Assembly: GCA_024195265.1 (NCBI GenBank)
Contig: JAJLRJ010000005.1
Span: 31,948,036 to 32,012,035 of the forward strand
Direction of reading: 5' to 3'
Length of the DNA: 64,000 nucleotides
DNA from: Dendrophyllia cribrosa
Lineage: Eukaryota; Cnidaria; Anthozoa; Scleractinia; Dendrophylliidae
Position numbers and translations under genes: made by a program
The notes under the pieces: generated by a model
What the model was told of the DNA's origin: nothing
The model's input: only the letters and a program-made list of their open reading frames with translations
Database searches by the model: none
Part shown: positions 1-64,000 of the stretch, one piece after another
Layout: every line of letters begins with the position of its first letter
How positions within the stretch are numbered: position 1 is the stretch's first letter

Positions 1-82
1 GATTTGGCTGTTGCTAAATTTAAAATGAATTAGAATTGTTATTATCTTATCAGTCTTCTAAACATAATATATTATTTTTAAG

Positions 83-1124
83 GACATGTTTAATCTATGG
101 AGTGATTGGGAAAACGAGTTTCAAACGTCCACGCAGGTAAGTGTTTTGATTCTGTAAATTTTCACTGTTTTTAAGTGAAAAAGGTAATTTGTTTATTATC
201 AGTCTCACCAAATTAAATTTCCCTAGAGCTCACAAGAACCCATGCCTGACTTATTACAGAGTGGAGCTGGAGGGAAACGAAAAGCCGAGGTATGTTTTAT
301 AATATTGCAGTAATTTTTATGTTTTTTCGAGTTGTTTATATGATTTATTCTGTTGTTTTAGGACGAGGTAAATATGCCTGCCTCCCGCCAAAAAGACTCA
401 CCATAAATGTGAGGCATGTGGAAAAGTCTTCACTCGTGCAAATAACTTAAAACTTCATCAACAGACACATGTCAACGATAAACAACACGACTGTTCCAAG
501 TGTGACAAGAAATTCAGCAGAAAAAAATGGGATTTGCAACGCCACGAGAGGCAAGTCCACGAGCACCGAGCTACCCAGCGCGAGTATCGTTGTGGTATCT
601 GCGGAGAAACCTTCAATAATATGGTGTCTTTTCGAGCTCATCAAAAGACGGCTCACCCCACTCAATCTACCAGTAGGAAACGTCCAGCCAAGAATGACAC
701 CTCAGGTAAACTTTAAATCAGTAACTGTTTTAGCTAGGGGTTAGTTAGATTTGTACTTTCTATTCACTTGTACTTACGTGGAGCAGTATTTTTCAGTGTT
801 TGTTATTGAAGTGAAATATATTTAATTAATTCATTCAACTAATTTATTTCTTTAGTTAGTTAATAATTAAACGCCCCGTTGTTTCGTCATTAGAATCCAT
901 CTCTAAGAAAGCAAGGATTACTCCTGGCGAGAGAACACCACCTCAGCCACAGTCAACTCAACCACAGTCCACTCCCAGTTCCAGCTGGCAGGAAGACCCA
1001 AGAGCCTTGACTGACCTTCCTGAAAACCAGCAAAGCGTTGCTCCCGAGTACCGTCGCAACTGGCATCAAATCCATACTCGATTCAACTGTCAAAACCGAC
1101 TCTTGGACTGGTACAACTACCGCC
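83..1124 (+). pseudogene. Copy A of zinc-finger / family-B polymerase-like mobile gene (5' part)
   Basis: Exons can be read at 83-136, 227-289, about 362-705 and from 894, each bounded by AG and GT signals. The first two are multiples of three. The third carries three C2H2 zinc fingers (first Cys pair near 408, the next near 492 and 591), open from 372. The same exons occur at 30950-31003, 31094-31156 and 31229-31573, so this is a second copy of the gene whose exons flank the Polinton. Near 1124 the sequence jumps straight to the YqaJ-type gene fragment, so the middle of the gene is missing. Exon 3 has an in-frame TAA at 369-371 directly after its apparent acceptor, shared by both copies. That means either a shared lesion or a different acceptor. 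I infer a dead copy. Confidence 0.6.
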
Positions 1125-2053
1125 TATCCATGGCTCCATGCTACCCCTGATTTTTTGTGCTTGTGTGACTGCTGTGGAGAAGTTAAGTGTCCACTGTGTA
1201 TTGAGAACTGTGACTTTGACAGTTATGTGTTGAAACCCTCTTCCTGTTTAAAAAAAAGACAACCCTGGAAATTGTGTGCTGAAGACTGATCACCAGATTT
1301 TTACCAGTAAGAGGGAGTATTGGGACTTTGTAGTGTGCTTTTGGTGATGATGGAAAAGCAGAGCTGGTGCAGCAAAGAATTGCCCCAGACACATCACTGG
1401 AATGCTTTTTTGCCAAAACTGACCAGGTTTTGGAGGACCTGTGTCTTGCCAGAAGTGCTTGGGAGATGGTATACCAGACGTCATAATATCAGTTATACCA
1501 AATCAACGAAAAAAACTCTCTCCCTTTGCTTTTGCTGAACTGCAAGAGATGAGATCATTGTAACTTGTTGCAACCATAAATGTCTCATCAGCTAATTTCA
1601 TCTTTTCTGTTTAGGCATTGACAGCATTCCTAAGACATGGTACTGTTCAAATTGTAGAACTCTGCCTCAATTTAAAGGTTCAAGGAAGTCATCTCAAGCC
1701 GCACCTAAGCAGACAGCGCCCACTCATGCTTTGATCCTCCAGTCCATTTGTGTGTGCAAAAGCAAACCAAAAGGAACTGACAAGCTCATTGAGTGTCACA
1801 ATTCCAGTTGTCAGAATGGTAAATTCTTTTATCTGGGTTGCCTTAACCTTAAATGCATGCCAAATAACAGTAAGACAACACGGGTTTGTCTGGTTTGTGG
1901 AAACAGGAAGCAGCATTCAGCTACAAGTAAACATAGTTCAAAAGATGGAGTCGAGTTTGTAAAGGAGGTCAAGAAAATGAACACTTCAATTGAGAAACAC
2001 AAACCATAAGGTAAACTAGGCCGAGCAGAATTTGACTTAATTGCCTCCCCCAG
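1125..2053 (+). pseudogene. YqaJ/PHD gene fragment, C-terminal half (copy A)
   Basis: This is a degenerate relative of residues about 418-700 of the intact protein encoded at 38931-41591. It retains the Ser/Thr-Pro-Asp-Phe and Gly-Glu-Val-Lys motifs of the YqaJ nuclease near 1147-1190 and two Cys-rich PHD-type segments (about 1590-1680 and 1745-1900). Frames are broken repeatedly, so no continuous product is possible. It matches 35137-36085 closely and ends abruptly at 2053, where that copy continues into the Ulp1-like region. Its junction with the zinc-finger gene at about 1124 matches an internal deletion of roughly 3.15 kb relative to the right-hand copy. Confidence 0.65.
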
Positions 2054-2079
2054 TATAATAGAAAAAAATAGAACCTAAT

Positions 2080-2650
2080 AACAATAAAAACATTAGTAAT
2101 AAAATGAACAAAAAATGCTCTGTATTTGGATATAACAATGTCCTTTATTTGCAGCGGGTTTAAAGGCCCCCTGAACACTGGATTCTTTTTGTATGAATAC
2201 TTCATGTTTGCTAGTTTCATACAATTCCCCTTGAGTGAATTTTCTCCATATGAACGTTGAACGTGGGGTAACCCACCTAGCTGGGGTAATGTTCATTCGG
2301 GGATTTATCTTTAATACATTATCATGAATCTGTTTACATCATTAGTAATTGATACTTGTAAAAACTAATAAAATTGTATAATCGAAAAAAAAAGAACAAT
2401 AAAAACATTAGTAATAAAATGAAAAAAATGCTCTGTATTTGGATATTACCATGTCCTTTATTTGCAGCAGGTTTAAAGGCCCCTGAAAACTGGATTTTCT
2501 TTGTATGAATACCTCATGTTTGCTAGTTTCATACAACTCCCCTTGAGTGAATTTTCTCCATGTGAACGCTGAAGGTGGGTTGACCCGCCTAGCTGTGGTG
2601 ATGTTCATCTGGGCATTTATCTTTTATACATTTTCACGATGCTGTTTTTA
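2080..2650. repeat. Two tandem copies of a ~250 bp repeat
   Basis: Copy 1 runs from about 2080 to 2335 and copy 2 from about 2395 to 2650. They share a start (ACAATAAAAACATTAG), a central AATGTCC/ATGTCC...TTTATTTGCAGC block and an end near TTATCTTT. They differ at scattered positions, roughly one in ten. Short ORFs on the minus strand repeat in parallel and are not genes. The family is not recognised; a dispersed non-autonomous element is likely. The 60 bp between the copies is AT-rich. Confidence 0.6.
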
Positions 2651-4239
2651 AATTAGCTTTTTATTGGTTACATAGGACATCGTTAATTTATTTTAATTTT
2701 TAATTAATTCTATAACAAGTTTTATTTTTATCTTTTAGTTATTTGTTTTCTAAAGTGTAATGCGCTTTTGATTATTTTATGTTAAAAAGCGCAATTGCTG
2801 GTGTACAATAGGATAAAGTGACATACTTGGAGGTACAGGTGCCTTAGGTTAGAATATTTTCATGGTAAATTTTGCGCACAGACATGTAGTGATAAAATAT
2901 TGTTTCAGTTGCTTTATCATGACTGAAAAACTAGAAGCAAATTAATCATCAATTTGATGCCCCAAAGACTTTCAAAGATTTAATTTACGCAGATATCCTG
3001 AAGACTCTAAATAACCATAGAAGAGTTCCAATGAAATCAGACCTCAATCAGAAAGTTTGACAGTGTTTTCCAAAGAGTGTAGAAAAACATATCTACTGAT
3101 CTTTTTCGGTCATATAAATTTGTAATTGTATGACTGCTCGTATTTTGCTGTAAATTGAGTCCAAGGACAGTGAGTCTGGAGCATTGTTGTATGTTCAAAA
3201 TCATTTTATAAGCATCGTTAAGTCTCTTCTTCTGGAAAACAAGCTCCTTACACTTCATGGATTACATCTCATAAAATTGCCACTAAACCACTCTAGAAAT
3301 TTATTAAGTTCAGGTGCTAAGTCATTGTTCTTAAACACAGGGACAACAATTATTATTAAGGATTATGCCAAAATTAATCACTTGAATTAAATTTGCTTCC
3401 TAACTTACCACAGCAGTCTTAGTTTTCTGGGCTACCCGTCTCTTCCTTCCTTTTTGAATTTGGGCTGCTGTTACTTTCTGCAAACAAAGCAATTTGAAAG
3501 AAAATTTACCAAAGAACCCCAAATAATACTTTCATACTAAATTATTTATTTAAATTTGATTTTAATTCTAATTTTGTATTTAAGGAACTCAGGCATGCAT
3601 CTGTTTGCACAGTGTTTATCATTAAGACGGTTTCAAAGAAGTGAAGTTGTCGATTTTCTTGCAATGCAATCCCCCCCGTGGAGGACATATTTGCATGCAT
3701 GTTCCCTGAATAATATTCTTTCTTGATTCTGTAATTTCGAAAGATCTTTCTCATTGATTTTGCAATGGGATATTATTTAAATGAATTGTTCATCATTCCA
3801 TGTTTTTTCTCACATCAAAAACAAACTGCTGTTAGCATAACTCAGTGTGGGTCAAAACTGGAATTCTCCTTAAAATACAAATCAGAACTAACCTTCTGTT
3901 GCCACGGTTTGCATCAGCGGATCATGTGTGTTTTCATGCAGTGAAATCTCTGCTGACAAAGCAATAAAGCTACGATTATGTAAGTAGTGGAGAGCACACC
4001 GGTTACTCCCTTTTTTTGCGTAGCAAACTCATTAATTTGCGGAGGTATACATTAACGTGCGGAGGAAGACATTAACGGCTGTTATTGCTGTGGTATTTAG
4101 TTACCTAGAATAACCAGTTCCATAAAAACCGGGTTAGCAGGGATACGGTATCCCCACAATGACACAAACTCGCCAAGACTTTCCCTATTGTTTCCACCTA
4201 ACTTTCTACGTTGATTGGTTTATCCAGACATCTATTGTT
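2651..4239. other. Stretch without recognisable gene
   Basis: AT-rich sequence with no ORF above about 70 codons that looks coding. A short inverted or variant repeat of the form ATTAACGTGCGGAGG occurs near 4030-4075. Nothing else can be supported until the promoter-like segment that begins near 4240. Confidence 0.4.
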
Positions 4240-4253
4240 TGTTATAAAAAGAA
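4240..4253 (+). promoter_or_regulatory. TATA-like element upstream of exon 1
   Basis: GTTATAAAAAG lies about 165 bases upstream of the ATG at 4410 that opens exon 1 of the zinc-finger/polymerase gene. The intervening sequence has no splice acceptor and would be 5' untranslated. The assignment depends on position and composition only. Confidence 0.35.
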
Positions 4254-4409
4254 CAGCGACCGTCAAGTGTCTCATTAATTGGCTTTTGCCTTGAGAATTT
4301 ACGAGTTGTTCAATCTCTACCAAAATCGTTCGGTTAAATTATTTTAAAGATGGTTTTTACCAGCGTCAGATATTGAATCTGCCTTGAACGCTTGTCCATC
4401 AGTCCAAGA

Positions 4410-4490
4410 ATGGGAGATGGTGACAGAATCGATTCAAATCCCGGAAAATTGTGTTCTGGGTTGGCTGAGCTTACAGTTCAAGAACTCAAG
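4410..4490 (+). CDS. Exon 1 of the zinc-finger/polymerase-like gene (copy B)
   Basis: ATG at 4410 opens exactly 27 codons ending at a consensus donor (AAG|GTACGT). The last residues read Glu-Leu-Thr-Val-Gln-Glu-Leu-Lys, which resembles the start of a SAP DNA-binding motif, but the rest of such a motif is not present. The exon ends in phase 0 and so do the next three exons on the far side of the Polinton (30442-30507, 30950-31003, 31094-31156). This supports one gene with the Polinton in intron 1. The downstream portion of the gene is broken, so the product is probably not made. Confidence 0.5.
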
Positions 4491-4560
4491 GTACGTTTAT
4501 GTTCAGTTCATAGAGACGTTTTGATAGCTCTTTATTGTAAAGTTCGCGCTTTCTTTTAAT

Positions 4561-4565
4561 TCCAT
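4561..4565. repeat. Left target-site duplication of the Polinton
   Basis: TCCAT directly outside the left inverted repeat, identical to 30307-30311 directly outside the right one. The next base (T) also matches on both sides, so a 6 bp TCCATT parse is possible, but it would make the element ends unequal by one base. Confidence 0.7.
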
Positions 4566-4675
4566 TGTTGTAATAAGTGCGATTTGAGCTTCAAAAGTTG
4601 ACTCTCATGCGTGACGAATCAGAAATTAACATAATTTACATAATGGCGGGAAAAAGCATAAAGGCGTGACGAAAT
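4566..4675 (+). repeat. Left terminal inverted repeat of the Polinton
   Basis: The 110 bases match the reverse complement of 30197-30306 with about two mismatches. The outer end reads TGTTGTAATAAG, and the mirror end reads CTTATTACAACA, so the element has TG...CA ends as retroviral integrases prefer. The repeat contains GGCGGGAAAAA, whose complement TTTTTCCCGCC resembles an E2F site. The first left ORF begins at the inner edge. Confidence 0.9.
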
Positions 4676-4751
4676 GCTTAACGCGAAGGGTTTTTAGCTT
4701 AATTTTTCATGTAGTTCGAAGAGGGCTTCGCGCAGGATATACTTTCGAAGA

Positions 4752-5015
4752 GTGTTTGTATCACTGGGCTACCGATTTAAAAGCAGCATTAGAAAGAGCC
4801 AGTGTGCGGAGGAGAAGGGTGAAGGAAGTCATGCGGATGAACAATTGTTCAATTCTAGTCTCGAATTGGTTGTTGATTGCGAGATCACACACTCTCAAAT
4901 TTCATTTGTGGTTGAGTTTACTGTGGATGAGACCTGTACTTTTTCTTATGAGGCTCTGTACCAACATTTTGCAAAGTACGCTGAGAAACGTTTTGCGTCA
5001 TATCCACAATTCTGA
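4752..5015 (+). CDS. Possible small acidic protein near left end
   Basis: An open frame of 87 codons without an ATG at its head (GTG at 4752). The residue mix is plausible for a globular protein, ending in an aromatic-rich tail with Tyr, Phe and Lys. A competing frame (4666-5031, 121 codons, ATG-like start within the inverted repeat) overlaps it and is rich in Arg and Leu. At most one is real. No family is recognised, and expression evidence would be needed to choose. Confidence 0.2.
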   Translation: MFVSLGYRFKSSIRKSQCAEEKGEGSHADEQLFNSSLELVVDCEITHSQISFVVEFTVDETCTFSYEALYQHFAKYAEKRFASYPQF

Positions 5016-5116
5016 CAAAAATGTGCTCTAATTCTATTGTTCAAATTCCTAAAAAAGCGTAAAAGGGTCTTTGTTTGTTTGTTGTTTTGTTTTTTTCAAA
5101 CGGCAGTTGCTTATTT

Positions 5117-5620
5117 ATGAGTGAAGACAAGCTTAAATTTGGTTTGAACCTATTCTACAGTTCATCTCGATTGATAAATATCATTTTCATAATGTCGGTA
5201 ATTGAAATAAGGAGTGTGTGGGATACGAGTCGACTAAACCCTTATAGAGAACCGCGTTTAGTTTTCATCGAAGCTAAATTACAGTTTTCTGAAGTAGGTC
5301 TAAATAAGGATGACCTTTTACTAGCAAGTGACCTAAAGAGCAGAGATGTTGGGATACGTCAAAATTTCCATTGTGCTAATATCGATGTAAGCCGCCTTCA
5401 CGCTAAAGCCCGCTTTCTAAAAGTTGACAAGGCTTCCATACAGTTTTGCTTTCAGTCTACGTTCCCGGAATACCACGCAAGCATTTTCAAGAGGGACAAT
5501 CCGTGGCTAAAAATAACGCGATGTACATTGTACACGCGCGAGCAGGAAGAGATTTTTGAGAAAAAGAGAAAAGCTTTCTTAAGAAGCCCCGCCAAGATTG
5601 TTGTAATAGAGGATGATTGA
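5117..5620 (+). CDS. Unassigned Polinton left-arm protein (167 aa)
   Basis: Open frame with ATG at 5117 (a longer upstream start at 5075 would add a Phe-rich leader, and an internal ATG lies at 5192). The body is soluble-looking with mixed charged and hydrophobic residues. It ends in a basic stretch followed by an acidic Val-Ile-Glu-Asp-Asp tail. No membrane segment, zinc motif or catalytic signature is seen. It is the first convincing plus-strand gene inside the left repeat and is followed by minus-strand accessory genes. Polinton left arms vary between lineages, so a lineage-specific role is likely; none is proposed. Confidence 0.5.
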   Translation: MSEDKLKFGLNLFYSSSRLINIIFIMSVIEIRSVWDTSRLNPYREPRLVFIEAKLQFSEVGLNKDDLLLASDLKSRDVGIRQNFHCANIDVSRLHAKARFLKVDKASIQFCFQSTFPEYHASIFKRDNPWLKITRCTLYTREQEEIFEKKRKAFLRSPAKIVVIEDD

Positions 5621-5689
5621 ACCCTAAGTTGTTGACGCATTGCGCGAACTATTGGATACTACCGACGAAGAAGAATTGAAAAGGCAGAA

Positions 5690-5884
5690 TTATCCCAGGA
5701 ACGTACTGTTGCTGAACTTATCTAAACCCGTTATACTTAATACATCGTAGTTTATTTGTAATCGACGTTTAACTTCATATACAACTGCAAACATGTCTGG
5801 TATTTGTTCAAGTCCTTCCAACAATCTACGTTTTGAATCGACATTCAGTATATCCTTTAGTTTACGTATACAATGTGGTATCAC
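5690..5884 (-). pseudogene. Partial duplicate of the 6101-7189 gene
   Basis: A 64-codon minus-strand frame repeats a block of the neighbouring 362-codon ORF. Both contain Arg-(Lys/Arg)-Leu-Leu-Glu-Gly-Leu-Glu followed by a Val-Lys-Arg-Asn/Arg-Leu segment and a Tyr-Asp-(Val/Leu)-Leu segment. The start and end of the longer protein are missing. It is best read as a remnant of a tandem duplication of that gene, with the copy nearer the left repeat decayed. Confidence 0.55.
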
Positions 5885-6100
5885 GTTTAGTTTGTATCGT
5901 GTCGGGTAGTAAGTAGGTAATTATCCGCAAAGTTTGTTATTCACACCGCACTTGAACTATATGCAGGATGAACTTGGACGCAAGTATATGTTTTATTTTT
6001 GTAGACACTTTTGAATGCGAGTAATGTAGGGAAGAAGAAGAAGAAGAATATGACACAATATATTTCAGACACAGCCATTTCAGATAGTGAATAAAATTTT

Positions 6101-7189
6101 TTATTGGAATTTGCTACTTTCTGTTGTACAAATGTCTTGTTTCATTTTACCCCAGAAATGTTTATTTTCTATATTGAAATCCATGTTAGTTTCCGCTCTG
6201 CCTCGCTTATACATACACCTATGATTAGTATTGCTGCAACGAGATGGACAACAAAAGTTATCGGAATTTATAACGCTTTCCCTGAATTCCTTAATTGAGA
6301 GAAAAGGGGGGAGCCATTTTTCTTTCTGTTTTTTAAATGTCAGCTTGTACAACCTTCTCTTGTTTACAACAACAACTTTCGTGCTATGGTGCAACAATTC
6401 ATACCGCTCATGTTTTACGCTGAAGTATTTACATCTTTCAGACTCCTGGCTTACATCCCACATTTCTTCTCTTAAGCTATCTTTCCAGCAGTGCGTGTCC
6501 GCATAAAGGCTTCTGGTCAGATAACACTGTACGCTGAAGTTGTCGAGTGGTGTGATTTCAAGCAAATCGTACCTAATGCTCAGATTTCGTTTAACTTTTG
6601 CAACAACCTCTCGCATGTCTACTATTTTCTCCAAACCTTCAAGTAATTTTCTTTTCTGTTTTATCATTTTCTCGTTCTCACCAAAAGGTAGCGGGTGACA
6701 GTACACTCTTTGAGGAAAGTTTATAATTAAATATTCAATTATCTTAACTTGCATACTAAAGGGAAAGAAAATCCAATAGTCCTCTTTCACAATTTTTGCA
6801 TTTTCACGATTAGCTAGTGTAATTCTTGCGAAGTAACTTGCGGCATCCATGGCGTTTTTTCTCTTTTCGATATCTGCAATTGTAATAGAGAAAGGTTTGA
6901 ACAAACTACATTCCTCTTTACAGCAACGTAAAGACGAAACCTTTATTCTGTTTACACAACACCTCAGAAGAAATCTCGCTTGCCATTTCTGGTCCTTTTT
7001 CTCTACCTTAACAGATAAATATTTCATCTCTTTTACTTGGGAAGTCACGAATAGATCTAAACTTAGTTCTACAATCTCCATTTGCACATTTATCACCATT
7101 ACATTAAGGTTATCTATTAATGGGTATAGTGACAACATCTTCCTGATGGTTTTCTCATGATACATAACAGCTTCTCTCATCGCTGACAT
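6101..7189 (-). CDS. Unassigned accessory protein, main ORF (362 aa)
   Basis: Largest minus-strand gene of the Polinton. The protein is rich in Lys, Glu, Phe and Tyr. A Cys/His cluster near the C-terminus (Cys-Cys-Pro-Ser-Arg-Cys followed by Asn-His-Arg-Cys) could bind zinc. A short stretch before it (Arg-Leu-Tyr-Lys-Leu-Thr ... Asp-Asn-Phe-Cys) weakly echoes a segment of the polymerase gene around 14790-14905 (Gln-Leu-Tyr-Lys-Leu-Thr ... Asp-Phe-Cys). The frame is open well upstream of the ATG and probably continued from the ORF at 7224-7511 through a frameshift near 7230-7245. Function unknown. Opposite orientation to the morphogenetic genes suggests a separate early or host-interaction unit, which is inference only. 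Confidence 0.6.
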   Translation of the reverse strand: MSAMREAVMYHEKTIRKMLSLYPLIDNLNVMVINVQMEIVELSLDLFVTSQVKEMKYLSVKVEKKDQKWQARFLLRCCVNRIKVSSLRCCKEECSLFKPFSITIADIEKRKNAMDAASYFARITLANRENAKIVKEDYWIFFPFSMQVKIIEYLIINFPQRVYCHPLPFGENEKMIKQKRKLLEGLEKIVDMREVVAKVKRNLSIRYDLLEITPLDNFSVQCYLTRSLYADTHCWKDSLREEMWDVSQESERCKYFSVKHERYELLHHSTKVVVVNKRRLYKLTFKKQKEKWLPPFLSIKEFRESVINSDNFCCPSRCSNTNHRCMYKRGRAETNMDFNIENKHFWGKMKQDICTTESSKFQ

Positions 7190-7223
7190 TTTATCGAATT
7201 TTCCGATTTCACAGAAAAAATCA

Positions 7224-7511
7224 TTAGTTATGTAACAACCTGAAAGAGTTATGAAGTGATAAAAAAATTCTGTGAAATTGTTTTAGACTGCCATATCTCT
7301 TTTTAACAATGCTGCTTACTTCTGCAAAGGGTATTGTGTTTTGTAGCAATATAAAGAGATGTTTCTTATAGGCCACTCCTTTTTGCATTTGTCTCTTAGC
7401 TAAGCTTTTATGGTTTCCTATTACTACGTATTCTAATATGAGAAGACGAAGTTCTGTAGGTAGTCTTGTTAAGTACCACTGCAACGACGATTGGTTTCTT
7501 GGATTTTCCAT
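7224..7511 (-). CDS. F-box-like N-terminal ORF (95 aa), likely same gene as 6101-7189
   Basis: Starts at ATG 7511. Residues about 17-32 (Leu-Pro-Thr-Glu-Leu-Arg-Leu-Leu-Ile-Leu-Glu-Tyr-Val) resemble the first helix of an F-box, the motif that docks substrates onto SCF ubiquitin ligases. The ORF stops 34 bases before the next minus-strand ATG. The downstream frame is open for about 20 codons upstream of its own ATG. A single-base slip near 7230-7245 would therefore join the two into a protein of about 470 residues. If so, it would be an F-box-like adaptor carried by the element. The motif match is short and could be chance. Confidence 0.45.
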   Translation of the reverse strand: MENPRNQSSLQWYLTRLPTELRLLILEYVVIGNHKSLAKRQMQKGVAYKKHLFILLQNTIPFAEVSSIVKKRYGSLKQFHRIFLSLHNSFRLLHN

Positions 7512-7939
7512 TTTTCTAGGAAAGCGGGAGAAAAATTAATGCTAATTTTTACTTTTCATTACTAGTCAGTTTTAATAAATTTGTTTTTGTTTTTGTTTTT
7601 TTGTTGTTTTTTTTTTACTTACCAGAGCTCGCTACTTTGGTTGAGATTCTCCTTGCCGGTTTTCTTCTATTTGGTTTCCTTCTTTCTGTTATGTATTTTT
7701 AAAAGAAGTATTGCTTTAGTACTCGTTTACTTATATAAATGGAAATGCAGTGTTTCTTACCTTGCAGACTGCTTGCATAAACTGTGAAAACTTCTTCTGA
7801 GTTCAGTTTCATTTATCTGCCGCGTGTAAAACAATACCTTCAAAAGGTGTTTTCTTTTTTCGATTTAAAAATAAAAAGGGTAATTAAGGGTAATCAAAAT
7901 TAAAAAATTAATTAAAAGGTTATACTGAGGTAAAGTTTA
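7512..7939. other. AT-rich divergent intergenic region
   Basis: Lies between the minus-strand gene ending its 5' side at 7511 and the plus-strand gene at 7940, so it probably holds both promoters. T-runs occur at 7581-7620 and AATTAAAA-type repeats at 7866-7920. The 68-codon ORF here is Phe/Leu-rich low complexity and is not called. Confidence 0.4.
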
Positions 7940-8803
7940 TTGCTTAAAGAAAGAATGTTAAAAGCAAACCGCACGAAGACTTTTGAGAAGAAGAAAGCTA
8001 TGGATTTTGTAAACAGGGAGGTTGAAATAGATTTGGAAAATGAAGAATTTGAAGTCGACACGGACGTAACGCTGGCTAAACAATTTGTGAAGAATGGCGT
8101 TTATTACGCTGCTGCTAGTTTCATTTGTAATCTGGAGTACACAGAAGGTTTCGATTCAACCCTGATACTAGACCGAAAAAATCTGCTTTCCTCTGTTACT
8201 GCAGAAGACGTGCAAGGTATTATAACCGTCTCGCCTTATTTCACTGTAGAAGTTGGGAAAAAGCAAGAACGCGTGGGAATAGACGTCCTAGTTACAAAAG
8301 CCCTACTGCGGAAAGACGAAGATTACGGTGGAAGACTTATTGCCTTTGTCGATGAAACTGAAATTCTTGTAAAATCGAGCGGAAACGATTTAAGGATAAA
8401 TCGAACTCTTTTAGACACTGCGGAATGTTTCGAACAGCAGCCAGTAAAAATCGACAAGCAGTTTGTTCACAAGATTCTGCAAGACATCGGTGAAAACACA
8501 GCTGGTCTTATTAGAAAAGGCCAGGAAGTATACGAGATTTCAGAACAATTACGACAGCGTCTTTTAGAAATGGCTAGAGCTTACAAAAATCTTTTTTCTA
8601 GTGTCGGAATATCGGGGAAAGGAGTACGAAGTTTACAGCAGATTGGTGAAGTGCAAGAAAAATGTAATGGATGTAAACTTGTCATACGTCAACACAACTA
8701 CAGAGACTACAATGCAGGAGATAAAAGAAATTTGAGCAGATACAAACTTTGTTTCACATGCAGCGGGAAAAAAATATTGAAGCGTTCATTCGACGAGGTT
8801 TAA
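7940..8803 (+). CDS. Unassigned protein with C-terminal zinc ribbon (287 aa)
   Basis: Fully open. Likely starts are ATG 7955 or ATG 8000; the first in-frame ATG is not obviously better. The N-terminal half is acidic and the middle contains a helical Gln/Glu/Arg-rich stretch. The last 50 residues hold Cys-x2-Cys ... Cys-x2-Cys spaced by about 30 residues with basic residues between, as in zinc-ribbon nucleic-acid-binding modules. The stop codon lies within the first of three direct 13 bp repeats (AGGTTTAACGAAC, 8798-8836) at the junction with a Penelope fragment, so the original C-terminus may have been longer. No family recognised. Confidence 0.65.
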   Translation: MLKERMLKANRTKTFEKKKAMDFVNREVEIDLENEEFEVDTDVTLAKQFVKNGVYYAAASFICNLEYTEGFDSTLILDRKNLLSSVTAEDVQGIITVSPYFTVEVGKKQERVGIDVLVTKALLRKDEDYGGRLIAFVDETEILVKSSGNDLRINRTLLDTAECFEQQPVKIDKQFVHKILQDIGENTAGLIRKGQEVYEISEQLRQRLLEMARAYKNLFSSVGISGKGVRSLQQIGEVQEKCNGCKLVIRQHNYRDYNAGDKRNLSRYKLCFTCSGKKILKRSFDEV

Positions 8804-8836
8804 CGAACAGGTTTAACGAACAGGTTTAACGAACAC
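8798..8836. repeat. Three direct copies of a 13 bp repeat at an insertion junction
   Basis: AGGTTTAACGAAC occurs three times in a row exactly where the 287-codon ORF ends and Penelope-type coding sequence begins. It may be a target duplication or slippage product formed when the fragment inserted. Confidence 0.6.
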
Positions 8837-9310
8837 AGACGTACAGTTGACAAAACTAATACTAAATCTACCCCCACCACTGTTGCTGAACATTTTCGTT
8901 CACATAACCACTGCTACACTGACATGCAACTAATCCCACTTGAACTAATCTACTCCTCGCGTGACTCAATCAGAAAAGCCAGGGAATCTTTTTTAATAGA
9001 TTTGGCGGGAACCTTGGAACCCCATGGTTTAAACAAACGTGACGAACTGTAATACTTAGTTATGTTATCTTTTAGTATTTCTTTTCGTATTATCTTATGT
9101 ATGTCATTTCTGGCACTCCTTTAAATTACGAAATATGTATTGCGAAACTATCCATTTTATAATATTGTAATTTCATTTTTAAATTTACTAACATCTAAAC
9201 CTGAAGAAGGCTGGTATGGCCACCCGAAATATTGTTTGCTAAAATATAACGTTGTGATATCAGCCTTGCAGTAGTCTTTGACTTCGCGTGCTTATTTTTA
9301 TTTGACGAGG
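8825..9310 (+). mobile_element. Penelope-like element 3' fragment (family 1)
   Basis: The first ~230 bases encode the C-terminal part of a GIY-YIG-type Penelope protein, ending at the TAA near 9051. Its signature is a Phe-Arg-Ser-His-Asn-His segment, then Thr-Leu-Glu-Pro-His-Gly-Leu-Asn-Lys-Arg before the stop. The region after the stop is the 3' tail, including CTGAAGAAGGC ... CCGAAAT at 9201-9230, a layout like a hammerhead ribozyme core. It differs from the Penelope family at 47470-49233. Strong 5' truncation is typical of these retroelements. Confidence 0.7.
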
Positions 9311-9394
9311 CACGCCTACATACCAAAATTAATTTAAAAAAATCACAAGTAAAGATGAGTGTCTTTGATTGATATATCTTTTCAAAAGTATTGT

Positions 9395-9770
9395 GGAAAC
9401 TAAGAGTTGTTATTAACGATGCGATCTCCGCTCCTAGCGTAAATAATGAAACAATGACAGGAATGCAATTAGCGGCAATGATGTTTGTTCCTAATCAACA
9501 ATGAGCAATGACCAACTCATGAACATTGAACAACTCATGAACAATGTACAACTCATGAACAATGAAATATTACTTTTCGCTTTATACAAAAAAGACCAAA
9601 ATTCTCGCAGCAAAAATACAAAGAAAGCTTCGCAAGAGGGTTCTTCTGTTAATCTTCAACCTACTCAATTTTCTGTCGCAGTTTTAACTCCTGCACAAGA
9701 TGTTATGTTACCTGCTACATCCCATGTACCTAATCATTATGCAAACGGTCTTTATTTCTCTATTTAATTA
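9395..9770 (+). pseudogene. Degenerate duplicate of the 5' part of the 418-aa gene
   Basis: Segments of 10080-10365 recur here in scrambled order: GTTATTAACGATG near 9409, ATGCAATTAGCGGCAATG near 9463, and a ~165 base block from 9598 to 9762 nearly identical to 10202-10367. Between them are short repeats of AACTCATGAACAATG (9505-9565). The 88-codon ORF that spans them is a by-product. The arrangement points to local duplication and slippage upstream of the intact gene. Confidence 0.65.
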
Positions 9771-10008
9771 GCGGCAATGATGTTTGTTCCTAATGAACAA
9801 TGAGCAATGAACAATGAACAATATATGACAACTGATAAACAATGAACAATGAAATATTAGTTTTCGCTTTATACCTTACGTATCATGCATTTGCATGTGC
9901 AGTGTTTTGAGGGCAGACGCGGAAAAATAATCATGGCTTCTGAGAGTTTTTTAGCCGTTCCAACAGTCCAATCTACAAGAAACTGACGCTGTTTTAAGTT
10001 TAAATCAC
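9771..10008. repeat. AACAATGA-rich spacer
   Basis: Contains a second copy of the ATTAGCGGCAATGATG segment and clustered AACAATGA units (9795-9850). This is the likely 5' region of the 418-codon gene. No promoter motif is clear. Confidence 0.4.
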
Positions 10009-11265
10009 ATGTCTTTGCTTACTTCTGTGGAAGCAATAAGTAATGGTGGTGAAGACGAAGAATTCAATCTAGACACGCTACGTGTTATTAACGATGTGAT
10101 TTCCGCTCCATCGAGCGTGAATAATGAAACACCTGGCGTCAATGTCGACAATACAAGCAGTCAAACCATGCAACGGAGCACGACTTCGAAAAAAGGCCGA
10201 ACTTCTCGCAGCAAAAATACAAAGAAAGCTTCGCAAGAGGGTTCTTCTGTTAATCTTCAACCTACTCAATCTTCTGTCGCAGTTTTAACTCCTGCACAAG
10301 ATGTTTCGTTACTTGCTACGCCCTATGTGCCTAATCATTATGCAAACGGTCTTTATTTCCCTGATCAACAGTTCAACAACGTTCCCACAATACAAGCACA
10401 GTCACGTCCGCTAGCTTCTCACACGCCTTCTTGCAGTTCAATGACAAGAATGCAATTAGCGGAAATGATGTTTGTTCCTAAACCCTCTGAGGACAATGGA
10501 AAAAACGTTGCAAAAACTAATTACCTAAATCAATGTAAATCCAGATTGCGCAAATACCAGAGTGACGCCATGCGGGATTTCGCGGACGTGTTCTATATGC
10601 CTTTCGTCAACGAAACAAGTTTCGACAGTTTGGAAGGCACAGAGATGCAGTTTGCTTTAAGGAAGAAAGTGTTTGACTGTATGGACACCCTCAATAAACA
10701 TTCTCAAGCAGTTTGGGAGTTCGAAAAAGGCATTTATTCTTGCGTACTCCCTTTAAGAGAGAAAGTGGGTGGGGTTTTGTCAGACAACCATAATTTCAAC
10801 AGTGTCACTCCTACGCGCGTAAGCAATGCTTTGAAAAGAAAGCGACAAGAAGAATTAGAGAATTGTCGGGATCGGGCGTTATCTGTAGAGGTTATTGAGC
10901 AGCTTAAACCTCCAAAGAGCTATTGTTTGAAACAATGGCCAAGCAGACCAGCAGGTGAGCAATTTGAAAAATTACAACCTTTATTCGATGCCTTTGTTTT
11001 GATGTGGCAAGACTCCGACCTAAAGTTGCATACATACGAATGGGTACAAACCTTGGAGCAGTTTCGAGCTTTGCTTTTGAGTCTGAAGGAAAAAGAGCCG
11101 AAATACTACGAAGAGTTAACGCGTTATCTGGTTACCGCCGGTAAAACGCGTGTGCGTTGGTATAAAGATGTGGTCAATCGCAAAATGGACGAGATGGTGT
11201 ACGTGGAATTATGCAAGAAACAAAACAGACAAAAAGCGCCACATGACATTTTGCGGTTGATGTGA
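10009..11265 (+). CDS. Unassigned Polinton protein (418 aa), intact
   Basis: Open from ATG 10009 to TGA 11263. The first ~150 residues are low-complexity, rich in Ser, Thr, Asn and Gln with a basic Ser/Lys patch. From about residue 150 the protein is folded-looking, with many Trp, Tyr and Lys and a predicted helical Leu/Glu/Lys segment before a basic C-terminus. No catalytic motif is recognised. It survives intact among broken neighbours, which suggests either chance or late decay of the others. Its 5' part is duplicated just upstream. Terminal-protein, structural or regulatory roles are possible but not supported. Confidence 0.65.
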   Translation: MSLLTSVEAISNGGEDEEFNLDTLRVINDVISAPSSVNNETPGVNVDNTSSQTMQRSTTSKKGRTSRSKNTKKASQEGSSVNLQPTQSSVAVLTPAQDVSLLATPYVPNHYANGLYFPDQQFNNVPTIQAQSRPLASHTPSCSSMTRMQLAEMMFVPKPSEDNGKNVAKTNYLNQCKSRLRKYQSDAMRDFADVFYMPFVNETSFDSLEGTEMQFALRKKVFDCMDTLNKHSQAVWEFEKGIYSCVLPLREKVGGVLSDNHNFNSVTPTRVSNALKRKRQEELENCRDRALSVEVIEQLKPPKSYCLKQWPSRPAGEQFEKLQPLFDAFVLMWQDSDLKLHTYEWVQTLEQFRALLLSLKEKEPKYYEELTRYLVTAGKTRVRWYKDVVNRKMDEMVYVELCKKQNRQKAPHDILRLM

Positions 11266-11433
11266 TCAACCTCTTTTGAAAAAGAACAAACTGTCAAATG
11301 AACAATGAACTGTCAGATTTTTGCATAAAAATTAAGTATTAATTGCAGCGAAAAGTGCACACATTTTCATTAATCATTTACTCTGAACGCTGAGAGATTG
11401 ACACTGCGATAGCAAACTAGAAGTGAAGTTAAA

Positions 11434-12169
11434 ATGGCTGGCGGTAAACGCAGTACTAAGAGAACAGCTTCACCTTTCATCGAGCGAGAGGTGCAGGTCA
11501 GTGAAGGTGACTACAGTGGAAACGAGGTTGCACCAAAAACAGTCGATTTGACTGATTTCCAAGACGATTCGCCAGAAATAGATTCTTCTGCAAAGTCGCA
11601 TCGCGCACTGGACGCCTCTCGGCGAAAAAAGGCTCGAAGAAGTGAAGCCGAAAAACCACAGCCAGGTTTAGACGGAGAAGAAGGTGAAGAGGAAGGCGAG
11701 GATGGAGAGACTCTGCGCAGGCGAGAAGTTCTGAAGAAGCTCAAAGAAGCTCAAAGAAGCCAAAGAAGAGTCTAAGACCATTCAAAGCGGCAACTTCAGC
11801 TGCAGGCGTGTACGCTGCCCACTATGCCACGCTCAGATGAGCGAGTCGACCAGCGAGGAAGGCAAAACGTATTTATGGTGCCCAAACAAACGTAACCTGC
11901 CTTACAAGCCGAACAATGAGAAAGCAAGATACCTCGGCGAGTTGTTGGCGCGCATCAATGCAAAGTTTGTCAACCCCAATCGTCCGCCGGACTGCAAGCA
12001 CGGTGAGACTGCAGCCCTAACCCATCTGAACAGTCCCAAGGTAAGACCGCAACTCCAAGATACGCTGTTCTTTATCTGCCGGAGAAAGGTTGCTGAAGGT
12101 CGCTGTGATTTTGTCGTCGCTGCAGAGGAGGAAGACGTACTCGAAGCGGAATACCTAGAAACTATTTAA
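11434..12169 (+). pseudogene. Acidic/zinc-motif protein broken by a 10 bp tandem duplication
   Basis: Two ORFs, 11434-11775 and 11837-12169, are parts of one gene. The first encodes a charged, acidic N-terminal region. The second frame, read upstream of its ATG, is open back to the repeat and contains a Cys-x5-Cys-x2-Cys-His cluster (about 11795-11835) that continues to a Trp-Cys-Pro-Asn further on, possibly a zinc-binding module. Direct repeats of TCAAAGAAGC at 11741-11750 and 11751-11760 add ten bases and shift the frame. This is a clear slippage lesion. Function unknown; located upstream of the polymerase. Confidence 0.6.
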
Positions 12170-12193
12170 AGAATAGAAACGAAAAAATTAGCA

Positions 12194-12668
12194 AATTTGC
12201 GGAAGAAAATCGCAAAGCTAACGAAAACAGTTATGAATTAGGTTTGCAGGCCGCATTGAAAGCCAAAGAAAAGAAACAGCTTACAAAAGACCGATAAGAA
12301 CGTTGAACTCTTTTACACGTTTTACTCTGTATAGTCAGTAGTAAGTTAGTTTTTCCAACGTTTTAAAATTAATTTATGACGAAAAACAATGTTGTAATCC
12401 GATTTTGTATTAGGTTAGATTTCTGCTTTGAATTTGCGAAAGAAAATCGCACAGCTAACGAAAACGGTTATGAATTAGGTTTGCAGGCCGCATTGAAAGC
12501 CAAAGAAAAGAAACGGCTTACAAAAGACCGATAAGAACGTTGAACTCTTTTACACGTTTTACTCTGTATAGCTAGTAGTAAGTTAGTTTTTCCGACGTTT
12601 TAAAAATAATTTATGACGAAAAACAATGTTGTAATCCGATTTTGTATTAGGTTAAATTTCTGCTTTGA
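12194..12668. repeat. Direct tandem duplication, 237 bp unit
   Basis: 12194-12430 and 12431-12668 are nearly identical. Each contains the end of a short open frame rich in Lys, Glu and Ala (stop near 12295 and 12534) and a 3' AT-rich part. The frame in unit 1 overlaps the end of the preceding gene in another frame, so it may be that gene's original C-terminus. An AATAAA polyadenylation-like signal follows at 12699. Confidence 0.75.
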
Positions 12669-13170
12669 AGTGTGTATGTGAGATAACTTTGTTATTCAAT
12701 AAAAGGTTTTGAAAAGTGAAAACAGTTTTAAAATTAATGTCTGATTTTCGGGGTTTTGTGGGATATTAAAATCCAACTTTCAATTGAATGAAAACTTGAA
12801 TGCTTTCAGAAGCAAAGATAAACAAACATTAACAATTACAAACAAACATGGACTTTGGAATTTGCAAAAGACAAAACTAGTTTCAAACATAAAACAAAAC
12901 TTAAATCAGAAGGAAGGAAAGAAAAGCAAGTTGCGATAAAATGCGAATTTTTTTAAAAAAAAAATTGGAATACCCACTCAAAAATAACAACGTGTTGTTC
13001 TATTCGTACATACTCCCATGCACTCAGTTGTGTGTGACAAATTGTACAATTGTAACCTCCCAAATGAATCATCACGTGGTCTGAATTGGGCGGCAACAAG
13101 GATGTAAACACGTTAGCCGAATTGTTATTAGCATAACCGCACCTTGTTGTGTGAAAGCGGATAATTCGCA
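12669..13170. other. AT-rich spacer upstream of acidic ORF
   Basis: No credible gene. Contains AATAAA near 12699, A-rich tracts near 12945-12965, and a segment with TTGTACAATTGTAAC (13038-13052) that is partly palindromic and may be regulatory for the following small ORF. Confidence 0.35.
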
Positions 13171-13348
13171 AATGGCGGATTGGTGGTTAGATTCTAGCAG
13201 CGATGAAGACGACGGGTTTAACGAAACTGTGGACGCTTTGTACGCGCATGTGGTTAGGAGATATGAGGAGGTTAGTAGAGGGAATTTATCAAGCTCAACA
13301 ACAAGTATCAAAATACATTCCTTCTTAGTTTGTCTTGCATTAAGTTAA
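13171..13348 (+). CDS. Small acidic ORF, possible 5' exon
   Basis: ATG at 13171 opens a short frame with Ser/Asp/Glu-rich residues 7-14 followed by an amphipathic helix-like segment. A GTTAGT donor-like site follows at about 13273, after which the frame loses this character. The ORF at 13976 also opens with ATGGCGG and has an acidic run then a similar helix, so this may be a duplicated or spliced 5' exon of the polymerase region. I cannot tell which. Confidence 0.3.
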
Positions 13349-13928
13349 TTTTGGGACACTCAAGCAGTTTAAGGCCTGGGTTTAAAGTGTGTTCGGAGAA
13401 TATGGTTGACACTTAATATCTTCACCGAGACTACCTAGATCAAAATAAAATGTTCCCTGAATGTTTATCTTGATGTTTTCTTTTATCTTAACGCACAAGT
13501 TTGGTCACCTAACATGTCACGTGATCAAAATTTAAAATTACGCAAATTGGCGAATTGTTAGCGAATTTTCTTTGTATAGTTGAATAAATTAGCTTTTAAA
13601 CCCGTCACCAATTCGTCAAATATTTGCTTTTTAAGAAAAATGGTCACGTGATAGGTCATGTGACCTATGCCAAAGCTTAATATACTTAAAAATGTTAAGG
13701 ACGATAATATCTTTCTATGTGTCAAATTTTGATTTAGTTCTATTCCGTTTGTAAAAGGTATTGCGAATAAACCGTTTTTTCCTGGTCACATCCCTTAACC
13801 CAATCCTTAAACTACTTGAGACCCAGAAGTACGCAGTTTCCAAATAACGTTTGCTACACCTGCATACTAGAAAACTGTGTTCGCCACCTTAACCGGGTTC
13901 CACTGTACCTTCGCAGAGTTCTTCGACA
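13349..13928. other. Spacer with paired CACGTGA motifs
   Basis: No gene is supported. GTCACGTGAT occurs at about 13516 and 13645 and GGTCATGTGACC at 13656-13667, with GCGAATT repeats between. It may be an insertion by an unrecognised non-autonomous element or a regulatory segment of the polymerase gene. Confidence 0.3.
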
Positions 13929-13975
13929 GTGCAAACTAGGCAGGAAAATATGTACTCGCCAAATATTGGAGAGAT

Positions 13976-14153
13976 GGCGGGAAATTCTGATACTAACGAT
14001 GAAGAAGAAGAAGAAATCGAGGAGATATTGAGAGGCATTTATCAGTCTATGGAACAGGAGGGCGGCAGGATGGAAATAGAGCGGTCTCCTTCCTGCGGCA
14101 GTGCATGCGGGAGATGGAGTGGGAAATTTTGGAGACGAAAACTCAGAACTTGA
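13976..14153 (+). CDS. Acidic leader ORF overlapping the polymerase frame
   Basis: ATG at 13976 (an upstream start at 13929 also exists) opens a frame whose residues 9-20 are mostly Glu and Asp, then an Ile-rich helix. It overlaps the start of the polymerase frame at 14101 in a different register. An acidic N-terminus joined to the polymerase by one frameshift is plausible, because the polymerase frame has no ATG until 14308. Alternatively it is a small separate gene. Confidence 0.35.
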
Positions 14154-17100
14154 AAGAGAAGACGGTGGTCGTGTTGTGGAAGCTAGCCCACCGCCAAGAG
14201 GCTTGCAGGAGGAAGGTGAAGAAAATTTGGATGTCGAGGCGAGCGATTTTCTTTATTTGCACAATACTCGTAGTTTCTTTAACAAAAAATTTAATTTGAC
14301 GGGCACTATGTACACCGTGCAAGTTGACAATAGACCCCAAGCAGAAGGTAGATTAGATGCTTTCAATGCCATTCTGCAAGACTTAGAATTAGCTATGTTG
14401 AGAGACATCGGGGAAGACGACTATGTGCAACTTCGATTCATGTCTAGCGACTTGAATAACCCCTTCATACTGCCAGTGGTTAGAAGGTCCATGTACGATA
14501 GCCGCGTGGCTAGCGAGATGTTTGCTAGAATTTTGCCCAGCAATACAGAAGTAGATGTTGGAAGAGGCGATTTCACTGTGGACGTGTACCACACTAGAGT
14601 TCCTAGAGGCGGCGGTCATGTGAGAGAGTACGGGAAAACCGCAGACAAATTGTTGAAGCAACAGAGCAGTGTAATAGTAGTTCTGCCACAAGTGGCACCA
14701 CATTGCCTAGTTATAGCTATGAAAGTAGCAGTTCTGGCGACTCAGGGAAGACACAAAAGTTTTCTTCAAGTTACTAGAAAAAGACAGCTATACAAACTGA
14801 CATCTTACGCGAGGAAGGTGCGAGGGGAGTGTGGATTACCGCTAACCGGCGAACTCAAAGTGACAGACATAGCCAAACTCGTTCAGCACGGCGATTTTTG
14901 CGATCATCCCGTAACGGTTTTTGCGCGAAAGAACGACTTTTCGCCAATTTATTCCACTAACAGAAATGCCTCTGGCGAAGCAATCTCTCTCATGTGGACC
15001 GAAAACCACTTCAACTGTCTACGCTCGGTGCCCGCCTTCATGAAAAAAGCTCGCGGTCTTTTCTGCCACCAGTGTCAGAAGTACGACTCGAAAAAGAGGC
15101 ACAGATGCGAGGCTAAAGTTTGCACGGTGTGCAAATGTTTTTGTGGGGGAATAGATGCCTGCAACCCTTACGAAGAAATGAAGTGCGAGGATTGTGGACG
15201 CGGTTTCCTCAATAAACGGTGTTACGACTTCCACAAGCGTCCCTACAGTGCTGTCAAAGATAACCGCCCCACTTGTTCTCTGGTGTACGCGTGCCCCACC
15301 TGCAGCAGAGATTTGAAGATAGTCAAAGGCGTGAGAACCAACAAAAACCAGTGGAATGGTAAACCACACGAATGCTACAAGACCTACTGTAATATTTGCA
15401 AGTTCAATGTAGGCAAGTTCGACCATCTCTGTTTTCTCCGCCCTTTCGATCTACAAGAAGTCTTGCAAGAACAGCAAGAAAAACGCGGTTTGTTCATGTT
15501 TCTCGACATGGAGTGCTTGCGAGAGGATGACGGGAGATTGGTGGCAAATCTGATAGTCGTTCAAGACGAATTGGGGTACGAGTGGGTTTTCAAAGGCCTC
15601 GACGCGCTAGAAGACTTCTGCAAGTCATTTCACGAGCAAGATGGCGACCTTTACAAAAAGACACTGGGGATGGAGAAGTACATCCGCGTCTTTGCGCACA
15701 ACGGTTCCCGCTTCGATTACTTTCCCATTATCTCCGAACTGGGCAAGTACACTGGCAAAGATCCTAAGGTGGTTTTCGACGGAGCCTCCATCGTGCAAAT
15801 AAAAACCTTTGAAGGAAGGTTGATATTCATGGACTCCCTGCGATTTCTGACTATGCGGTTGAAGGACATGCCGAAAACCTTTGGAGTGGAGGAAGTAAAG
15901 AAAGGTTTTTTCCCTTACCGCCTGAACAATCGCGAGTACTGGGACAAGGTCATGGCGCTCCCTTCGAAAGAAGATTTCGAAATGCAATTCATGAGCAACA
16001 AAGACAAGGTGGAGTTCTAGAAGTGGTACGCCAAGAACATATACGAGGTCTACATGCGAGTGCAAGAGGAATACCAGAACGGTCTGCGCCAGGACGACTT
16101 GTGGTACGACATTTTCAAGGAAAACGAGGCCTATTGTAGAGATAATGTGCGAGTGTTGCGCCTCTGTTTCATGAAGTTTTTCCACGCTTGCCAAGCCACC
16201 ACGCAGATAATGCCGGGCGTAAACAACATGACAATAGCCTCGTACTGCAACAAAGTCTGGCGGACGCATCACTTGGAAAAAGACACAGTGGGGCTGGTGC
16301 CTCACAAGGGCTACCTTCAGAAGGATATACAGAGCAAGATGGCGAAGACCTGGCTGGCATTTCTTGACACCTGTTATCTTGAGGGAAAACTGCAGTACGC
16401 AGGCAAGGATGCTGGAGAAAAGAAAATCTACATTCTAGGCGGCCTATACAAAGTGGACGGTTTTCTAGCGGAAGAAAACACGGTGTACGAGTTTTTCGGC
16501 TGCTATTTTCACGGCTGTCCGCGATGCAAAAACGCTACAGCCAAATCTATCGGCGCCGGCATGCAGATTGGAGATTTGTACACCATGACTATGAACAGAG
16601 TGGCAGTCCTGCGCGCTGCAGGCTTCAAAGTGGTGACCATATGGGAATGCCAGTGGAAGCGAGAGATGAGAGAGGACCAGGAAACAAAGGCCATGTATGA
16701 GTGTTTTGTGTCAAACGACCTGCGCGTTTTCCGAGATCCCATGGATCCCAGAGAAGCTCTCTATGGCGGCCGCGTGGACTGCTACCAGCTCTTTTGGAAA
16801 AGCTTTGAGGGGCGGACACTAGCAGCCAGACCCGATTGTAGAGAACGCTTGAAGAAAAGTCACGTGAAGTACGAAGATTTCACCTCCCTGTACCCCTACA
16901 TCAACAAGAACGGAGTTTACCCTGTAGGCCATCCCGTCGTGCTCCGCAACCGCGAATTTGAGAAAACTACGCCTTGGAGCTATTATGGATTAATGCATTG
17001 CAAAGTACTGCCGCCGCAAGATCTGTTTCACCCCGTGCTGCCTGCCAGAGTCAAGCCCGAAGGTTGCACCGCTCCCAAACTGGTCTTCACCCTGTGCCGC

Positions 17101-18298
17101 AGCTGTGCCGAGCAAGCCAACTTTCAAGTGAATGCCTGCACTCACACGGTGGAAGAAAGAGCCTTGGAAGGTATTTGGACAACGCCCGAATTGGAATTGG
17201 CTATAGAGGAGAAATACGTAGTGCTGCAAGTCTACGAGGTCTGGAACTACAAGAGGAGAAAGAAAGGTCTCTTCGCGCAGTACATAAGAACCTTTCAGAA
17301 AGGTAAACAAGAGGCAGCTGGTTGGCCAAGAAACTGCGACACGCCTGCAAAGAGAGCGGAGTACATCAGACGATACAAGGAGGTGGAAGGCGTAGAGTTG
17401 GACCCTGCAAACATAGGCGAGAGCAAGAACGCCACTCTCTACGATCTCAACAAAAGATGTATGAACTGCTTTTGGTGAAAATGGGCGGAAAGACGACACG
17501 CTGCAAACCATGCTGACTCACAGCGCCGATGTCTTTTTCAAGTTTCTGGAAAATGCAGATTTACAAGAAAAGAAGTTTGCCATCGTGAACGAGGAAACGC
17601 TCGTGCTCAACTGGAGACAGCAGCAGTTCGCTATCAGCGGTAGTGCCAAGGGCAGTGTCGTGCACGCCGTGTTCACAACCTCGCTAGCGCGCATGAAGCT
17701 GTACAGAGAGCTTCTCAAACCTCTAGGCAGCCGTATTTTCTATTGTGACACAGACAGCGCATTGTACCTTGCTGGAGAAGGTCTTCACGACCAGCCCGAC
17801 GGAAGCTTTCTCGGAGAGCTGACGGACGAGCTCGACCCTTCAGGAGAAGTGATTATAGGAGAGTGGGTCTGCGGAGGCGTGAAAAACTATGGTTATAGGA
17901 GCTACGATTTGCGCAAAGACAGGTTCCACGATGAGTTCTCGCACGCCAAATTCAAGTGCAAGGGGGTGGTTAACAGCAGCGCCAGCGAGAAGGAGGTCAA
18001 CTTCCAAACTCTGTGCGAACTTATGTTGCAGTCCTTCTGCGGCGGAGAGAATGAGGAGAAGCAGCAGATGAGAAACGGTCTGACCGTGACACAGACGATA
18101 AGCTACCCAAAATTTGAAATCAAGCGGGGGTTCGGCAAAGAAGGCGTCTGCGAGAGAAAATTTGAGCTTGCCTCCAACGTGGTGGAAAAGAAATACAGGC
18201 TGTATTTCGACAAGAGAGCAGTGCTAAGCGGAAACTACTGCACTTACCCCTTTGGTTACATGGGACCCTTAGTGGTCAGAGAGCTGCATTTGTATTAA
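14101..18298 (+). pseudogene. POLB: Protein-primed family B DNA polymerase, two lesions
   Basis: Would replicate the element from a terminal protein. The N-terminal ~460 residues are Cys/His-rich in the second half (15060-15430), as in Polinton polymerases. Exonuclease motifs: Asp-Met-Glu at 15507, His-Asn-Gly-Ser-Arg-Phe-Asp at 15699, Tyr-Cys-Arg-Asp at 16132. A conserved Val-Asp-Gly ... Tyr-Glu-Phe-Phe-Gly-Cys ... His-Gly-Cys segment lies at 16455-16525. Polymerase motif A is Asp-Phe-Thr-Ser-Leu-Tyr-Pro (16875-16895), motif B surrounds 17455-17480, motif C is Tyr-Cys-Asp-Thr-Asp-Ser (17741-17758). The frame is interrupted by an in-frame TAG at 16018-16020 and by a one-base loss near 17475 inside motif B, after which the frame resumes to TAA 18296. 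All catalytic motifs survive, so decay looks recent. Confidence 0.93.
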
Positions 18299-18356
18299 AA
18301 GGTGAGTGCGACTTGAGTGTTATATCATTACACAGTTGTACTGTTGTAATAGAAAG

Positions 18357-18507
18357 ATGGATTTAGTAGCTGCAGCCACCCTGACCTTGCAGAGCTGTTT
18401 TGCAGCACTGTGGAGACGTTTGAGAATAGCCTTTGTACAACATAGACAACAACAAAATGAACAAGAAGATGAAGACGGGGTGGGCGGGCACGGAGTGCGC
18501 GTCGAAA
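18357..18507 (+). pseudogene. Small ORF interrupted by Penelope insertion
   Basis: ATG at 18357 starts about 50 codons with a hydrophobic, Ala/Leu-rich first 25 residues (possible membrane segment), a basic patch and a Gln/Glu/Asp-rich stretch. At 18508 the sequence switches to Penelope 3' tail and the reading frame then ends in foreign sequence at 18617. Sequence after 18748 shows no continuous continuation, so the original gene cannot be delimited. Function unknown. Confidence 0.4.
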
Positions 18508-18748
18508 ACTCTCAAACCCCACGGAATCAACGAATGCTTTTCATTCAACTAATTTACATTTGTTTTTCACGTCACCAAATTTCCACCAATAGCGTAGCTC
18601 CACCGCTTACTATATAAAACCACACACTACCCACAATTCCTTGATTCGCTCCGACGAAGGGCTAGCGCTCGAAACGTCAGCTATTTGAATCTTTTTACGG
18701 TGGTCAATTTACCTTATCGACTCAGTCGATAAAACTAAATTCTCGTAT
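18508..18748 (+). mobile_element. 5'-truncated Penelope-like tail (family 2) inside the Polinton
   Basis: These 241 bases equal 48993-49233, the extreme 3' end of the Penelope element downstream, with two substitutions and no indels. It contains the last codons of the GIY-YIG ORF, a TATATAAAA box (18611-18619) and the GACGA ... CGAAAC|GTC hammerhead-like motif (18653-18678). The identity shows a recent insertion by the same family. It lies between the polymerase and integrase genes. Confidence 0.9.
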
Positions 18749-18971
18749 TTCATCCCCCCACCGACGCAGCACCACAGTTTCTCTAGAAACCAACCCCATT
18801 CATTTGAAAATTTCATCAGCTGTTGAGGCGGGCGGACGGTTAACGTCGGAGAGGTGGAGCCTTACACGAGACAGGGGATAACAGAGGCATCAGTAACACA
18901 GTCGAGAGAGACGGAGAGGAGTGGATTTCACGAGTACGCCTTGCGGTTAAAAAATACTGTTTTGCAAAATA

Positions 18972-19217
18972 GTGTTTTATTATGTGTACTTAGTTACTTA
19001 TATATGGTTATTGCTTTACAGGTTAGACGCAGAGTGTCAATTAACAATAGCCGACGTTACAGTAACCCACATGCAGGAGTTGATGCAGACCAACTGTTTC
19101 CGAGAAAAGATCAGAGAGATAATAGCAGAATTGCTCGCTGACGAAGCAGTAGGCAGCTTTTCAGAAACGGAGGAGGAGGACTACCACACATGTACTTCAA
19201 CAATTAACCGCTGTTAA
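18972..19217 (+). CDS. Possible small acidic protein, maybe spliced
   Basis: The last ~60 codons, after an acceptor-like TTGCTTTACAG ending at 19020, read as a helical acidic protein ending in a Glu/Asp cluster and two Cys. The first ~17 codons are hydrophobic Tyr/Leu and may be intron sequence. The 5' exon, if any, would lie upstream where a Penelope tail has inserted. No family recognised. Confidence 0.3.
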   Translation: MFYYVYLVTYIWLLLYRLDAECQLTIADVTVTHMQELMQTNCFREKIREIIAELLADEAVGSFSETEEEDYHTCTSTINRC

Positions 19218-19493
19218 CCGCAGCACAGAGAGTTTACAGAATAATTTGTCTTCTAAGGAAACATTTTACACAGTAAGCTTTTAACGACAGTTTTTAAAGT
19301 TTTTTACAGTTTTTCTGCGTGTATGATCGTTTTTTGATTCTTTCAGAATAGAAGTTAGTTTTCACCTTTTTGCATTTTTCTCTTATTGAAATACCGTAGT
19401 TTTAAATTGTAAGCTTCGATTTTTTACTCTACTTTGCAAATAAAAAAATTGAGAGTGATAAGCAGTTGTAGTGTTTTTACTCGCGCCACCGCC
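19218..19493. other. Integrase upstream region
   Basis: AT-rich with T-runs (19285-19345, 19370-19440). No ORF. Likely promoter region of the integrase gene by position. Confidence 0.3.
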
Positions 19494-20619
19494 ATGAGCA
19501 GAAAAGACCTTCTGAGAGAGACGTTTCTAGACGACGAAAAAAGCCCAGTTGCGCACACTGCGCCGAAGGTGGTGTATGATTATCTGAAAAAGCGTAGACC
19601 TGAAGAGAAATTTACCCTTAAGTGCGAGAGTTCGAACAGCGCCACGTTTTAGGAAACCAACTTCTCAGAAAGGACAAAGAGGGGAAAGAGCGAGGCGCGC
19701 CTACGCTGTCCTACGGTTTGCACGAGCTCTGGCAAATTGACCTCGTTGATACCCACGACAAACACTACTTGTTAGCGCGCATAGACGTGACGAACAGACA
19801 GGGAGATTTAGTGTGGGTTTCCAACAAGTCCGGTCCCAAAGTGTTGGAGGCCTTTCGCAAAGTCATAAATTATTCAGAAATGGCGGCGTTTTCCACCATC
19901 GCTTACAGACAGACAGAGGTACTGAATTTTTCAACAAGTACCTCTCCCCCTATTTGAAAACCAACGAGGTTAACCACTGTGCCAGTCACGGAGACAAGAA
20001 AGCTGCAGTGGTAGAGCACTTCAACGGAACGTGGCAGCGGTTCTACTACAAGGGCCTCAAATATAGACCTTACCAAAGAAACAAGCAGAAACTCTTAGAC
20101 ATAGTGGCCTACAACTACAACCGTAGACCTCACAGTGCTCTGAAGGGGCAGAGGCCCATAGACATAGATATAGATAAAGCTAACGCATTAGTTTCTACGC
20201 GTCTGGACAAGACCTTCACCAAAGATAAGTTGCGCAGAGTGTCTAGAGACATAGAGAAAGGCGACGTCGTGCGTATAACAAGAGCTAGAAGCACTTTCTT
20301 CAAACAATACAGAGGGAACTTCAGCAACGAGGCCTTCATTATCTCCAAAGTATACAGGCAGGCGGGCGCTCCACAGACAGTCTTGTACAAATTGCGCGAC
20401 CTTCTGGGCGAAGAAATACAGGGTGTCTTTTACAGACCGCAGCTACAAAAAGTGCTGCTTTCGCGCAAACTCGTCATTAGCAGAATAGTCTGCAAGTCTA
20501 AAGGCAAGGGGTATCTAGTACAGCTGCTGAATTACCCAAATACTCACAGAGTCTGGCTGACGAAAAAAGAGATAAAAGATGGCTACACACTCGGAGAGAA
20601 TATTCGCCTTGCCTCTTAA
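19494..20619 (+). pseudogene. INT: Retroviral-type DDE integrase, two frameshifts
   Basis: Would insert the element into the host genome. ATG 19494 opens an N-terminal region, then the frame shifts near 19620 and again near 19885. Catalytic residues are all visible: Asp in Leu-Trp-Gln-Ile-Asp (19739), Asp in Gln-Thr-Asp-Arg-Gly-Thr-Glu-Phe (19912), and Glu in Val-Glu-His-Phe-Asn-Gly-Thr-Trp (20014), with 33 residues between the last two. A conserved Arg-Arg-Pro-His-Ser-Ala-Leu stretch follows. The C-terminal part is basic and includes an SH3-like DNA-binding region about 20260-20450. The 3' end overlaps the next gene by 41 bases in another frame. Polinton integrases have this layout and length (about 370 residues). 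Confidence 0.92.
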
Positions 20620-21734
20620 CACGCTAGCGGGCGATGACGACTTCACCTACACGGCACTCTCGAATGACGCAAGCAATACCAGAACGGGCAACAGGATTCG
20701 CACTAGTTTTCAGAGCAAATTGCCCGGTTATCTGAATTTTGCAAACACCAAGAAAAGAGGCAGAGAAGACGGCGACGAGGAAAACTTTTCGGAAGAATGG
20801 CGCGTGGTTCTGCACAAGGCCTTGATAAACAACTTTCCTGAAAACGCACCCATGCTCAAAGTTCTGCAAGACGACGGGACACTCGTCTACTCCAAGCAGT
20901 TGCCCGCAGGTTACTACCCCAACCGGAACACCGTCCTCCGACAGACCTACGATACTTTGCAGGAGAACTTGGTGCAGATACAGGTGGCGCAGTACACGCA
21001 AGTTTTCAGAGAGCAGTATGTTTTCCAGTACACTTGGGCTGGAAGTGCTAAGAAAGAGGTGACCTTTCTCCGCCAATTTGACGACGCGAACAACCGCACA
21101 CTGGACACCCACCAGCAATACATGCAAACCTTGTTTACTGAGGACGCAAGCGTGCAGCAAGTTTTAGATCTCTTGGTGACCACTATGGTTAACGGCATGA
21201 CCATATACTATTTTACAGACAAGAAAGCTACTCTGCGCGAGAGATACGACGCCTACCTTATAAAAGATTCGACGCAGCCCACCACTATGGGCTACGGGTA
21301 CTCAAAAAAAAGAGCAGAACATGCGGATCGTTCTCACCAACAAAAAAGACACCTTGTTGACTACTATGGTAGATGGAGACCAAATGTCCTTTTCCGACTT
21401 CTTTGCCGACAACCTTTACACAGACCACATGCAGAGCGAAACCATGCGTTTCAACATGCCCAACCTGGAATTCTTGAATAGAATTCAAGGCACTGGCGAC
21501 AACCTAAACACGCTGCTTCACCCTTTAATACCTGTGCCTATGGAGGAGCGCGTAGTGGCCTTCTATCCGAAACCGGAGAGGCACGAGCGCAAGCTTGCCA
21601 AGAAACGGCACGTGGACCAGCTGGAAGTCGCTCTCCGAGACGCTTGGAACTCGGACCTGGAGCCTATACTCTACACGGGCGCCAACGTCTTCATGCTCAC
21701 TTTCTACAGAGGCGGCGGAATAGACTGGTATTAA
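20579..21734 (+). pseudogene. Capsid-region protein (possible major capsid), frameshift at an A-run
   Basis: ATG 20579 lies inside the integrase end. The frame runs to about 21305, where a run of eight A (21305-21312) shifts it; the second frame continues from there to TAA 21732 (about 385 codons in all). Composition is that of a beta-rich structural protein with many Thr, Asn, Tyr and Gln. Its position next to the integrase and before another beta-rich protein fits the Polinton capsid block. It is in the same frame as the following gene, separated by TAA and two codons, so the pair could even be one ~690-residue double-jelly-roll protein with a stop. I cannot recognise a diagnostic motif. 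Confidence 0.5.
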
Positions 21735-21740
21735 AAAAGG

Positions 21741-22654
21741 ATGAACTCGCTTTTTGGCAAACCGGAGAGCATATGCTTGCAAGGGACTACGGATACCTTG
21801 GGAAAGTACGTCTTCAGCAAAATTAACAACGATTTCATAAAGATAGACTTGACGAAGTCTGCGTGACAAACTTAGGGCTGAACAATGAACAAATTTACAA
21901 CGTGCGAGAAAAACAGATAGCTGTGAAGCAGAGCGTTTTGGACTCCCGAGGACAGGAGATTCTGAGCGAAATCTACATGCCGGCATGCCGCATAGTGACC
22001 GTCCGACAACTGTGTGAACAATTGGCAAAAGTGACTAACAACGCATCCTCCACGGCCGAGTGGAAGGTAAAGTTTCTAGACAGAGCGACTTGCGTTATAA
22101 ACCCTTCCAGTCAGGCTTCGAGAGAGATGAAAATACCGGCGAGCATAGGCTTCTGCCTGGGTCTCTGTGATTTGCAGGGTAACCCTAGCGCTTTCGCCAA
22201 ACTGATGATGGGCAGCTACAACACGGGCGACACCATCACCACCAGCTGGCACGTGGATGCCGACCAGACAAGATGGCTCTCCATACGAGTGAGTCCCCAG
22301 ATCAATGCCAACGACTTTGCGCAGCGCAAAGGCATTCCCGTGTGCAGACCTTTGGACGAGAACATATGGAGGTACGTCTCGGAACATTCGTTCGCCACAC
22401 TGTTTGTCAACGGAAACTTCATAACAGAGAGCTACGTGGGACGCAAGCGCGTGCAGGCCATGGACGTGTTCGAGTATAACACCTACAAGCTGGGAAACTG
22501 GGCCAACTACGCTCCGCCCAACGTGCAGTGGAAACGCGTCAACACGTCTTCGCAGGAAAACCTAGCCTTCGAGTTCACCACGGAAAGAAACCAACCCCTT
22601 TCCAATGTAGATTTTATTTTACATCTTAATTTCAGAAAGAAAAACGTGTATTGA
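21741..22654 (+). pseudogene. Second capsid-region protein, one frameshift
   Basis: ATG 21741 begins about 40 codons that stop at a TGA (21864-21866). A one-base shift near 21862 continues into the long frame 21863-22654 (263 codons). The protein is beta-rich, ending in Asn-Val-Asp-Phe-Ile-Leu-His-Leu-Asn-Phe before a basic tail, as capsid jelly-roll proteins often do. A length near 304 residues matches a minor (penton) capsid protein. Assignment is by position and composition. An AATAAA signal follows at 22669. Confidence 0.5.
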
Positions 22655-22716
22655 GCTGGCAAAAATGTAATAAAAATGTAGTCGTAAACTTGTCTCTGTC
22701 ATTACTTTTTAAAACT

Positions 22717-23067
22717 ATGAAGAGGGCAGACGGATTCATACGCGCACTGCAGACTTCCACCGATCCCGGTCTCTACCGCTACCGACGCAAGTTAGAGTAC
22801 CTCTAGTGTCTGAAAAAAGGAAAGCAGTCAGGTCAGAAAGGAAAAGCAAATAAGAAGCGTGTAAGAAAAAAAAAACAGCAAAAAGGGCAAGGTGTGAAAA
22901 GCAAAAAGCAAGTGCAGCAATATAGACGTCAGAAAGGAGGGTTTTGGGGAATAGAGAAAGGCTTTTGGAGAGAAGCAAGTGCGAAACATAAAGGCGGGTC
23001 TAGGAAGAATAGTACATTTCTGAGGACGCTAGTTGGGGAAAAAAATATGGAGAAACTGGGGAAGTAA
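22717..23067 (+). pseudogene. Highly basic core-like protein with internal amber codon
   Basis: ATG 22717 opens 116 codons to TAA 23065 with a single TAG at codon 30 (22804-22806). The first 29 residues resemble a virion-protein N-terminus. The rest is extremely Lys/Arg/Gln-rich with Gly-Gly-Phe-Trp-Gly and Lys-Gly-Phe-Trp motifs. This matches what a DNA-condensing core protein should look like and is analogous in composition, not demonstrated homology, to adenovirus core proteins. It lies between the capsid-region gene and the Gly-rich pX-like gene. Confidence 0.5.
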
Positions 23068-23301
23068 CTTCCAGGCAAGGGTTAATAACTCGTTTTGAAA
23101 GGAAAAACCTCGAAAGAAGGAGATGTATTCCAATTCAGACAATCAAGGAAAAAAAATCGAAGGTCTTTAAAGGACAGAAAAGAAGCAAAACATTCGTTTG
23201 CCTACTAATCGCTAAAAAGCAAGCAAAAGAGGGGAATACGAGAGGTATAAGAGAGCTATATTGTCGTAGCAGCAGCATTCTAAACACAACTGACAGCAGA
23301 G

Positions 23302-23788
23302 ATGTACGGAACGGCGAGACGAGACCTGGTTTTCTTCCAGCGAGGTGCTGGTTATGCCAGCGGTTTAAACCCTTATCAGGAAGGAGGTAGCAAAAGGTGT
23401 CAGAAAATGCTTCATGAAATGTACTGCAGCAAAACCCTACACGCTCCACGATCTAGTGGGAAAAAGAAAAAAGGGGGTAAGAGGAGCAAGCAGCAAGCAG
23501 CAAGCTGAGACTGTGATTTTGCGCCGTAGCAGCAGAGTGAGAAAACCGAAAATGCGCGGAAGTGGGAAGAAAGGCAGTCAGAAGGGCGGATTCGGCGGAC
23601 TTCTGGCTGGGCTGGGAACTGCCGTAGTGAACGGATTGGCGGGCTTGGTTGTAGGAGGACTGCAAGGCGTCATTGGCGGAATCGCAGGTCAAGTTGGAAG
23701 GGGGAAGAAAAGAAAGGTTGCGCGGGAAGGAATCACCCAAGAACACACTAGACGCTTCAGCACGAGAACAAGACACAGCTTACGCTAA
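23302..23788 (+). pseudogene. pX/pVI-like basic and Gly-rich membrane-active protein, frameshifted
   Basis: ATG 23302 starts a frame with Arg-Arg-Asp-Leu-Val-Phe-Phe-Gln-Arg-Gly, then a basic region that stops at 23506. A second frame from about 23414 continues through a basic nuclear-signal-like stretch into a Gly/Leu/Ala/Val segment of some 35 residues with regular Gly spacing (23586-23690) and a Gly-Arg-Gly-Lys-Lys-Arg-Lys end. This layout fits the small lytic or core peptides reported in adintoviruses and adenoviruses. The frames overlap with a +1 relation, so one indel around 23410-23500 broke the gene. A further open frame to 23885 may be the original C-terminus. Confidence 0.55.
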
Positions 23789-23931
23789 TTCGAAGGAAAG
23801 TCTGTCCAAGAAACACGAGGCCGATCTGCATATGGCTGACACTATCTATAATTACAAAGACAAGAGTCTTTTAAAAAGGCAGTAAGCTGCGCGCTGCGAC
23901 TCAAAGTGCTACTTGGCTTTTGAGAGTGAAG

Positions 23932-24824
23932 ATGCCTCTGCTAAAGTACTGGACGGGCGGGATGCCTGGGCAAGTCAGACTGACGGAAACTACAATAAAC
24001 CCGAAACGAGTGACCTCCACAGCACCCTATTTGACTCTACCAGCACTAACGCCCGACGAAAAAGAAACAAAGAAGCTAGCTGTGGAGCAGCAAAAATTGC
24101 AGCAGAAAATCAAAGCTGCCGAGAAGAAAGCTGCAGAATTAGAGGACGAGAAGTCAGAAGAGGAGTTTGACAGCGACTCTGCGGAATACTCGAGTGATTC
24201 CAAAGAAGTGAGCTGCGAAGAAGCTAGCGCGCCTCCACGCTTTACGAAAGCACAGCTTCGAGCCGAAGCAAAGTTGCAAGAGCTGAACAGCATCAACAGA
24301 GATTTAGCCAAAACAGCCTCTCGAACGCGTGATAAACAGAATAAAAGCCGAGCACAATAAGCGCAAGCAGAATGCCCTGCAAGAAAGAAACGCGACCTTG
24401 AAACAGAGGTTGGCGCAGAAACAGGCTGCTACACGAGAAGCAAAGGCGCGCAGAAAGCAGGAGAGCATTAGTGCTGCAGTCTAATATGAACGAGACGCGT
24501 ATGCAGAACATCGAAAACGTGTTGCAGAATGTGATGAAAGAGCAGCAGAAATCTAAAACAGCTTTGAAAAACAACAACAGCAGCAAAAGCAAAGGCAGGA
24601 AAAGAAAGAAAGCTTCAGACGCTGACAATTCCTACTCAGAGACAATATCTTCCTCTTCTGAAAACGAGTCTGAAGACTCTTCCGACACGGAGAAAAAGTC
24701 GAAAAAGAAAACAGACAAAAAGCAGCAGGGTGAGAAGAAAAAGAAGAAAAAGAATAGTGAAAAGTCCTCTAAAGAAAGCTACAACTATGGCTCCATAGGT
24801 AACTTCATAAAATCAATAAACAAG
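23932..24824 (+). pseudogene. Coiled-coil, Ser/Lys-rich protein with two frameshifts
   Basis: ATG 23932 opens a frame with a Pro/Thr-rich start and then a Lys/Glu/Gln/Ala heptad-rich helix (24055-24160) and an acidic Ser block. It stops at 24358. A second frame (24359-24480) continues the coiled coil and a third (24471-24824) carries Asn/Gln helix, then Ser/Glu/Asp and a Lys-rich tract, ending in a hydrophobic tail. Joined through two one-base shifts near 24350 and 24478 this would be about 300 residues. It sits in the virion-gene cluster, so a core or scaffold role is possible. No family recognised. Confidence 0.45.
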
Positions 24825-24866
24825 TAGACAGATTTCATTCGCCTCGCAAACTTGACAGAGTAAAAG

Positions 24867-25166
24867 ATGGGCATCAAACGTAACCATGTGGAATTGGAGA
24901 CGGAGGGGTTGGACGCCTCCTCTCTGCAAGAGATGGTGGAGATACAAGCCGTCAAGCAGCCTTTGGTCAAACAAGCCAAAGTAAACATGCAGGTCGATAA
25001 AACGTTTGTCAAAGGACGCACTCAGCGCGTCTTTGCCGAAGAGAAAGGCGGCGCTCCTGCTAACGGGTGGATGAGCAGAGCACAGCTCGATGGCAACTTT
25101 ACTTTCAGAGTGGAACCTCCCGACGCCTCTGTTTTCAAACCCTATGACGTAACCTTTCAAAAATAG
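24867..25166 (+). CDS. Unassigned virion-cluster protein (99 aa)
   Basis: Intact frame from ATG 24867 to TAG. Hydrophilic, with charged N-terminus (Lys-Arg, then Glu-rich), a Val/Gln/Lys middle and a Trp-containing, Phe-rich C-terminal third. No Cys, no membrane segment. It lies 26 bases before the next gene in the same direction, consistent with co-transcription. Unknown family; a small structural protein is a reasonable guess from context only. Confidence 0.5.
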   Translation: MGIKRNHVELETEGLDASSLQEMVEIQAVKQPLVKQAKVNMQVDKTFVKGRTQRVFAEEKGGAPANGWMSRAQLDGNFTFRVEPPDASVFKPYDVTFQK

Positions 25167-25192
25167 AACGCTCTGACGGTGCCGGCGGGTGG

Positions 25193-26198
25193 ATGAGCTT
25201 GGACTACGATGACGTGTACAGAACCGGACATTTCAGCGCAGTGAGAAACCACATAAGAAATCAAGCAGACACTGCTCCTGGCGGAGTTGCACAATCAAAC
25301 GGAGCTCACATAGCACCAGCTCCTAGAGCCCGATTTTCGAGTCCGCTACCTGTAATACATACAGTTGAAGTGCGTATGAACACTGTAGATAGTCTGAACA
25401 CCCCAACCGAGTATGACGCTGTGAAAGAGTATGTGCGCTGGCTTATGAACACGACCGACGCCGAAAAAAGAGACTTGGAGACAATGCGAGACAAGAACTA
25501 CTGGTACGACCTCTCAGCTGTGCAGTTTGGATGCTTTCATTGCACCGAGGACAGAGACTGTGTGGGAATATACCGCACAGAAGCCGAATTCGATGCCAGC
25601 GGTGGCAAACTAAGAGAAAAGTTCAAAAACGTCATCGCCATGGATAAAGATTTGCAGAAAAACGGAGGAATAAAAAGATACACCAGCAACATCCCACACG
25701 GTTTCTTTGAACGAGTGAACAACCAGCCCGGTTGGCAGAATTTCGACATGAACCTCAAACTGTCAAAAGACAACCTGCTGCTAGTGGCCCGCACATCTCA
25801 CGTTGAAGGTAAAGGAGCCGCTTTAGCGGAAAACACAGTGCGCATCATGTACAATCTCAACGAAACCTACATTGAGTACCAGTACCTGGAAACACACAAA
25901 AGCGAGGGCATGGAGACTTTGGTGGAAGACGGCGGAGCAGATGAATCTGTTGATAAGCGAATCCATAACCAACCCTTTCACGCACACAGAGGGACAGATT
26001 CTGGACAAACTCAGCGATACTGACTTTGGAGACATATTCCCTAAGAAGGCTTACTTTTTTGTACACTTGCAGTCCGAAATGCGTAGAGATGGGAGCCTCG
26101 ATCGAGATGCCTACAGCTTTAGACCCTGGCATATAACGGGTATACAACCTAGGCAAGGAGACAGACCCATTTTTGAGGAGGAGCCTACCATCCCGTAG
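25193..26198 (+). pseudogene. Unassigned structural-like protein, one frameshift (~335 aa)
   Basis: ATG 25193 opens 276 codons that end at 26021. From about 25930 another frame continues to TAG 26196 with clearly protein-like sequence (Phe-Gly-Asp-Ile-Phe-Pro-Lys-Lys and a Trp-His-Ile-Thr-Gly segment). A single-base shift near 25930-25950 therefore separates the last ~88 residues. The protein has two Cys in a Phe-His-Cys / Asp-Cys pair near residues 116-123 and a beta-rich second half. It directly precedes the protease. A capsid or minor virion function is likely by context. No motif decides it. Confidence 0.55.
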
Positions 26199-26217
26199 CG
26201 CCCCCATCACTACCTAG

Positions 26218-26625
26218 ATGACGGACCCCAAAGTTTTGCCAGGTACACACTGGGTGTTGTTTTTCCGCCAAAGCAGTTCCCACCCGCCCATTTTCTTCGA
26301 CTCCTACGGAAAAACACCTAGCTACTACTACGCAGGCTGGGAGTTCTTCGACTCGCACAGAAGGAGCAAAGAAGACTTTCAGCAGGAAGATACCACTGTC
26401 TGCGGCGACTTCTGTCTGTACGTGGCGAGGCGCGTGGCCACCGGATACAGTCTTCAAACAGTCTTGGAAAGCTTCCAACCGGATGACGAAAAACACAACG
26501 ACGAGATGGTCTTTTCCCTAGTGCACCGTAGATTTAAATTTCTAAACAAAACCGGACACGGTAGAGTGGTTAAGAAACAATACATTCAGAACTGTCAAGT
26601 TTGTAAAGCGAGAAAAATTTCCTAG
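26218..26625 (+). CDS. PRO: Adenain-like (Ulp1-fold) cysteine protease
   Basis: Would process capsid precursor proteins in the virion, as adenovirus protease does. Visible catalytic residues: His in Pro-Gly-Thr-His-Trp (residue 11), Asp in Phe-Phe-Asp-Ser-Tyr-Gly, and Gln ... Cys in Asp-Thr-Thr-Val-Cys-Gly-Asp-Phe. The C-terminus has a Cys-x2-Cys pair. The protein is 135 residues, shorter than usual, and begins where the family's conserved Asp-Pro ... Gly-Thr-His-Trp core starts. An in-frame TAG lies right before ATG 26218. The normal N-terminal ~40 residues are therefore missing or moved to another frame. The rest is open. Downstream spacing of about 250 bases separates it from the ATPase. 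Confidence 0.85.
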   Translation: MTDPKVLPGTHWVLFFRQSSSHPPIFFDSYGKTPSYYYAGWEFFDSHRRSKEDFQQEDTTVCGDFCLYVARRVATGYSLQTVLESFQPDDEKHNDEMVFSLVHRRFKFLNKTGHGRVVKKQYIQNCQVCKARKIS

Positions 26626-26873
26626 AATTACAACATATTATTTTCCGAGAAAGTAAAACAAAACAAAAAAAAAATTAGGTAGAATGAAGGAAAAAAAAGA
26701 AAAGAAAGCATTTTCATTTTCAAACAAAAGCGAAGCAGTTTTCATTTGTCGAAGCACATATAAACAAGTTAGGACTTTTATAACGTTTTCCAACTTTTTA
26801 TATAGGTTTAGAGAATAAACGCAGCAGTTGTGTCAAAAAATGCGTACTGTGTCGATATTATAGCTGAAACAAA
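26626..26873. other. ATPase upstream region
   Basis: AT-rich, with A-runs and an AGCACATATAAAC TATA-like element at 26752-26764 and AATAAA at 26815. Likely a 3' end for the protease transcript and a promoter for the ATPase cluster. Confidence 0.35.
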
Positions 26874-27635
26874 ATGGCGTTGAAGGATTCTACGGGAAAC
26901 ACGGCGCTAATGAGCCGCTTGCGTTTTCAGGTGCCTGGCAACATGTGTTGTTACGGGCCAACCTGCTCGGGGAAAACAACCTGGATATGCAAGTTACTAT
27001 CAAATTTACCCGAACACTTCCAAACGAAAAATGGAGAAGCTATAAAGCGGATTGTATACTGTTACAACTCCAACTTCCAACCCACTTTCAAAATTCTGCA
27101 GAAAAAAGGAGTTGAATTTATGGAAGGTATGCCGGGAGATGTCGAAGCGCTTTTTCCAAAAAGCAAGCAGCCTGGAATTTTGATTCTGGATGATTTGATT
27201 CTGGATGATTTGATGAGTGTCATGAACAAGGACGAGCAAGCACTTCACACGGTGACAGTGACGGCGCACCACAGCAATATTTTTCTAATATTTACGCAGC
27301 AGTGTTTACACCCGAGAGGCAGAAACGCGGTCCAACTACGACAAAACTTTCACTACAAGGTGTTGTTCCCGTATCCGGCTGACAAACAGACCGTTGAAAG
27401 GTTTCTCAACAACAATGAAACCGGCGAACAACTTAAATGGTTGTACCACTACTACATTTTCTGCTGCGAAGAATACAACAGGTATTTTATAATAGCCGCG
27501 CACCCGGAGGACGAGAACAGATTAGCCACCTACAGGACTAACGTGTTGGTAGGAGAAGAACTGCAGCGTGTTCTAGTGGACAAGCAAAGGTTAAAGAATT
27601 TCAAAACAAAAACAAAGCCTTTGAAAAGATTGTAA
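26874..27635 (+). CDS. ATP: Genome-packaging ATPase (A32/FtsK-HerA type), intact
   Basis: ATG 26874 opens 253 codons to TAA. Walker A reads Gly-Pro-Thr-Cys-Ser-Gly-Lys-Thr (about residue 28). Walker B follows at residues 101-108 as Ile-Leu-Ile-Leu-Asp-Asp-Leu. A Thr-Gln-Gln segment further on fits the sensor of this family. The family packages viral DNA into capsids. A perfect 15 bp tandem duplication (27181-27195 and 27196-27210) repeats Leu-Ile-Leu-Asp-Asp inside Walker B, adding five residues without shifting frame. Length is typical for Polintons (about 250). Transcribed with two or three small genes that follow at 1-4 base spacing. Confidence 0.93.
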   Translation: MALKDSTGNTALMSRLRFQVPGNMCCYGPTCSGKTTWICKLLSNLPEHFQTKNGEAIKRIVYCYNSNFQPTFKILQKKGVEFMEGMPGDVEALFPKSKQPGILILDDLILDDLMSVMNKDEQALHTVTVTAHHSNIFLIFTQQCLHPRGRNAVQLRQNFHYKVLFPYPADKQTVERFLNNNETGEQLKWLYHYYIFCCEEYNRYFIIAAHPEDENRLATYRTNVLVGEELQRVLVDKQRLKNFKTKTKPLKRL

Positions 27636-27636
27636 A

Positions 27637-27849
27637 ATGTTCCGAAATCCGTCAGATAGATTCATAGCAGGCAAGTACAAAGCAGAAAAAATGCCCAAGC
27701 TGCGAGCTGTCAGAGTGGCAGAGGACTTATATACACCTTCGCACAGAGAGGGCATCGCATTCGTTAACACTAATACCAACAAAATAGTAGTGCCGACAAG
27801 CTACGTGGACGCTCTGAAACTCAAGAAGCAGATGAAGGAAAAGCAATGA
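27637..27849 (+). CDS. Small basic protein after ATPase (70 aa)
   Basis: ATG 27637 begins one base after the ATPase stop codon. The product is Lys/Arg-rich, with a short Val/Asn/Thr central segment and a Lys-rich C-terminal helix. The stop overlaps the next start by four bases (ATGA), typical of compact viral operon-like spacing. No family recognised. Confidence 0.5.
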   Translation: MFRNPSDRFIAGKYKAEKMPKLRAVRVAEDLYTPSHREGIAFVNTNTNKIVVPTSYVDALKLKKQMKEKQ

Positions 27850-28178
27850 GCAAACGGTTGTACGACAAATATGCAGCGGTGAGAGACTATGTAAATAAAG
27901 GAAAACTGCCGAAAACTAAAGAGGAGACACTCGCTATCGCAGACGTTTTTCACAACCATGAAGACAACACCGACGTGAAGGAATCGAGCGAGCACACAGA
28001 AGAAGTTCACTGTTTAACAGCTTTGTCTCACCCTTGGAAAGAAAGACGAGAAGCCCTGCGTTCGCAACGGGCACTTTGCAGAGAAGTTTTGCGCAGACTG
28101 ATAGAACCGAACTTGACTAAAATAGATAAGAAAGATCTTAAACGCTTGCGTAAAAAGAAAATCAATGAGCAAGAATAG
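27846..28178 (+). CDS. Unassigned charged protein (110 aa)
   Basis: ATG 27846 overlaps the previous stop. The N-terminal part is Lys/Tyr-rich, the middle has His/Glu clusters and the C-terminal third is an Arg/Lys/Leu helix ending in Lys-Lys-Lys-Ile-Asn-Glu-Gln-Glu. It overlaps the next ORF by 14 bases. Intact. No membrane segment. Function unknown, but position between ATPase and the coiled-coil protein suggests a packaging or virion role. Confidence 0.5.
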   Translation: MSKRLYDKYAAVRDYVNKGKLPKTKEETLAIADVFHNHEDNTDVKESSEHTEEVHCLTALSHPWKERREALRSQRALCREVLRRLIEPNLTKIDKKDLKRLRKKKINEQE

Positions 28179-29104
28179 CATTTTAAACAACAAATATTTT
28201 CAAGAGTGCATGCTGGTGAGCAGCAAGGACTGGAACAAACTGCAGTCCCAGCAAGAGGAGAATCAGACCGGCGGAGCTTCGGTACAAGGGCTTGATGTGG
28301 ATTTAGCCAGAGTGAACCACTCGGTGCGCTCTGCTATTATATACCAAGTGCAGCGGATACGTCAAATAGAAAAAATTATTCAGGCCCTGAAAGATGGAAG
28401 ACTAAAGCATCACAAGCTGCCTGAGGGAATGACTCTTGAAGGGCTGATAGCTAGAAAACAGAAACTGCTCAACAAATACGGAAACAGAATTATGAGCATG
28501 GGCATCCCGCCAGCCACTTACTTCCATATGCAGAAAATGCAGCAGTTGCAGCAGAAACAAATAGATACTGCCAGAGCCAACGCTGAAGCTAACGCAGCTA
28601 CAAAAGCACTGCAGGAAAACATCCTCGAACAGCTGAAGAACAGCAGAAGAACAATACCGCTAAACTGAAAGAAATTTTAGCCGGAAAAGAAAAAGGGAAA
28701 CTTCCGCTGCATTTGAACGATAGCGACGAGGAAGATGAGATGGATGTAAAAGAAGGGATGAAAGACGGCAAGGAAGAAGAAGTACAAGGCATACTTTCCC
28801 GAATGTCATCCTCTCTGTTGTCCGTGTTGAGCCCGAAAAAATCGCCTTCAAAAGAATTACAAGTGCGATATCAGCCGGACGACGGTGAAATTCACGTGCA
28901 AACTTCACCATCTCGATCGAGAGGAATGAAACGCTTGAGAGGTGATCACCCCATGAAAACCAGATCTCAAGATACCCCGCAACACGGAAAAGGAATGGGT
29001 GTCCCTGCTGTTAAAAAGCAACACGTAGAATTTCATTTGCCGGAAGACTGTGATGCGTACATAACTAGACCGCTATACAAAAAACCTTGGAGAAGTACTA
29101 CATA
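28165..29104 (+). pseudogene. Coiled-coil protein with one frameshift (~312 aa)
   Basis: ATG 28165 opens 167 codons ending at TGA near 28666. The parallel frame, open from about 28630 and continuing through 28713-29104, carries on the same Gln/Glu/Ala/Lys coiled-coil composition. Near 28630, a one-base slip in CAGCTGAAGAACAGCAG accounts for the break. The second part has an acidic Asp/Glu block, a Ser-rich and Arg-rich stretch and a Pro-Leu-Tyr-Lys-Lys-Pro C-terminus. A short Met/Gln-rich helix lies at 28520-28560. No family recognised. Confidence 0.55.
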
Positions 29105-29263
29105 AAAACAGATTAATTTTTCTCTAAGCTATTAAGTAACACATGTATTCCATCTATTGTATTTTTGACATATTCAATAAAGCGTGACTGTAATTTCAAT
29201 TTTAAAAAGGTTGTGAATAAAAATAAATTTCATAAAGTTCTGTGTGTTATTCGATGCGTAAAG

Positions 29264-29443
29264 ATGGGGCGTGAAGACTTGATTTTCAAAGCACGAAGAA
29301 AGGAAAAGCCTGCAATATTAAAACCAAAAATGAAACACGTGGAGAAAGTAGACCCTTGGAACAAATTCAAGAAACGAGGGTTGGAACCGCTGAAAGAGTT
29401 CTTCAAGAAGAAATGTATCAGGACGCGGGTGGCGGGAATCTGA
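29264..29443 (+). CDS. Small Lys/Arg-rich ORF (~59 aa)
   Basis: ATG at 29264 is the better start than the upstream 29165 (the extra 33 residues are Asn/Lys low complexity). The product is very basic, with Trp-Asn-Lys-Phe-Lys-Lys-Arg and a Phe-Phe-Lys-Lys-Lys segment. Could be a small DNA-binding or nucleolar-type peptide. Last plus-strand gene before the right end. AATAAA at 29176 belongs to the upstream gene. Confidence 0.4.
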   Translation: MGREDLIFKARRKEKPAILKPKMKHVEKVDPWNKFKKRGLEPLKEFFKKKCIRTRVAGI

Positions 29444-29520
29444 AGTATCTTTTCCAACTTCAGAACAACAGCGGGGAATACGGTTTGAGTTTTAGATAAC
29501 GCTTTCTCCTAAAATAACAC

Positions 29521-29982
29521 TTACTTACTCATTATGTAACAGATGGAATCATACATGACGCTATGTTGATTTTGGTTAATGTAATTAGCAATGCTCAAGT
29601 CAAAACTTAAATTCGCATAGTCTATACAGCGTTTGGCTTCTGCCTTGCACAAAGTTCTAGTCTGCAGGCCTTCGTACGTTAACCGAAATCCACAAGTGTT
29701 TCCCAACGCGTTCACATCTCGTTCTATCGTAGTCACTTTCTTGTGTGAAAACTTCTCTGCAGCCCTCTTCCGAACTTGAAGCTTCTGCTCTCTGGGAAAA
29801 TGCATCAAACGTCGAAATGCACATCTCTTCTTGAAGCGCGAATAGACCCAACGGTCGAAAACCCATCTCCAAAGCCTCCCTTTTCTCTTGTTGCCTGCCA
29901 GCCATTTGTTCAGGTTGCTCTGCGAAGATCTTTCTTCGGGCGTGGAGAAAGTTTCCCGGCGCTGTGCATTTTCTGAAGGCAT
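29521..29982 (-). CDS. Unassigned right-end minus-strand protein (153 aa)
   Basis: ATG 29982 opens an intact frame. The first 70 residues are Arg/Trp/Lys-rich (Arg-Leu-Trp-Arg-Trp-Val-Phe-Asp-Arg-Trp) and the rest is more ordinary. A competing start in another frame at 30040 continues in a different register, so an original start further out with one frameshift is possible. Unlike its neighbours it points toward the middle of the element, mirroring the 6101-7511 unit at the other end. No family recognised. Confidence 0.5.
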   Translation of the reverse strand: MPSENAQRRETFSTPEERSSQSNLNKWLAGNKRKGRLWRWVFDRWVYSRFKKRCAFRRLMHFPREQKLQVRKRAAEKFSHKKVTTIERDVNALGNTCGFRLTYEGLQTRTLCKAEAKRCIDYANLSFDLSIANYINQNQHSVMYDSICYIMSK

Positions 29983-30196
29983 TTTTCTTAACCGGTGCGA
30001 AAGTCAATTTGTTCGGCACTTGGAAAAGCGGTAAACTCATGCTTACAACACGTTTTCAAATAAAAACCGATAACCCATGACGCTAACCGCAGGTTTTTAT
30101 CTACTTGAACAAACCAATGAAAATGCAGTAAGTATTAATTAAGCCTCCTGACAACGCGTGTAACTAAGATGGTCTAAGGAACCCGCTTCTCTAGGA

Positions 30197-30306
30197 ATTT
30201 CGTCACGCCTTTATGCCTTTTCCCGCCATTATGTAAATTATGTTAATTTCCGATTCGTCACGCATGAGAGTCAACTTTTGAAGCTCAAATCGCACTTATT
30301 ACAACA
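30197..30306 (-). repeat. Right terminal inverted repeat of the Polinton
   Basis: Mirror of 4566-4675. The outer end reads CTTATTACAACA. Contains TTTTCCCGCC (E2F-like) and TGTTAATTTCCGATTCG near the centre. Confidence 0.9.
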
Positions 30307-30311
30307 TCCAT
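30307..30311. repeat. Right target-site duplication of the Polinton
   Basis: TCCAT, identical to 4561-4565. Confidence 0.7.
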
Positions 30312-30441
30312 TAACCTTCAGTGCACTTTTTTCACTCTTTAATCAGTACAGTAATTCAAAAATTACTTTTATTGAATGGAATCGTTCGACTATCCTATTC
30401 TATTCGGCCCAGTTTGACCGTATTTTATTCTCTTGGCACAG

Positions 30442-33400
30442 GCCTCAAACAACGAGGTCCCACCTACAAACGTAGAAAATGACTTTGCAACGGATGTTCT
30501 CGATGTGGTAAGTTGAAAGATATCTCATTTTAGAGAATAAACTTTAATAGTTCTTGCTTCACGCACCGTTTACCCGATTTATTATGCTAACGGACTTGAC
30601 CAAATTTACATGTAAAATTAGCACCTCTTTGGTTCGGTCAGTTAAGGATACAATAAGACATCAGCGAAGCAGTTCAGGGTAGAATAATCACGATCTGAAT
30701 TTGTCGTTCGAGATATTAGAGACTTTATAACCGTCTACGCAAGGTTTATATACCATGTTTCTAGTGCTCGTAAGATCTGTCATTACTTTACAACGGAATG
30801 AGTAAATCAATGAAATAACCCTGTAAATTTATCTGTGGCTTGAATGATTTCGTGCTGATTATTCACGGATTTGGCTGTTGCTAAATTTAAAATGAATTAG
30901 AATTGTTATTATCTTATCAGTCTTCTAAACATAATATATTATATTTAAGGACATGTTCGATCCATGGAGTGATTGGGAAAGCGAGTTTCAAACGTCCACG
31001 CAGGTAAGTGTTTTGATTCTGTAAATTTTCACTGTTTTTAAGTGAAAAAGGTAATTTGTTTATTATCAGTCTCACCAAATTAAATTTCCCTAGAGCTCAC
31101 AAGAACCCATGCCTGACTTATTACAGAGTGGAGCTGGAGGGAAACGAAAAACCGAGGTATGTTTTATAATAACGCAGTAATTTTTTTGGTTTTTCGAGTT
31201 GTTTATACGATTTATTCTATTGTTTTAGGACGAGGTAAATATGCCTGCCTCCCGCCAAAAAGACTCACCATAAATGCGAGGCGTGTGGAAAAGTCTTCAC
31301 TCGTGCAAATAGCTTAAAACTTCATCAACAGACACACGTCAATGATAAACAACACGACTGAACCAAGTGTGACAAGAAATTCAGAAGAAAAATAATCGGA
31401 TTTTCAACACCACAAGAGGCAAGTCCACGAGCACCGAGCCACCCAGCGCGAGTATTGTTGTGGTATCTGCGGAGAAACCTTCAATAATATGGTGTCATTT
31501 CGAGCTCATCAAAAGATGGCTCATCCCACTCAATCTACCAGTAGGAAACGTACAGCCAAGAACGACACCTCAGGTAAACTTTAAATCAGTAACTGTTTTA
31601 GCTAGGGGTTAGTAAGATTTGTACTTTTTATTCACTTGTACTTACGTGGAGCAGTATTTTTCAGTGTTTGTTATTGAAGTGAAATATATTTAATTAATTC
31701 ATTCAACTAATCTATTTCTTTAGTTAGTTAATAATTAAACACCCCATTATTTCATCATTAGAATCCCTCTCTAAGAAAGCAAGGACTACTCCTGGCGAGA
31801 GAACACCACCTCAGCCACAGTCAACTCAACCACAGTCCACTCGCAGTTCCAGCTGGCAGGAAGACCCAAGAGCCTTGACTGACCTTCCTGAAAACCAGCA
31901 AAGCATTGCTCCCGAGTACCATCACTGGCATCAAATCAGTACTTGATTCAACCGTCAAAACCGACTCTTGGACTGGTACAACTACCACCTCTCTTCCCTG
32001 CAAGCTCAAGAGCAAATAAACCACCTGGACCAAATATTTACAGATCAGTCTACAGTCTTTTGGTTTTATCCTGAGAAACAACGAAACCGGTGAACTTCAA
32101 TATCATTATGCTTCCCAAAACAACAACCTCCTCTTTGAGTCTCCATTTCAGATAACTGCCGCCGATCTCCGGCAAGTTCGCGAAGCACTTTGGAATATTG
32201 ACATACTAGAATGGGTACGCCAGCAACGCCCAAACTCTAAATGGGTGGTGGATAAAGTCACGAACATCACTTCTTCATCAGTAAGATACGAGGGCATCCC
32301 ATTGGCCGTGGTACTGATTTACCAGACTACCTTGCCGAGAATCATGGTTTACTTGCCTTGGATCGCAACCACAACAATGGAAACGTGTACAACAACAATC
32401 GCTGATCTTTCGGGCCCTGGCTGTCCATAACGGTTGTCACCCTAAAAATCTTGAGCGAGATACGCAGCATTAATACCAGAGATACCGGGCAACTCGACTG
32501 GACAAAAAGATGTTTTGTGGTGTGAACCTTAAAGAACTCCATGACCTGGAACATCTGTTTGAGGTGAACATTTTTGTCTATTCGCTTGAAGGTGGTGCTT
32601 ACAAGACTCCACCCACCATCTTTCAATTGCTCGAAGACGAGGGCTTTACGATTCCTCAACATTTAAAGTACTTCCCATGCAGAGCTACCTTCGAATGTAT
32701 GTTCAAGTCGCACACAAGTCTAAACTACACTGAAAAACTTACCTGGAACGCCAAGTACATCCCACTGAGTGTAAGCGTCTGCTCGAACGTCCCCACCTTC
32801 GACCACCCCAAGTGCTTTGTGTCCAATGGGGATTCTAAACAGCTTGTAAAAGATATGGTTGAATACCTGGTAAAAATCAGCGAAGAAAGTTATCGCCTGT
32901 TCAAGGAGTTTTCTTTTCTGTATAAAGCTATTGACCAGAAGTTAGAAGAGAAAACATCGGAACGCGCCTGATCGACAAGACCATGGCCAAGCGACATAAA
33001 TTTTCAAGAAGACAGTGACAATGAAGGAGAAGATCCGATAGAAACAGATGATGAAGAAGAAGACATCGAATCTGAAACGGAAGAAGATCGTGCCTTCCTA
33101 GATGATGACGTGGAGGAGCAAGGTACTTCTTTTTACCGAGCTTTTGAGCAAGAGCGGGAGGAACAGAGCAGTGATGATCATGGTATTAACCAACAACAAC
33201 TGAGTACTGCAGAACCTGAAAAGAAAAAAGTAAAACCTTTGAAGAAACTGAGAGACAGATTTGACGAATTCCTGAAAGAGCTTCCTGTCCTTGGTTTTAA
33301 CTCCGGGAAATATGACTTGAACGCTGTAATAGAATTTCTCTTTCCAGTCCTGGTGCATAACGAGGAAGTCCTGTTCACCATTAAACAAAACAACAACTTC

Positions 33401-33466
33401 ATGTTGAACAGAACAAACTATCATGTTCAGGAAAACGCGGTACAGCTAGCTTTAAAAACAAATTAA
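30442..33466 (+). pseudogene. Copy B: C2H2 zinc-finger / family-B polymerase-like mobile gene, exons 2 onward
   Basis: Exons at 30442-30507 (66 nt), 30950-31003 (54), 31094-31156 (63) and about 31229-31573 follow exon 1 (4410-4490) in phase 0. The fourth holds three C2H2 fingers. The second finger has TGA in place of a Cys codon, and a shift follows. From 31762 the sequence continues into a long degraded region. Open parts include 32510-32971 (a cysteine-rich, beta-like domain) and 33110-33466. The latter ends in Gly-Phe-Asn-Ser-Gly-Lys-Tyr-Asp-Leu-Asn, resembling the second exonuclease motif of viral or organellar family B polymerases, followed by Asn-Asn-Asn-Phe-Met. The polymerase domain itself is absent. 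Several stops show it is dead. Confidence 0.6.
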
Positions 33467-33589
33467 GAAACACAAACAGTATACATTTTACCAACTGCAC
33501 TGAGACCAATTTTGAGGTTTTTCTTAAAATCCAAGAAAGAGAAGTAGTCTACTACTTCACCAAAATTAATACCCACTCGACAGTCATAT

Positions 33590-33850
33590 GTACTTAACTC
33601 ATAGACTTGTTAAACTCCCTCTCAGTTGGAGTCATATGGGCTCCTTTGAAAGGTCCCTGCAAGTGGACGCGTAAGGGGTAGGCAGAGTCTCCATAAACAC
33701 AAATTCGATTCTGCTAGCTTTCCTCTGTCATATTTTTTTTTCTCCTCCACTGGGCCATAAAGATTTGCTATTAGATCGTTTGGTGTACCACTTAGCGGAA
33801 TTACAATTGTGTAATGAGATGTAAACACAACTCAGAACTATAATCGCAGC
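33590..33850 (-). pseudogene. Harbinger/HARBI1-type transposase fragment
   Basis: Read on the minus strand in two frames. One includes Gly-Pro-Val-Glu-Glu-Lys-Lys (about 33745-33765) and the other Tyr-Gly-Asp-Ser-Ala-Tyr-Pro-Leu ... Leu-Gln-Gly-Pro-Phe-Lys-Gly (33640-33700), the usual signature of DDE_Tnp_4 transposases. The frames differ by one, so it is a broken piece of about 260 bases. It is not the THAP transposase of the 42-44 kb element. It separates the polymerase-like relic from the YqaJ relic. Confidence 0.65.
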
Positions 33851-33858
33851 GCGTAAAA

Positions 33859-36525
33859 ATGGATTTATTGGGAAATGAAACAAAGCCAGGCGAAGATTTC
33901 GTTCAGACATGTTCTTTTTCTATTTCTGATAATGCTAAGAACAAACGCAAGTTAAACGGCGGTTTTTAGAGAAAATATCGGCAATTGGGATTGATGCTGT
34001 ACTGGTGGAAGGAAAGCACCTTGAGCCAGACTGTCTTCCTCCTGTTGAATCGACACTTTTTATTTTATCAAGTCTTGGAGACAAGCTTCTAAACTCATCA
34101 GCAGTTCAAAGCTTTTTGAAGTGTAGAAGCTTAAAACCAGATGGTCTTGGGGTTCATTGCCAGTGTCCAAGGCCATATCATCGCGGACAAATTCATTGTG
34201 CTACCAAAGGTGCGGTATTCTCAACGTACGAATGACACACTGATCCCGATTTGGATCATCACTAAGAGAGAAGGAACTATTATTTCTGCCCACTGTTTAG
34301 GCTGCAAAGCTGGCCTGGCAGAATCTTGCTCACATGTAGCTAGCATTCTTTTTTACTTAGAAGCATGGATGGAGATTAATGAAAAGCTCTCTTGCACTCA
34401 AGTGAAATGCTCCTGGATCTTACCCACTTATGTCAAGCAAGTTGAGTACTCGATGGTTCGTGACATCGACTTCACATCAGCAAAGAAGATGAAGAAACCG
34501 TAAAAAGATGCGACCTGGGCCAACTTGGATATAAAGATAGCAAATCTTGATATTTGTAGCTCGCCAGAGCCGTCTGCCAATCCCCAAAATGTGGCAAAAG
34601 AAATTGCTGCACCCACAAAAGCCGAAATGGATGCATTCTAAGCTGAACTGGACCGGTACAAAAACAAACCCATCGCCCTTAGCTTGATTCCACCCTACGC
34701 AGAAAGTTTTGCCCTCAAAAGCCGCGCAGTACCAACGATTAATGATCTTTTTCAGAAAAAATACCTGGAACTTACTTACCCGGAATTATTAAAAGCCTGT
34801 CATGAGGTAAAAATTGAGATAACAGAGGAGCAGATCGTTCAAGTGGAGAGGGACACCATTACCTAGGCAAAGGGGAACAATTTTTTCAAACACAGAGCTG
34901 GAAGAATTGGAGCTTCACAGAGTAAGGCTGCAAGCCATTCCAATCCTGCATTACCCTCTCAATCTCTAATCCAAGGAATTAATTTTGCTATCCAGAGTTA
35001 AATAAGCTGACAACTAAGGCTGTCCTTCATGGATGTAAACACGAACAGCAAACAATCGATGCCAATGAGACGAAAATGAAAGAAACGCACACCAACTTCC
35101 AGCTGGTGCATTGTGGGCTCATGATTAATGAAATTAACCATGGCTCCATGCTACCCCTGATTTTTTGTGCTTGTGTGACTGCTGTGGAGAAGTTAAGTGT
35201 CCACTGTGTATTGAGAACTGTGACTTTGACAGTTATGTGTTGAAACCCTCTTCCTGTTTAAAAAAAGACAACCCTGGAAATTTTGTGCTCAAGACTGATC
35301 ACCAGTACTATTATCAAATCCAGCAGCAGATTTTTACCATTAAGAGGGAGTATTGTGACTTTGTAGTGTGTGCTTTTGGTGATGATGGAAAGGCAGAACT
35401 GGTGCAGCAAAGAATTGCCCCAGACACATCACTATAATGCTGTTTTGCCAAAACTGACCAGGTTTTGGAGGACCTGTGTCTTGCCAGAAGTGTTTGGGAG
35501 ATGGTATACCAGACGACATAGTATCAGTTATACCAAATCAACGAAAAAAACTCTCTCCCTTTGCTTTTGCTGAACTGCAACATAACTGCAATGTAACTTG
35601 TTGCAACCCTAAATGTCTCATCAGCCAATTTCATCTTTCCTGTTTAGGCATTGACAGCATTCCTAAGACATGGTACTGTCCAAATTGTAGAACTCTGCCT
35701 CAATTTAAAGGTTCAAGGAAGTCATCTCAAGCTGCACCTAAGCAGACAGCGCCTGCTCATGCTTTGATCGTCCAGTCCATTTGTGTGCAAAAGCAAACCA
35801 AAAGGAACTGACAAGCTCATTGAGTGTCACAATTCCAGTTGTCAGAATGGTAAATTCTTTTATCTGGGTTGCCTTAACCTTAAATGCATGCCAAATAACA
35901 GTAAGACGACATGGGTTTGTCTGGTTTGTGGAAACAGGAAGCAGCATTCAGCTACAAGTAAACATAGTTCAAAAGATGGAGTCAAGTTTGTAAAGGAGGT
36001 CAAGAAAATGAACACTTCAATTGAGAAACACAAACCATAAGGTAAACTAGGCCGAGCAGAATTTGACTTAATTGCCTCCCCCAGTGGATGGCTGGATTGT
36101 ACCATCATTCACGAAGCTCAAATATTGCTGTGCAACATAAACCCTAGCATTAAGGGCTTTCAAAGACCTACACTTGGACCTGTGGGACAGTTCAATATCA
36201 TGACTTGCGATTTCATTCAAATAGTTCACATAAAGAATAATCACTGGGTCTGTATGAGCTCACTTGGCTGCTCCCCTGGACATGTGAATTTATTGAACAG
36301 CTTATCTACTCCAGTAATATCACTAGAATTAAGACAACTTGCAAGTAATTTGCTTGGACCTGGATTGAGGGGCATTGCTAACATACCAGTACAGCAGCAG
36401 AAGAATGACAGTGGCTGTGGTGTATTTGCAATTGCGTTTGCAACATGCCTGGCTTATGGACAGATCAAAACAACCATCTACCACACAAAGCAATATTATA
36501 ATGGAGGTAAGGTGAAGAAGTCATG
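33859..36525 (+). pseudogene. Degenerate copy of the SWIM-YqaJ-PHD-Ulp1 gene (copy B)
   Basis: Follows the intact gene of 38931-41591 along its whole length: ATG 33859 counterpart, SWIM motif [11 protein letters not shown] (34301-34335), YqaJ motifs (35150-35200), PHD fingers (35550-35700, 35790-35960) and Ulp1 core His-Trp-Val-Cys ... Asp-Ser-Gly-Cys-Gly-Val-Phe (36240-36430). Many stops and frameshifts. Near 35137 an unmatched junction (AACCATGG instead of TATCCATGG) marks a small deletion. No matching transposase gene follows. Confidence 0.85.
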
Positions 36526-36529
36526 ACAG

Positions 36530-36705
36530 ACATTACAAGCGAATCGCCTCTCTGATAGCTGAGAAAAGAAGAGAAAGCTATGCGGATGTCCTGAACTACA
36601 TTAGAACAAGACTTAGATTCTGTTTATTGAAGAGCGTTTTAATTGCAATTAGAGGAGTTCGAGGAAAGAGATTGATTGATTTTGACAAAGGAGAGTAACT
36701 ATAAG
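36530..36705 (+). pseudogene. Short coding relic resembling retroelement C-terminus
   Basis: About 55 codons from 36530 read as basic protein: Tyr-Lys-Arg-Ile-Ala-Ser-Leu-Ile-Ala-Glu-Lys, then Arg-Thr-Arg-Leu-Arg-Phe-Cys-Leu-Leu-Lys-Ser. I recall similar endings in cnidarian reverse-transcriptase-type proteins, but this is from memory and weak. The stop falls at about 36700. Confidence 0.35.
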
Positions 36706-37508
36706 AAAGTGGACAATACTAATTGAGAGCTTGTTAGGCGACATATACATGTACATTTATAATACTTTTATTTCACTGTATTTTTTATTTATTTGTCTAA
36801 GGTATTTATAACATAATATATATATATTTTTTTTCTTTTAGAATGTAAAGTTTTTTTTTTACGAACTTTTAAAATTTTTATCCCAAGATTCATTTTAAAG
36901 TAATTTTATACAATGTTTCACTTTTTTAATTCATTATACTTTTAATTATGTTGAAACTGTTTATTTTGATCTTCGTTATTATAATTAACTATATATGTAT
37001 GCAGAAAAGTGAGGTTTCTAAAATGTCAATTTGCTAAAAATGTCTTTACATGTGAAAACATTGAGCTTATGCATAGTCTGTTGTTTTCAACTGTTTATGA
37101 AAAGTATGTTAATCTGTGCTACGTTTATAGATCAATAATCTATTATGTATACTTACATTCTTTATTTAAAGATATGCATTGTAATATAACTGGAAGTTCT
37201 GTGGATATAAAGAGAGTATTATTTACATTGCAAAAGTATAGAGTTCATAGAAGAGCTTTTCAAATGAAGTATGTTAAAATATATGACTTGCAATGTGAGC
37301 AGAAGCAAAAAAGGATATCAAGTATTGTTTTAAATTCTTGTGAACTACATGTTAGATGTAGAAAGGAGAATTTTATGAAAAATGAAAAAATCAATGATCA
37401 AGCTTTGAGCTCTTCAATTAATAGCAGTGAATTTCATTGTAAACTCTTGTGAATATGAAACATTGTATTAAAAAAGTTAATTTTTAGTTTTTCTTGATGT
37501 TTTGTAAT
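36706..37508. other. AT-rich stretch with one unconvincing ORF
   Basis: Mostly A/T. An ORF at 37009-37452 (147 codons, no strong start) has Cys, Tyr and Lys in plain AT-biased mix with no motif. It is probably chance. Nothing else is seen. Confidence 0.4.
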
Positions 37509-37518
37509 TAAGTTATCA

Positions 37519-37650
37519 CTGATGTAGCCTGCAAATACAGCCGCCTTTCATTTCTCCTGGCCGCTTGGGGCGTTCGTGCAAGAGAGCATCTGCAATTTAC
37601 TTTGAAAAAAATTACATACTGATGACGTAAATCACCCATTGCTAATTTCA
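37519..37650 (-). repeat. Dispersed repeat, inverted copy of 44485-44640
   Basis: About 130 bases match the reverse complement of 44485-44640 at roughly 80 percent. Shared blocks include CAGCCGCC/GGCGGCTG, GAGAGCATCTG and ACTGATGACGTAAAT. The two copies face each other across the ISL2EU-type transposon, 7 kb apart. They may be ends of a larger composite or two copies of one MITE. Confidence 0.6.
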
Positions 37651-37666
37651 TATTAAATTATAATAA

Positions 37667-37685
37667 GGGGGGGGGGGGGGGGGGG
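37667..37685. repeat. Poly-G tract
   Basis: Run of G, part of a low-complexity zone with further G/C-rich runs near 38275-38330 and 38367-38378. Length in assemblies is often unreliable. Confidence 0.7.
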
Positions 37686-37689
37686 TCAT

Positions 37690-38810
37690 AAACAAAAAGA
37701 TTCGGTAAAAACTGCTACCATCAGTTTACTCATATTTAGCAGGAGGATCTGTAAATGAAGTTTTAGTATAGCTGGAGCATTTAAATAGTAGTCCATATCA
37801 ATGAATATAAATAAACCCACACTAATGCTTGCTTTCTCAGAACATTTCTTTGTAATTTCGTGTTCCTCTCTCCTCCACAGAGGTCTCTTTGTGTCACAAG
37901 GAGGCTGGGGAGAGGGGAAAGGGAATCGCACAGGGGATGATTGGACAGGAAAAGAGAGGAGGGAGACCACCCTGTTCGCTCTTCCCTCCAGCACACTTAT
38001 TAATTTTTATTTAAAATTTTATTAATGGAATACCAGTGAGAGCCTCCGCGGAGGAAAGAGTCCGTGTTCTAAAGTTTATATTCCAATTGGTGGTGAAGCT
38101 AGATGTCCTCAAAATGTGCCAATTTGTACAAGACTCAACAGAATGCAAAACTTACGGCACTCACTCCATCCACTTCTGGTACTGCACCTTCTTTTAGCTG
38201 GTGATGATGGAAGTTCAGTGTCACTTCTGTCACTCTCATTGACACCCACACTGTCACTATCTATTGTCATCAGGGTATTTTGTGGTGGTGGCGGTGGTGG
38301 CGGTAGTGGAAGGGGAGTGGGGGGAGGGGTCATGGTATTTTGCCCATGGTTGTGGGATATGTAATGAGGGGGGGGGGGGCAGGGAAAAACACAACAAATA
38401 ATAGGGGGGGCTTCCAAAAATTGCAAGGGAAAAAATCTGAAATCGACATAGCCCCCCGTCCCCTCTACATAAATTATGAACCTTCCCTAATGTGCATGCA
38501 GTGAAACCAAATGAAATAAAAGGTGTTGACAGGCCCATCACAAATCCAACTAGCACCTGGCATGATTGTTATGACCTTTGTTTACTGGGTTTTAAGTTAG
38601 TTTGATTTTTACAGTTTAGCCCTGATCAGTATGTCTTTTAAAAATCTACCCCTTTTGTACGAAATAAGGGGATGTTCTTTTTAGATCTGTCTAAGCAAAG
38701 ATTGTGATTCATTTGTCCATGAGGATGAAGGCACACAGGGTTGTATTGTGTTACAAAGGATAACATTTCCTTGCGTGTAATGGTTTAATTAATTTCTGTT
38801 TCCATCTTTG
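37690..38810. other. Intergenic, low complexity
   Basis: Contains GGT-rich (38280-38330) and CCC/GGG runs, with no supportable gene. Short ORFs on both strands are Pro- or Gly-rich shadows of these runs. Confidence 0.4.
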
Positions 38811-38930
38811 CCGTGAATAGATCGTTTTCACGTGACGTCACATAGTTTCCGGTCGCCATATTGGTGGACCACTTTCCATTGCGTAATAGCATGCAAATGT
38901 GACTCACATCTACAATTGTAGCCTTTAAAA

Positions 38931-41591
38931 ATGAATAATTCCGAAAGTGAAGCGAAATCTGGCAAAAGCCCCGACGATAACTGTTCTTTGCCAATTTCTG
39001 AATATGTTAAGAAGTTGGAACCGCGAGTTAGGAAGCGCTATTTGGAGAAAATTTCGGTGATTGGGATCGATCCCGTGCTGATCGAGGGACAGCATTTTCA
39101 GCCAGACTGCTTGCCTCCTGTTGAATCGACTGATCTTTTGTGCTATCTGGTTTTGGAGACGAGCTTTTACACACAGCAACAGTTTAAAGCTTTCCGAAGC
39201 CTTGAAGCTTATAATCAGATGGTATCTGGATTTATTACTGGCGTGAAAGGCCACATTATCGCAAACAAGTTTGTTGTTTTAGCGAAGGTGAGACATTCAC
39301 AGCGAATGAATGACTCTTTGATCCCGATTTGGATTATCACGGAGAGAGAAGGAACAGTGCTTTCAGCTCATTGTCTTGGCTGCAAAGCTGGTCTAGCAGA
39401 ATCTTGCTCTCATATAGCTAGTGTTCTTTTCTATCTGGAAGCATGGACGAAGCTAAATGGTAAGCTCTCGTGTACCCAAGTTAAATGCTCGTGGATTCTA
39501 CCTACTTACGTGGATCACGTAGATTATGCAAGGGTCCGAGATATTAACTTTAGTTCTGCTAAGAAAATGAAAGCTGACTTGGATGCAAAGTTATCTAACC
39601 TTCCTGAAGCTTCAAGTCCCGATCCGCCTCCGAAACGTGGTGCGGCAAGAAAAATTACAGCGCCTACGAAAGCCGAAATGGATGCCTTCTATGCCGAACT
39701 AAGCAAAGATGAGAGTAAACCCATTGCGCTCAGTTTAGTTCCTGATTTCGCACGCAGCTACGTCCTTAAAAGCCGCACAATCCCTACAATTAATGATCTT
39801 TTCAACAAAAAGTACCTGGACCTTACCTATCCAGAACTGTTGAAGGTTTGCAAGGAGGTCAAAATTGAGGTTTCCAGGGACCAGATTGATCAAGTGGAGA
39901 GAGACACCAGAAGCCAGGCAAAGGGTAATAACTTTTTCAAGCACAGAGCTGGCAGAATTGGAGCCTCCCAGAGTAAGGCAGCATGCCAGACAAATCCTGC
40001 CTTGCCCTCTCAATCTCTTATCCAATCAATTTGTTACCCTGAGCTAAACAAGCTTAACACAGAAGCAATCCGGCATGGTTGTAAACATGAACAAGATGCA
40101 ATTAATGCTTATGAAAAGGCAATGCAAGAGAAACATGTGAACTTTAAAGTAAAAAAATGTGGACTCATCATAAATGAAAAATATCCATGGATACATGCAT
40201 CCCCTGACTTCTTGTGTTCATGTGACTGTTGCGGTGAGGGATGCGGTGAAGTCAAATGCCCCTTGTGTGTTGAAAACTGTGACTTTGAGGGATATATTTT
40301 AAAACCGTCGTCATGTTTGGAAAAGGACAACAATGGAGGTTTTAAACTTAAGGAAACTCACCAGTACTATTACCAGTGCCAACAACAAATATTTACCAGC
40401 GAGAAACTGTACTGTGACTTTGTAGTATGTGCTTTTGATCATGACGGGAGAGCAGAGCTGGTACAACAAAGGATTTTTCCAAACACAGATCACTGGACTG
40501 AAGTTGTACCAAAACTGACCAATTTTTGGAGGACCTGTGTTTTACCTGAAGTGCTTGGGAGGTGGTATACGAGACGTCATGATGTAAAACCACCACCAGA
40601 AGCTAGTAATTCAATATGCTTTTGCAGAACTGTGACAACTGAGAACACTGTACTTTGCTCCAACCCTAACTGTCCTATTGGCCAGTTTCATTACACCTGT
40701 TTGGATATTGACAGTACTCCCAAACTGTGGTACTGCCCAAACTGTAGAACGCAACCAGAATTTAAGAAGGCTGGCAAACGACAGAAAAATGAGGCACCAT
40801 CAGATGCTTTGGCATTGGATTCGGTTTGTTTGTGTCAACAACCACCAAAGAAAACTGACAAGCTTCTAGAATGTCATAACTCTAGTTGCCAGAATGGCAA
40901 GTTTTTTCATTTGCCATGCCTTAATCTCAAACGCCTGCCAAATAACAGTAAAACGACATGGGTTTGTCCAGTTTGCAAAGCAAGCAATACAAACAAACCG
41001 AAGGCTAAAGATGACATCACATATGTAAAAACTGTTAAAAATACAACTGCAAACAACAAATACAAGTCACTGGGCAGCCTAGGGCAAGCAGACTTTGATC
41101 TCATAGCATCACCCATTGGTTGGTTGGATTGTACGATCATTCATGATGCCCAGATGCTTTTAAAGAAAATTAATCCCAACATCAGTGGCTTTCAAAGACC
41201 AACACTTGGTTCTGTAAGACAGTTTGATGTCATGACATCAGAATTTATTCAACTGCTGCACATTAACAACAACCATTGGGTGTGCATGACCTCAATTGGT
41301 TGTCCTCCTGGTGATGTTAAGTTACTGAACAGTCTAATGACACCGGTCTTATCTCAAGAGTTAAAGGAACTTGCCGAGAATTTGCTTGGTCCAAACTTAA
41401 AGAACATTACTAGCATACCAGTCCAGCAGCAAACAAATGGGAGCGACTGTGGTGTGTTTGCCATTGCATTTGCCACTTGTCTTGCTCATGGACAAAACCC
41501 ATGTAATGTGAATTTTGATGTGGCCAGAATGCGACCACATTTGATCAGGTGCCTAAAAACTGGTTCCATGCACCTTTTCCCTACCACTTGA
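38931..41591 (+). CDS. SWIM-YqaJ-PHD-PHD-Ulp1-like accessory protein of DNA transposon (886 aa), intact
   Basis: Domains in order: SWIM zinc motif (about residue 149, [11 protein letters not shown]); YqaJ-type nuclease with Glu (385, His-Glu-Gln-Asp), Asp (423, Ser-Pro-Asp-Phe) and Glu-x-Lys (439, Gly-Glu-Val-Lys-Cys-Pro); two PHD-like Cys-rich fingers (562-610 and 632-680); and a Ulp1-fold region with His-Trp (781) and Cys (838, Asp-Cys-Gly-Val-Phe). The residue expected to be catalytic Asp is Asn (about 800, Leu-Leu-Asn-Ser-Leu); the degenerate copy has the same Asn. Likely a nuclease and DNA-binding helper of transposition. The protease activity is doubtful. Intact start to stop. Confidence 0.85.
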
Positions 41592-42419
41592 ATTTCTTAA
41601 TCACATGTTTTAGAAAGGTTGAAACAAAAAGCAAAACCCATTTAGTTGATCACCATGTGACATCTTATATATCAATGTTGAAATTACATAAGTAGAATGT
41701 GAGTTATGTGTGTAAGTTGTGAGAATACAGGGGGTGATCACCATTTTGATCAAATTAATCAATGTAGGCTTAAGCCTTGATCCTTATTTATCAAGATACA
41801 AATTCTCCTTTCTGGTGCACATACATTTTTAATAGCAGTAATGGAGAGAAGTTGTTGAAATGACAAGAGAATCCATATGAGTCTTGAGATGATCATTATG
41901 ATACATTATGATACATTTTACTTCTTGCAAAGTTATATTAATTTTCCTTTAGCACTCGAATAACAAAAAACTACAGTGTGACGTGCCTTACTGTGACTCC
42001 CAATAAACTATTATCTAAGTTTGCACAAATATCGCCAGCTAATTTCTATAATTATAATAATAACTGCAAATATGTGTGAAACAAGTGAATAAAATTTTCC
42101 TATTTTGTAACTAACTTTACACTCCTGTGATAAACACAAAGCAACAAGCAAGATTACATTCCTTTGTGCTCAACTTTGCAAGGAGGAGTGCCCGCCAAAT
42201 GAATTTGCGCTCTCCGTTGGCTAACTTATAAAAAAGTTTGTTGGGTACTCACGGTAAGGTGTGTCACACAGTAATGTCCTATTTTTATATCATCTAGTAC
42301 AAAAAAATGTTTCTGAAAACCCTTTAAATGTAGCTGTATGAAAATTAATGAACAATATTCTGTTAGAAACTTTAAGCCGTGATGGTGATTAAAATGTTAT
42401 TTCTCCTTAATTGAAAAGT
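41592..42419. other. Convergent-gene spacer within the transposon
   Basis: AT-rich, probably holding the two genes' 3' untranslated regions. AATAAA-like signals occur at 42002 and 42090. No ORF supported. Confidence 0.5.
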
Positions 42420-43940
42420 TCAGTCGAGAGGTACGATACCTGGACATAAATTGATGAGTGCAGCACATACATTAATAATTCTGTCAATCATTGGTGTTGA
42501 TTCGTCTTGTGAGCCATCAGGCTTGCACATTAAAAAGTCAATTGGTAGAATTCCTGATAGTATGGTAAATTTCCTGCGAAGTAGTCCAATCACTCTCTCA
42601 ACATGGATGCGTACATTAGCAATGCCCCTTGTTTTCTCAACATCAACAGGATCAAGCTGATCTTTTCCTCTCGTGAAGGCGGGGATAGCTAGTTCGGCTT
42701 GCTGGAACATTACACTTTCCTGGATCGTGAAACCACGGTCTGCCAAAACCAGATCACCAGGCAACAGTTTATTTAAAATTCCACAATTTTCAGTCAGAAA
42801 TTTGTCAGACGTTCTTCCTCCCCAAGCTTTTGAAACAAAAGAAATAGTTCCCTGTGGAGTAATCCCGATTAAAACTTTGATTGTGTTGTGGTGCTTGTAA
42901 GAAGAAAATGTTTGGGCTCTGGCAAGAAGATTGGATGGTCTACAAATAAACACTTCAAAACAATCGATAATGACCGTAGCTTTTTTGTCAAATGAAAACT
43001 GAAAACACTGTGGCATTGTTCGCCACAAGTCCTCACGCTCAGGCCAGTGAATTAATGGCGACAATCTGACATCCAAAGCAACTATCCATGCTGTAAATAT
43101 TCTTGACACTGTGGGTACTGAGACGTTGAAACGGTACGATAAATCTTTGAAGGGCATGTCAAGTTTCAGTTTCATCACGGTCAAAATAAACTCCTGAAAT
43201 GTTGTCAAATTCTGAGATTTGCGGGCTACGTGTGGAGAAACTTGTAGGAAAACAGTGTTTAAAATGTGAAATGAGGGCAGTCCAGTATAAAACTTTACTT
43301 TCTCGATGTCATTCTCAAATTCGCATCGATCGAACGGGGGCTTGTGAGCAGCGTTTGGTTGGCCAAGAAGGTAGTCAAACTCTTCAGATTGCGTGCCAGT
43401 CTCCACCAGTTCTACTTCATCGGTTTGTGTCCCCTTCTCGGTGGATGCTTCTTCCACGCTGTCTTGCTCGTTCGGTGTAAAGTCTATCTCTAAAATTTGC
43501 TCCCCTGGTTCTTTAAGTTTTTGCCTTTTAGCTTCTTTCCCTGCCTCGATTTCCTTTTGTCTTTCAGCAAAAGCAGGCTTTCTTTTCAGTTCGCGTTCCC
43601 TTGCCCTCTCGCTTCTTTTCGCCGCTCCTTCTTGATCTGTACTCGCAACCGTCCTGTTGTGCCCCAAATGCAAAGTTGGAACCCAATCAACGTTGTATTT
43701 ATCCCAACTTTTGGCGGCCCTTCCAGAAACAAAATGCTTTTCACACACTCGATCGTGTTCCAAAATTTTATCCGTGAGGTCGTCCCTGCTAATCGCCGAA
43801 ATCCACCGCGATCGCCTCTCTTCTGATAATTTTCTGGCTTCTTCTCCTTGATTAGTAACGATCACTGGTACTCTTGCAAAATACAATCTTCCATTTCGTC
43901 CAGTTTTATTCCCACAGCCAACGATTAAGCAAAAAACCAT
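42420..43940 (-). CDS. THAP-DDE transposase (506 aa), intact
   Basis: Cuts and moves the element. Start taken at ATG 43940, where the protein opens with the THAP motif (Cys-Leu-Ile-Val-Gly-Cys ... Val-Cys-Glu-Lys-His, then Trp-Val-Pro-Thr). A longer start at 43961 adds seven residues. After a Glu/Lys-rich linker there is a helix-turn-helix ([12 protein letters not shown]) and a DDE_Tnp_4 domain. Asp in Ile-Ile-Asp-Cys-Phe-Glu is near residue 330, Asp in Leu-Ala-Asp-Arg-Gly-Phe near 405 and Glu in His-Val-Glu-Arg-Val near 455. Numbers are approximate. Open throughout. Convergent with the YqaJ gene. Confidence 0.9.
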
Positions 43941-44056
43941 CTTCGAATGACTCACATACAAAGGACGCGGGGGCTTTGTTTACATTTTTGGTTCACCAAT
44001 ATGGCGGCGTAGCAACAGTAGTCAAGGTTTTGGTCACGTGAGTGAAAACGATCTAT

Positions 44057-44713
44057 ATATTGGCGAAAGAAACTGCCGTTTTCGACCTTGGCCATTGCGG
44101 TGCCATGAGTCTAAAGGTAGTCTTGCCGCTAAAAGCAGACTGACAATGATAATTACGGGATTTTTCTTCCCGTGTATCGCCGATGAATGTTCATTCAGAC
44201 GTGCACGAGTGGTGCCGTTTGAAATATCAGCAACTTGCCATATCTGGTCTGTAAATTGACAAAAGTAGAAAAACCTCTTCACCGCAGATAAAACTATAAA
44301 AAGCCTGAAACTGACTTGCTTGTAACGTCAAAACATTAAACTCATAGGACAAATCTAGATTGAACACAGAGTCGAACAGTTTCTAACGACAAACAAGATT
44401 AATCCTCACAACTGGCGATTGAGTTACAACACTGCATAATTTAAAGCATAATTATGTAAAATTATCAAGTTGGCCAATCAGCACTCCTGTCTTGATGCGG
44501 GATAGATTTACGTCATCAGTATGAAATTTCTCAAAGCAAATCACAGATGCTCTCTCGCGCGAATGCTCCTAGCGGCCGGGAGCGATGGCGATGAGAGGCG
44601 GCTGTATTCCCAGGCTATCACTGATGGTTTGCGTAAAATTTAGGCAAGACAACGGCATAATTTAATTACAGTTGAGGAATTAATAATATTCATTTCAATA
44701 ATTATATTATTGC
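44057..44713. other. Intergenic, includes inverted repeat copy
   Basis: 44485-44640 is the second copy of the inverted repeat described at 37519-37650. No gene. Confidence 0.5.
44485..44640 (+). repeat. Dispersed repeat, inverted copy of 37519-37650
   Basis: Shares TTTACGTCATCAGTATG, AGATGCTCTCT and GGCGGCTGTATT with the other copy in reverse complement. A purine-rich segment between them is less similar. Confidence 0.6.
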
Positions 44714-44719
44714 TGTGTC

Positions 44720-45160
44720 GTGTGGCACCATTGTGGTCAGCGTAATTTAAAGAAGCTGGAGAAAATCAATGAACGCAGCCTATGTCTTGTTTTTTATGAC
44801 AATGATAGTAATTATACGCAATTACTTAATCGTATGGGACAACCATCATTATTTAATGGGCGTGTACATAACATCTTAACATTAGTATATAGATCTCTTT
44901 ATGGGCTGGCCCCAGAATATATTACCAATATGTTTATTTATAACACCCACAGCATAAATCTATGTTCTAGTGGTACACGTTCTCTTATTATTCCTCGTGT
45001 TAATACCACTACATATGGCCTACACTCTCTGTCTTACTATGGAAGTAAATTATGGAATTCCCTTCCAAATACCATCAGATCATTGCCTACAGTTGCAGCT
45101 TTTTAGTCGGCTATTCGCGATTTAGAATTCGACACTGACTGTTGTCCTTTCTGTAATTAG
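44720..45160 (+). mobile_element. Non-LTR retrotransposon 3' end (L2/CR1-like)
   Basis: 128 open codons (44720-45103) form the C-terminal part of a reverse transcriptase: Trp-His-His-Cys-Gly-Gln-Arg-Asn-Leu-Lys-Lys-Leu-Glu-Lys-Ile, then Tyr-Arg-Ser-Leu-Tyr-Gly-Leu-Ala-Pro-Glu-Tyr and Lys-Leu-Trp-Asn-Ser-Leu-Pro. The ATG at 44720 is not a real start; the upstream part of the element is absent, as with 5'-truncated LINE copies. A 3' untranslated segment runs to about 45160. Confidence 0.75.
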
Positions 45161-45496
45161 TTGTAAATAGTTTGATAACTAATTAATTACGTAATTGTAC
45201 ATATTGTAAGTTTATATACTTATCTTATTACTCCATATTTATTTTATTTATTTCTTTTATTTATTTTCTCGAAGACATTAGCAATTTTGCTATTTTAAAT
45301 TCGAGGTGCAATAAAAGAAAAAAAAATCGGTCAATCTGATTGGTCAATGTCGGAAAATTAATTTCGAAAAAATACGATAAAAAATCAACATTAACAGGAT
45401 TTTGTCACACATCATTTACCCCATTCCCCTGATTTTCTCTGTGACAAGTTTGGGCATAATGATTTGATGTGTCAATCACAAGTTAGAGACCAAAAT

Positions 45497-46899
45497 ATGA
45501 TAAATATCCCATGAGTGCTACATCATCCGAGACTTGTGCTGCACAGCACCCTGCACATTTCACAGCTCAATCTACGTACCTTCAGGGTCAATGTAAGTGT
45601 GTTGTTAATTAGGGACCGATCGTTTATTACGTCGCAGGGGGGGTTGGTGTTTTTCTAGGGGGGGTACAATTCTCAAAACCGCTTGAAAGTGGTGGGTACA
45701 TTTTTTTAAGATCACTTGAAATGGGGGGTACATTTATTGTTATTATTATTTTAGCTTTTGATTGAAAGTGGACAAAATACTAGGCCCACGCATACAAACG
45801 AAGGAAAAAAAAACAAGACAAAGAAAAAGAAGAAAAGGATTAAAAATAATAAAATTAACATTTTAACTAATTTCTCTAAGTGCTTGGGTTGCCTGCGGTG
45901 GTTAGTTACCAGGACCTTTCGTTTTCCAAGATGGCGGAAGAAAATGCAGCTGTTGGTACTGCTGTAAATATAGATTATGATAAGCTTGCAGCCGCTATTT
46001 TACGACAACAAGAGTTAAAACAACAAGAAACAATAGCAAACAAGGAAAACGAAACTTCACGTAGAGGACAAGGTAGGTTCAATTCATTAATTCTTTGGAA
46101 ATATAAATCGTTGAGATATGATTTGAAGAACAGACTCCAGCTTTAGCAACACATCTTCATTATCCAGACATTGCAGTGAGGATCTGAGATATTTTCCCTT
46201 CACAGACTTTTCGCGAACTTCTGACCTCTTCTCTTGCCAATTCAAAGACTTGTCTAACTCACAATCGCTCGATATTTTTGTTGCAGCCATATTGAAAGCT
46301 ATGCAACCAAGCCTCTTCATTCTCAATTCTCACCCAGGCCATTCTCAACATTCAACACGCAGGCTACCCAAAACATTACATGTGGCAGGGGGGGGGGGGG
46401 GGGGGTACGATATAAAAACTGTGATTGCATAGGAGGGTATGTTTTTCTAGAAATGTTTTTTGGGGAGGGTACATTTTGGTATTGCTAGATTTACTTGAAA
46501 AAACACCAACCCCTCCTGCGACGTAATAAACGATCGGTCCCTTACATGTATTTAAGTTCAGGTATAAAATATAAAACCTACATTTCACTGTTAACAGAAT
46601 AACTCTTGAACAAAAATAATCTGTCTTTTTAATGACACAGATGACAAATATCCCATGAGTGCTACATCATCCGAGACTTGTACTGCACAGCACCCTGCAA
46701 ATTTCACAGCTCAATCTATGTACCTTCAGGGTCAATGTAAGTGTGTTGTTAATTACATGTATTTGATTTCAGGTATAAAATATAAAAGCTACATTTCACT
46801 GTTAACAGAATAACTCTTCAACAAAAATAATCTGTCTTTTTTAATGACACAGATGACAAATATCCCATGAGTGCTACATCATCCGAGACTTGTGCTGCT
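45497..46899 (+). repeat. Tandem triplication of an exon-like unit
   Basis: A 96 bp unit (46641-46736) bounded by ACACAG and GTAAGTG recurs as 45497-45592 and, incompletely, as 46853-46899. It is a multiple of three and open as a Ser/Thr/Gln-rich segment. Repeated intron between units also matches, so this looks like serial duplication of one exon with flanking intron. Copy 1's downstream intron holds a 930 bp transposon (45612-46541). Whether the exon belongs to a living gene cannot be judged here. Confidence 0.6.
45612..46541. mobile_element. Harbinger-like non-autonomous element with TTA target duplication
   Basis: Terminal inverted repeats begin GGGACCGATCGTTTATTACG and match for about 28 bases perfectly and 40 or more with minor differences. 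TTA flanks each side (45609-45611, 46542-46544). The empty site is visible in the next tandem copy (46740-46760, GTTAATTACATG). The 3 bp TTA target suggests PIF/Harbinger. The interior holds an exon-like frame (45931-46071) ending at a GTAGG donor, a poly-G run (46389-46407) and no transposase, so it is non-autonomous and may have captured coding sequence. Confidence 0.7.
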
Positions 46900-47469
46900 A
46901 AGCAAATCAATTTGTTTTCGCCGGAGAGAAACAACAAATTGACAATGCGTAACGCAATGACTTTATAAACATCTCGCTCGTCATAGATTGTAACACTCCC
47001 ATTCGGAGTAGGTGACGCTTTTCACACTATTATTTATCTTTGGAAGTAAAAGGCACAATCTGTGGTGATGAAAATGTCCACGATGTGCCGAGTATTTCTC
47101 GTTTACTTTAGTTTGAGCAAATTTTCATTTTAGTTAACATAGAAGCAGGCGCCAATTTGTTCGCGCAGCCGCATTGATTTGACTGATTTGCATTGAACAT
47201 GAATATCGCAGATTCTACAACGCGTATAAAGTTACAATTAAAACAGTAAAATACTCTGCCTTTGAAGGTAGTCATTTTAAATTACGATATCAGTAGACTT
47301 TAACTTGGGAGTTTTTTCGGCATGATTCCAAATCTTGCTTTCTTTCAAATTCTTTGTCGCACGCTTAATCACAAGTTGTGTCACAGTCATAAAGCACGAG
47401 TATCAAATTTCGTTTGTTTGCATTTTTACTTCCACCGACAAATAAATTTATCACATGAATAACGTGTAT
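46900..47469. other. Intergenic
   Basis: No gene or repeat recognised apart from the junction with the Penelope element near 47470. Confidence 0.4.
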
Positions 47470-49233
47470 CTTATTTCAAACCTAAAATTCATAAACCAAA
47501 CAATCCGGGCCGACCCATTGTTTCCGCTTGTAGCTGTCCTACCGAACTAATTTCTAGCTATTTAGACAAAATCATGGCCCCCATTGTCAAATCACTACCC
47601 TCGTACATTAAGGACACCAATCACGCACTCGAAATTTTCCGGGATTTCAGTTTTGCCAGCGAAAACAAATTAATTTTCACTATGGACATTACCTCTTTAT
47701 ATACCGTCATCCCCAATGACGAAGGACTTCAAGCACTAAAATATTTTTTCGACCAGCGCTCCATTCAAAACCCAAGCTCAGAAACACTGCTCCGCTTAGC
47801 CGAATTAGTTTTAACACTTAACTGTTTTTCATTTTCCCAAAACTACTACAAACAAGTAAATGGAGTCGCCATGGGCACCAAAATGGGACCAAGCTACGCT
47901 AACCTTTTTGTAGGCCACATCGAAGACAAATTTTTTAATCAGTACCACGGAACCAAACCCGAACTCTACGGCCGTTACATCGATGATTGCATTGGCGCTA
48001 CCTCTTCCAGTAAAGAGGAACTTAATCAATTCATAACTTCTGTCAATACTTTTCATCCAGCTCTAAAATATACCTGGGAAATTTCCGAAACCTCAGTCGC
48101 TTTTCTTGACATTAATATTTCAATCAACGGTAACAGTTTATCCACAAGTGTGCACTACAAACCTACAGATTCCCACAGTTATCTGTTACATTCATCCTCA
48201 CATCCATCGCACGTTAAAAACGCCATTCCGTATTCTCAATTTCTCAGACTTCGACGTCTATGTAGTGATGACTCTGATTTTTCCAACAAATCAGAAGAAA
48301 TGTGCCAGTTTTTCAAGAAACGTGGGTACCCTGACTCTGTTGTTAATACGGGCCAACAACGTGCACAACAGATCGACAGACAGTCAGCACTACAAACGCC
48401 ACAGAAGGAAGAGAACGAGAGAATTCCATTCACCCTCACTTTCCACCCACACAACAACACAGTCAAAAGCATCATTTTAAAAAATTTCAAATTACTCCAA
48501 AACGACCCCGAAACTGGCAGAATTTTTTCACAACCCCCACTAATTTCATTCAAACGTGACAAAAACATAGGCAACTTTCTAGTTACGAGCGCACTGAAAT
48601 CTGACGATGTACCGGGAACTTTCAAATGCACACGCACACGATGTAACACTTGTCCTTTCATTCACAACGCGGACAAAATAACAGGACCCAAACGATCTAT
48701 TAAAATCACTGATCGTTTTACATGCACCTCCGTAAATGTTATCTACTGCATTACATGTACTTTTTGCAAAAAGATATACATTGGCGAAACAGGGAGGAGA
48801 CTGGGCGACCGTTTTCGTGAACATCTCCGAGACGTTGAAAAAAATGACAAAGACGCATCCAAACCAGTCGCGCGCCATTTTAATCTTACTAACCATTCTA
48901 AACAACACATGACAATCTGCGGCCTTTCCCTACACCAGGGTAACACAGAAAGCCGTAAAAACCTAGAACAAAAAATCATCTTTCAAATCGGCACTCTCAA
49001 ACCCCACGGAATCAACGAACGCTTTTCATTCAACTAATCTACATTTGTTTTTCACGTCACCAAATTTCCACCAATAGCGTAGCTCCACCGCTTACTATAT
49101 AAAACCACACACTACCCACAATTCCTTGATTCGCTCCGACGAAGGGCTAGCGCTCGAAACGTCAGCTATTTGAATCTTTTTACGGTGGTCAATTTACCTT
49201 ATCGACTCAGTCGATAAAACTAAATTCTCGTAT
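47470..49233 (+). mobile_element. Penelope-like element (family 2), 5'-truncated, ORF open
   Basis: Begins near 47476 within the reverse-transcriptase domain (Pro-Lys-Ile-His-Lys-Pro ... Gly-Arg-Pro-Ile-Val-Ser). The tail after the stop at 49037 includes a TATATAAAA box and the hammerhead-like motif GACGA ... CGAAAC|GTC (49138-49163). The last 241 bases equal the copy in the Polinton. Confidence 0.85.
47574..49037 (+). CDS. Penelope reverse transcriptase with GIY-YIG endonuclease (3' part)
   Basis: 487 open codons from a non-genuine ATG; the frame is open back to about 47476. RT core: Asp-Ile-Thr-Ser-Leu-Tyr (47686-47703), Gly-Val-Ala-Met-Gly-Thr-Lys-Met-Gly-Pro (47866-47895), catalytic Tyr-Ile-Asp-Asp (47976-47987) and Phe-Leu-Asp-Ile. 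After a Gln-rich linker comes a Cys-rich patch and the GIY-YIG domain: Val-Ile-Tyr-Cys-Ile-Thr-Cys ... Lys-Ile-Tyr-Ile-Gly-Glu-Thr-Gly-Arg-Arg-Leu ... Arg-Glu-His-Leu. Penelope elements insert by RT primed at a nick cut by the GIY-YIG domain. No stop or shift, unlike the Polinton genes. The N-terminal region is missing, so not autonomous. Confidence 0.9.
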   Translation: MAPIVKSLPSYIKDTNHALEIFRDFSFASENKLIFTMDITSLYTVIPNDEGLQALKYFFDQRSIQNPSSETLLRLAELVLTLNCFSFSQNYYKQVNGVAMGTKMGPSYANLFVGHIEDKFFNQYHGTKPELYGRYIDDCIGATSSSKEELNQFITSVNTFHPALKYTWEISETSVAFLDINISINGNSLSTSVHYKPTDSHSYLLHSSSHPSHVKNAIPYSQFLRLRRLCSDDSDFSNKSEEMCQFFKKRGYPDSVVNTGQQRAQQIDRQSALQTPQKEENERIPFTLTFHPHNNTVKSIILKNFKLLQNDPETGRIFSQPPLISFKRDKNIGNFLVTSALKSDDVPGTFKCTRTRCNTCPFIHNADKITGPKRSIKITDRFTCTSVNVIYCITCTFCKKIYIGETGRRLGDRFREHLRDVEKNDKDASKPVARHFNLTNHSKQHMTICGLSLHQGNTESRKNLEQKIIFQIGTLKPHGINERFSFN

Positions 49234-49619
49234 CTTATCAAAAGTTTTTTTCCCGGAAAAAGGAACATGGTGGATGAAGATGAGGGCAATGAAAGAGCAA
49301 AGTTCTCCTGCTTTTTTCCGAACCATGACTTAATTCATGAGGAGTTGATAAACAACGCATTTAAAACATGACCGCCCGCGAATACTAGGCTTTCTCATTT
49401 GAGAAGTCGGTTTTGATTTGACAAGAACGGCTGGATAATTTTTTTGCAACGGATAGCGCTTGTTCAAATGGCTGACAATTATTTTTGAACGGATTATAAA
49501 ACTCGAGCCATTCGAACGGCTGACGATTTTTTTTGGAACGTAAAGCCAGAGCCGTTCCAACGGCTGACATTTATTTGGAACGGATACCTCGAGCCGTTCG
49601 AACAGTACAGTGTCACAGC

Positions 49620-49780
49620 TTTACTGTGTCAAGAAAACAAAACTTTACCGTGTTAGGAAAACAAAACTTTACCGTCTCAAGAAAACAAAGCTTTACCGTG
49701 TTAAGAAAACAAAGCTTTAACGTGTTAAGAAAACAAAGCTTCACCGTGCTAGGAAAACAAAGCTTTTGCGTGTTAAACAG
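49620..49780. repeat. 24 bp minisatellite, about 6.6 units
   Basis: Units of TTTACCGTGTTAAGAAAACA plus four bases (AAGC/AAAC), six full copies from 49620 with a partial seventh. Because 24 is a multiple of three, the frame yields octapeptide repeats (Phe-Thr-Val-x-x-Lys-Gln-x), which inflate a 83-codon ORF with no other support. Just upstream, GAACGGCTGA-type elements repeat at 49515-49600. Confidence 0.85.
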
Positions 49781-49969
49781 GTAAGAACAATAGTGACTAA
49801 CATGAAACAGGATAACTTTTGTTTTTCTTTTTAAATATGCGCATATCAGAAATCTTGACACAATTAGCGTGTCGTGTCACAGCGTGTGAATGTACCGTGT
49901 GCGTGTCATCATCTTAATACATGAAATCCTGTGGAGGGTCACATATATCCCTTTATTTCGACTGCTTTT

Positions 49970-50107
49970 CCTTCCACATCCAACAATCAGGCACAAAACC
50001 ATGTTTATTATGAGGATGCGACTCGCGTTTGTTTACATTTTGATACACCAATATGGCGGCGTAGCAACGGTTGTAAAGATTTTGTCACGTGAGTGAAAAC
50101 AATCTAT
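49970..50107 (-). mobile_element. Decayed right end of ISL2EU-type element
   Basis: Corresponds to about 43905-44056 of the intact element: THAP start codons (Met-Val-Leu-Cys-Leu-Ile-Val-Gly-Cys on the minus strand), the ATATGGCGGCGTAGCAAC block and the tip GTGAAAACAATCTAT (one base different from the intact tip). No matching left end is visible. A truncated copy. Confidence 0.7.
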
Positions 50108-51609
50108 TCGTTTATGACGATTAAACAAGTAACGTTGATTTTCGCCTGGACGGCATAATGGGCAAACTGTTCCATCTATGAACCCCCAAAAGCAAAGCCA
50201 TTCCTTTGGTGTGTATAGCATAGGCTGATTAAGGCTTGTCAAACGATTGCGATGAAGTTAAATATAATGTTCATGATTTCATTTGACATCAAGCACAGCT
50301 CAGGAACAGGCCTTGAAAAATGAGCTACCATGTCCGCATACCTAAAAGGGTAGGCAAATCGTTTCAAAAAAACACAAAATGCTTCAATGCCATCAAAACC
50401 TCAGCAAGGCGATATACGTCAGATCAATAAAAACTAGGGGATGAACAGTAAATTAACAAACAACATACATGTTAGTTTGTTCAGACTGAAATTACAATGC
50501 ATAAGTTATTTACTCGCCACAGAGGCTTTCTCAGTTTCTTCTTGCATTTAAACTCAAGTGAAAGTGAAAGTGAGTCGCGAAGCAGCAAAAAGTGAGACGG
50601 GCACGTGAGACGGGCACGTGACTCGTTTCTCGCTGCTTCGCAGCTCAATTTCACATGGAAATATGTCATCAAATTGCCAATTGATATCAATCAATAAATT
50701 TTTTTGTGACTATCGATTGGTCGATACCAATCAATATCAATTAACTAATTTTATCAATTGATATCGATTTCCAATTATCGATTTGCAATGCCAGGTGAAT
50801 GGGTGATGCCAGAAAATATCCATACCCTACCACCAGCGGCATCTTCATCAAGACCCCCCCTTGCCTTAGGAAATTTTAAAATGTTCAATTCTTGAAAAAC
50901 ACCAAAAAACCTGAAAAACAAGCTCCGATACACTTAGAACTTCTTCAACGTAAGCTTTGACCACCATTTTGTATCCCAGAAGTCTAAGCGAGCACGCCAT
51001 TTACGTGCGATGGTTCTTAGTGTTGCGTGATGACAAATAGCGGCCCTAAAGATCCGACTCATATTCTCATCTGATAATTGATTTCACATGAATAAACTTG
51101 TGATCTGTTTGCTTTGTATAATTTCTTTTGATGTTTTCAGCATATTATTCAACTGCGGTGAGTTTTTCATATAACCTCGAGGAATCTAAGTTGTACAATC
51201 TTTTATTGTACTTTAAAACAGTTGTTTGAATACATGCACAAATGGCCAAAGACGAAATAATTTGGCGTGTTATTTATTATGACGAATTCTTATGCCACTT
51301 CAGTCGACAGGGGAATTTTTCTCTGTTTAAGTTCTTGTAGTGTTTTAATCTCCGTTCAGTCAACCAACTGATTGGTGATTTGGGTTAGCAGTTTAAATTT
51401 GCCATTTGCGGGTGTATACCAAGACCGACTGATACCATATCTCGTATATTCAAACAGTTTTTGCCTTAAGCAAAGCTCTGTGACAAAGCTTGATTTCTGT
51501 GCATGAGAAAAAATCGCGAACTTTGATGTATGGAAGCCGCGCACACTTACTACAAAAACTTCATGTGAAAAATATTAAGCATGTTTGATATTTTTTTTGT
51601 CCAATTTTT
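50108..51609. other. Intergenic
   Basis: No gene supported. A direct repeat GTGAGACGGGCAC occurs at 50592-50620, and AATTGATATCAATC-type inverted segments at 50675-50780. AT-rich with simple runs. Confidence 0.4.
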
Positions 51610-52357
51610 GTGGACAAACAAAGACCCAGGAAGATGTTGAAACAGATGACCATCGAATCTGCATTCAAAGGGGTGGAACGCCCTATTGATCCGCTAAATG
51701 TGGCCAGAGGGAGAGTTCACCTTTATTCTACACAAGATATAGACAGCGCGAGTGCAGGCTGCCAAGAATACTTTAAATTTTGGAATGCGAAAGCTCAAGA
51801 GTTATGTTCTGATCAGACATTCAATAGTTATAAGAAGCAGGAACTGCATGGCATCATAGACGGAGTGGAAAATGAGGTCATGCGAGATCTTATCCACGAG
51901 GGCTAAAGAAGCGGTCCAAAAGATGTCAACAAGCAAGCCGGGGGCAACTAAAACCATCAACAAAAACATAAAGCGTGTCAAAGAAGCAAGGCGCATAGCA
52001 TGCGAAATGAACAGACAAATTTCTGAATTGAGGCAGCGTTTGAAAGAAAGTGGTGGCAAAGCCGTGAGATCACAGATAGTTGAAATACATGTAGAAGGAA
52101 AGCTGTCAGATGCAATGTCCGAGATAAAACTCGCCTTGGATGCCCTTAAAAAAAGTATGGCAAAGGCAGCACAATTGCAAACCAAAGCTGCAGGACTGGT
52201 TGACAAAGATGAAAGCGATACCGATTGTGAACAGCAAAAACCTTCTGATTCATTGGGAGAATTTGAAGAAATGAAAGAATGCGACGGTGTTACCCTAGTA
52301 CAGCAAGAAATCTGTGATCTAGCACATGAGGCTAAACAGGAGGACAATGACTGGTAA
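51610..52357 (+). pseudogene. Coiled-coil gene, two overlapping frames
   Basis: Frame 1 (51610-51906; ATG 51634 also possible) encodes Lys-Gln-Met-Thr-Ile-Glu-Ser-Ala-Phe, a PCNA-interacting-like motif, then a His/Tyr/Asp segment. Frame 2 (about 51872-52357) encodes a Lys/Glu/Ala/Arg coiled coil and an acidic Ser/Glu tail. The frames meet near 51890, and the second is open upstream from there. One indel in a ~245-codon gene is the simplest reading. Two overlapping genes is the alternative. No intron seen, so it may be a retrocopy. No family recognised. Confidence 0.4.
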
Positions 52358-52826
52358 AGATCAAAGACTGAGACGTTTGACTTGACAGAAACTTTTTAGC
52401 GAGTTTAATTTTTGTAAGTTAATGAAAATGTTTTGTTAGAACGCCCAGTTCTGTAATTGTTGAACGTTCGATGGATAATGGACAAGTGACCAGCATACCG
52501 TGGCCCTGCAAAGGAAAATCAAGCAGTTATTTTTCACTTTGTAATTTTTCTTCTTTTTAAAAGCTAAGGGATAAGATTGTGTTGATCATTGAGAATCATA
52601 CTTCTGCACACATAAACAATACCACTAAGTGATAAATAATTCTAAACAAATGAAATAAATTTGTTCATTAGTAGTCCTCATTTCCTTCTGTTTATTTGTT
52701 TGTATCTATGTAGTAGTAAGGGATGACTAGGATGTTATTCACAACAACAGATGTATTTCCCATTTACAAATGTTGCAAGTTCAAAATAGTAGAAAAGATG
52801 ACAGAGTAACAGATTGAAGAATGATT
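52358..52826. other. Intergenic
   Basis: No gene. AT-rich with an AATAAA near 52654. Nothing else supported. Confidence 0.35.
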
Positions 52827-52954
52827 GGTTTTGTTGGTGAGCGCAATGCTGAATTCGCAAGCGGCAAAGCCACGAGAACGAGCAGGGAAGCTGGGAGAAT
52901 CGCGGCCGCGGCCTCGTCGATCGCGAATTCAGCATCACGCGCGCCAACAAAACC
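52827..52954. repeat. Foldback element with 32 bp arms
   Basis: Arms at 52827-52858 and 52923-52954 match in inverted orientation at 28 of 32 positions (GGTTTTGTTGG ... GCTGAATTCGC). The loop holds a GC-rich GCGGCCGC segment. Another inverted GGTTTTGTTGCC-like block lies at 52967-52982. No gene. Confidence 0.75.
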
Positions 52955-53677
52955 GCCAGCTACGCAGGCAACAAAACCATTCTTAGTTAATTTCGCTTTG
53001 GGATGACAGACACCCACTGCCTATTGAGACATTGTAACAATAAAAGGTAGTTTTGCTATTTTCACCTAACAGCTTCACGATTGCCACTCTTTTCTGTTGT
53101 GTTATCACGAGAATTACGAGAGAAAAGGTTGAAATATTTTAGCACCACTCCATAATTGAAACCTAGGGGCAAGTTCTCCGATATTTCAGTGGTAGACCTT
53201 AAAACACACTTGATAAACGAATATGGATAGAACATATGCAGCTTGGCCCAGTGGGCAAAATCAGTTTTTGAGGGGAAACAGATTTTTAAGTAATTTAGAT
53301 GACATGCGTGTGTGAAGAAAATGTGTGAACAACAGTTCCCAGAGATGGTGTGAAAGTACCGGTATCACACGAGTTAAATAAAAATTTACTCGTATTATGG
53401 AGGCTTTTGAAATTGGGGCTTTGGATTTTGTACCCCTTCCTTTAACCAATAAACGTTTGGTGCTAGTCCAAGCCTGCATTTCAAACAAGGAAAGAAGACT
53501 GAGTTCTTACGTTAGGATAAGGATCACTTTGTTCTGGGTTCTGGGATTCTTAATACGGCTCATTTGACTCATTTCCATGATAATTTTACACCTTTTACAA
53601 TCAAATACCAGGATCCAATTATTTTCAGAATCCATTTAATTATCCTTATCAGTGTCAGTTTGCAAAGGTGATACCAT
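52955..53677. other. Intergenic
   Basis: No gene supported. A 75-codon minus ORF at 53261-53488 is unremarkable. Confidence 0.35.
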
Positions 53678-54363
53678 GGATAACCTGCCGGACGAAATTC
53701 TTGTGAGGATATTTTCTTTCGTGCATCTCATTTAACGTGTTTCCTTGCGAATTGTGTCGCATAGGTGGAGTTACCTATTCTTTGACCAGTCTTTGCTATG
53801 GCGTATTTCAATAGCCAAATCCGCCTGTGCAGACCAGCAACTGTTGCCTTTGTTTGCTGCTTCAAAGAGCCTTGTCGTTTTTAAATGGCTCATGCATACT
53901 ATGTGCAGGATTGAGCGGACTGAAACACGTTATCTTGTCAGGATCTTGTGTCACCGACAGAATTTTATTGCAAATCCTTAAAACTAGCGGTGAGCTAGTG
54001 GAGCTTCATTTGCTTGGAACGCGCATAAGCGAAGAGTGCCTGCCCGCGATCGTCGGCCTAAAGAAAATTAGGTACATCGCTGTTCCTCCTGAAGGTGCCT
54101 GCGGATTCGGCAAGAGTGGTGTGCTAGCGATAGCAAAACACTGCTCGTCCCTGAGGACACTGGATTGCCAAGAGGGCTACTTTTTCAATGAGGAGGAATT
54201 GACAAAGATCGTCTGCAGCAATTACCTGTTAACCGCTTTGATTATTCCATATGCCTTTGTGGATAACCGCACCTTCAAATTCATAACTGACAGCCTGGAA
54301 AATTTAACCTATATTTCAGTGTGTGAGAGACTAGTGTTACACAGGCTTGTGTGGACAGGATGA
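53678..54363 (+). pseudogene. F-box / leucine-rich-repeat protein, broken
   Basis: ATG 53678 begins an F-box (Asn-Leu-Pro-Asp-Glu-Ile-Leu-Val-Arg-Ile-Phe-Ser-Phe). A stop follows within 20 codons (TAA at 53735), then the frame continues with Ser-His-Arg-Trp ... Leu-Trp-Arg, normal for the rest of an F-box. The frame shifts near 53880. The next frame carries leucine-rich-repeat-like blocks (Leu-Lys-His-Val-Ile-Leu-Ser-Gly, Leu-Val-Glu-Leu-His-Leu-Leu-Gly, Leu-Arg-Thr-Leu-Asp-Cys) to TGA at 54361. No intron is needed, so a retrocopy or single-exon gene is likely. Function would be substrate recognition for an SCF ligase. Confidence 0.65.
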
Positions 54364-55290
54364 GAAGCAAAAGGCCCAGTTTAGAGATTTGTTGGAATGT
54401 AAACCATACACCGTAACAAACAATGTAAGTTTTTATCATCAAGAGAACAGTTGTTGACGCATCTTCACATTTACTTTAATTTTCAGTGTGGGCAAACGAG
54501 GCGAAAATGCATTGCTTGTATAATCGTTTTTGCAAATCCATGCTTCCCACAAAGGTATACAATTTTGGTAAAACCAGCAAATTTTTTAGCACTTATTATC
54601 TTTAGCTATGGTTAATAATTAACCCATTTCTTCAGAAGTTAGCCATCGTCAAATCTGCTTGCAAACGCTGCATTTCACGCTCAATTTGCGTCGCAAGCAA
54701 AGGAAAAGCTTTTGCTTTTGTTGCTGTTTAAATTATCCAGTCTATTTGCACATTTTCTGATGAGTCGGGTGTAAAACGTTCTTTCCCTCTAAATGGGAGA
54801 TGGCATCTGACTGCCATCCTTATATAATTTTTACTTTTACCGCGCAATTAGGTTAATACTTGGGCTATGCAACGTAGATTGTCACAGCAAGTATGGATAC
54901 CAGTATCTCACAAATATCACGGTAGTTATTTTGTCTTTGAAGATTGTTCATGTGTGATTTATAGCGTGAATAGGTAGATTTTTCCCAATAACTGGTGCGC
55001 GGCTGAAAAATACAAATTATGACAGGCGTTCCAAATGACAGCAAAAGACTGGCCTGAGTTTCCGCTCATGATGCTTTCAAAACATTTGCGAACGATTGTA
55101 CCAGGTGGGAAAAATGTGTCTTTTATGTAATAATGTATGTGGTAGGAAACGACAATTATTCAAATTATTAATCTAACATGCAGTATATTAACATTAGGCC
55201 CTCTGGTGCTTTGTGTGCCTTTCTTCTTCATAATGAAATGTACGTTCACAGGGCTCGATTTGCGAACTTGTATTTCCCTTCTGGAAGTCC
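54364..55290. other. Intergenic
   Basis: No supportable feature. Confidence 0.35.
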
Positions 55291-55400
55291 AGACCTGAAA
55301 ATCCCCCATGCCTTCGGAATTCCGGTCCAATGAACCCCCCGTGTCCTCGGAATTCCAGTCCAATGAACCCCCCCCACCCCCCCTCCTCTTCGGAATTCAA
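55290..55400. repeat. ~34 bp tandem repeat, about 2.5 units
   Basis: TCGGAATTCCGGTCCAATGA recurs with variations near 55313 and 55347 and the final partial unit ends near 55400, separated by C-runs. ORFs across it are artefacts. Confidence 0.6.
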
Positions 55401-56822
55401 AGATGCCGCCAGTGGTATGGGTATGGATATTTTCTGGAACCGCCCAATTCTGACAGATATAACATTTCAAACAGTTTTTTAATGCAGCTAGCTAAAGTCA
55501 TATTTTACTTATGTTTCATTCAATGAATTTTCAAAAGGATAAAAGCTTTTTATTCAATACTAAATCAATCCTTAAATTTCAACTTTTGTTAAGCTCAAAC
55601 ATAAACAGAAGAAAGACTGTCAATAAGCAATCTTGTATTCGTCCTGATCCTGTTACAATCGTCCAGTGTACTTCAAATTCACAGTGAAAATCCATTTAAA
55701 CCAAACCTTTACAGGAAGAATAATTCCTCGAATTACCCTTGGACTTGTTTAAGCAATTCCTAGTTACTTTTTTAAACCAGATTTTATAGACAATTGCCTC
55801 AACAATTCCGCCGTCTTGCTTTTGAAACGTGAGAGTTGGCCGAGTGAACCTGGGGAAAGTGAACCAGCGGTCAGCAGTTTCAGCCTTTTGAGCAGGCACT
55901 CTTAGCACTAAGTGAGTTCGTTTTTTCGGAAATTGAAATGCTGGGAGAAAACTTTGATGCTGGAAGAACCTTAAAGAACACAAATTATGGATAACTTTTC
56001 TAAATCTAGGTAAGTGAAAGAATGAATCTTTGGTGAAAGTTTTATTGGTTCAGACATAAACAGTCAGCTTACACAGCCAATTTTTAAGATTTGGCTTTTT
56101 ACATGTCTTAAGATCTCTTGATCTGTTTAAAATATAAACGTGCAGAGATTTTTAAGCTTCAGCTTTTTGAAAACTGTTTTTCCACATCCTCCCAATCCCT
56201 ATTTTATATTTACCACAAAATATAACAGTTTCACCAAGATTTCACTACAAATTGAACGTATAATAATGACAGATCAGAGCAATATTAAAGCTTACTCTTT
56301 GAAATTTTATAGTTTAAGCGTAATATATTTTTAGCTACATTCATTGAGATTTGTCTCTTGTTTTCAAAATAACGATCTTGTTTAAGCTTTATGTATATAT
56401 TTTTTCTGTATTTGTTTTATCCTCTGTAATCCAGAACATATAAATATAATCAAGTAACCTTAATAATTATATATAAAACTGCATATAACAAATACAGAAA
56501 AAGAACTTACTTAAACCAAATGATTTATTTTGTTGTACAGTTAGCTATTCTACATGGATGACACGATAAAAGCTTTTAAACAGCTTGCACTCTGGAGGTA
56601 TCAAACCTCAGCTCAAATGTCCAGTTTAGCTAAGTGTGGAACAAACAATTTAATAAAAGCTCTGTATCATTGTTTTCTTGCAAGTTAGTTTCTATTGTAT
56701 AATTGGACTTAAAAGCTCCAACAGTTTGCTTTCTTCATGACTGTTGCATGGTACACCACAACTTTAAATAAATGATCAAATTAACAGCAGAGCTCTCGCG
56801 GGCCTCCATACTCGTAGAACCT
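55401..56822. other. Intergenic
   Basis: No gene supported. A minus ORF 55696-55983 (95 codons) has ordinary composition and no motif; it may be a relic. Confidence 0.35.
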
Positions 56823-56828
56823 ATGCGC

Positions 56829-57085
56829 GTCATGGCGCAGTGGTGAGAGCGCTCGCCTCCCACCAATGTGGCCCGGGTTCGATTCCCGGCCTCGGCGCCA
56901 TATGTGGGTTGAGTTTGTTGTTGGTTCTCTCCTTGCTCCGAGAGGTTTTTCTCCGGGTACTCCGGTTTTCCCCTCTCCTCAAAAACCAACACTTCCAAAT
57001 TCCAATTAGATCTGGAAAGTGTCCCCAATTAGTACTCGCGTGCTAGATACCTTCGACACTTAAATAAAGTGATTATTATAAAAGT
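56829..57085 (+). mobile_element. tRNA-derived SINE
   Basis: Head region with RNA polymerase III box A (TGGCGCAGTGGTGAG, 56833-56847) and box B (GGGTTCGATTCC, 56875-56886), then a conserved central part (GTTGGTTCTCTCC, GAGGTTTTTCTCCGGG, CTCCGGTTTTCCCC) that I recall as the Nin-type core shared by cnidarian and deuterostome SINEs. The tail is A/T-rich (AAATAAAGTGATTATT, imperfectly repeated). Not a tRNA gene: the D- and anticodon arms do not fold as a tRNA. Confidence 0.7.
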
Positions 57086-57425
57086 GATTATTTCATGGTC
57101 ATGGCTAGCGGAATGTTTTGTGTTTTGCACAGGGCTAGCTAGAGCTAAGTGCTTATTTTTAAACCTGATTTCGTCTTTACAGCTTTGATTGTGAAATTTT
57201 CGACATCTAAAAACATTTGGGTTGAAGTATTTTGCTGAATTTTTAATTTCTCAATCGATTTTTTAGTCTCTGCAGGAATTGCATTAATTAGACCGTAATA
57301 AGTCAAGAAATCTGTTTGTATTTGATACGTTGTGCTCCAACAGCAATGTTCTGAACTATTTATATCTATATGAGTTCCAGAAGAGAGGAACTTTGCATGC
57401 TCTTTTGTTAATATGGCTTTGAGAC
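57086..57425. other. Intergenic
   Basis: No gene or repeat recognised. Confidence 0.35.
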
Positions 57426-59580
57426 ATGAATAATATCAACTTGTCCAAATTGTCAGCTACTATCCCGCAGGAACAGCCAGATGATGCATTTCTTGTTGCT
57501 GGCTTACAATCATCTAGCAGCACAGTTTTCTCTGTAAATGCAGAACCAACTCAAGTAGTGAATCAAGACGGAAAAAGTCACCTACAGTTCCAATACAGTA
57601 ACATCGACAAGGCTTAAAACATCTGTGCCTATGTCACTACTCTTCTTGGTGCCCTTGATTGTCGCGTAGATATACAATCTTCTGACGGTCATGGCATGTT
57701 ACTCAAGTATGTGTCCTAATATGTCTCCAAGTGCCACAATGCAGCAAAATCTGGCAACTCTACTTACGAGACCTTGGTGCTTTCCAGGTTGCAACATCTT
57801 TTTTACGCACAGATGCAAGAACAAAAGTGTTCAGTGCACCACGACCTGACAACTTGTCTAACGCTACTTATTCAAAATATCTTGCACGTGCAGACACAGA
57901 TAGTGAAATGACTTTTCTTGACTGGCTACAAGCCTATGATCACATGAAACGAACACCATCAAGATACAAAGGTGATCATACTCTAGTTGGTCTAAAGATG
58001 GTCTCTATTTTCAATCCAATCTTCTTCTTCCAGTTCCTGGCCATGCATTATGCACACAAAGAAACTAACGAGATACTTCATCCAAGGAGACGATATCTTC
58101 CTGTGCCAATTCGTTTCTGTTTCAGCACTAGAACTCACTCCCGAAGTATGGTCTACAGACGCAGGAGTACAATGCTATCTCGATATTGCTACCCATAAAT
58201 GACATTATGTCAATTCGTAAAAGCTTTACGAGATATTTACAACATCTGGCAAATTAAAGTAGTTGATTCTTCTTTCGGTGCAAGGACGATGAGGCCATAG
58301 AGACAAAATATCACCTCTGTCACCTTAACAAACGGCTATTCACAGTACTCTATTTTCGCTTTTACGTTGACAAGATGAAGAAGTGTTTTATACACAAACG
58401 CAACCTTCAGAATCAACTGGTCACACAGACGACGCTATCCCCGGTGCCAGTTGGCAAACATATCAAATCATTCTTGGCAAACCAGGATCTGGAAAAAGTC
58501 AAGTCATTAAGAGACTCATTTATAGTGCCTCAGACAACAACAGTTCCATTGCATTATGTGCTTCATTGGCTATTCTCTACAGCGTATAGGGAAGAATTTG
58601 GAAACGATATTACTTGCGATATCATTCATGGCTTATTCCACATTCCTGTCACTAACGAAGACAAACATACAGTGAATTACAAATTGGGTAAACTAGATTT
58701 GCTAGTAATTAATGAAGTGTCGATGATCGCTGAAGATATGTTTTTGTTACTTCATTCATAAACAAGTAAGACGCCCATTTGTAGTTATCGCTGGTGATAA
58801 ACGGCAGCAGTCTCCGCTCAAAACCATTGGACACAAAACGATGCAAGTGAAGTCTATTCTGTCCGATTCAAGACCATGAGATGCCAGTAATATTCATTCA
58901 CTCTATCAAAGATTCAGATTAGTAGACAAGACCTATGATCAATTTCTTCATTATATCTGTTATTTGAAGCCACAACAATCTGTTGGACAATTTTTAACAA
59001 GATCGTGTTTTGCATGGAGACAGATATTACAGATGAGCAAATTTGGCAAGCATATTCAACAACACCATTTCACCTCGTTTTCACAGTTTCACGAAAAGCA
59101 GCTGCATGTGTAAATAAAGTCATTATCGAACATTGTTTCACAAATCAGCAACCCTTGTCCAACATTCCCTTAGACGATGACATTCAAACATTTTATCCTT
59201 TGTACAACTTAGAAATAGTAATTACAGAAAATCTTGACAAACAGGGAGACATCGTAAATGGACAACGAGCTACCATTGTGAATTCAGAAAACAACACCTT
59301 GCTACTGAAGTTACCAAAAGGACAAATGTCTTTCACCTTTCCTGTGACTCGTGAAAAGAATGACGACGAGCTAAAGACATACTACACATTGGCTCCAGGC
59401 TACGCTATGACCATTTGCAAAAGCCAAGGAGCGACCATTGACAAGTTGTTATTGTGGATGGACTCTCATCAAGTACATCCAGGGATTGGCTATGTAGCAC
59501 TTTCTCATGTACAACGAATCGAGGACATTTCTTTTGTGACACCAATGACTTCCAAACAATTTCATCCTGTCGGTGATTAG
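57426..59580 (+). pseudogene. PIF1/Helitron-like helicase relic
   Basis: Read through several frames. 58473-58510 has Ile-Ile-Leu-Gly-Lys-Pro-Gly-Ser-Gly-Lys-Ser (Walker A). 58685-58730 has Leu-Leu-Val-Ile-Asn-Glu-Val-Ser-Met, where Asn replaces the usual Asp of Walker B. 59005-59580 is an open 191 codons with Ile-Val-Asn-Gly-Gln-Arg-Ala, Tyr-Ala-Met-Thr-Ile-Cys-Lys-Ser-Gln-Gly-Ala-Thr and Tyr-Val-Ala-Leu-Ser-His-Val-Gln, as in the C-terminal half of PIF1-type helicases of Helitron-like proteins. Upstream 57426-58200 is degraded. The Rep domain is not seen. Confidence 0.75.
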
Positions 59581-60092
59581 CAGCAATTCTAGGATAATGA
59601 GAAACAAATATCCTTGTCATCATGACTGTAAACTTGAAGAACAAAGCTATCTTCAAAACACATCAGTACAGCATAGTAATGAACTTCATTTGTTTCAGAT
59701 GTCATCTCACCGAAACATAAGCAACCCGTTCAAACCAGAACAAAAAAACTGGAGTCAACTTTTTCAAACATGTGACCAAGGGTCTTCTACCACCATATGG
59801 CAAAGCGAATGGCATCATGCCTACCCGAGAGACACTTGATAAATGCACAACATGGTCCTGTGACTGACTAACCAAGCCCAAACTCTCATGAAGACTATTG
59901 AAGATACATTGTGAATGAATTTGTCCAAATAATATTTCATAGCTTCTGGCGCGATGTTCCTAGTGTCCACACAACTGATGATTCTACAAACTCTTCTCCG
60001 AAGTCCTACAGACTGGGCAAGAAACCATTGAGAAAGCCCAGAAGTGCAAGCAATTAAAACCAATCCCTGCAGAGAAACAATGAGAGATTACA
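59581..60092. other. Degraded 3' flank of the helicase relic
   Basis: A few short frames (59573-59839) continue the downstream protein-like composition but nothing is diagnostic. Confidence 0.3.
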
Positions 60093-61530
60093 TTAAGTCC
60101 CAAGTTCTGACCAACACGTATCAAATAGCACATTTTTGTTCAACGTGTACTTAATCATATCATTAATGAGTCTTATATTTTCTCTGATGTAACGTCCTTT
60201 AACATATCCTGTTTGGTCGGGGTTTATTACATGTGGGAGAATCCTTTCAAGCCTCTTGGCAATTGCTTTTGTTGCAATTTTATAATCAGTATTTAGTAAG
60301 GAGATTGGTCTCCGATTTTTTAGTATATCTGTTGGTTTATATTTCTTTGGAATTAGTGAGATAATTCCTCTTCTTTGACATATCGATAATTCACCTTTAT
60401 CAAAGCCGTAATTAATACTTTCTATGACTGCACGTTTTATATCCCCCCAGAAACATTTATAAAATTTGCTGGAAAAACCATCCAAACCAGGTGTTTTGCC
60501 GGTTTTCATGTCTTTTAAGGATTTGCTGCACTCCTCTACCGTTGATTTTTGTTCACATGTTTTAGATTGATTTACATCAAGTGAAGTTATTAAATCATTA
60601 TTGAAGAACATTTGGATTTACTTGTTTGGAGGTATATAAGTTTTGGTAGAATAGTTTTTCTTCCATTAAAATTTCATCTGGGTTTTCTGTTTCATTTCCA
60701 TTACAAAGCTTTAATTTAGAGATTTTCTTTTTCAGAAAGCTTCTTTTTTTAAATTGAGGAAATATTTTGAGTTCTTTTCTCCATTCTTGTACCATCTGGC
60801 TTTGCTGCGTAAGATTGTATCTTTTATCTTTTTATTAGTTATTTTTTCTAATTTGATTTTAATGCATTGAATTCTTGAGTAAGTTTATAATCATTTGTTG
60901 AAGTGCTTAATTTTTGTTGAATTTCATCTAAATTGAAAATTAATTCTTTTTTGGCTTTTTTCTTGGAGAAGAGGATTGTAAAGCCTCTTAGCTCAATTTT
61001 TATGACGTCCCACTTAAGACCCAAGTCTTTATTTTTTTATTTTATTTATTTTTTTATTTTGCCACACAATGAATTACAAGCAGAATAAAAACGATAATAC
61101 ATAAATAGGTTAATTAATATTAAATTTAAAATTTATACATAACTTGGGAGGAGTGACTGTGGTGGGGAAATCTCCGAGAAGCCGAGCTTATGAGGAATAG
61201 AGATTTCCCCCCACGGGCAATTTAAATACTAGGAGGCATTTTAAGAAATAAAGAAACAAGTCGTTTATTTAAGTATATAAGTGTATTTAGGGGAAAATAT
61301 AGATTTAGGTTGCATTCTGTCTGACCCTTAAAAATGGTTTGATCATAGGCTTAAATATACTATAAGACGGGGCATTTTTGATGTCGTTCGGTAATGAATT
61401 CCATATTTTTATGACGTCCCACTTAAGACCCAAGTCTTCAACATCTTTGTATTTTTCTTTGTTAAGCTTAATATTTTCTCTTACTCTTTCTACATACGAT
61501 TTATCTTCAAGAAGATTAGAATTAAACTTC
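60093..61530 (-). mobile_element. LINE reverse-transcriptase fragment (L1/Tx1-like), interrupted
   Basis: 60093-60611 on the minus strand encodes Thr-Pro-Gly-Leu-Asp-Gly-Phe ... Lys-Tyr-Lys-Pro ... Asn-Arg-Arg-Pro-Ile-Ser-Leu-Leu ... Ile-Asn-Pro-Asp-Gln-Thr-Gly-Tyr, motifs 1-4 of a non-LTR RT. A piece upstream (60598-60795) continues the linker in a different frame. The same linker region resumes after 61438, because a second retroelement sits at 61030-61404 inside it. The catalytic Asp-Asp region and 3' part are missing. Confidence 0.75.
61030..61404 (-). mobile_element. Second non-LTR 3' end inserted in the first, with 34 bp target duplication
   Basis: 34 bases, starting ATTTTTATGACGTCCCACTT, occur at 60996-61029 and at 61405-61438. 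Between them, on the minus strand, is the end of an RT-type protein (Trp-Asn-Ser-Leu-Pro-Asn-Asp-Ile-Lys at 61370-61400), a 3' untranslated region and an A-rich tail (T-rich on the plus strand at 61030-61060). This is a clean example of LINE target-primed insertion into an older LINE. Confidence 0.8.
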
Positions 61531-61539
61531 CGGAAGCTG

Positions 61540-62906
61540 GGGCTAGAGCACCTCTAATAATCGCTGGTTTGCATATTTAAAATCACTGCTGATTGGTCTG
61601 AAAACTGCAAAAAAGCTATGTCACATTCTTTAAACTGCTTAGGTCCTATTTTTAATCATTTCAATTTCTTTAATTTCTGTAAAGATAAAGCATTAATCTA
61701 GGAAATATTGAAAGACATTTTGCAAAATCATTATAAGAATTCAAGATATTCTTAAAAAGAGTTTTCATGGAATAGTTGATAAGTAGCTACAGGTGTGATA
61801 ATCCAATAACCCACTTCCGAAGTGCAGCACCCTCTTATACTTTTTCCACCAAACTTTACTCGGGATCTCACATTATATATGTATGTCATTTGTAGACTGA
61901 TTATCTTTACATTGCAATCTGGAGCGCATTTGGCATCGCTATAGCGTATTCTATAATAGCGTCATAGCGGGTTTTCCATGTTTCATACAGTTGTCTACGC
62001 TTTGTTCCAATTGTTTCCACGAAAATTCTGTTGCGATTTAGCACTTTCTGCTTATTTTGGTTTGCAGTTACGTGAAACTTCCCTGTTTTGCCCATGATTT
62101 TTTATAATTTGAATAACTATGCTAATCGGCGATTGACCGAATTCACATACACTTCTGCCACTTTAATAAGGGTGAAAACTGGAGGTTTGTTTTTGTGAGA
62201 ATGGCCCATGTTCGAAACCTGGCCAGTACGTTTATTGGATATTAATGCACCAAAGTGTGCGGGGCTTTTACGAAATACCAAATACTTTTCTCATGGCGCC
62301 CAGAGTGTGATGCGCATAGAACAGTTTTCTCTTGTCCAACTTCAAAGTGGATTTACCAATGAAAGTATCGAAAAAGCTTCACACACTTTGTTAGCACGTT
62401 AAATGTTGAGTGGCAGATTGGTTTGTTTTGATGTTCGCGCTAACACGGAGGCTGGCAATTCAGTGAAGCAAACACCATCAGTTTTGCATTTAAAGGCTCG
62501 CGGGCGCTTACTTGTTATTTTCGGAATCTACAATTTATTAGCTTTATAGTGATGTACAGTTTTGTGGGATTTTGAATTAAAAAAGTGCGCATGCAAAAGA
62601 TTTTCCGGAAGGCACCCTCAAAGGTTCACAGTAACCTTAACGCCTAATAATCACCCACTAACACATACCACAATAGAACTCATTATGAAATGGATGAACC
62701 ATTGTTTTATTCCCCTCCACCAATTGAAAGGGCTATATTTTAGATAATCTTTATTTGTCCTACATGTAACATGGTATGGTAACATGGTAGTAACATAGTA
62801 TGTAACACTTACTTTTAGTCTCGTCTTCTCAGGTTAGAACTGAAAATATTTTCCTGTTTTCTCTGTATATTTTCACATTCTTGTATATATTTTCCACACC
62901 GCTGTA
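61540..62906. other. Intergenic
   Basis: No gene supported. Several ORFs of 60-65 codons on both strands lack motifs. Confidence 0.35.
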
Positions 62907-63906
62907 TACAGGGTGTCCCAAAAGTTCGTTCCTCTGATTTATATTAAAATAACTTTTGATTCACAAGCGATACATGCATCAAAATACCAGCAGTTCTTAA
63001 CTGTTATGTACACCAATATCATACGTAGTTTCCGTAGCCTGAGTGGCCTCCATTATTTTTTATCACATTTTGTAGCCGCTCTGGCATGTAAAGTGATAAT
63101 TCTTGTAGCGTGGAAAACGGGACGTTTGCCTATAGCTAGCTTGAGCTGCCGTTTTAGTTCCTACATGGTCTTCGGGATTGGATCTTTGTATGTGAATTTA
63201 TCTATTATACTCAAGAGATTCTCGATCGGGTTGATGTCTCATGAATTATTGGCTGGCCACTCTACTTTCTCGATAAAATTGGGTAAATTTGTTTCGCACC
63301 ATGTTTTCGTGGCCTTAGCTGTGTGAGCTGGTGCCCCGTCTTGAACAAATGTCATGTTACGGTTCAAACTGAAAAGTTTTTTTCATGGTTGTTTCACTTG
63401 AAGATTACGACACAGAAGTGTTGTGATAGCTGCGTTGTTAATTTTCCTCGTTTGTACTTTGCCTTCTCAAGGACTTTTTTTGACGACCATTTTACTACCC
63501 AACGTTCGCTTTTTTCGAGTAGTTTAGCGATTTGTTGAACAGAAAAACCAGAAGATCAAAGTATAGATACTTGCTTGTACTCGTGAATAGAAGATTTTTT
63601 TGGCTTTGAGTGGTTTCATTTCAATATACATGTAAGCCGCTAAGCAAAACACTGGCAATTAAGTCAGAGCAACTCACGGCTGTGAAATGCCGTAAAATGG
63701 CGGGAAATTTTCGCGCGCGCGATTTATTATCTCATATTTTAGCGGGAAAAAGGCCTGCTGCATTTAACCCCGTAAGTACAGTGTAATAAGGACATTAAAC
63801 TAGATTGTTTTTGTGAAAGATTTTATTAAAAGGCTATAACATGAGTTAATACAGAACAAAATACAGGCCTGTAAAGTAGAGGAACGAACTTTTGGGACAC
63901 CCTGTA
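62907..63906 (-). mobile_element. Tc1/mariner-like element, exactly 1000 bp, with broken transposase
   Basis: Perfect 29 bp terminal inverted repeats (TACAGGGTGTCCC... at 62907-62935 and its complement at 63878-63906), flanked by TA on both sides (62905-62906, 63907-63908). On the minus strand, 63040-63355 reads Phe-Val-Gln-Asp-Gly-Ala-Pro-Ala-His, then Glu-Trp-Pro-Ala-Asn ... Asp-Ile-Asn-Pro-Ile-Glu-Asn-Leu, the second and third catalytic parts of the DDE domain, with stops and a lost residue or two. The N-terminal region is absent, so it is non-autonomous. Confidence 0.85.
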
Positions 63907-64000
63907 TATTTTACTTTTTACTGTATATAATTTGCCTTCCACTGTGGGATGGCTAGAAATAAGCAGAAGTCAATGGGGAATAAAGAGAAGTTGAAAAATA

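What the first reader, a model, noticed from the sequence alone, without database searches (positions are those of the whole stretch)
4566..30306. Near-complete 25.7 kb Polinton/adintovirus with TIRs, TSD and full virion gene block
Seen directly: 110 bp inverted repeats differing at about two positions, TCCAT on both sides, polymerase and integrase motifs, protease and ATPase motifs, and a block of structural-like genes. The left arm (5117-12300) and several small right-hand ORFs match no family I know and may be a lineage-specific gene set.
Basis: partly seen in the sequence, partly recalled or inferred. Interest (0 to 1): 0.75.

Follow-up and report, generated by a model that had tools for sequence, protein, structure and literature searches.

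The report
Decayed Maverick-Polinton, probably from coral
A full-length but broken copy of a known kind of virus-like mobile element (Maverick-Polinton) sits in what is probably a stony-coral genome; the part worth following is a left arm with two conserved genes of unknown function.

Summary
A 25,741-bp element lies at 4566-30306, bounded by 110-bp inverted repeats (2 mismatches) and a 5-bp TCCAT duplication. It holds a family-B polymerase (Pfam DNA_pol_B_2), a DDE integrase (weak transposase-model matches), an adenain-like protease (motifs only) and an A32-type ATPase, all on one strand: the Maverick-Polinton anatomy.

Two corrections. The copy is decayed: polymerase, integrase and both capsid candidates are interrupted, and two Penelope-like remnants lie inside. 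'Adintovirus' is not supported: that label needs a BLAST-recognisable hexon, and no capsid candidate matched anything searched.

The left arm is not private to this copy. Its 418-aa and 282-aa proteins have 13 and 7 relatives. One relative of each, and one of the ATPase, come from contigs of the same length, 29,128 bp, so both genes probably belong to the element. The two named relatives are from the stony coral Desmophyllum pertusum. Fold and function stay unknown. New member of a known kind; modest interest.

The parts
4561..4565 (.). Left copy of the 5-bp target-site duplication, TCCAT
4566..4675 (+). Left terminal inverted repeat, begins TGTTG
   Evidence: 110 bp, 98.2% to 30306-30197; score 211 vs control maximum 30
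5117..5620 (+). Left-arm ORF, 167 aa, no family
   Evidence: the stop-to-stop frame has 0 Pfam families at E up to 1
6101..7282 (-). Left-arm minus-strand open frame, 393 aa, no family above cut-off; genuineness uncertain
7224..7535 (-). Left-arm minus-strand open frame, 103 aa; its stretch LPTELRLLILEYV looks F-box-like by eye only
   Evidence: only DUF7730 at E 0.068, below cut-off
7955..8803 (+). 282-aa left-arm protein, conserved family, C-terminal CxxC pairs; function unknown
   Evidence: 7 relatives, 69-82% identity; alignment A2
8804..9052 (+). Remnant of a Penelope-like (GIY-YIG) retroelement inside the left arm
   Evidence: 32 of 76 residues identical, E 5e-12, to the C terminus of the RT/GIY-YIG ORF at 47463-49037; itself no Pfam hit
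9408..9874 (+). Duplicated debris of the 418-aa gene and short repeats
10009..11265 (+). 418-aa left-arm protein, conserved family; function unknown. The frame is open from 9955; the first 12 residues of the closest relative are not matched in this frame
   Evidence: 13 relatives, 42-83% identity; tblastn of P0001 covers residues 13-444 at 9967-11262
11413..11775 (+). Open frame, 120 aa, no family
11735..12169 (+). Open frame, 144 aa, only a sub-threshold zinc-ribbon match
   Evidence: Zn_ribbon_recom E 0.0037, 18 bits vs cut-off 25.3
12194..12669 (+). Two tandem copies of a 237-bp unit
   Evidence: 96%
14308..18298 (+). Family-B DNA polymerase in three open pieces (14080-16020, 16021-17478, 17465-18298): an in-frame stop separates the first two, the third is in another frame
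   Evidence: DNA_pol_B_2 E 1e-7 and 5.5e-15 for the first two pieces, no such hit for the third; exonuclease, A and C motifs
18508..18754 (+). Inserted 3' end of a Penelope-like element, between polymerase and integrase
   Evidence: 98.4% to 48993-49239 (sequences)
19622..20619 (+). DDE (rve-type) integrase in two open pieces of different frames (19622-19957, 19750-20619)
   Evidence: IS481 model E 8.1e-10, IS3 1.2e-5; PHROG transposase 1.5e-6; rve_3 only 0.062; D, D, E motifs
20579..22654 (+). Candidate minor capsid (penton) protein by position; three open pieces in two alternating frames
   Evidence: no match
23369..24827 (+). Three small basic or coiled ORFs (23369-23788, 23875-24360, 24402-24827), possible minor virion or core proteins
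   Evidence: no family above cut-off
24864..26198 (+). Candidate major capsid protein by position; three overlapping open pieces (24864-25166, 25148-26023, 25827-26198) in two frames
   Evidence: no match above chance
26218..26625 (+). Adenain-like cysteine protease, motifs only; no N-terminal part seen in this frame
   Evidence: GTHW, FFDSYG, QQEDTTVCGDFC; no profile or PDB match
26874..27635 (+). A32-type packaging ATPase, open frame
   Evidence: 12 relatives, 32-92% identity; Pox_A32 in 8 of 13 family members at E up to 0.1, best 8.9e-6, window itself 0.011; Walker A and B
27846..29105 (+). Three small ORFs right of the ATPase (27846-28178, 28165-28668, 28740-29105), no family
29521..30003 (-). 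Minus-strand open frame next to the right TIR, no family
30197..30306 (-). Right terminal inverted repeat, ends CAACA on the + strand
30307..30311 (.). Right copy of the 5-bp target-site duplication, TCCAT

Best explanation
An endogenous, decayed Maverick-Polinton, probably of a stony-coral lineage. Shown: a unit bounded by inverted repeats and a 5-bp duplication, with one-strand core genes for a family-B polymerase, a DDE integrase, an adenain-like protease (motifs) and an A32-type ATPase, now interrupted and invaded by retroelements. Inferred from the known family: linear DNA copied by a protein-primed polymerase, possibly packaged by the ATPase into a capsid of the two candidate virion proteins, and inserted by the integrase with a 5-bp stagger. 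Also inferred: the left arm carried two lineage-conserved accessory or early genes (418 and 282 aa), plausibly regulatory or nucleic-acid-binding. The copy has since stopped working and is being eroded.
For: TIRs and TSD. DNA_pol_B_2 above cut-off in two pieces and motifs in order. Integrase piece: IS481 8.1e-10, IS3 1.2e-5, PHROG transposase 1.5e-6. ATPase family with Pox_A32 matches. Protease motifs. Order integrase, candidate mCP, small ORFs, candidate MCP, protease equals the second module of vertebrate Mavericks (PMC8097293 section 7). Left-arm relatives and the shared contig length 29,128 bp of P0007, P0016 and P0023. Decay.
Against: No capsid protein, terminal-protein or vOTU domain was confirmed by profile or structure. 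Integrase and window-ATPase matches lie below curated cut-offs. The first integrase piece and third polymerase piece have no relevant Pfam hit. The ends (TGTTG...CAACA) differ from the AG/AGT/AC-repeat ends of vertebrate Mavericks, and the ATPase lies behind the protease, not with the polymerase. No relative was found in IMG/VR. No tree could be built against named Polintons.
Confidence: 0.9

Rival explanations
1. An endogenous adintovirus in the strict sense: a member of the group whose PolB and hexon are mutually recognisable by BLASTP and whose integrase has a C-terminal chromodomain.
For: PolB with Cys and His in contexts that could be the OTU-like site, rve-type integrase, adenain-like protease motifs and ATPase. 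The integrase C terminus looks chromodomain-like by eye.
Against: No hexon recognised; no chromodomain called by Pfam; cnidarian MCPs fell outside the cluster holding all known adintoviruses (PMC10120064 passages). No named adintovirus sequence was at hand for a direct BLASTP.
Confidence: 0.1
2. The left arm (about 4.7-12.7 kb) is host or foreign DNA captured by this copy and not part of the element's own gene set.
For: GC of 5-10 kb is 0.31-0.40, as in the flanks, against 0.43-0.52 at 14-29 kb. It holds a Penelope-like remnant, tandem repeats and debris.
Against: Relatives of the 418-aa and 282-aa proteins and of the ATPase each have a longest contig of exactly 29,128 bp (P0007, P0016, P0023); another 418-aa relative (P0002) lies on a contig of 25,931 bp.
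Confidence: 0.12
3. The copy is intact and the frame breaks are assembly errors.
For: The open frames are long and the conserved motifs survive; ATPase, 418-aa and 282-aa frames are open.
Against: Breaks in at least four genes, an in-frame stop, a retroelement piece between polymerase and integrase, duplicated debris; 2 differences in the 110-bp TIRs.
Confidence: 0.1

Closest known systems
Vertebrate Mavericks (PMC8097293; passages and section 7 read)
   Same: TIRs and TSD; PolB, integrase, protease, ATPase; integrase - mCP - other - MCP - protease order; both modules on one strand as in Xenopus tropicalis; accessory regions at the sides; most copies degraded
   Different: 25.7 kb against 12.7-24.6 kb for intact ones; 5-bp instead of 6-bp TSD; TGTTG...CAACA ends; ATPase behind the protease; left-arm proteins of unknown family
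Cnidarian Polintons (Nematostella, Hydra; seen only as tree labels in PMC4642659, and in passages of PMC10120064)
   Same: Animal group; a capsid outside the main animal Maverick cluster would explain why the candidates match nothing
   Different: Not compared here: no sequences at hand
Adintoviruses (PMC11071296; passages and section 16 read)
   Same: PolB, rve-type integrase, adenain-like protease motifs, ATPase
   Different: Hexon not recognised; chromodomain not called
Mavirus and endogenous virophages, EMALEs (PMC8547959; passages)
   Same: rve-type integrase, 5-bp TSD in range, copies interrupted by retroelements
   Different: Host and retroelement type differ (Ngaro there, Penelope-like here); genes not compared

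Membership tests
Maverick-Polinton | Terminal inverted repeats | tested here: met
Maverick-Polinton | 5-6 bp target-site duplication (range from PMC8547959) | tested here: met
   TCCAT, 5 bp; the 6 bp given for vertebrate Mavericks is not met
Maverick-Polinton | Family-B DNA polymerase | tested here: met
   DNA_pol_B_2 above cut-off in two pieces; motifs; gene interrupted
Maverick-Polinton | Protein-primed type with terminal-protein and vOTU domains | tested here: inconclusive
   Cys and His contexts seen, no profile match for that part
Maverick-Polinton | Retroviral-type (rve, DDE) integrase | tested here: met
   IS481 8.1e-10 and IS3 1.2e-5, below curated cut-offs; PHROG transposase 1.5e-6; D, D, E motifs; gene interrupted
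Maverick-Polinton | Adenain-like protease | tested here: inconclusive
   motifs only; no profile or PDB match
Maverick-Polinton | A32/FtsK-type packaging ATPase | tested here: met
   Pox_A32 in 8 of 13 family members at E up to 0.1, best 8.9e-6; window itself 0.011, below cut-off
Maverick-Polinton | Double and single jelly-roll capsid proteins | tested here: inconclusive
   no sequence match for the candidates; no structure was predicted for them
Maverick-Polinton | PolB and integrase grouping with Polinton proteins in a tree | not tested
   no named reference sequences at hand
Adintovirus | Hexon recognisable by BLASTP to other adintoviruses | tested here: inconclusive
   no adintovirus hexon at hand for a direct test; IMG/VR and profile searches of the candidate pieces gave nothing
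Adintovirus | PolB with N-terminal OTU-like domain | tested here: inconclusive
   Cys and His contexts only
Adintovirus | Integrase with C-terminal chromodomain | tested here: inconclusive
   no Pfam chromodomain at E up to 1; resemblance by eye only

The most novel reading that the evidence does not exclude
Stony corals carry, and may still be infected by, their own lineage of 25-30 kb Maverick viruses with a capsid unlike that of other animal Mavericks and a conserved left 'early' arm (the 418-aa and 282-aa families) known from no other virus group; the 29,128-bp contig would be an intact or free member.
Probability: 0.3. Interest if true: 0.55.

Novelty: new member of a known kind. Interest (0 to 1): 0.3.

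Why it matters
Repeats classed as Maverick make up 1.41-6.74% of three coral genomes (PMC12005156, passages), yet the listings of my paper searches showed no account of a complete coral element. A fully bounded copy with its gene order, ends and target duplication gives a frame for annotating that fraction. The two conserved left-arm families give a handle for finding better-preserved relatives, which would test whether corals have Maverick virions.

Tried and rejected
IMG/VR (viral contigs): seven scans, with the ATPase, an ATPase alignment of six sequences, the 418-aa protein, one PolB piece and three capsid-candidate pieces, found no relative. Single-protein scans find close relatives only. 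Prokaryote genomes with the same ATPase alignment: none. Phage records with one capsid-candidate piece: none. PDB by sequence: no row for one capsid-candidate piece, the larger integrase piece, the protease, one PolB piece and the 418-aa alignment; weak rows for the ATPase alignment (best E 0.024, VirB11-like ATPase) and the 282-aa alignment (E 0.88).

AlphaFold2 gave mean pLDDT 42.6 for the 418-aa family and 28.9 for the 282-aa family, so no fold search was made and little is built on them.

Rfam: no match in the window at gathering scores. A kinship of the polymerase with the frame at 32972-33466 was not supported (best E 4.3), nor a repeat between the two minus-strand left-arm frames (E 0.11). 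Sub-threshold Pfam rows such as IMS, Stonustoxin_helical or YkuI_C are treated as chance. A 6-bp TSD, obtained by shifting the boundary by hand on the letters, does not fit. The open-frame shuffle test does not separate the element from its flanks (see full report).
Full report
OBSERVATION. The two ends are really there. The left repeat starts at 4566 and the right one ends at 30306; over 110 bp they differ at 2 positions (98.2%). The local alignment of the ends scores 211, against at most 30 in 1935 control pairs of window stretches with the same spacing. TCCAT stands directly outside both ends. Moving the boundary by hand does not give a 6-bp duplication. The unit is 25,741 bp. Published TSD lengths are 6 bp for intact vertebrate Mavericks (PMC8097293, passages) and 5-6 bp for mavirus and Maverick-Polintons (PMC8547959, passages), so 5 bp is in the known range. 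The ends TGTTG...CAACA differ from the AG-, AGT- and AC-repeat ends of vertebrate Mavericks (PMC8097293, section 7).

CORE GENES. Three open pieces at 14080-18298 make up a family-B polymerase. The first two match Pfam DNA_pol_B_2 above cut-off (1e-7 and 5.5e-15); the third has no such hit but holds YCDTDS. Exonuclease motifs I-III, palm motif A and motif C are found in order (motif names recalled). Upstream of the exonuclease a Cys and a His stand in contexts that could be the vOTU site described for polinton polymerases (PMC11071308, abstract and section 9), but no profile confirms that domain. The larger integrase piece at 19750-20619 matches IS481 and IS3 models (8.1e-10 and 1.2e-5, both below the curated cut-offs), PHROG transposases (best 1.5e-6) and Pfam rve_3 only at 0.062; the smaller piece matched nothing. 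D, D and E motifs are present across the two pieces. The ATPase at 26874-27635 has 12 relatives at 32-92% identity among 157 candidates; 8 of the 13 family members, window included, match Pox_A32 at E up to 0.1, best 8.9e-6, the window's own match being 0.011 and below cut-off. The protease at 26218-26625 is recognised only by His, Asp, Gln and Cys motifs; profiles and PDB give nothing.

CAPSID. 20579-22654 and 24864-26198 are the largest unassigned coding regions between integrase and protease. The order integrase, first candidate, small ORFs, second candidate, protease is that of the second module of vertebrate Mavericks, where the first is the minor and the second the major capsid protein. 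This is an argument from position. Profile libraries, PDB, phage records and IMG/VR did not recognise the pieces tried (the one PHROG row, E 0.024 and of unknown function, is treated as chance). A survey of major capsid genes found that cnidarian ones were the only animal ones outside the main Maverick-Polinton cluster, which holds all known adintoviruses (PMC10120064, passages). A divergent capsid would fit that. The adintovirus label, which rests on a recognisable hexon (PMC11071296, section 16), should not be used here without that test.

DECAY. The polymerase has an in-frame stop between its first two pieces and changes frame near 17.47 kb; the integrase changes frame between its first and second D motifs; the first capsid candidate consists of three open pieces in two alternating frames and the second of three overlapping open pieces in two frames. 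A 247-bp piece at 18508-18754 is 98.4% identical to 48993-49239, the 3' end of an element with reverse transcriptase and GIY-YIG matches (the second just below cut-off; sequences). I call it Penelope-like from recall of that domain pair. A second, more diverged remnant lies at 8804-9052 (32 of 76 residues identical). There is a 237-bp tandem duplication at 12194-12669 and duplicated debris of the 418-aa gene at 9408-9874. Assembly error may explain single frame changes but hardly all of this.

LEFT ARM. None of the eight left-arm frames given to Pfam matched a family above cut-off. But two of its proteins are conserved elsewhere. The 418-aa protein has 13 relatives at 42-83% identity among 2855 candidates; two carry an organism name, both Desmophyllum pertusum. 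The 282-aa protein has 7 relatives at 69-82% among 1155 candidates, with two CxxC pairs at the C terminus in the window and in the four longest relatives. One relative of each (P0007, P0016), and one of the ATPase (P0023), have a longest contig of exactly 29,128 bp. That the three share one contig is inferred from the equal length, since contig names are not shown. It is the best evidence that both genes travel with the element. Other 418-aa relatives lie on contigs of 384 kb to 2.3 Mb (P0001, P0003, P0005, P0006, P0009), as expected of integrated copies. The C-terminal part of the 418-aa family is predicted helical at low confidence (mean pLDDT 42.6); the 282-aa model is unusable (28.9). A regulatory or nucleic-acid role is a guess.

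CODING SIGNAL. In one search stop-free runs of at least 100 aa on the + strand exceed the largest of 30 shuffles in all six stretches of the element, but also in all three flank stretches; on the minus strand they exceed it in five of six and two of three. So this test does not set the element apart from its flanks, which hold other mobile elements. Only the density does: 242-395 aa per kb on the + strand in the four core stretches, 149-163 in the two left-arm stretches and 55-133 in the flanks.

WHAT IS NOT KNOWN. The window's own assembly could not be searched, so copy number, better-preserved copies and the host species are open; that the host is a stony coral rests on the two named relatives. 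Starrett 2021 and Kapitonov and Jurka 2006 were not held. Seven full-text searches listed, by title and start of abstract and not always all hits (20 of 29, 20 of 34 and 25 of 31), no account of a complete coral Maverick. Two of the papers, seen as passages, report Maverick repeats in coral genomes.

VERDICT. A real, fully bounded, decayed Maverick-Polinton, probably in a stony coral. New member of a known kind; the conserved left arm is the part worth following.

Noticed in passing
1-2054 and 30868-36085: Both flanks hold copies of one other repeat in the same orientation (95.3% for 1-1128 vs 30868-31993; 93.2% for 1125-2000 vs 35135-36031); the left copy lacks about 3.1 kb that the right copy has.
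   Followed up: partly
38922-41591: An 889-aa open frame with YqaJ recombinase (1e-16) and Ulp1 protease (1.9e-6) domains; a diverged copy, about 70% identical DNA, lies at 33.8-36.5 kb.
   Followed up: partly
32474-33466: Frames near the YqaJ/Ulp1 copy hold FNSGKYDLN, which looks like a polymerase exonuclease motif; no Pfam hit and no similarity to the element's polymerase.
   Followed up: partly
42420-43979: A 519-aa minus-strand frame with THAP (4.2e-9) and DDE_Tnp_4 (4.3e-51) domains, a DNA transposase.
   Followed up: no
47463-49037: Reverse transcriptase (5.5e-9) plus GIY-YIG (2.5e-4, just below cut-off) ORF, Penelope-like by recall; its 3' end recurs inside the element at 18508-18754.
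   Followed up: partly
27179-27214: A 15-bp in-frame tandem repeat in the Walker B region of the ATPase; the window protein differs there from all 12 relatives in the alignment.
   Followed up: no
16489-16527: Between exonuclease and palm the polymerase holds an endonuclease-like stretch (PHROG 13076 'endonuclease', E 0.0014; EFFGCYFHGCPRC), Vsr-like by recall.
   Followed up: no
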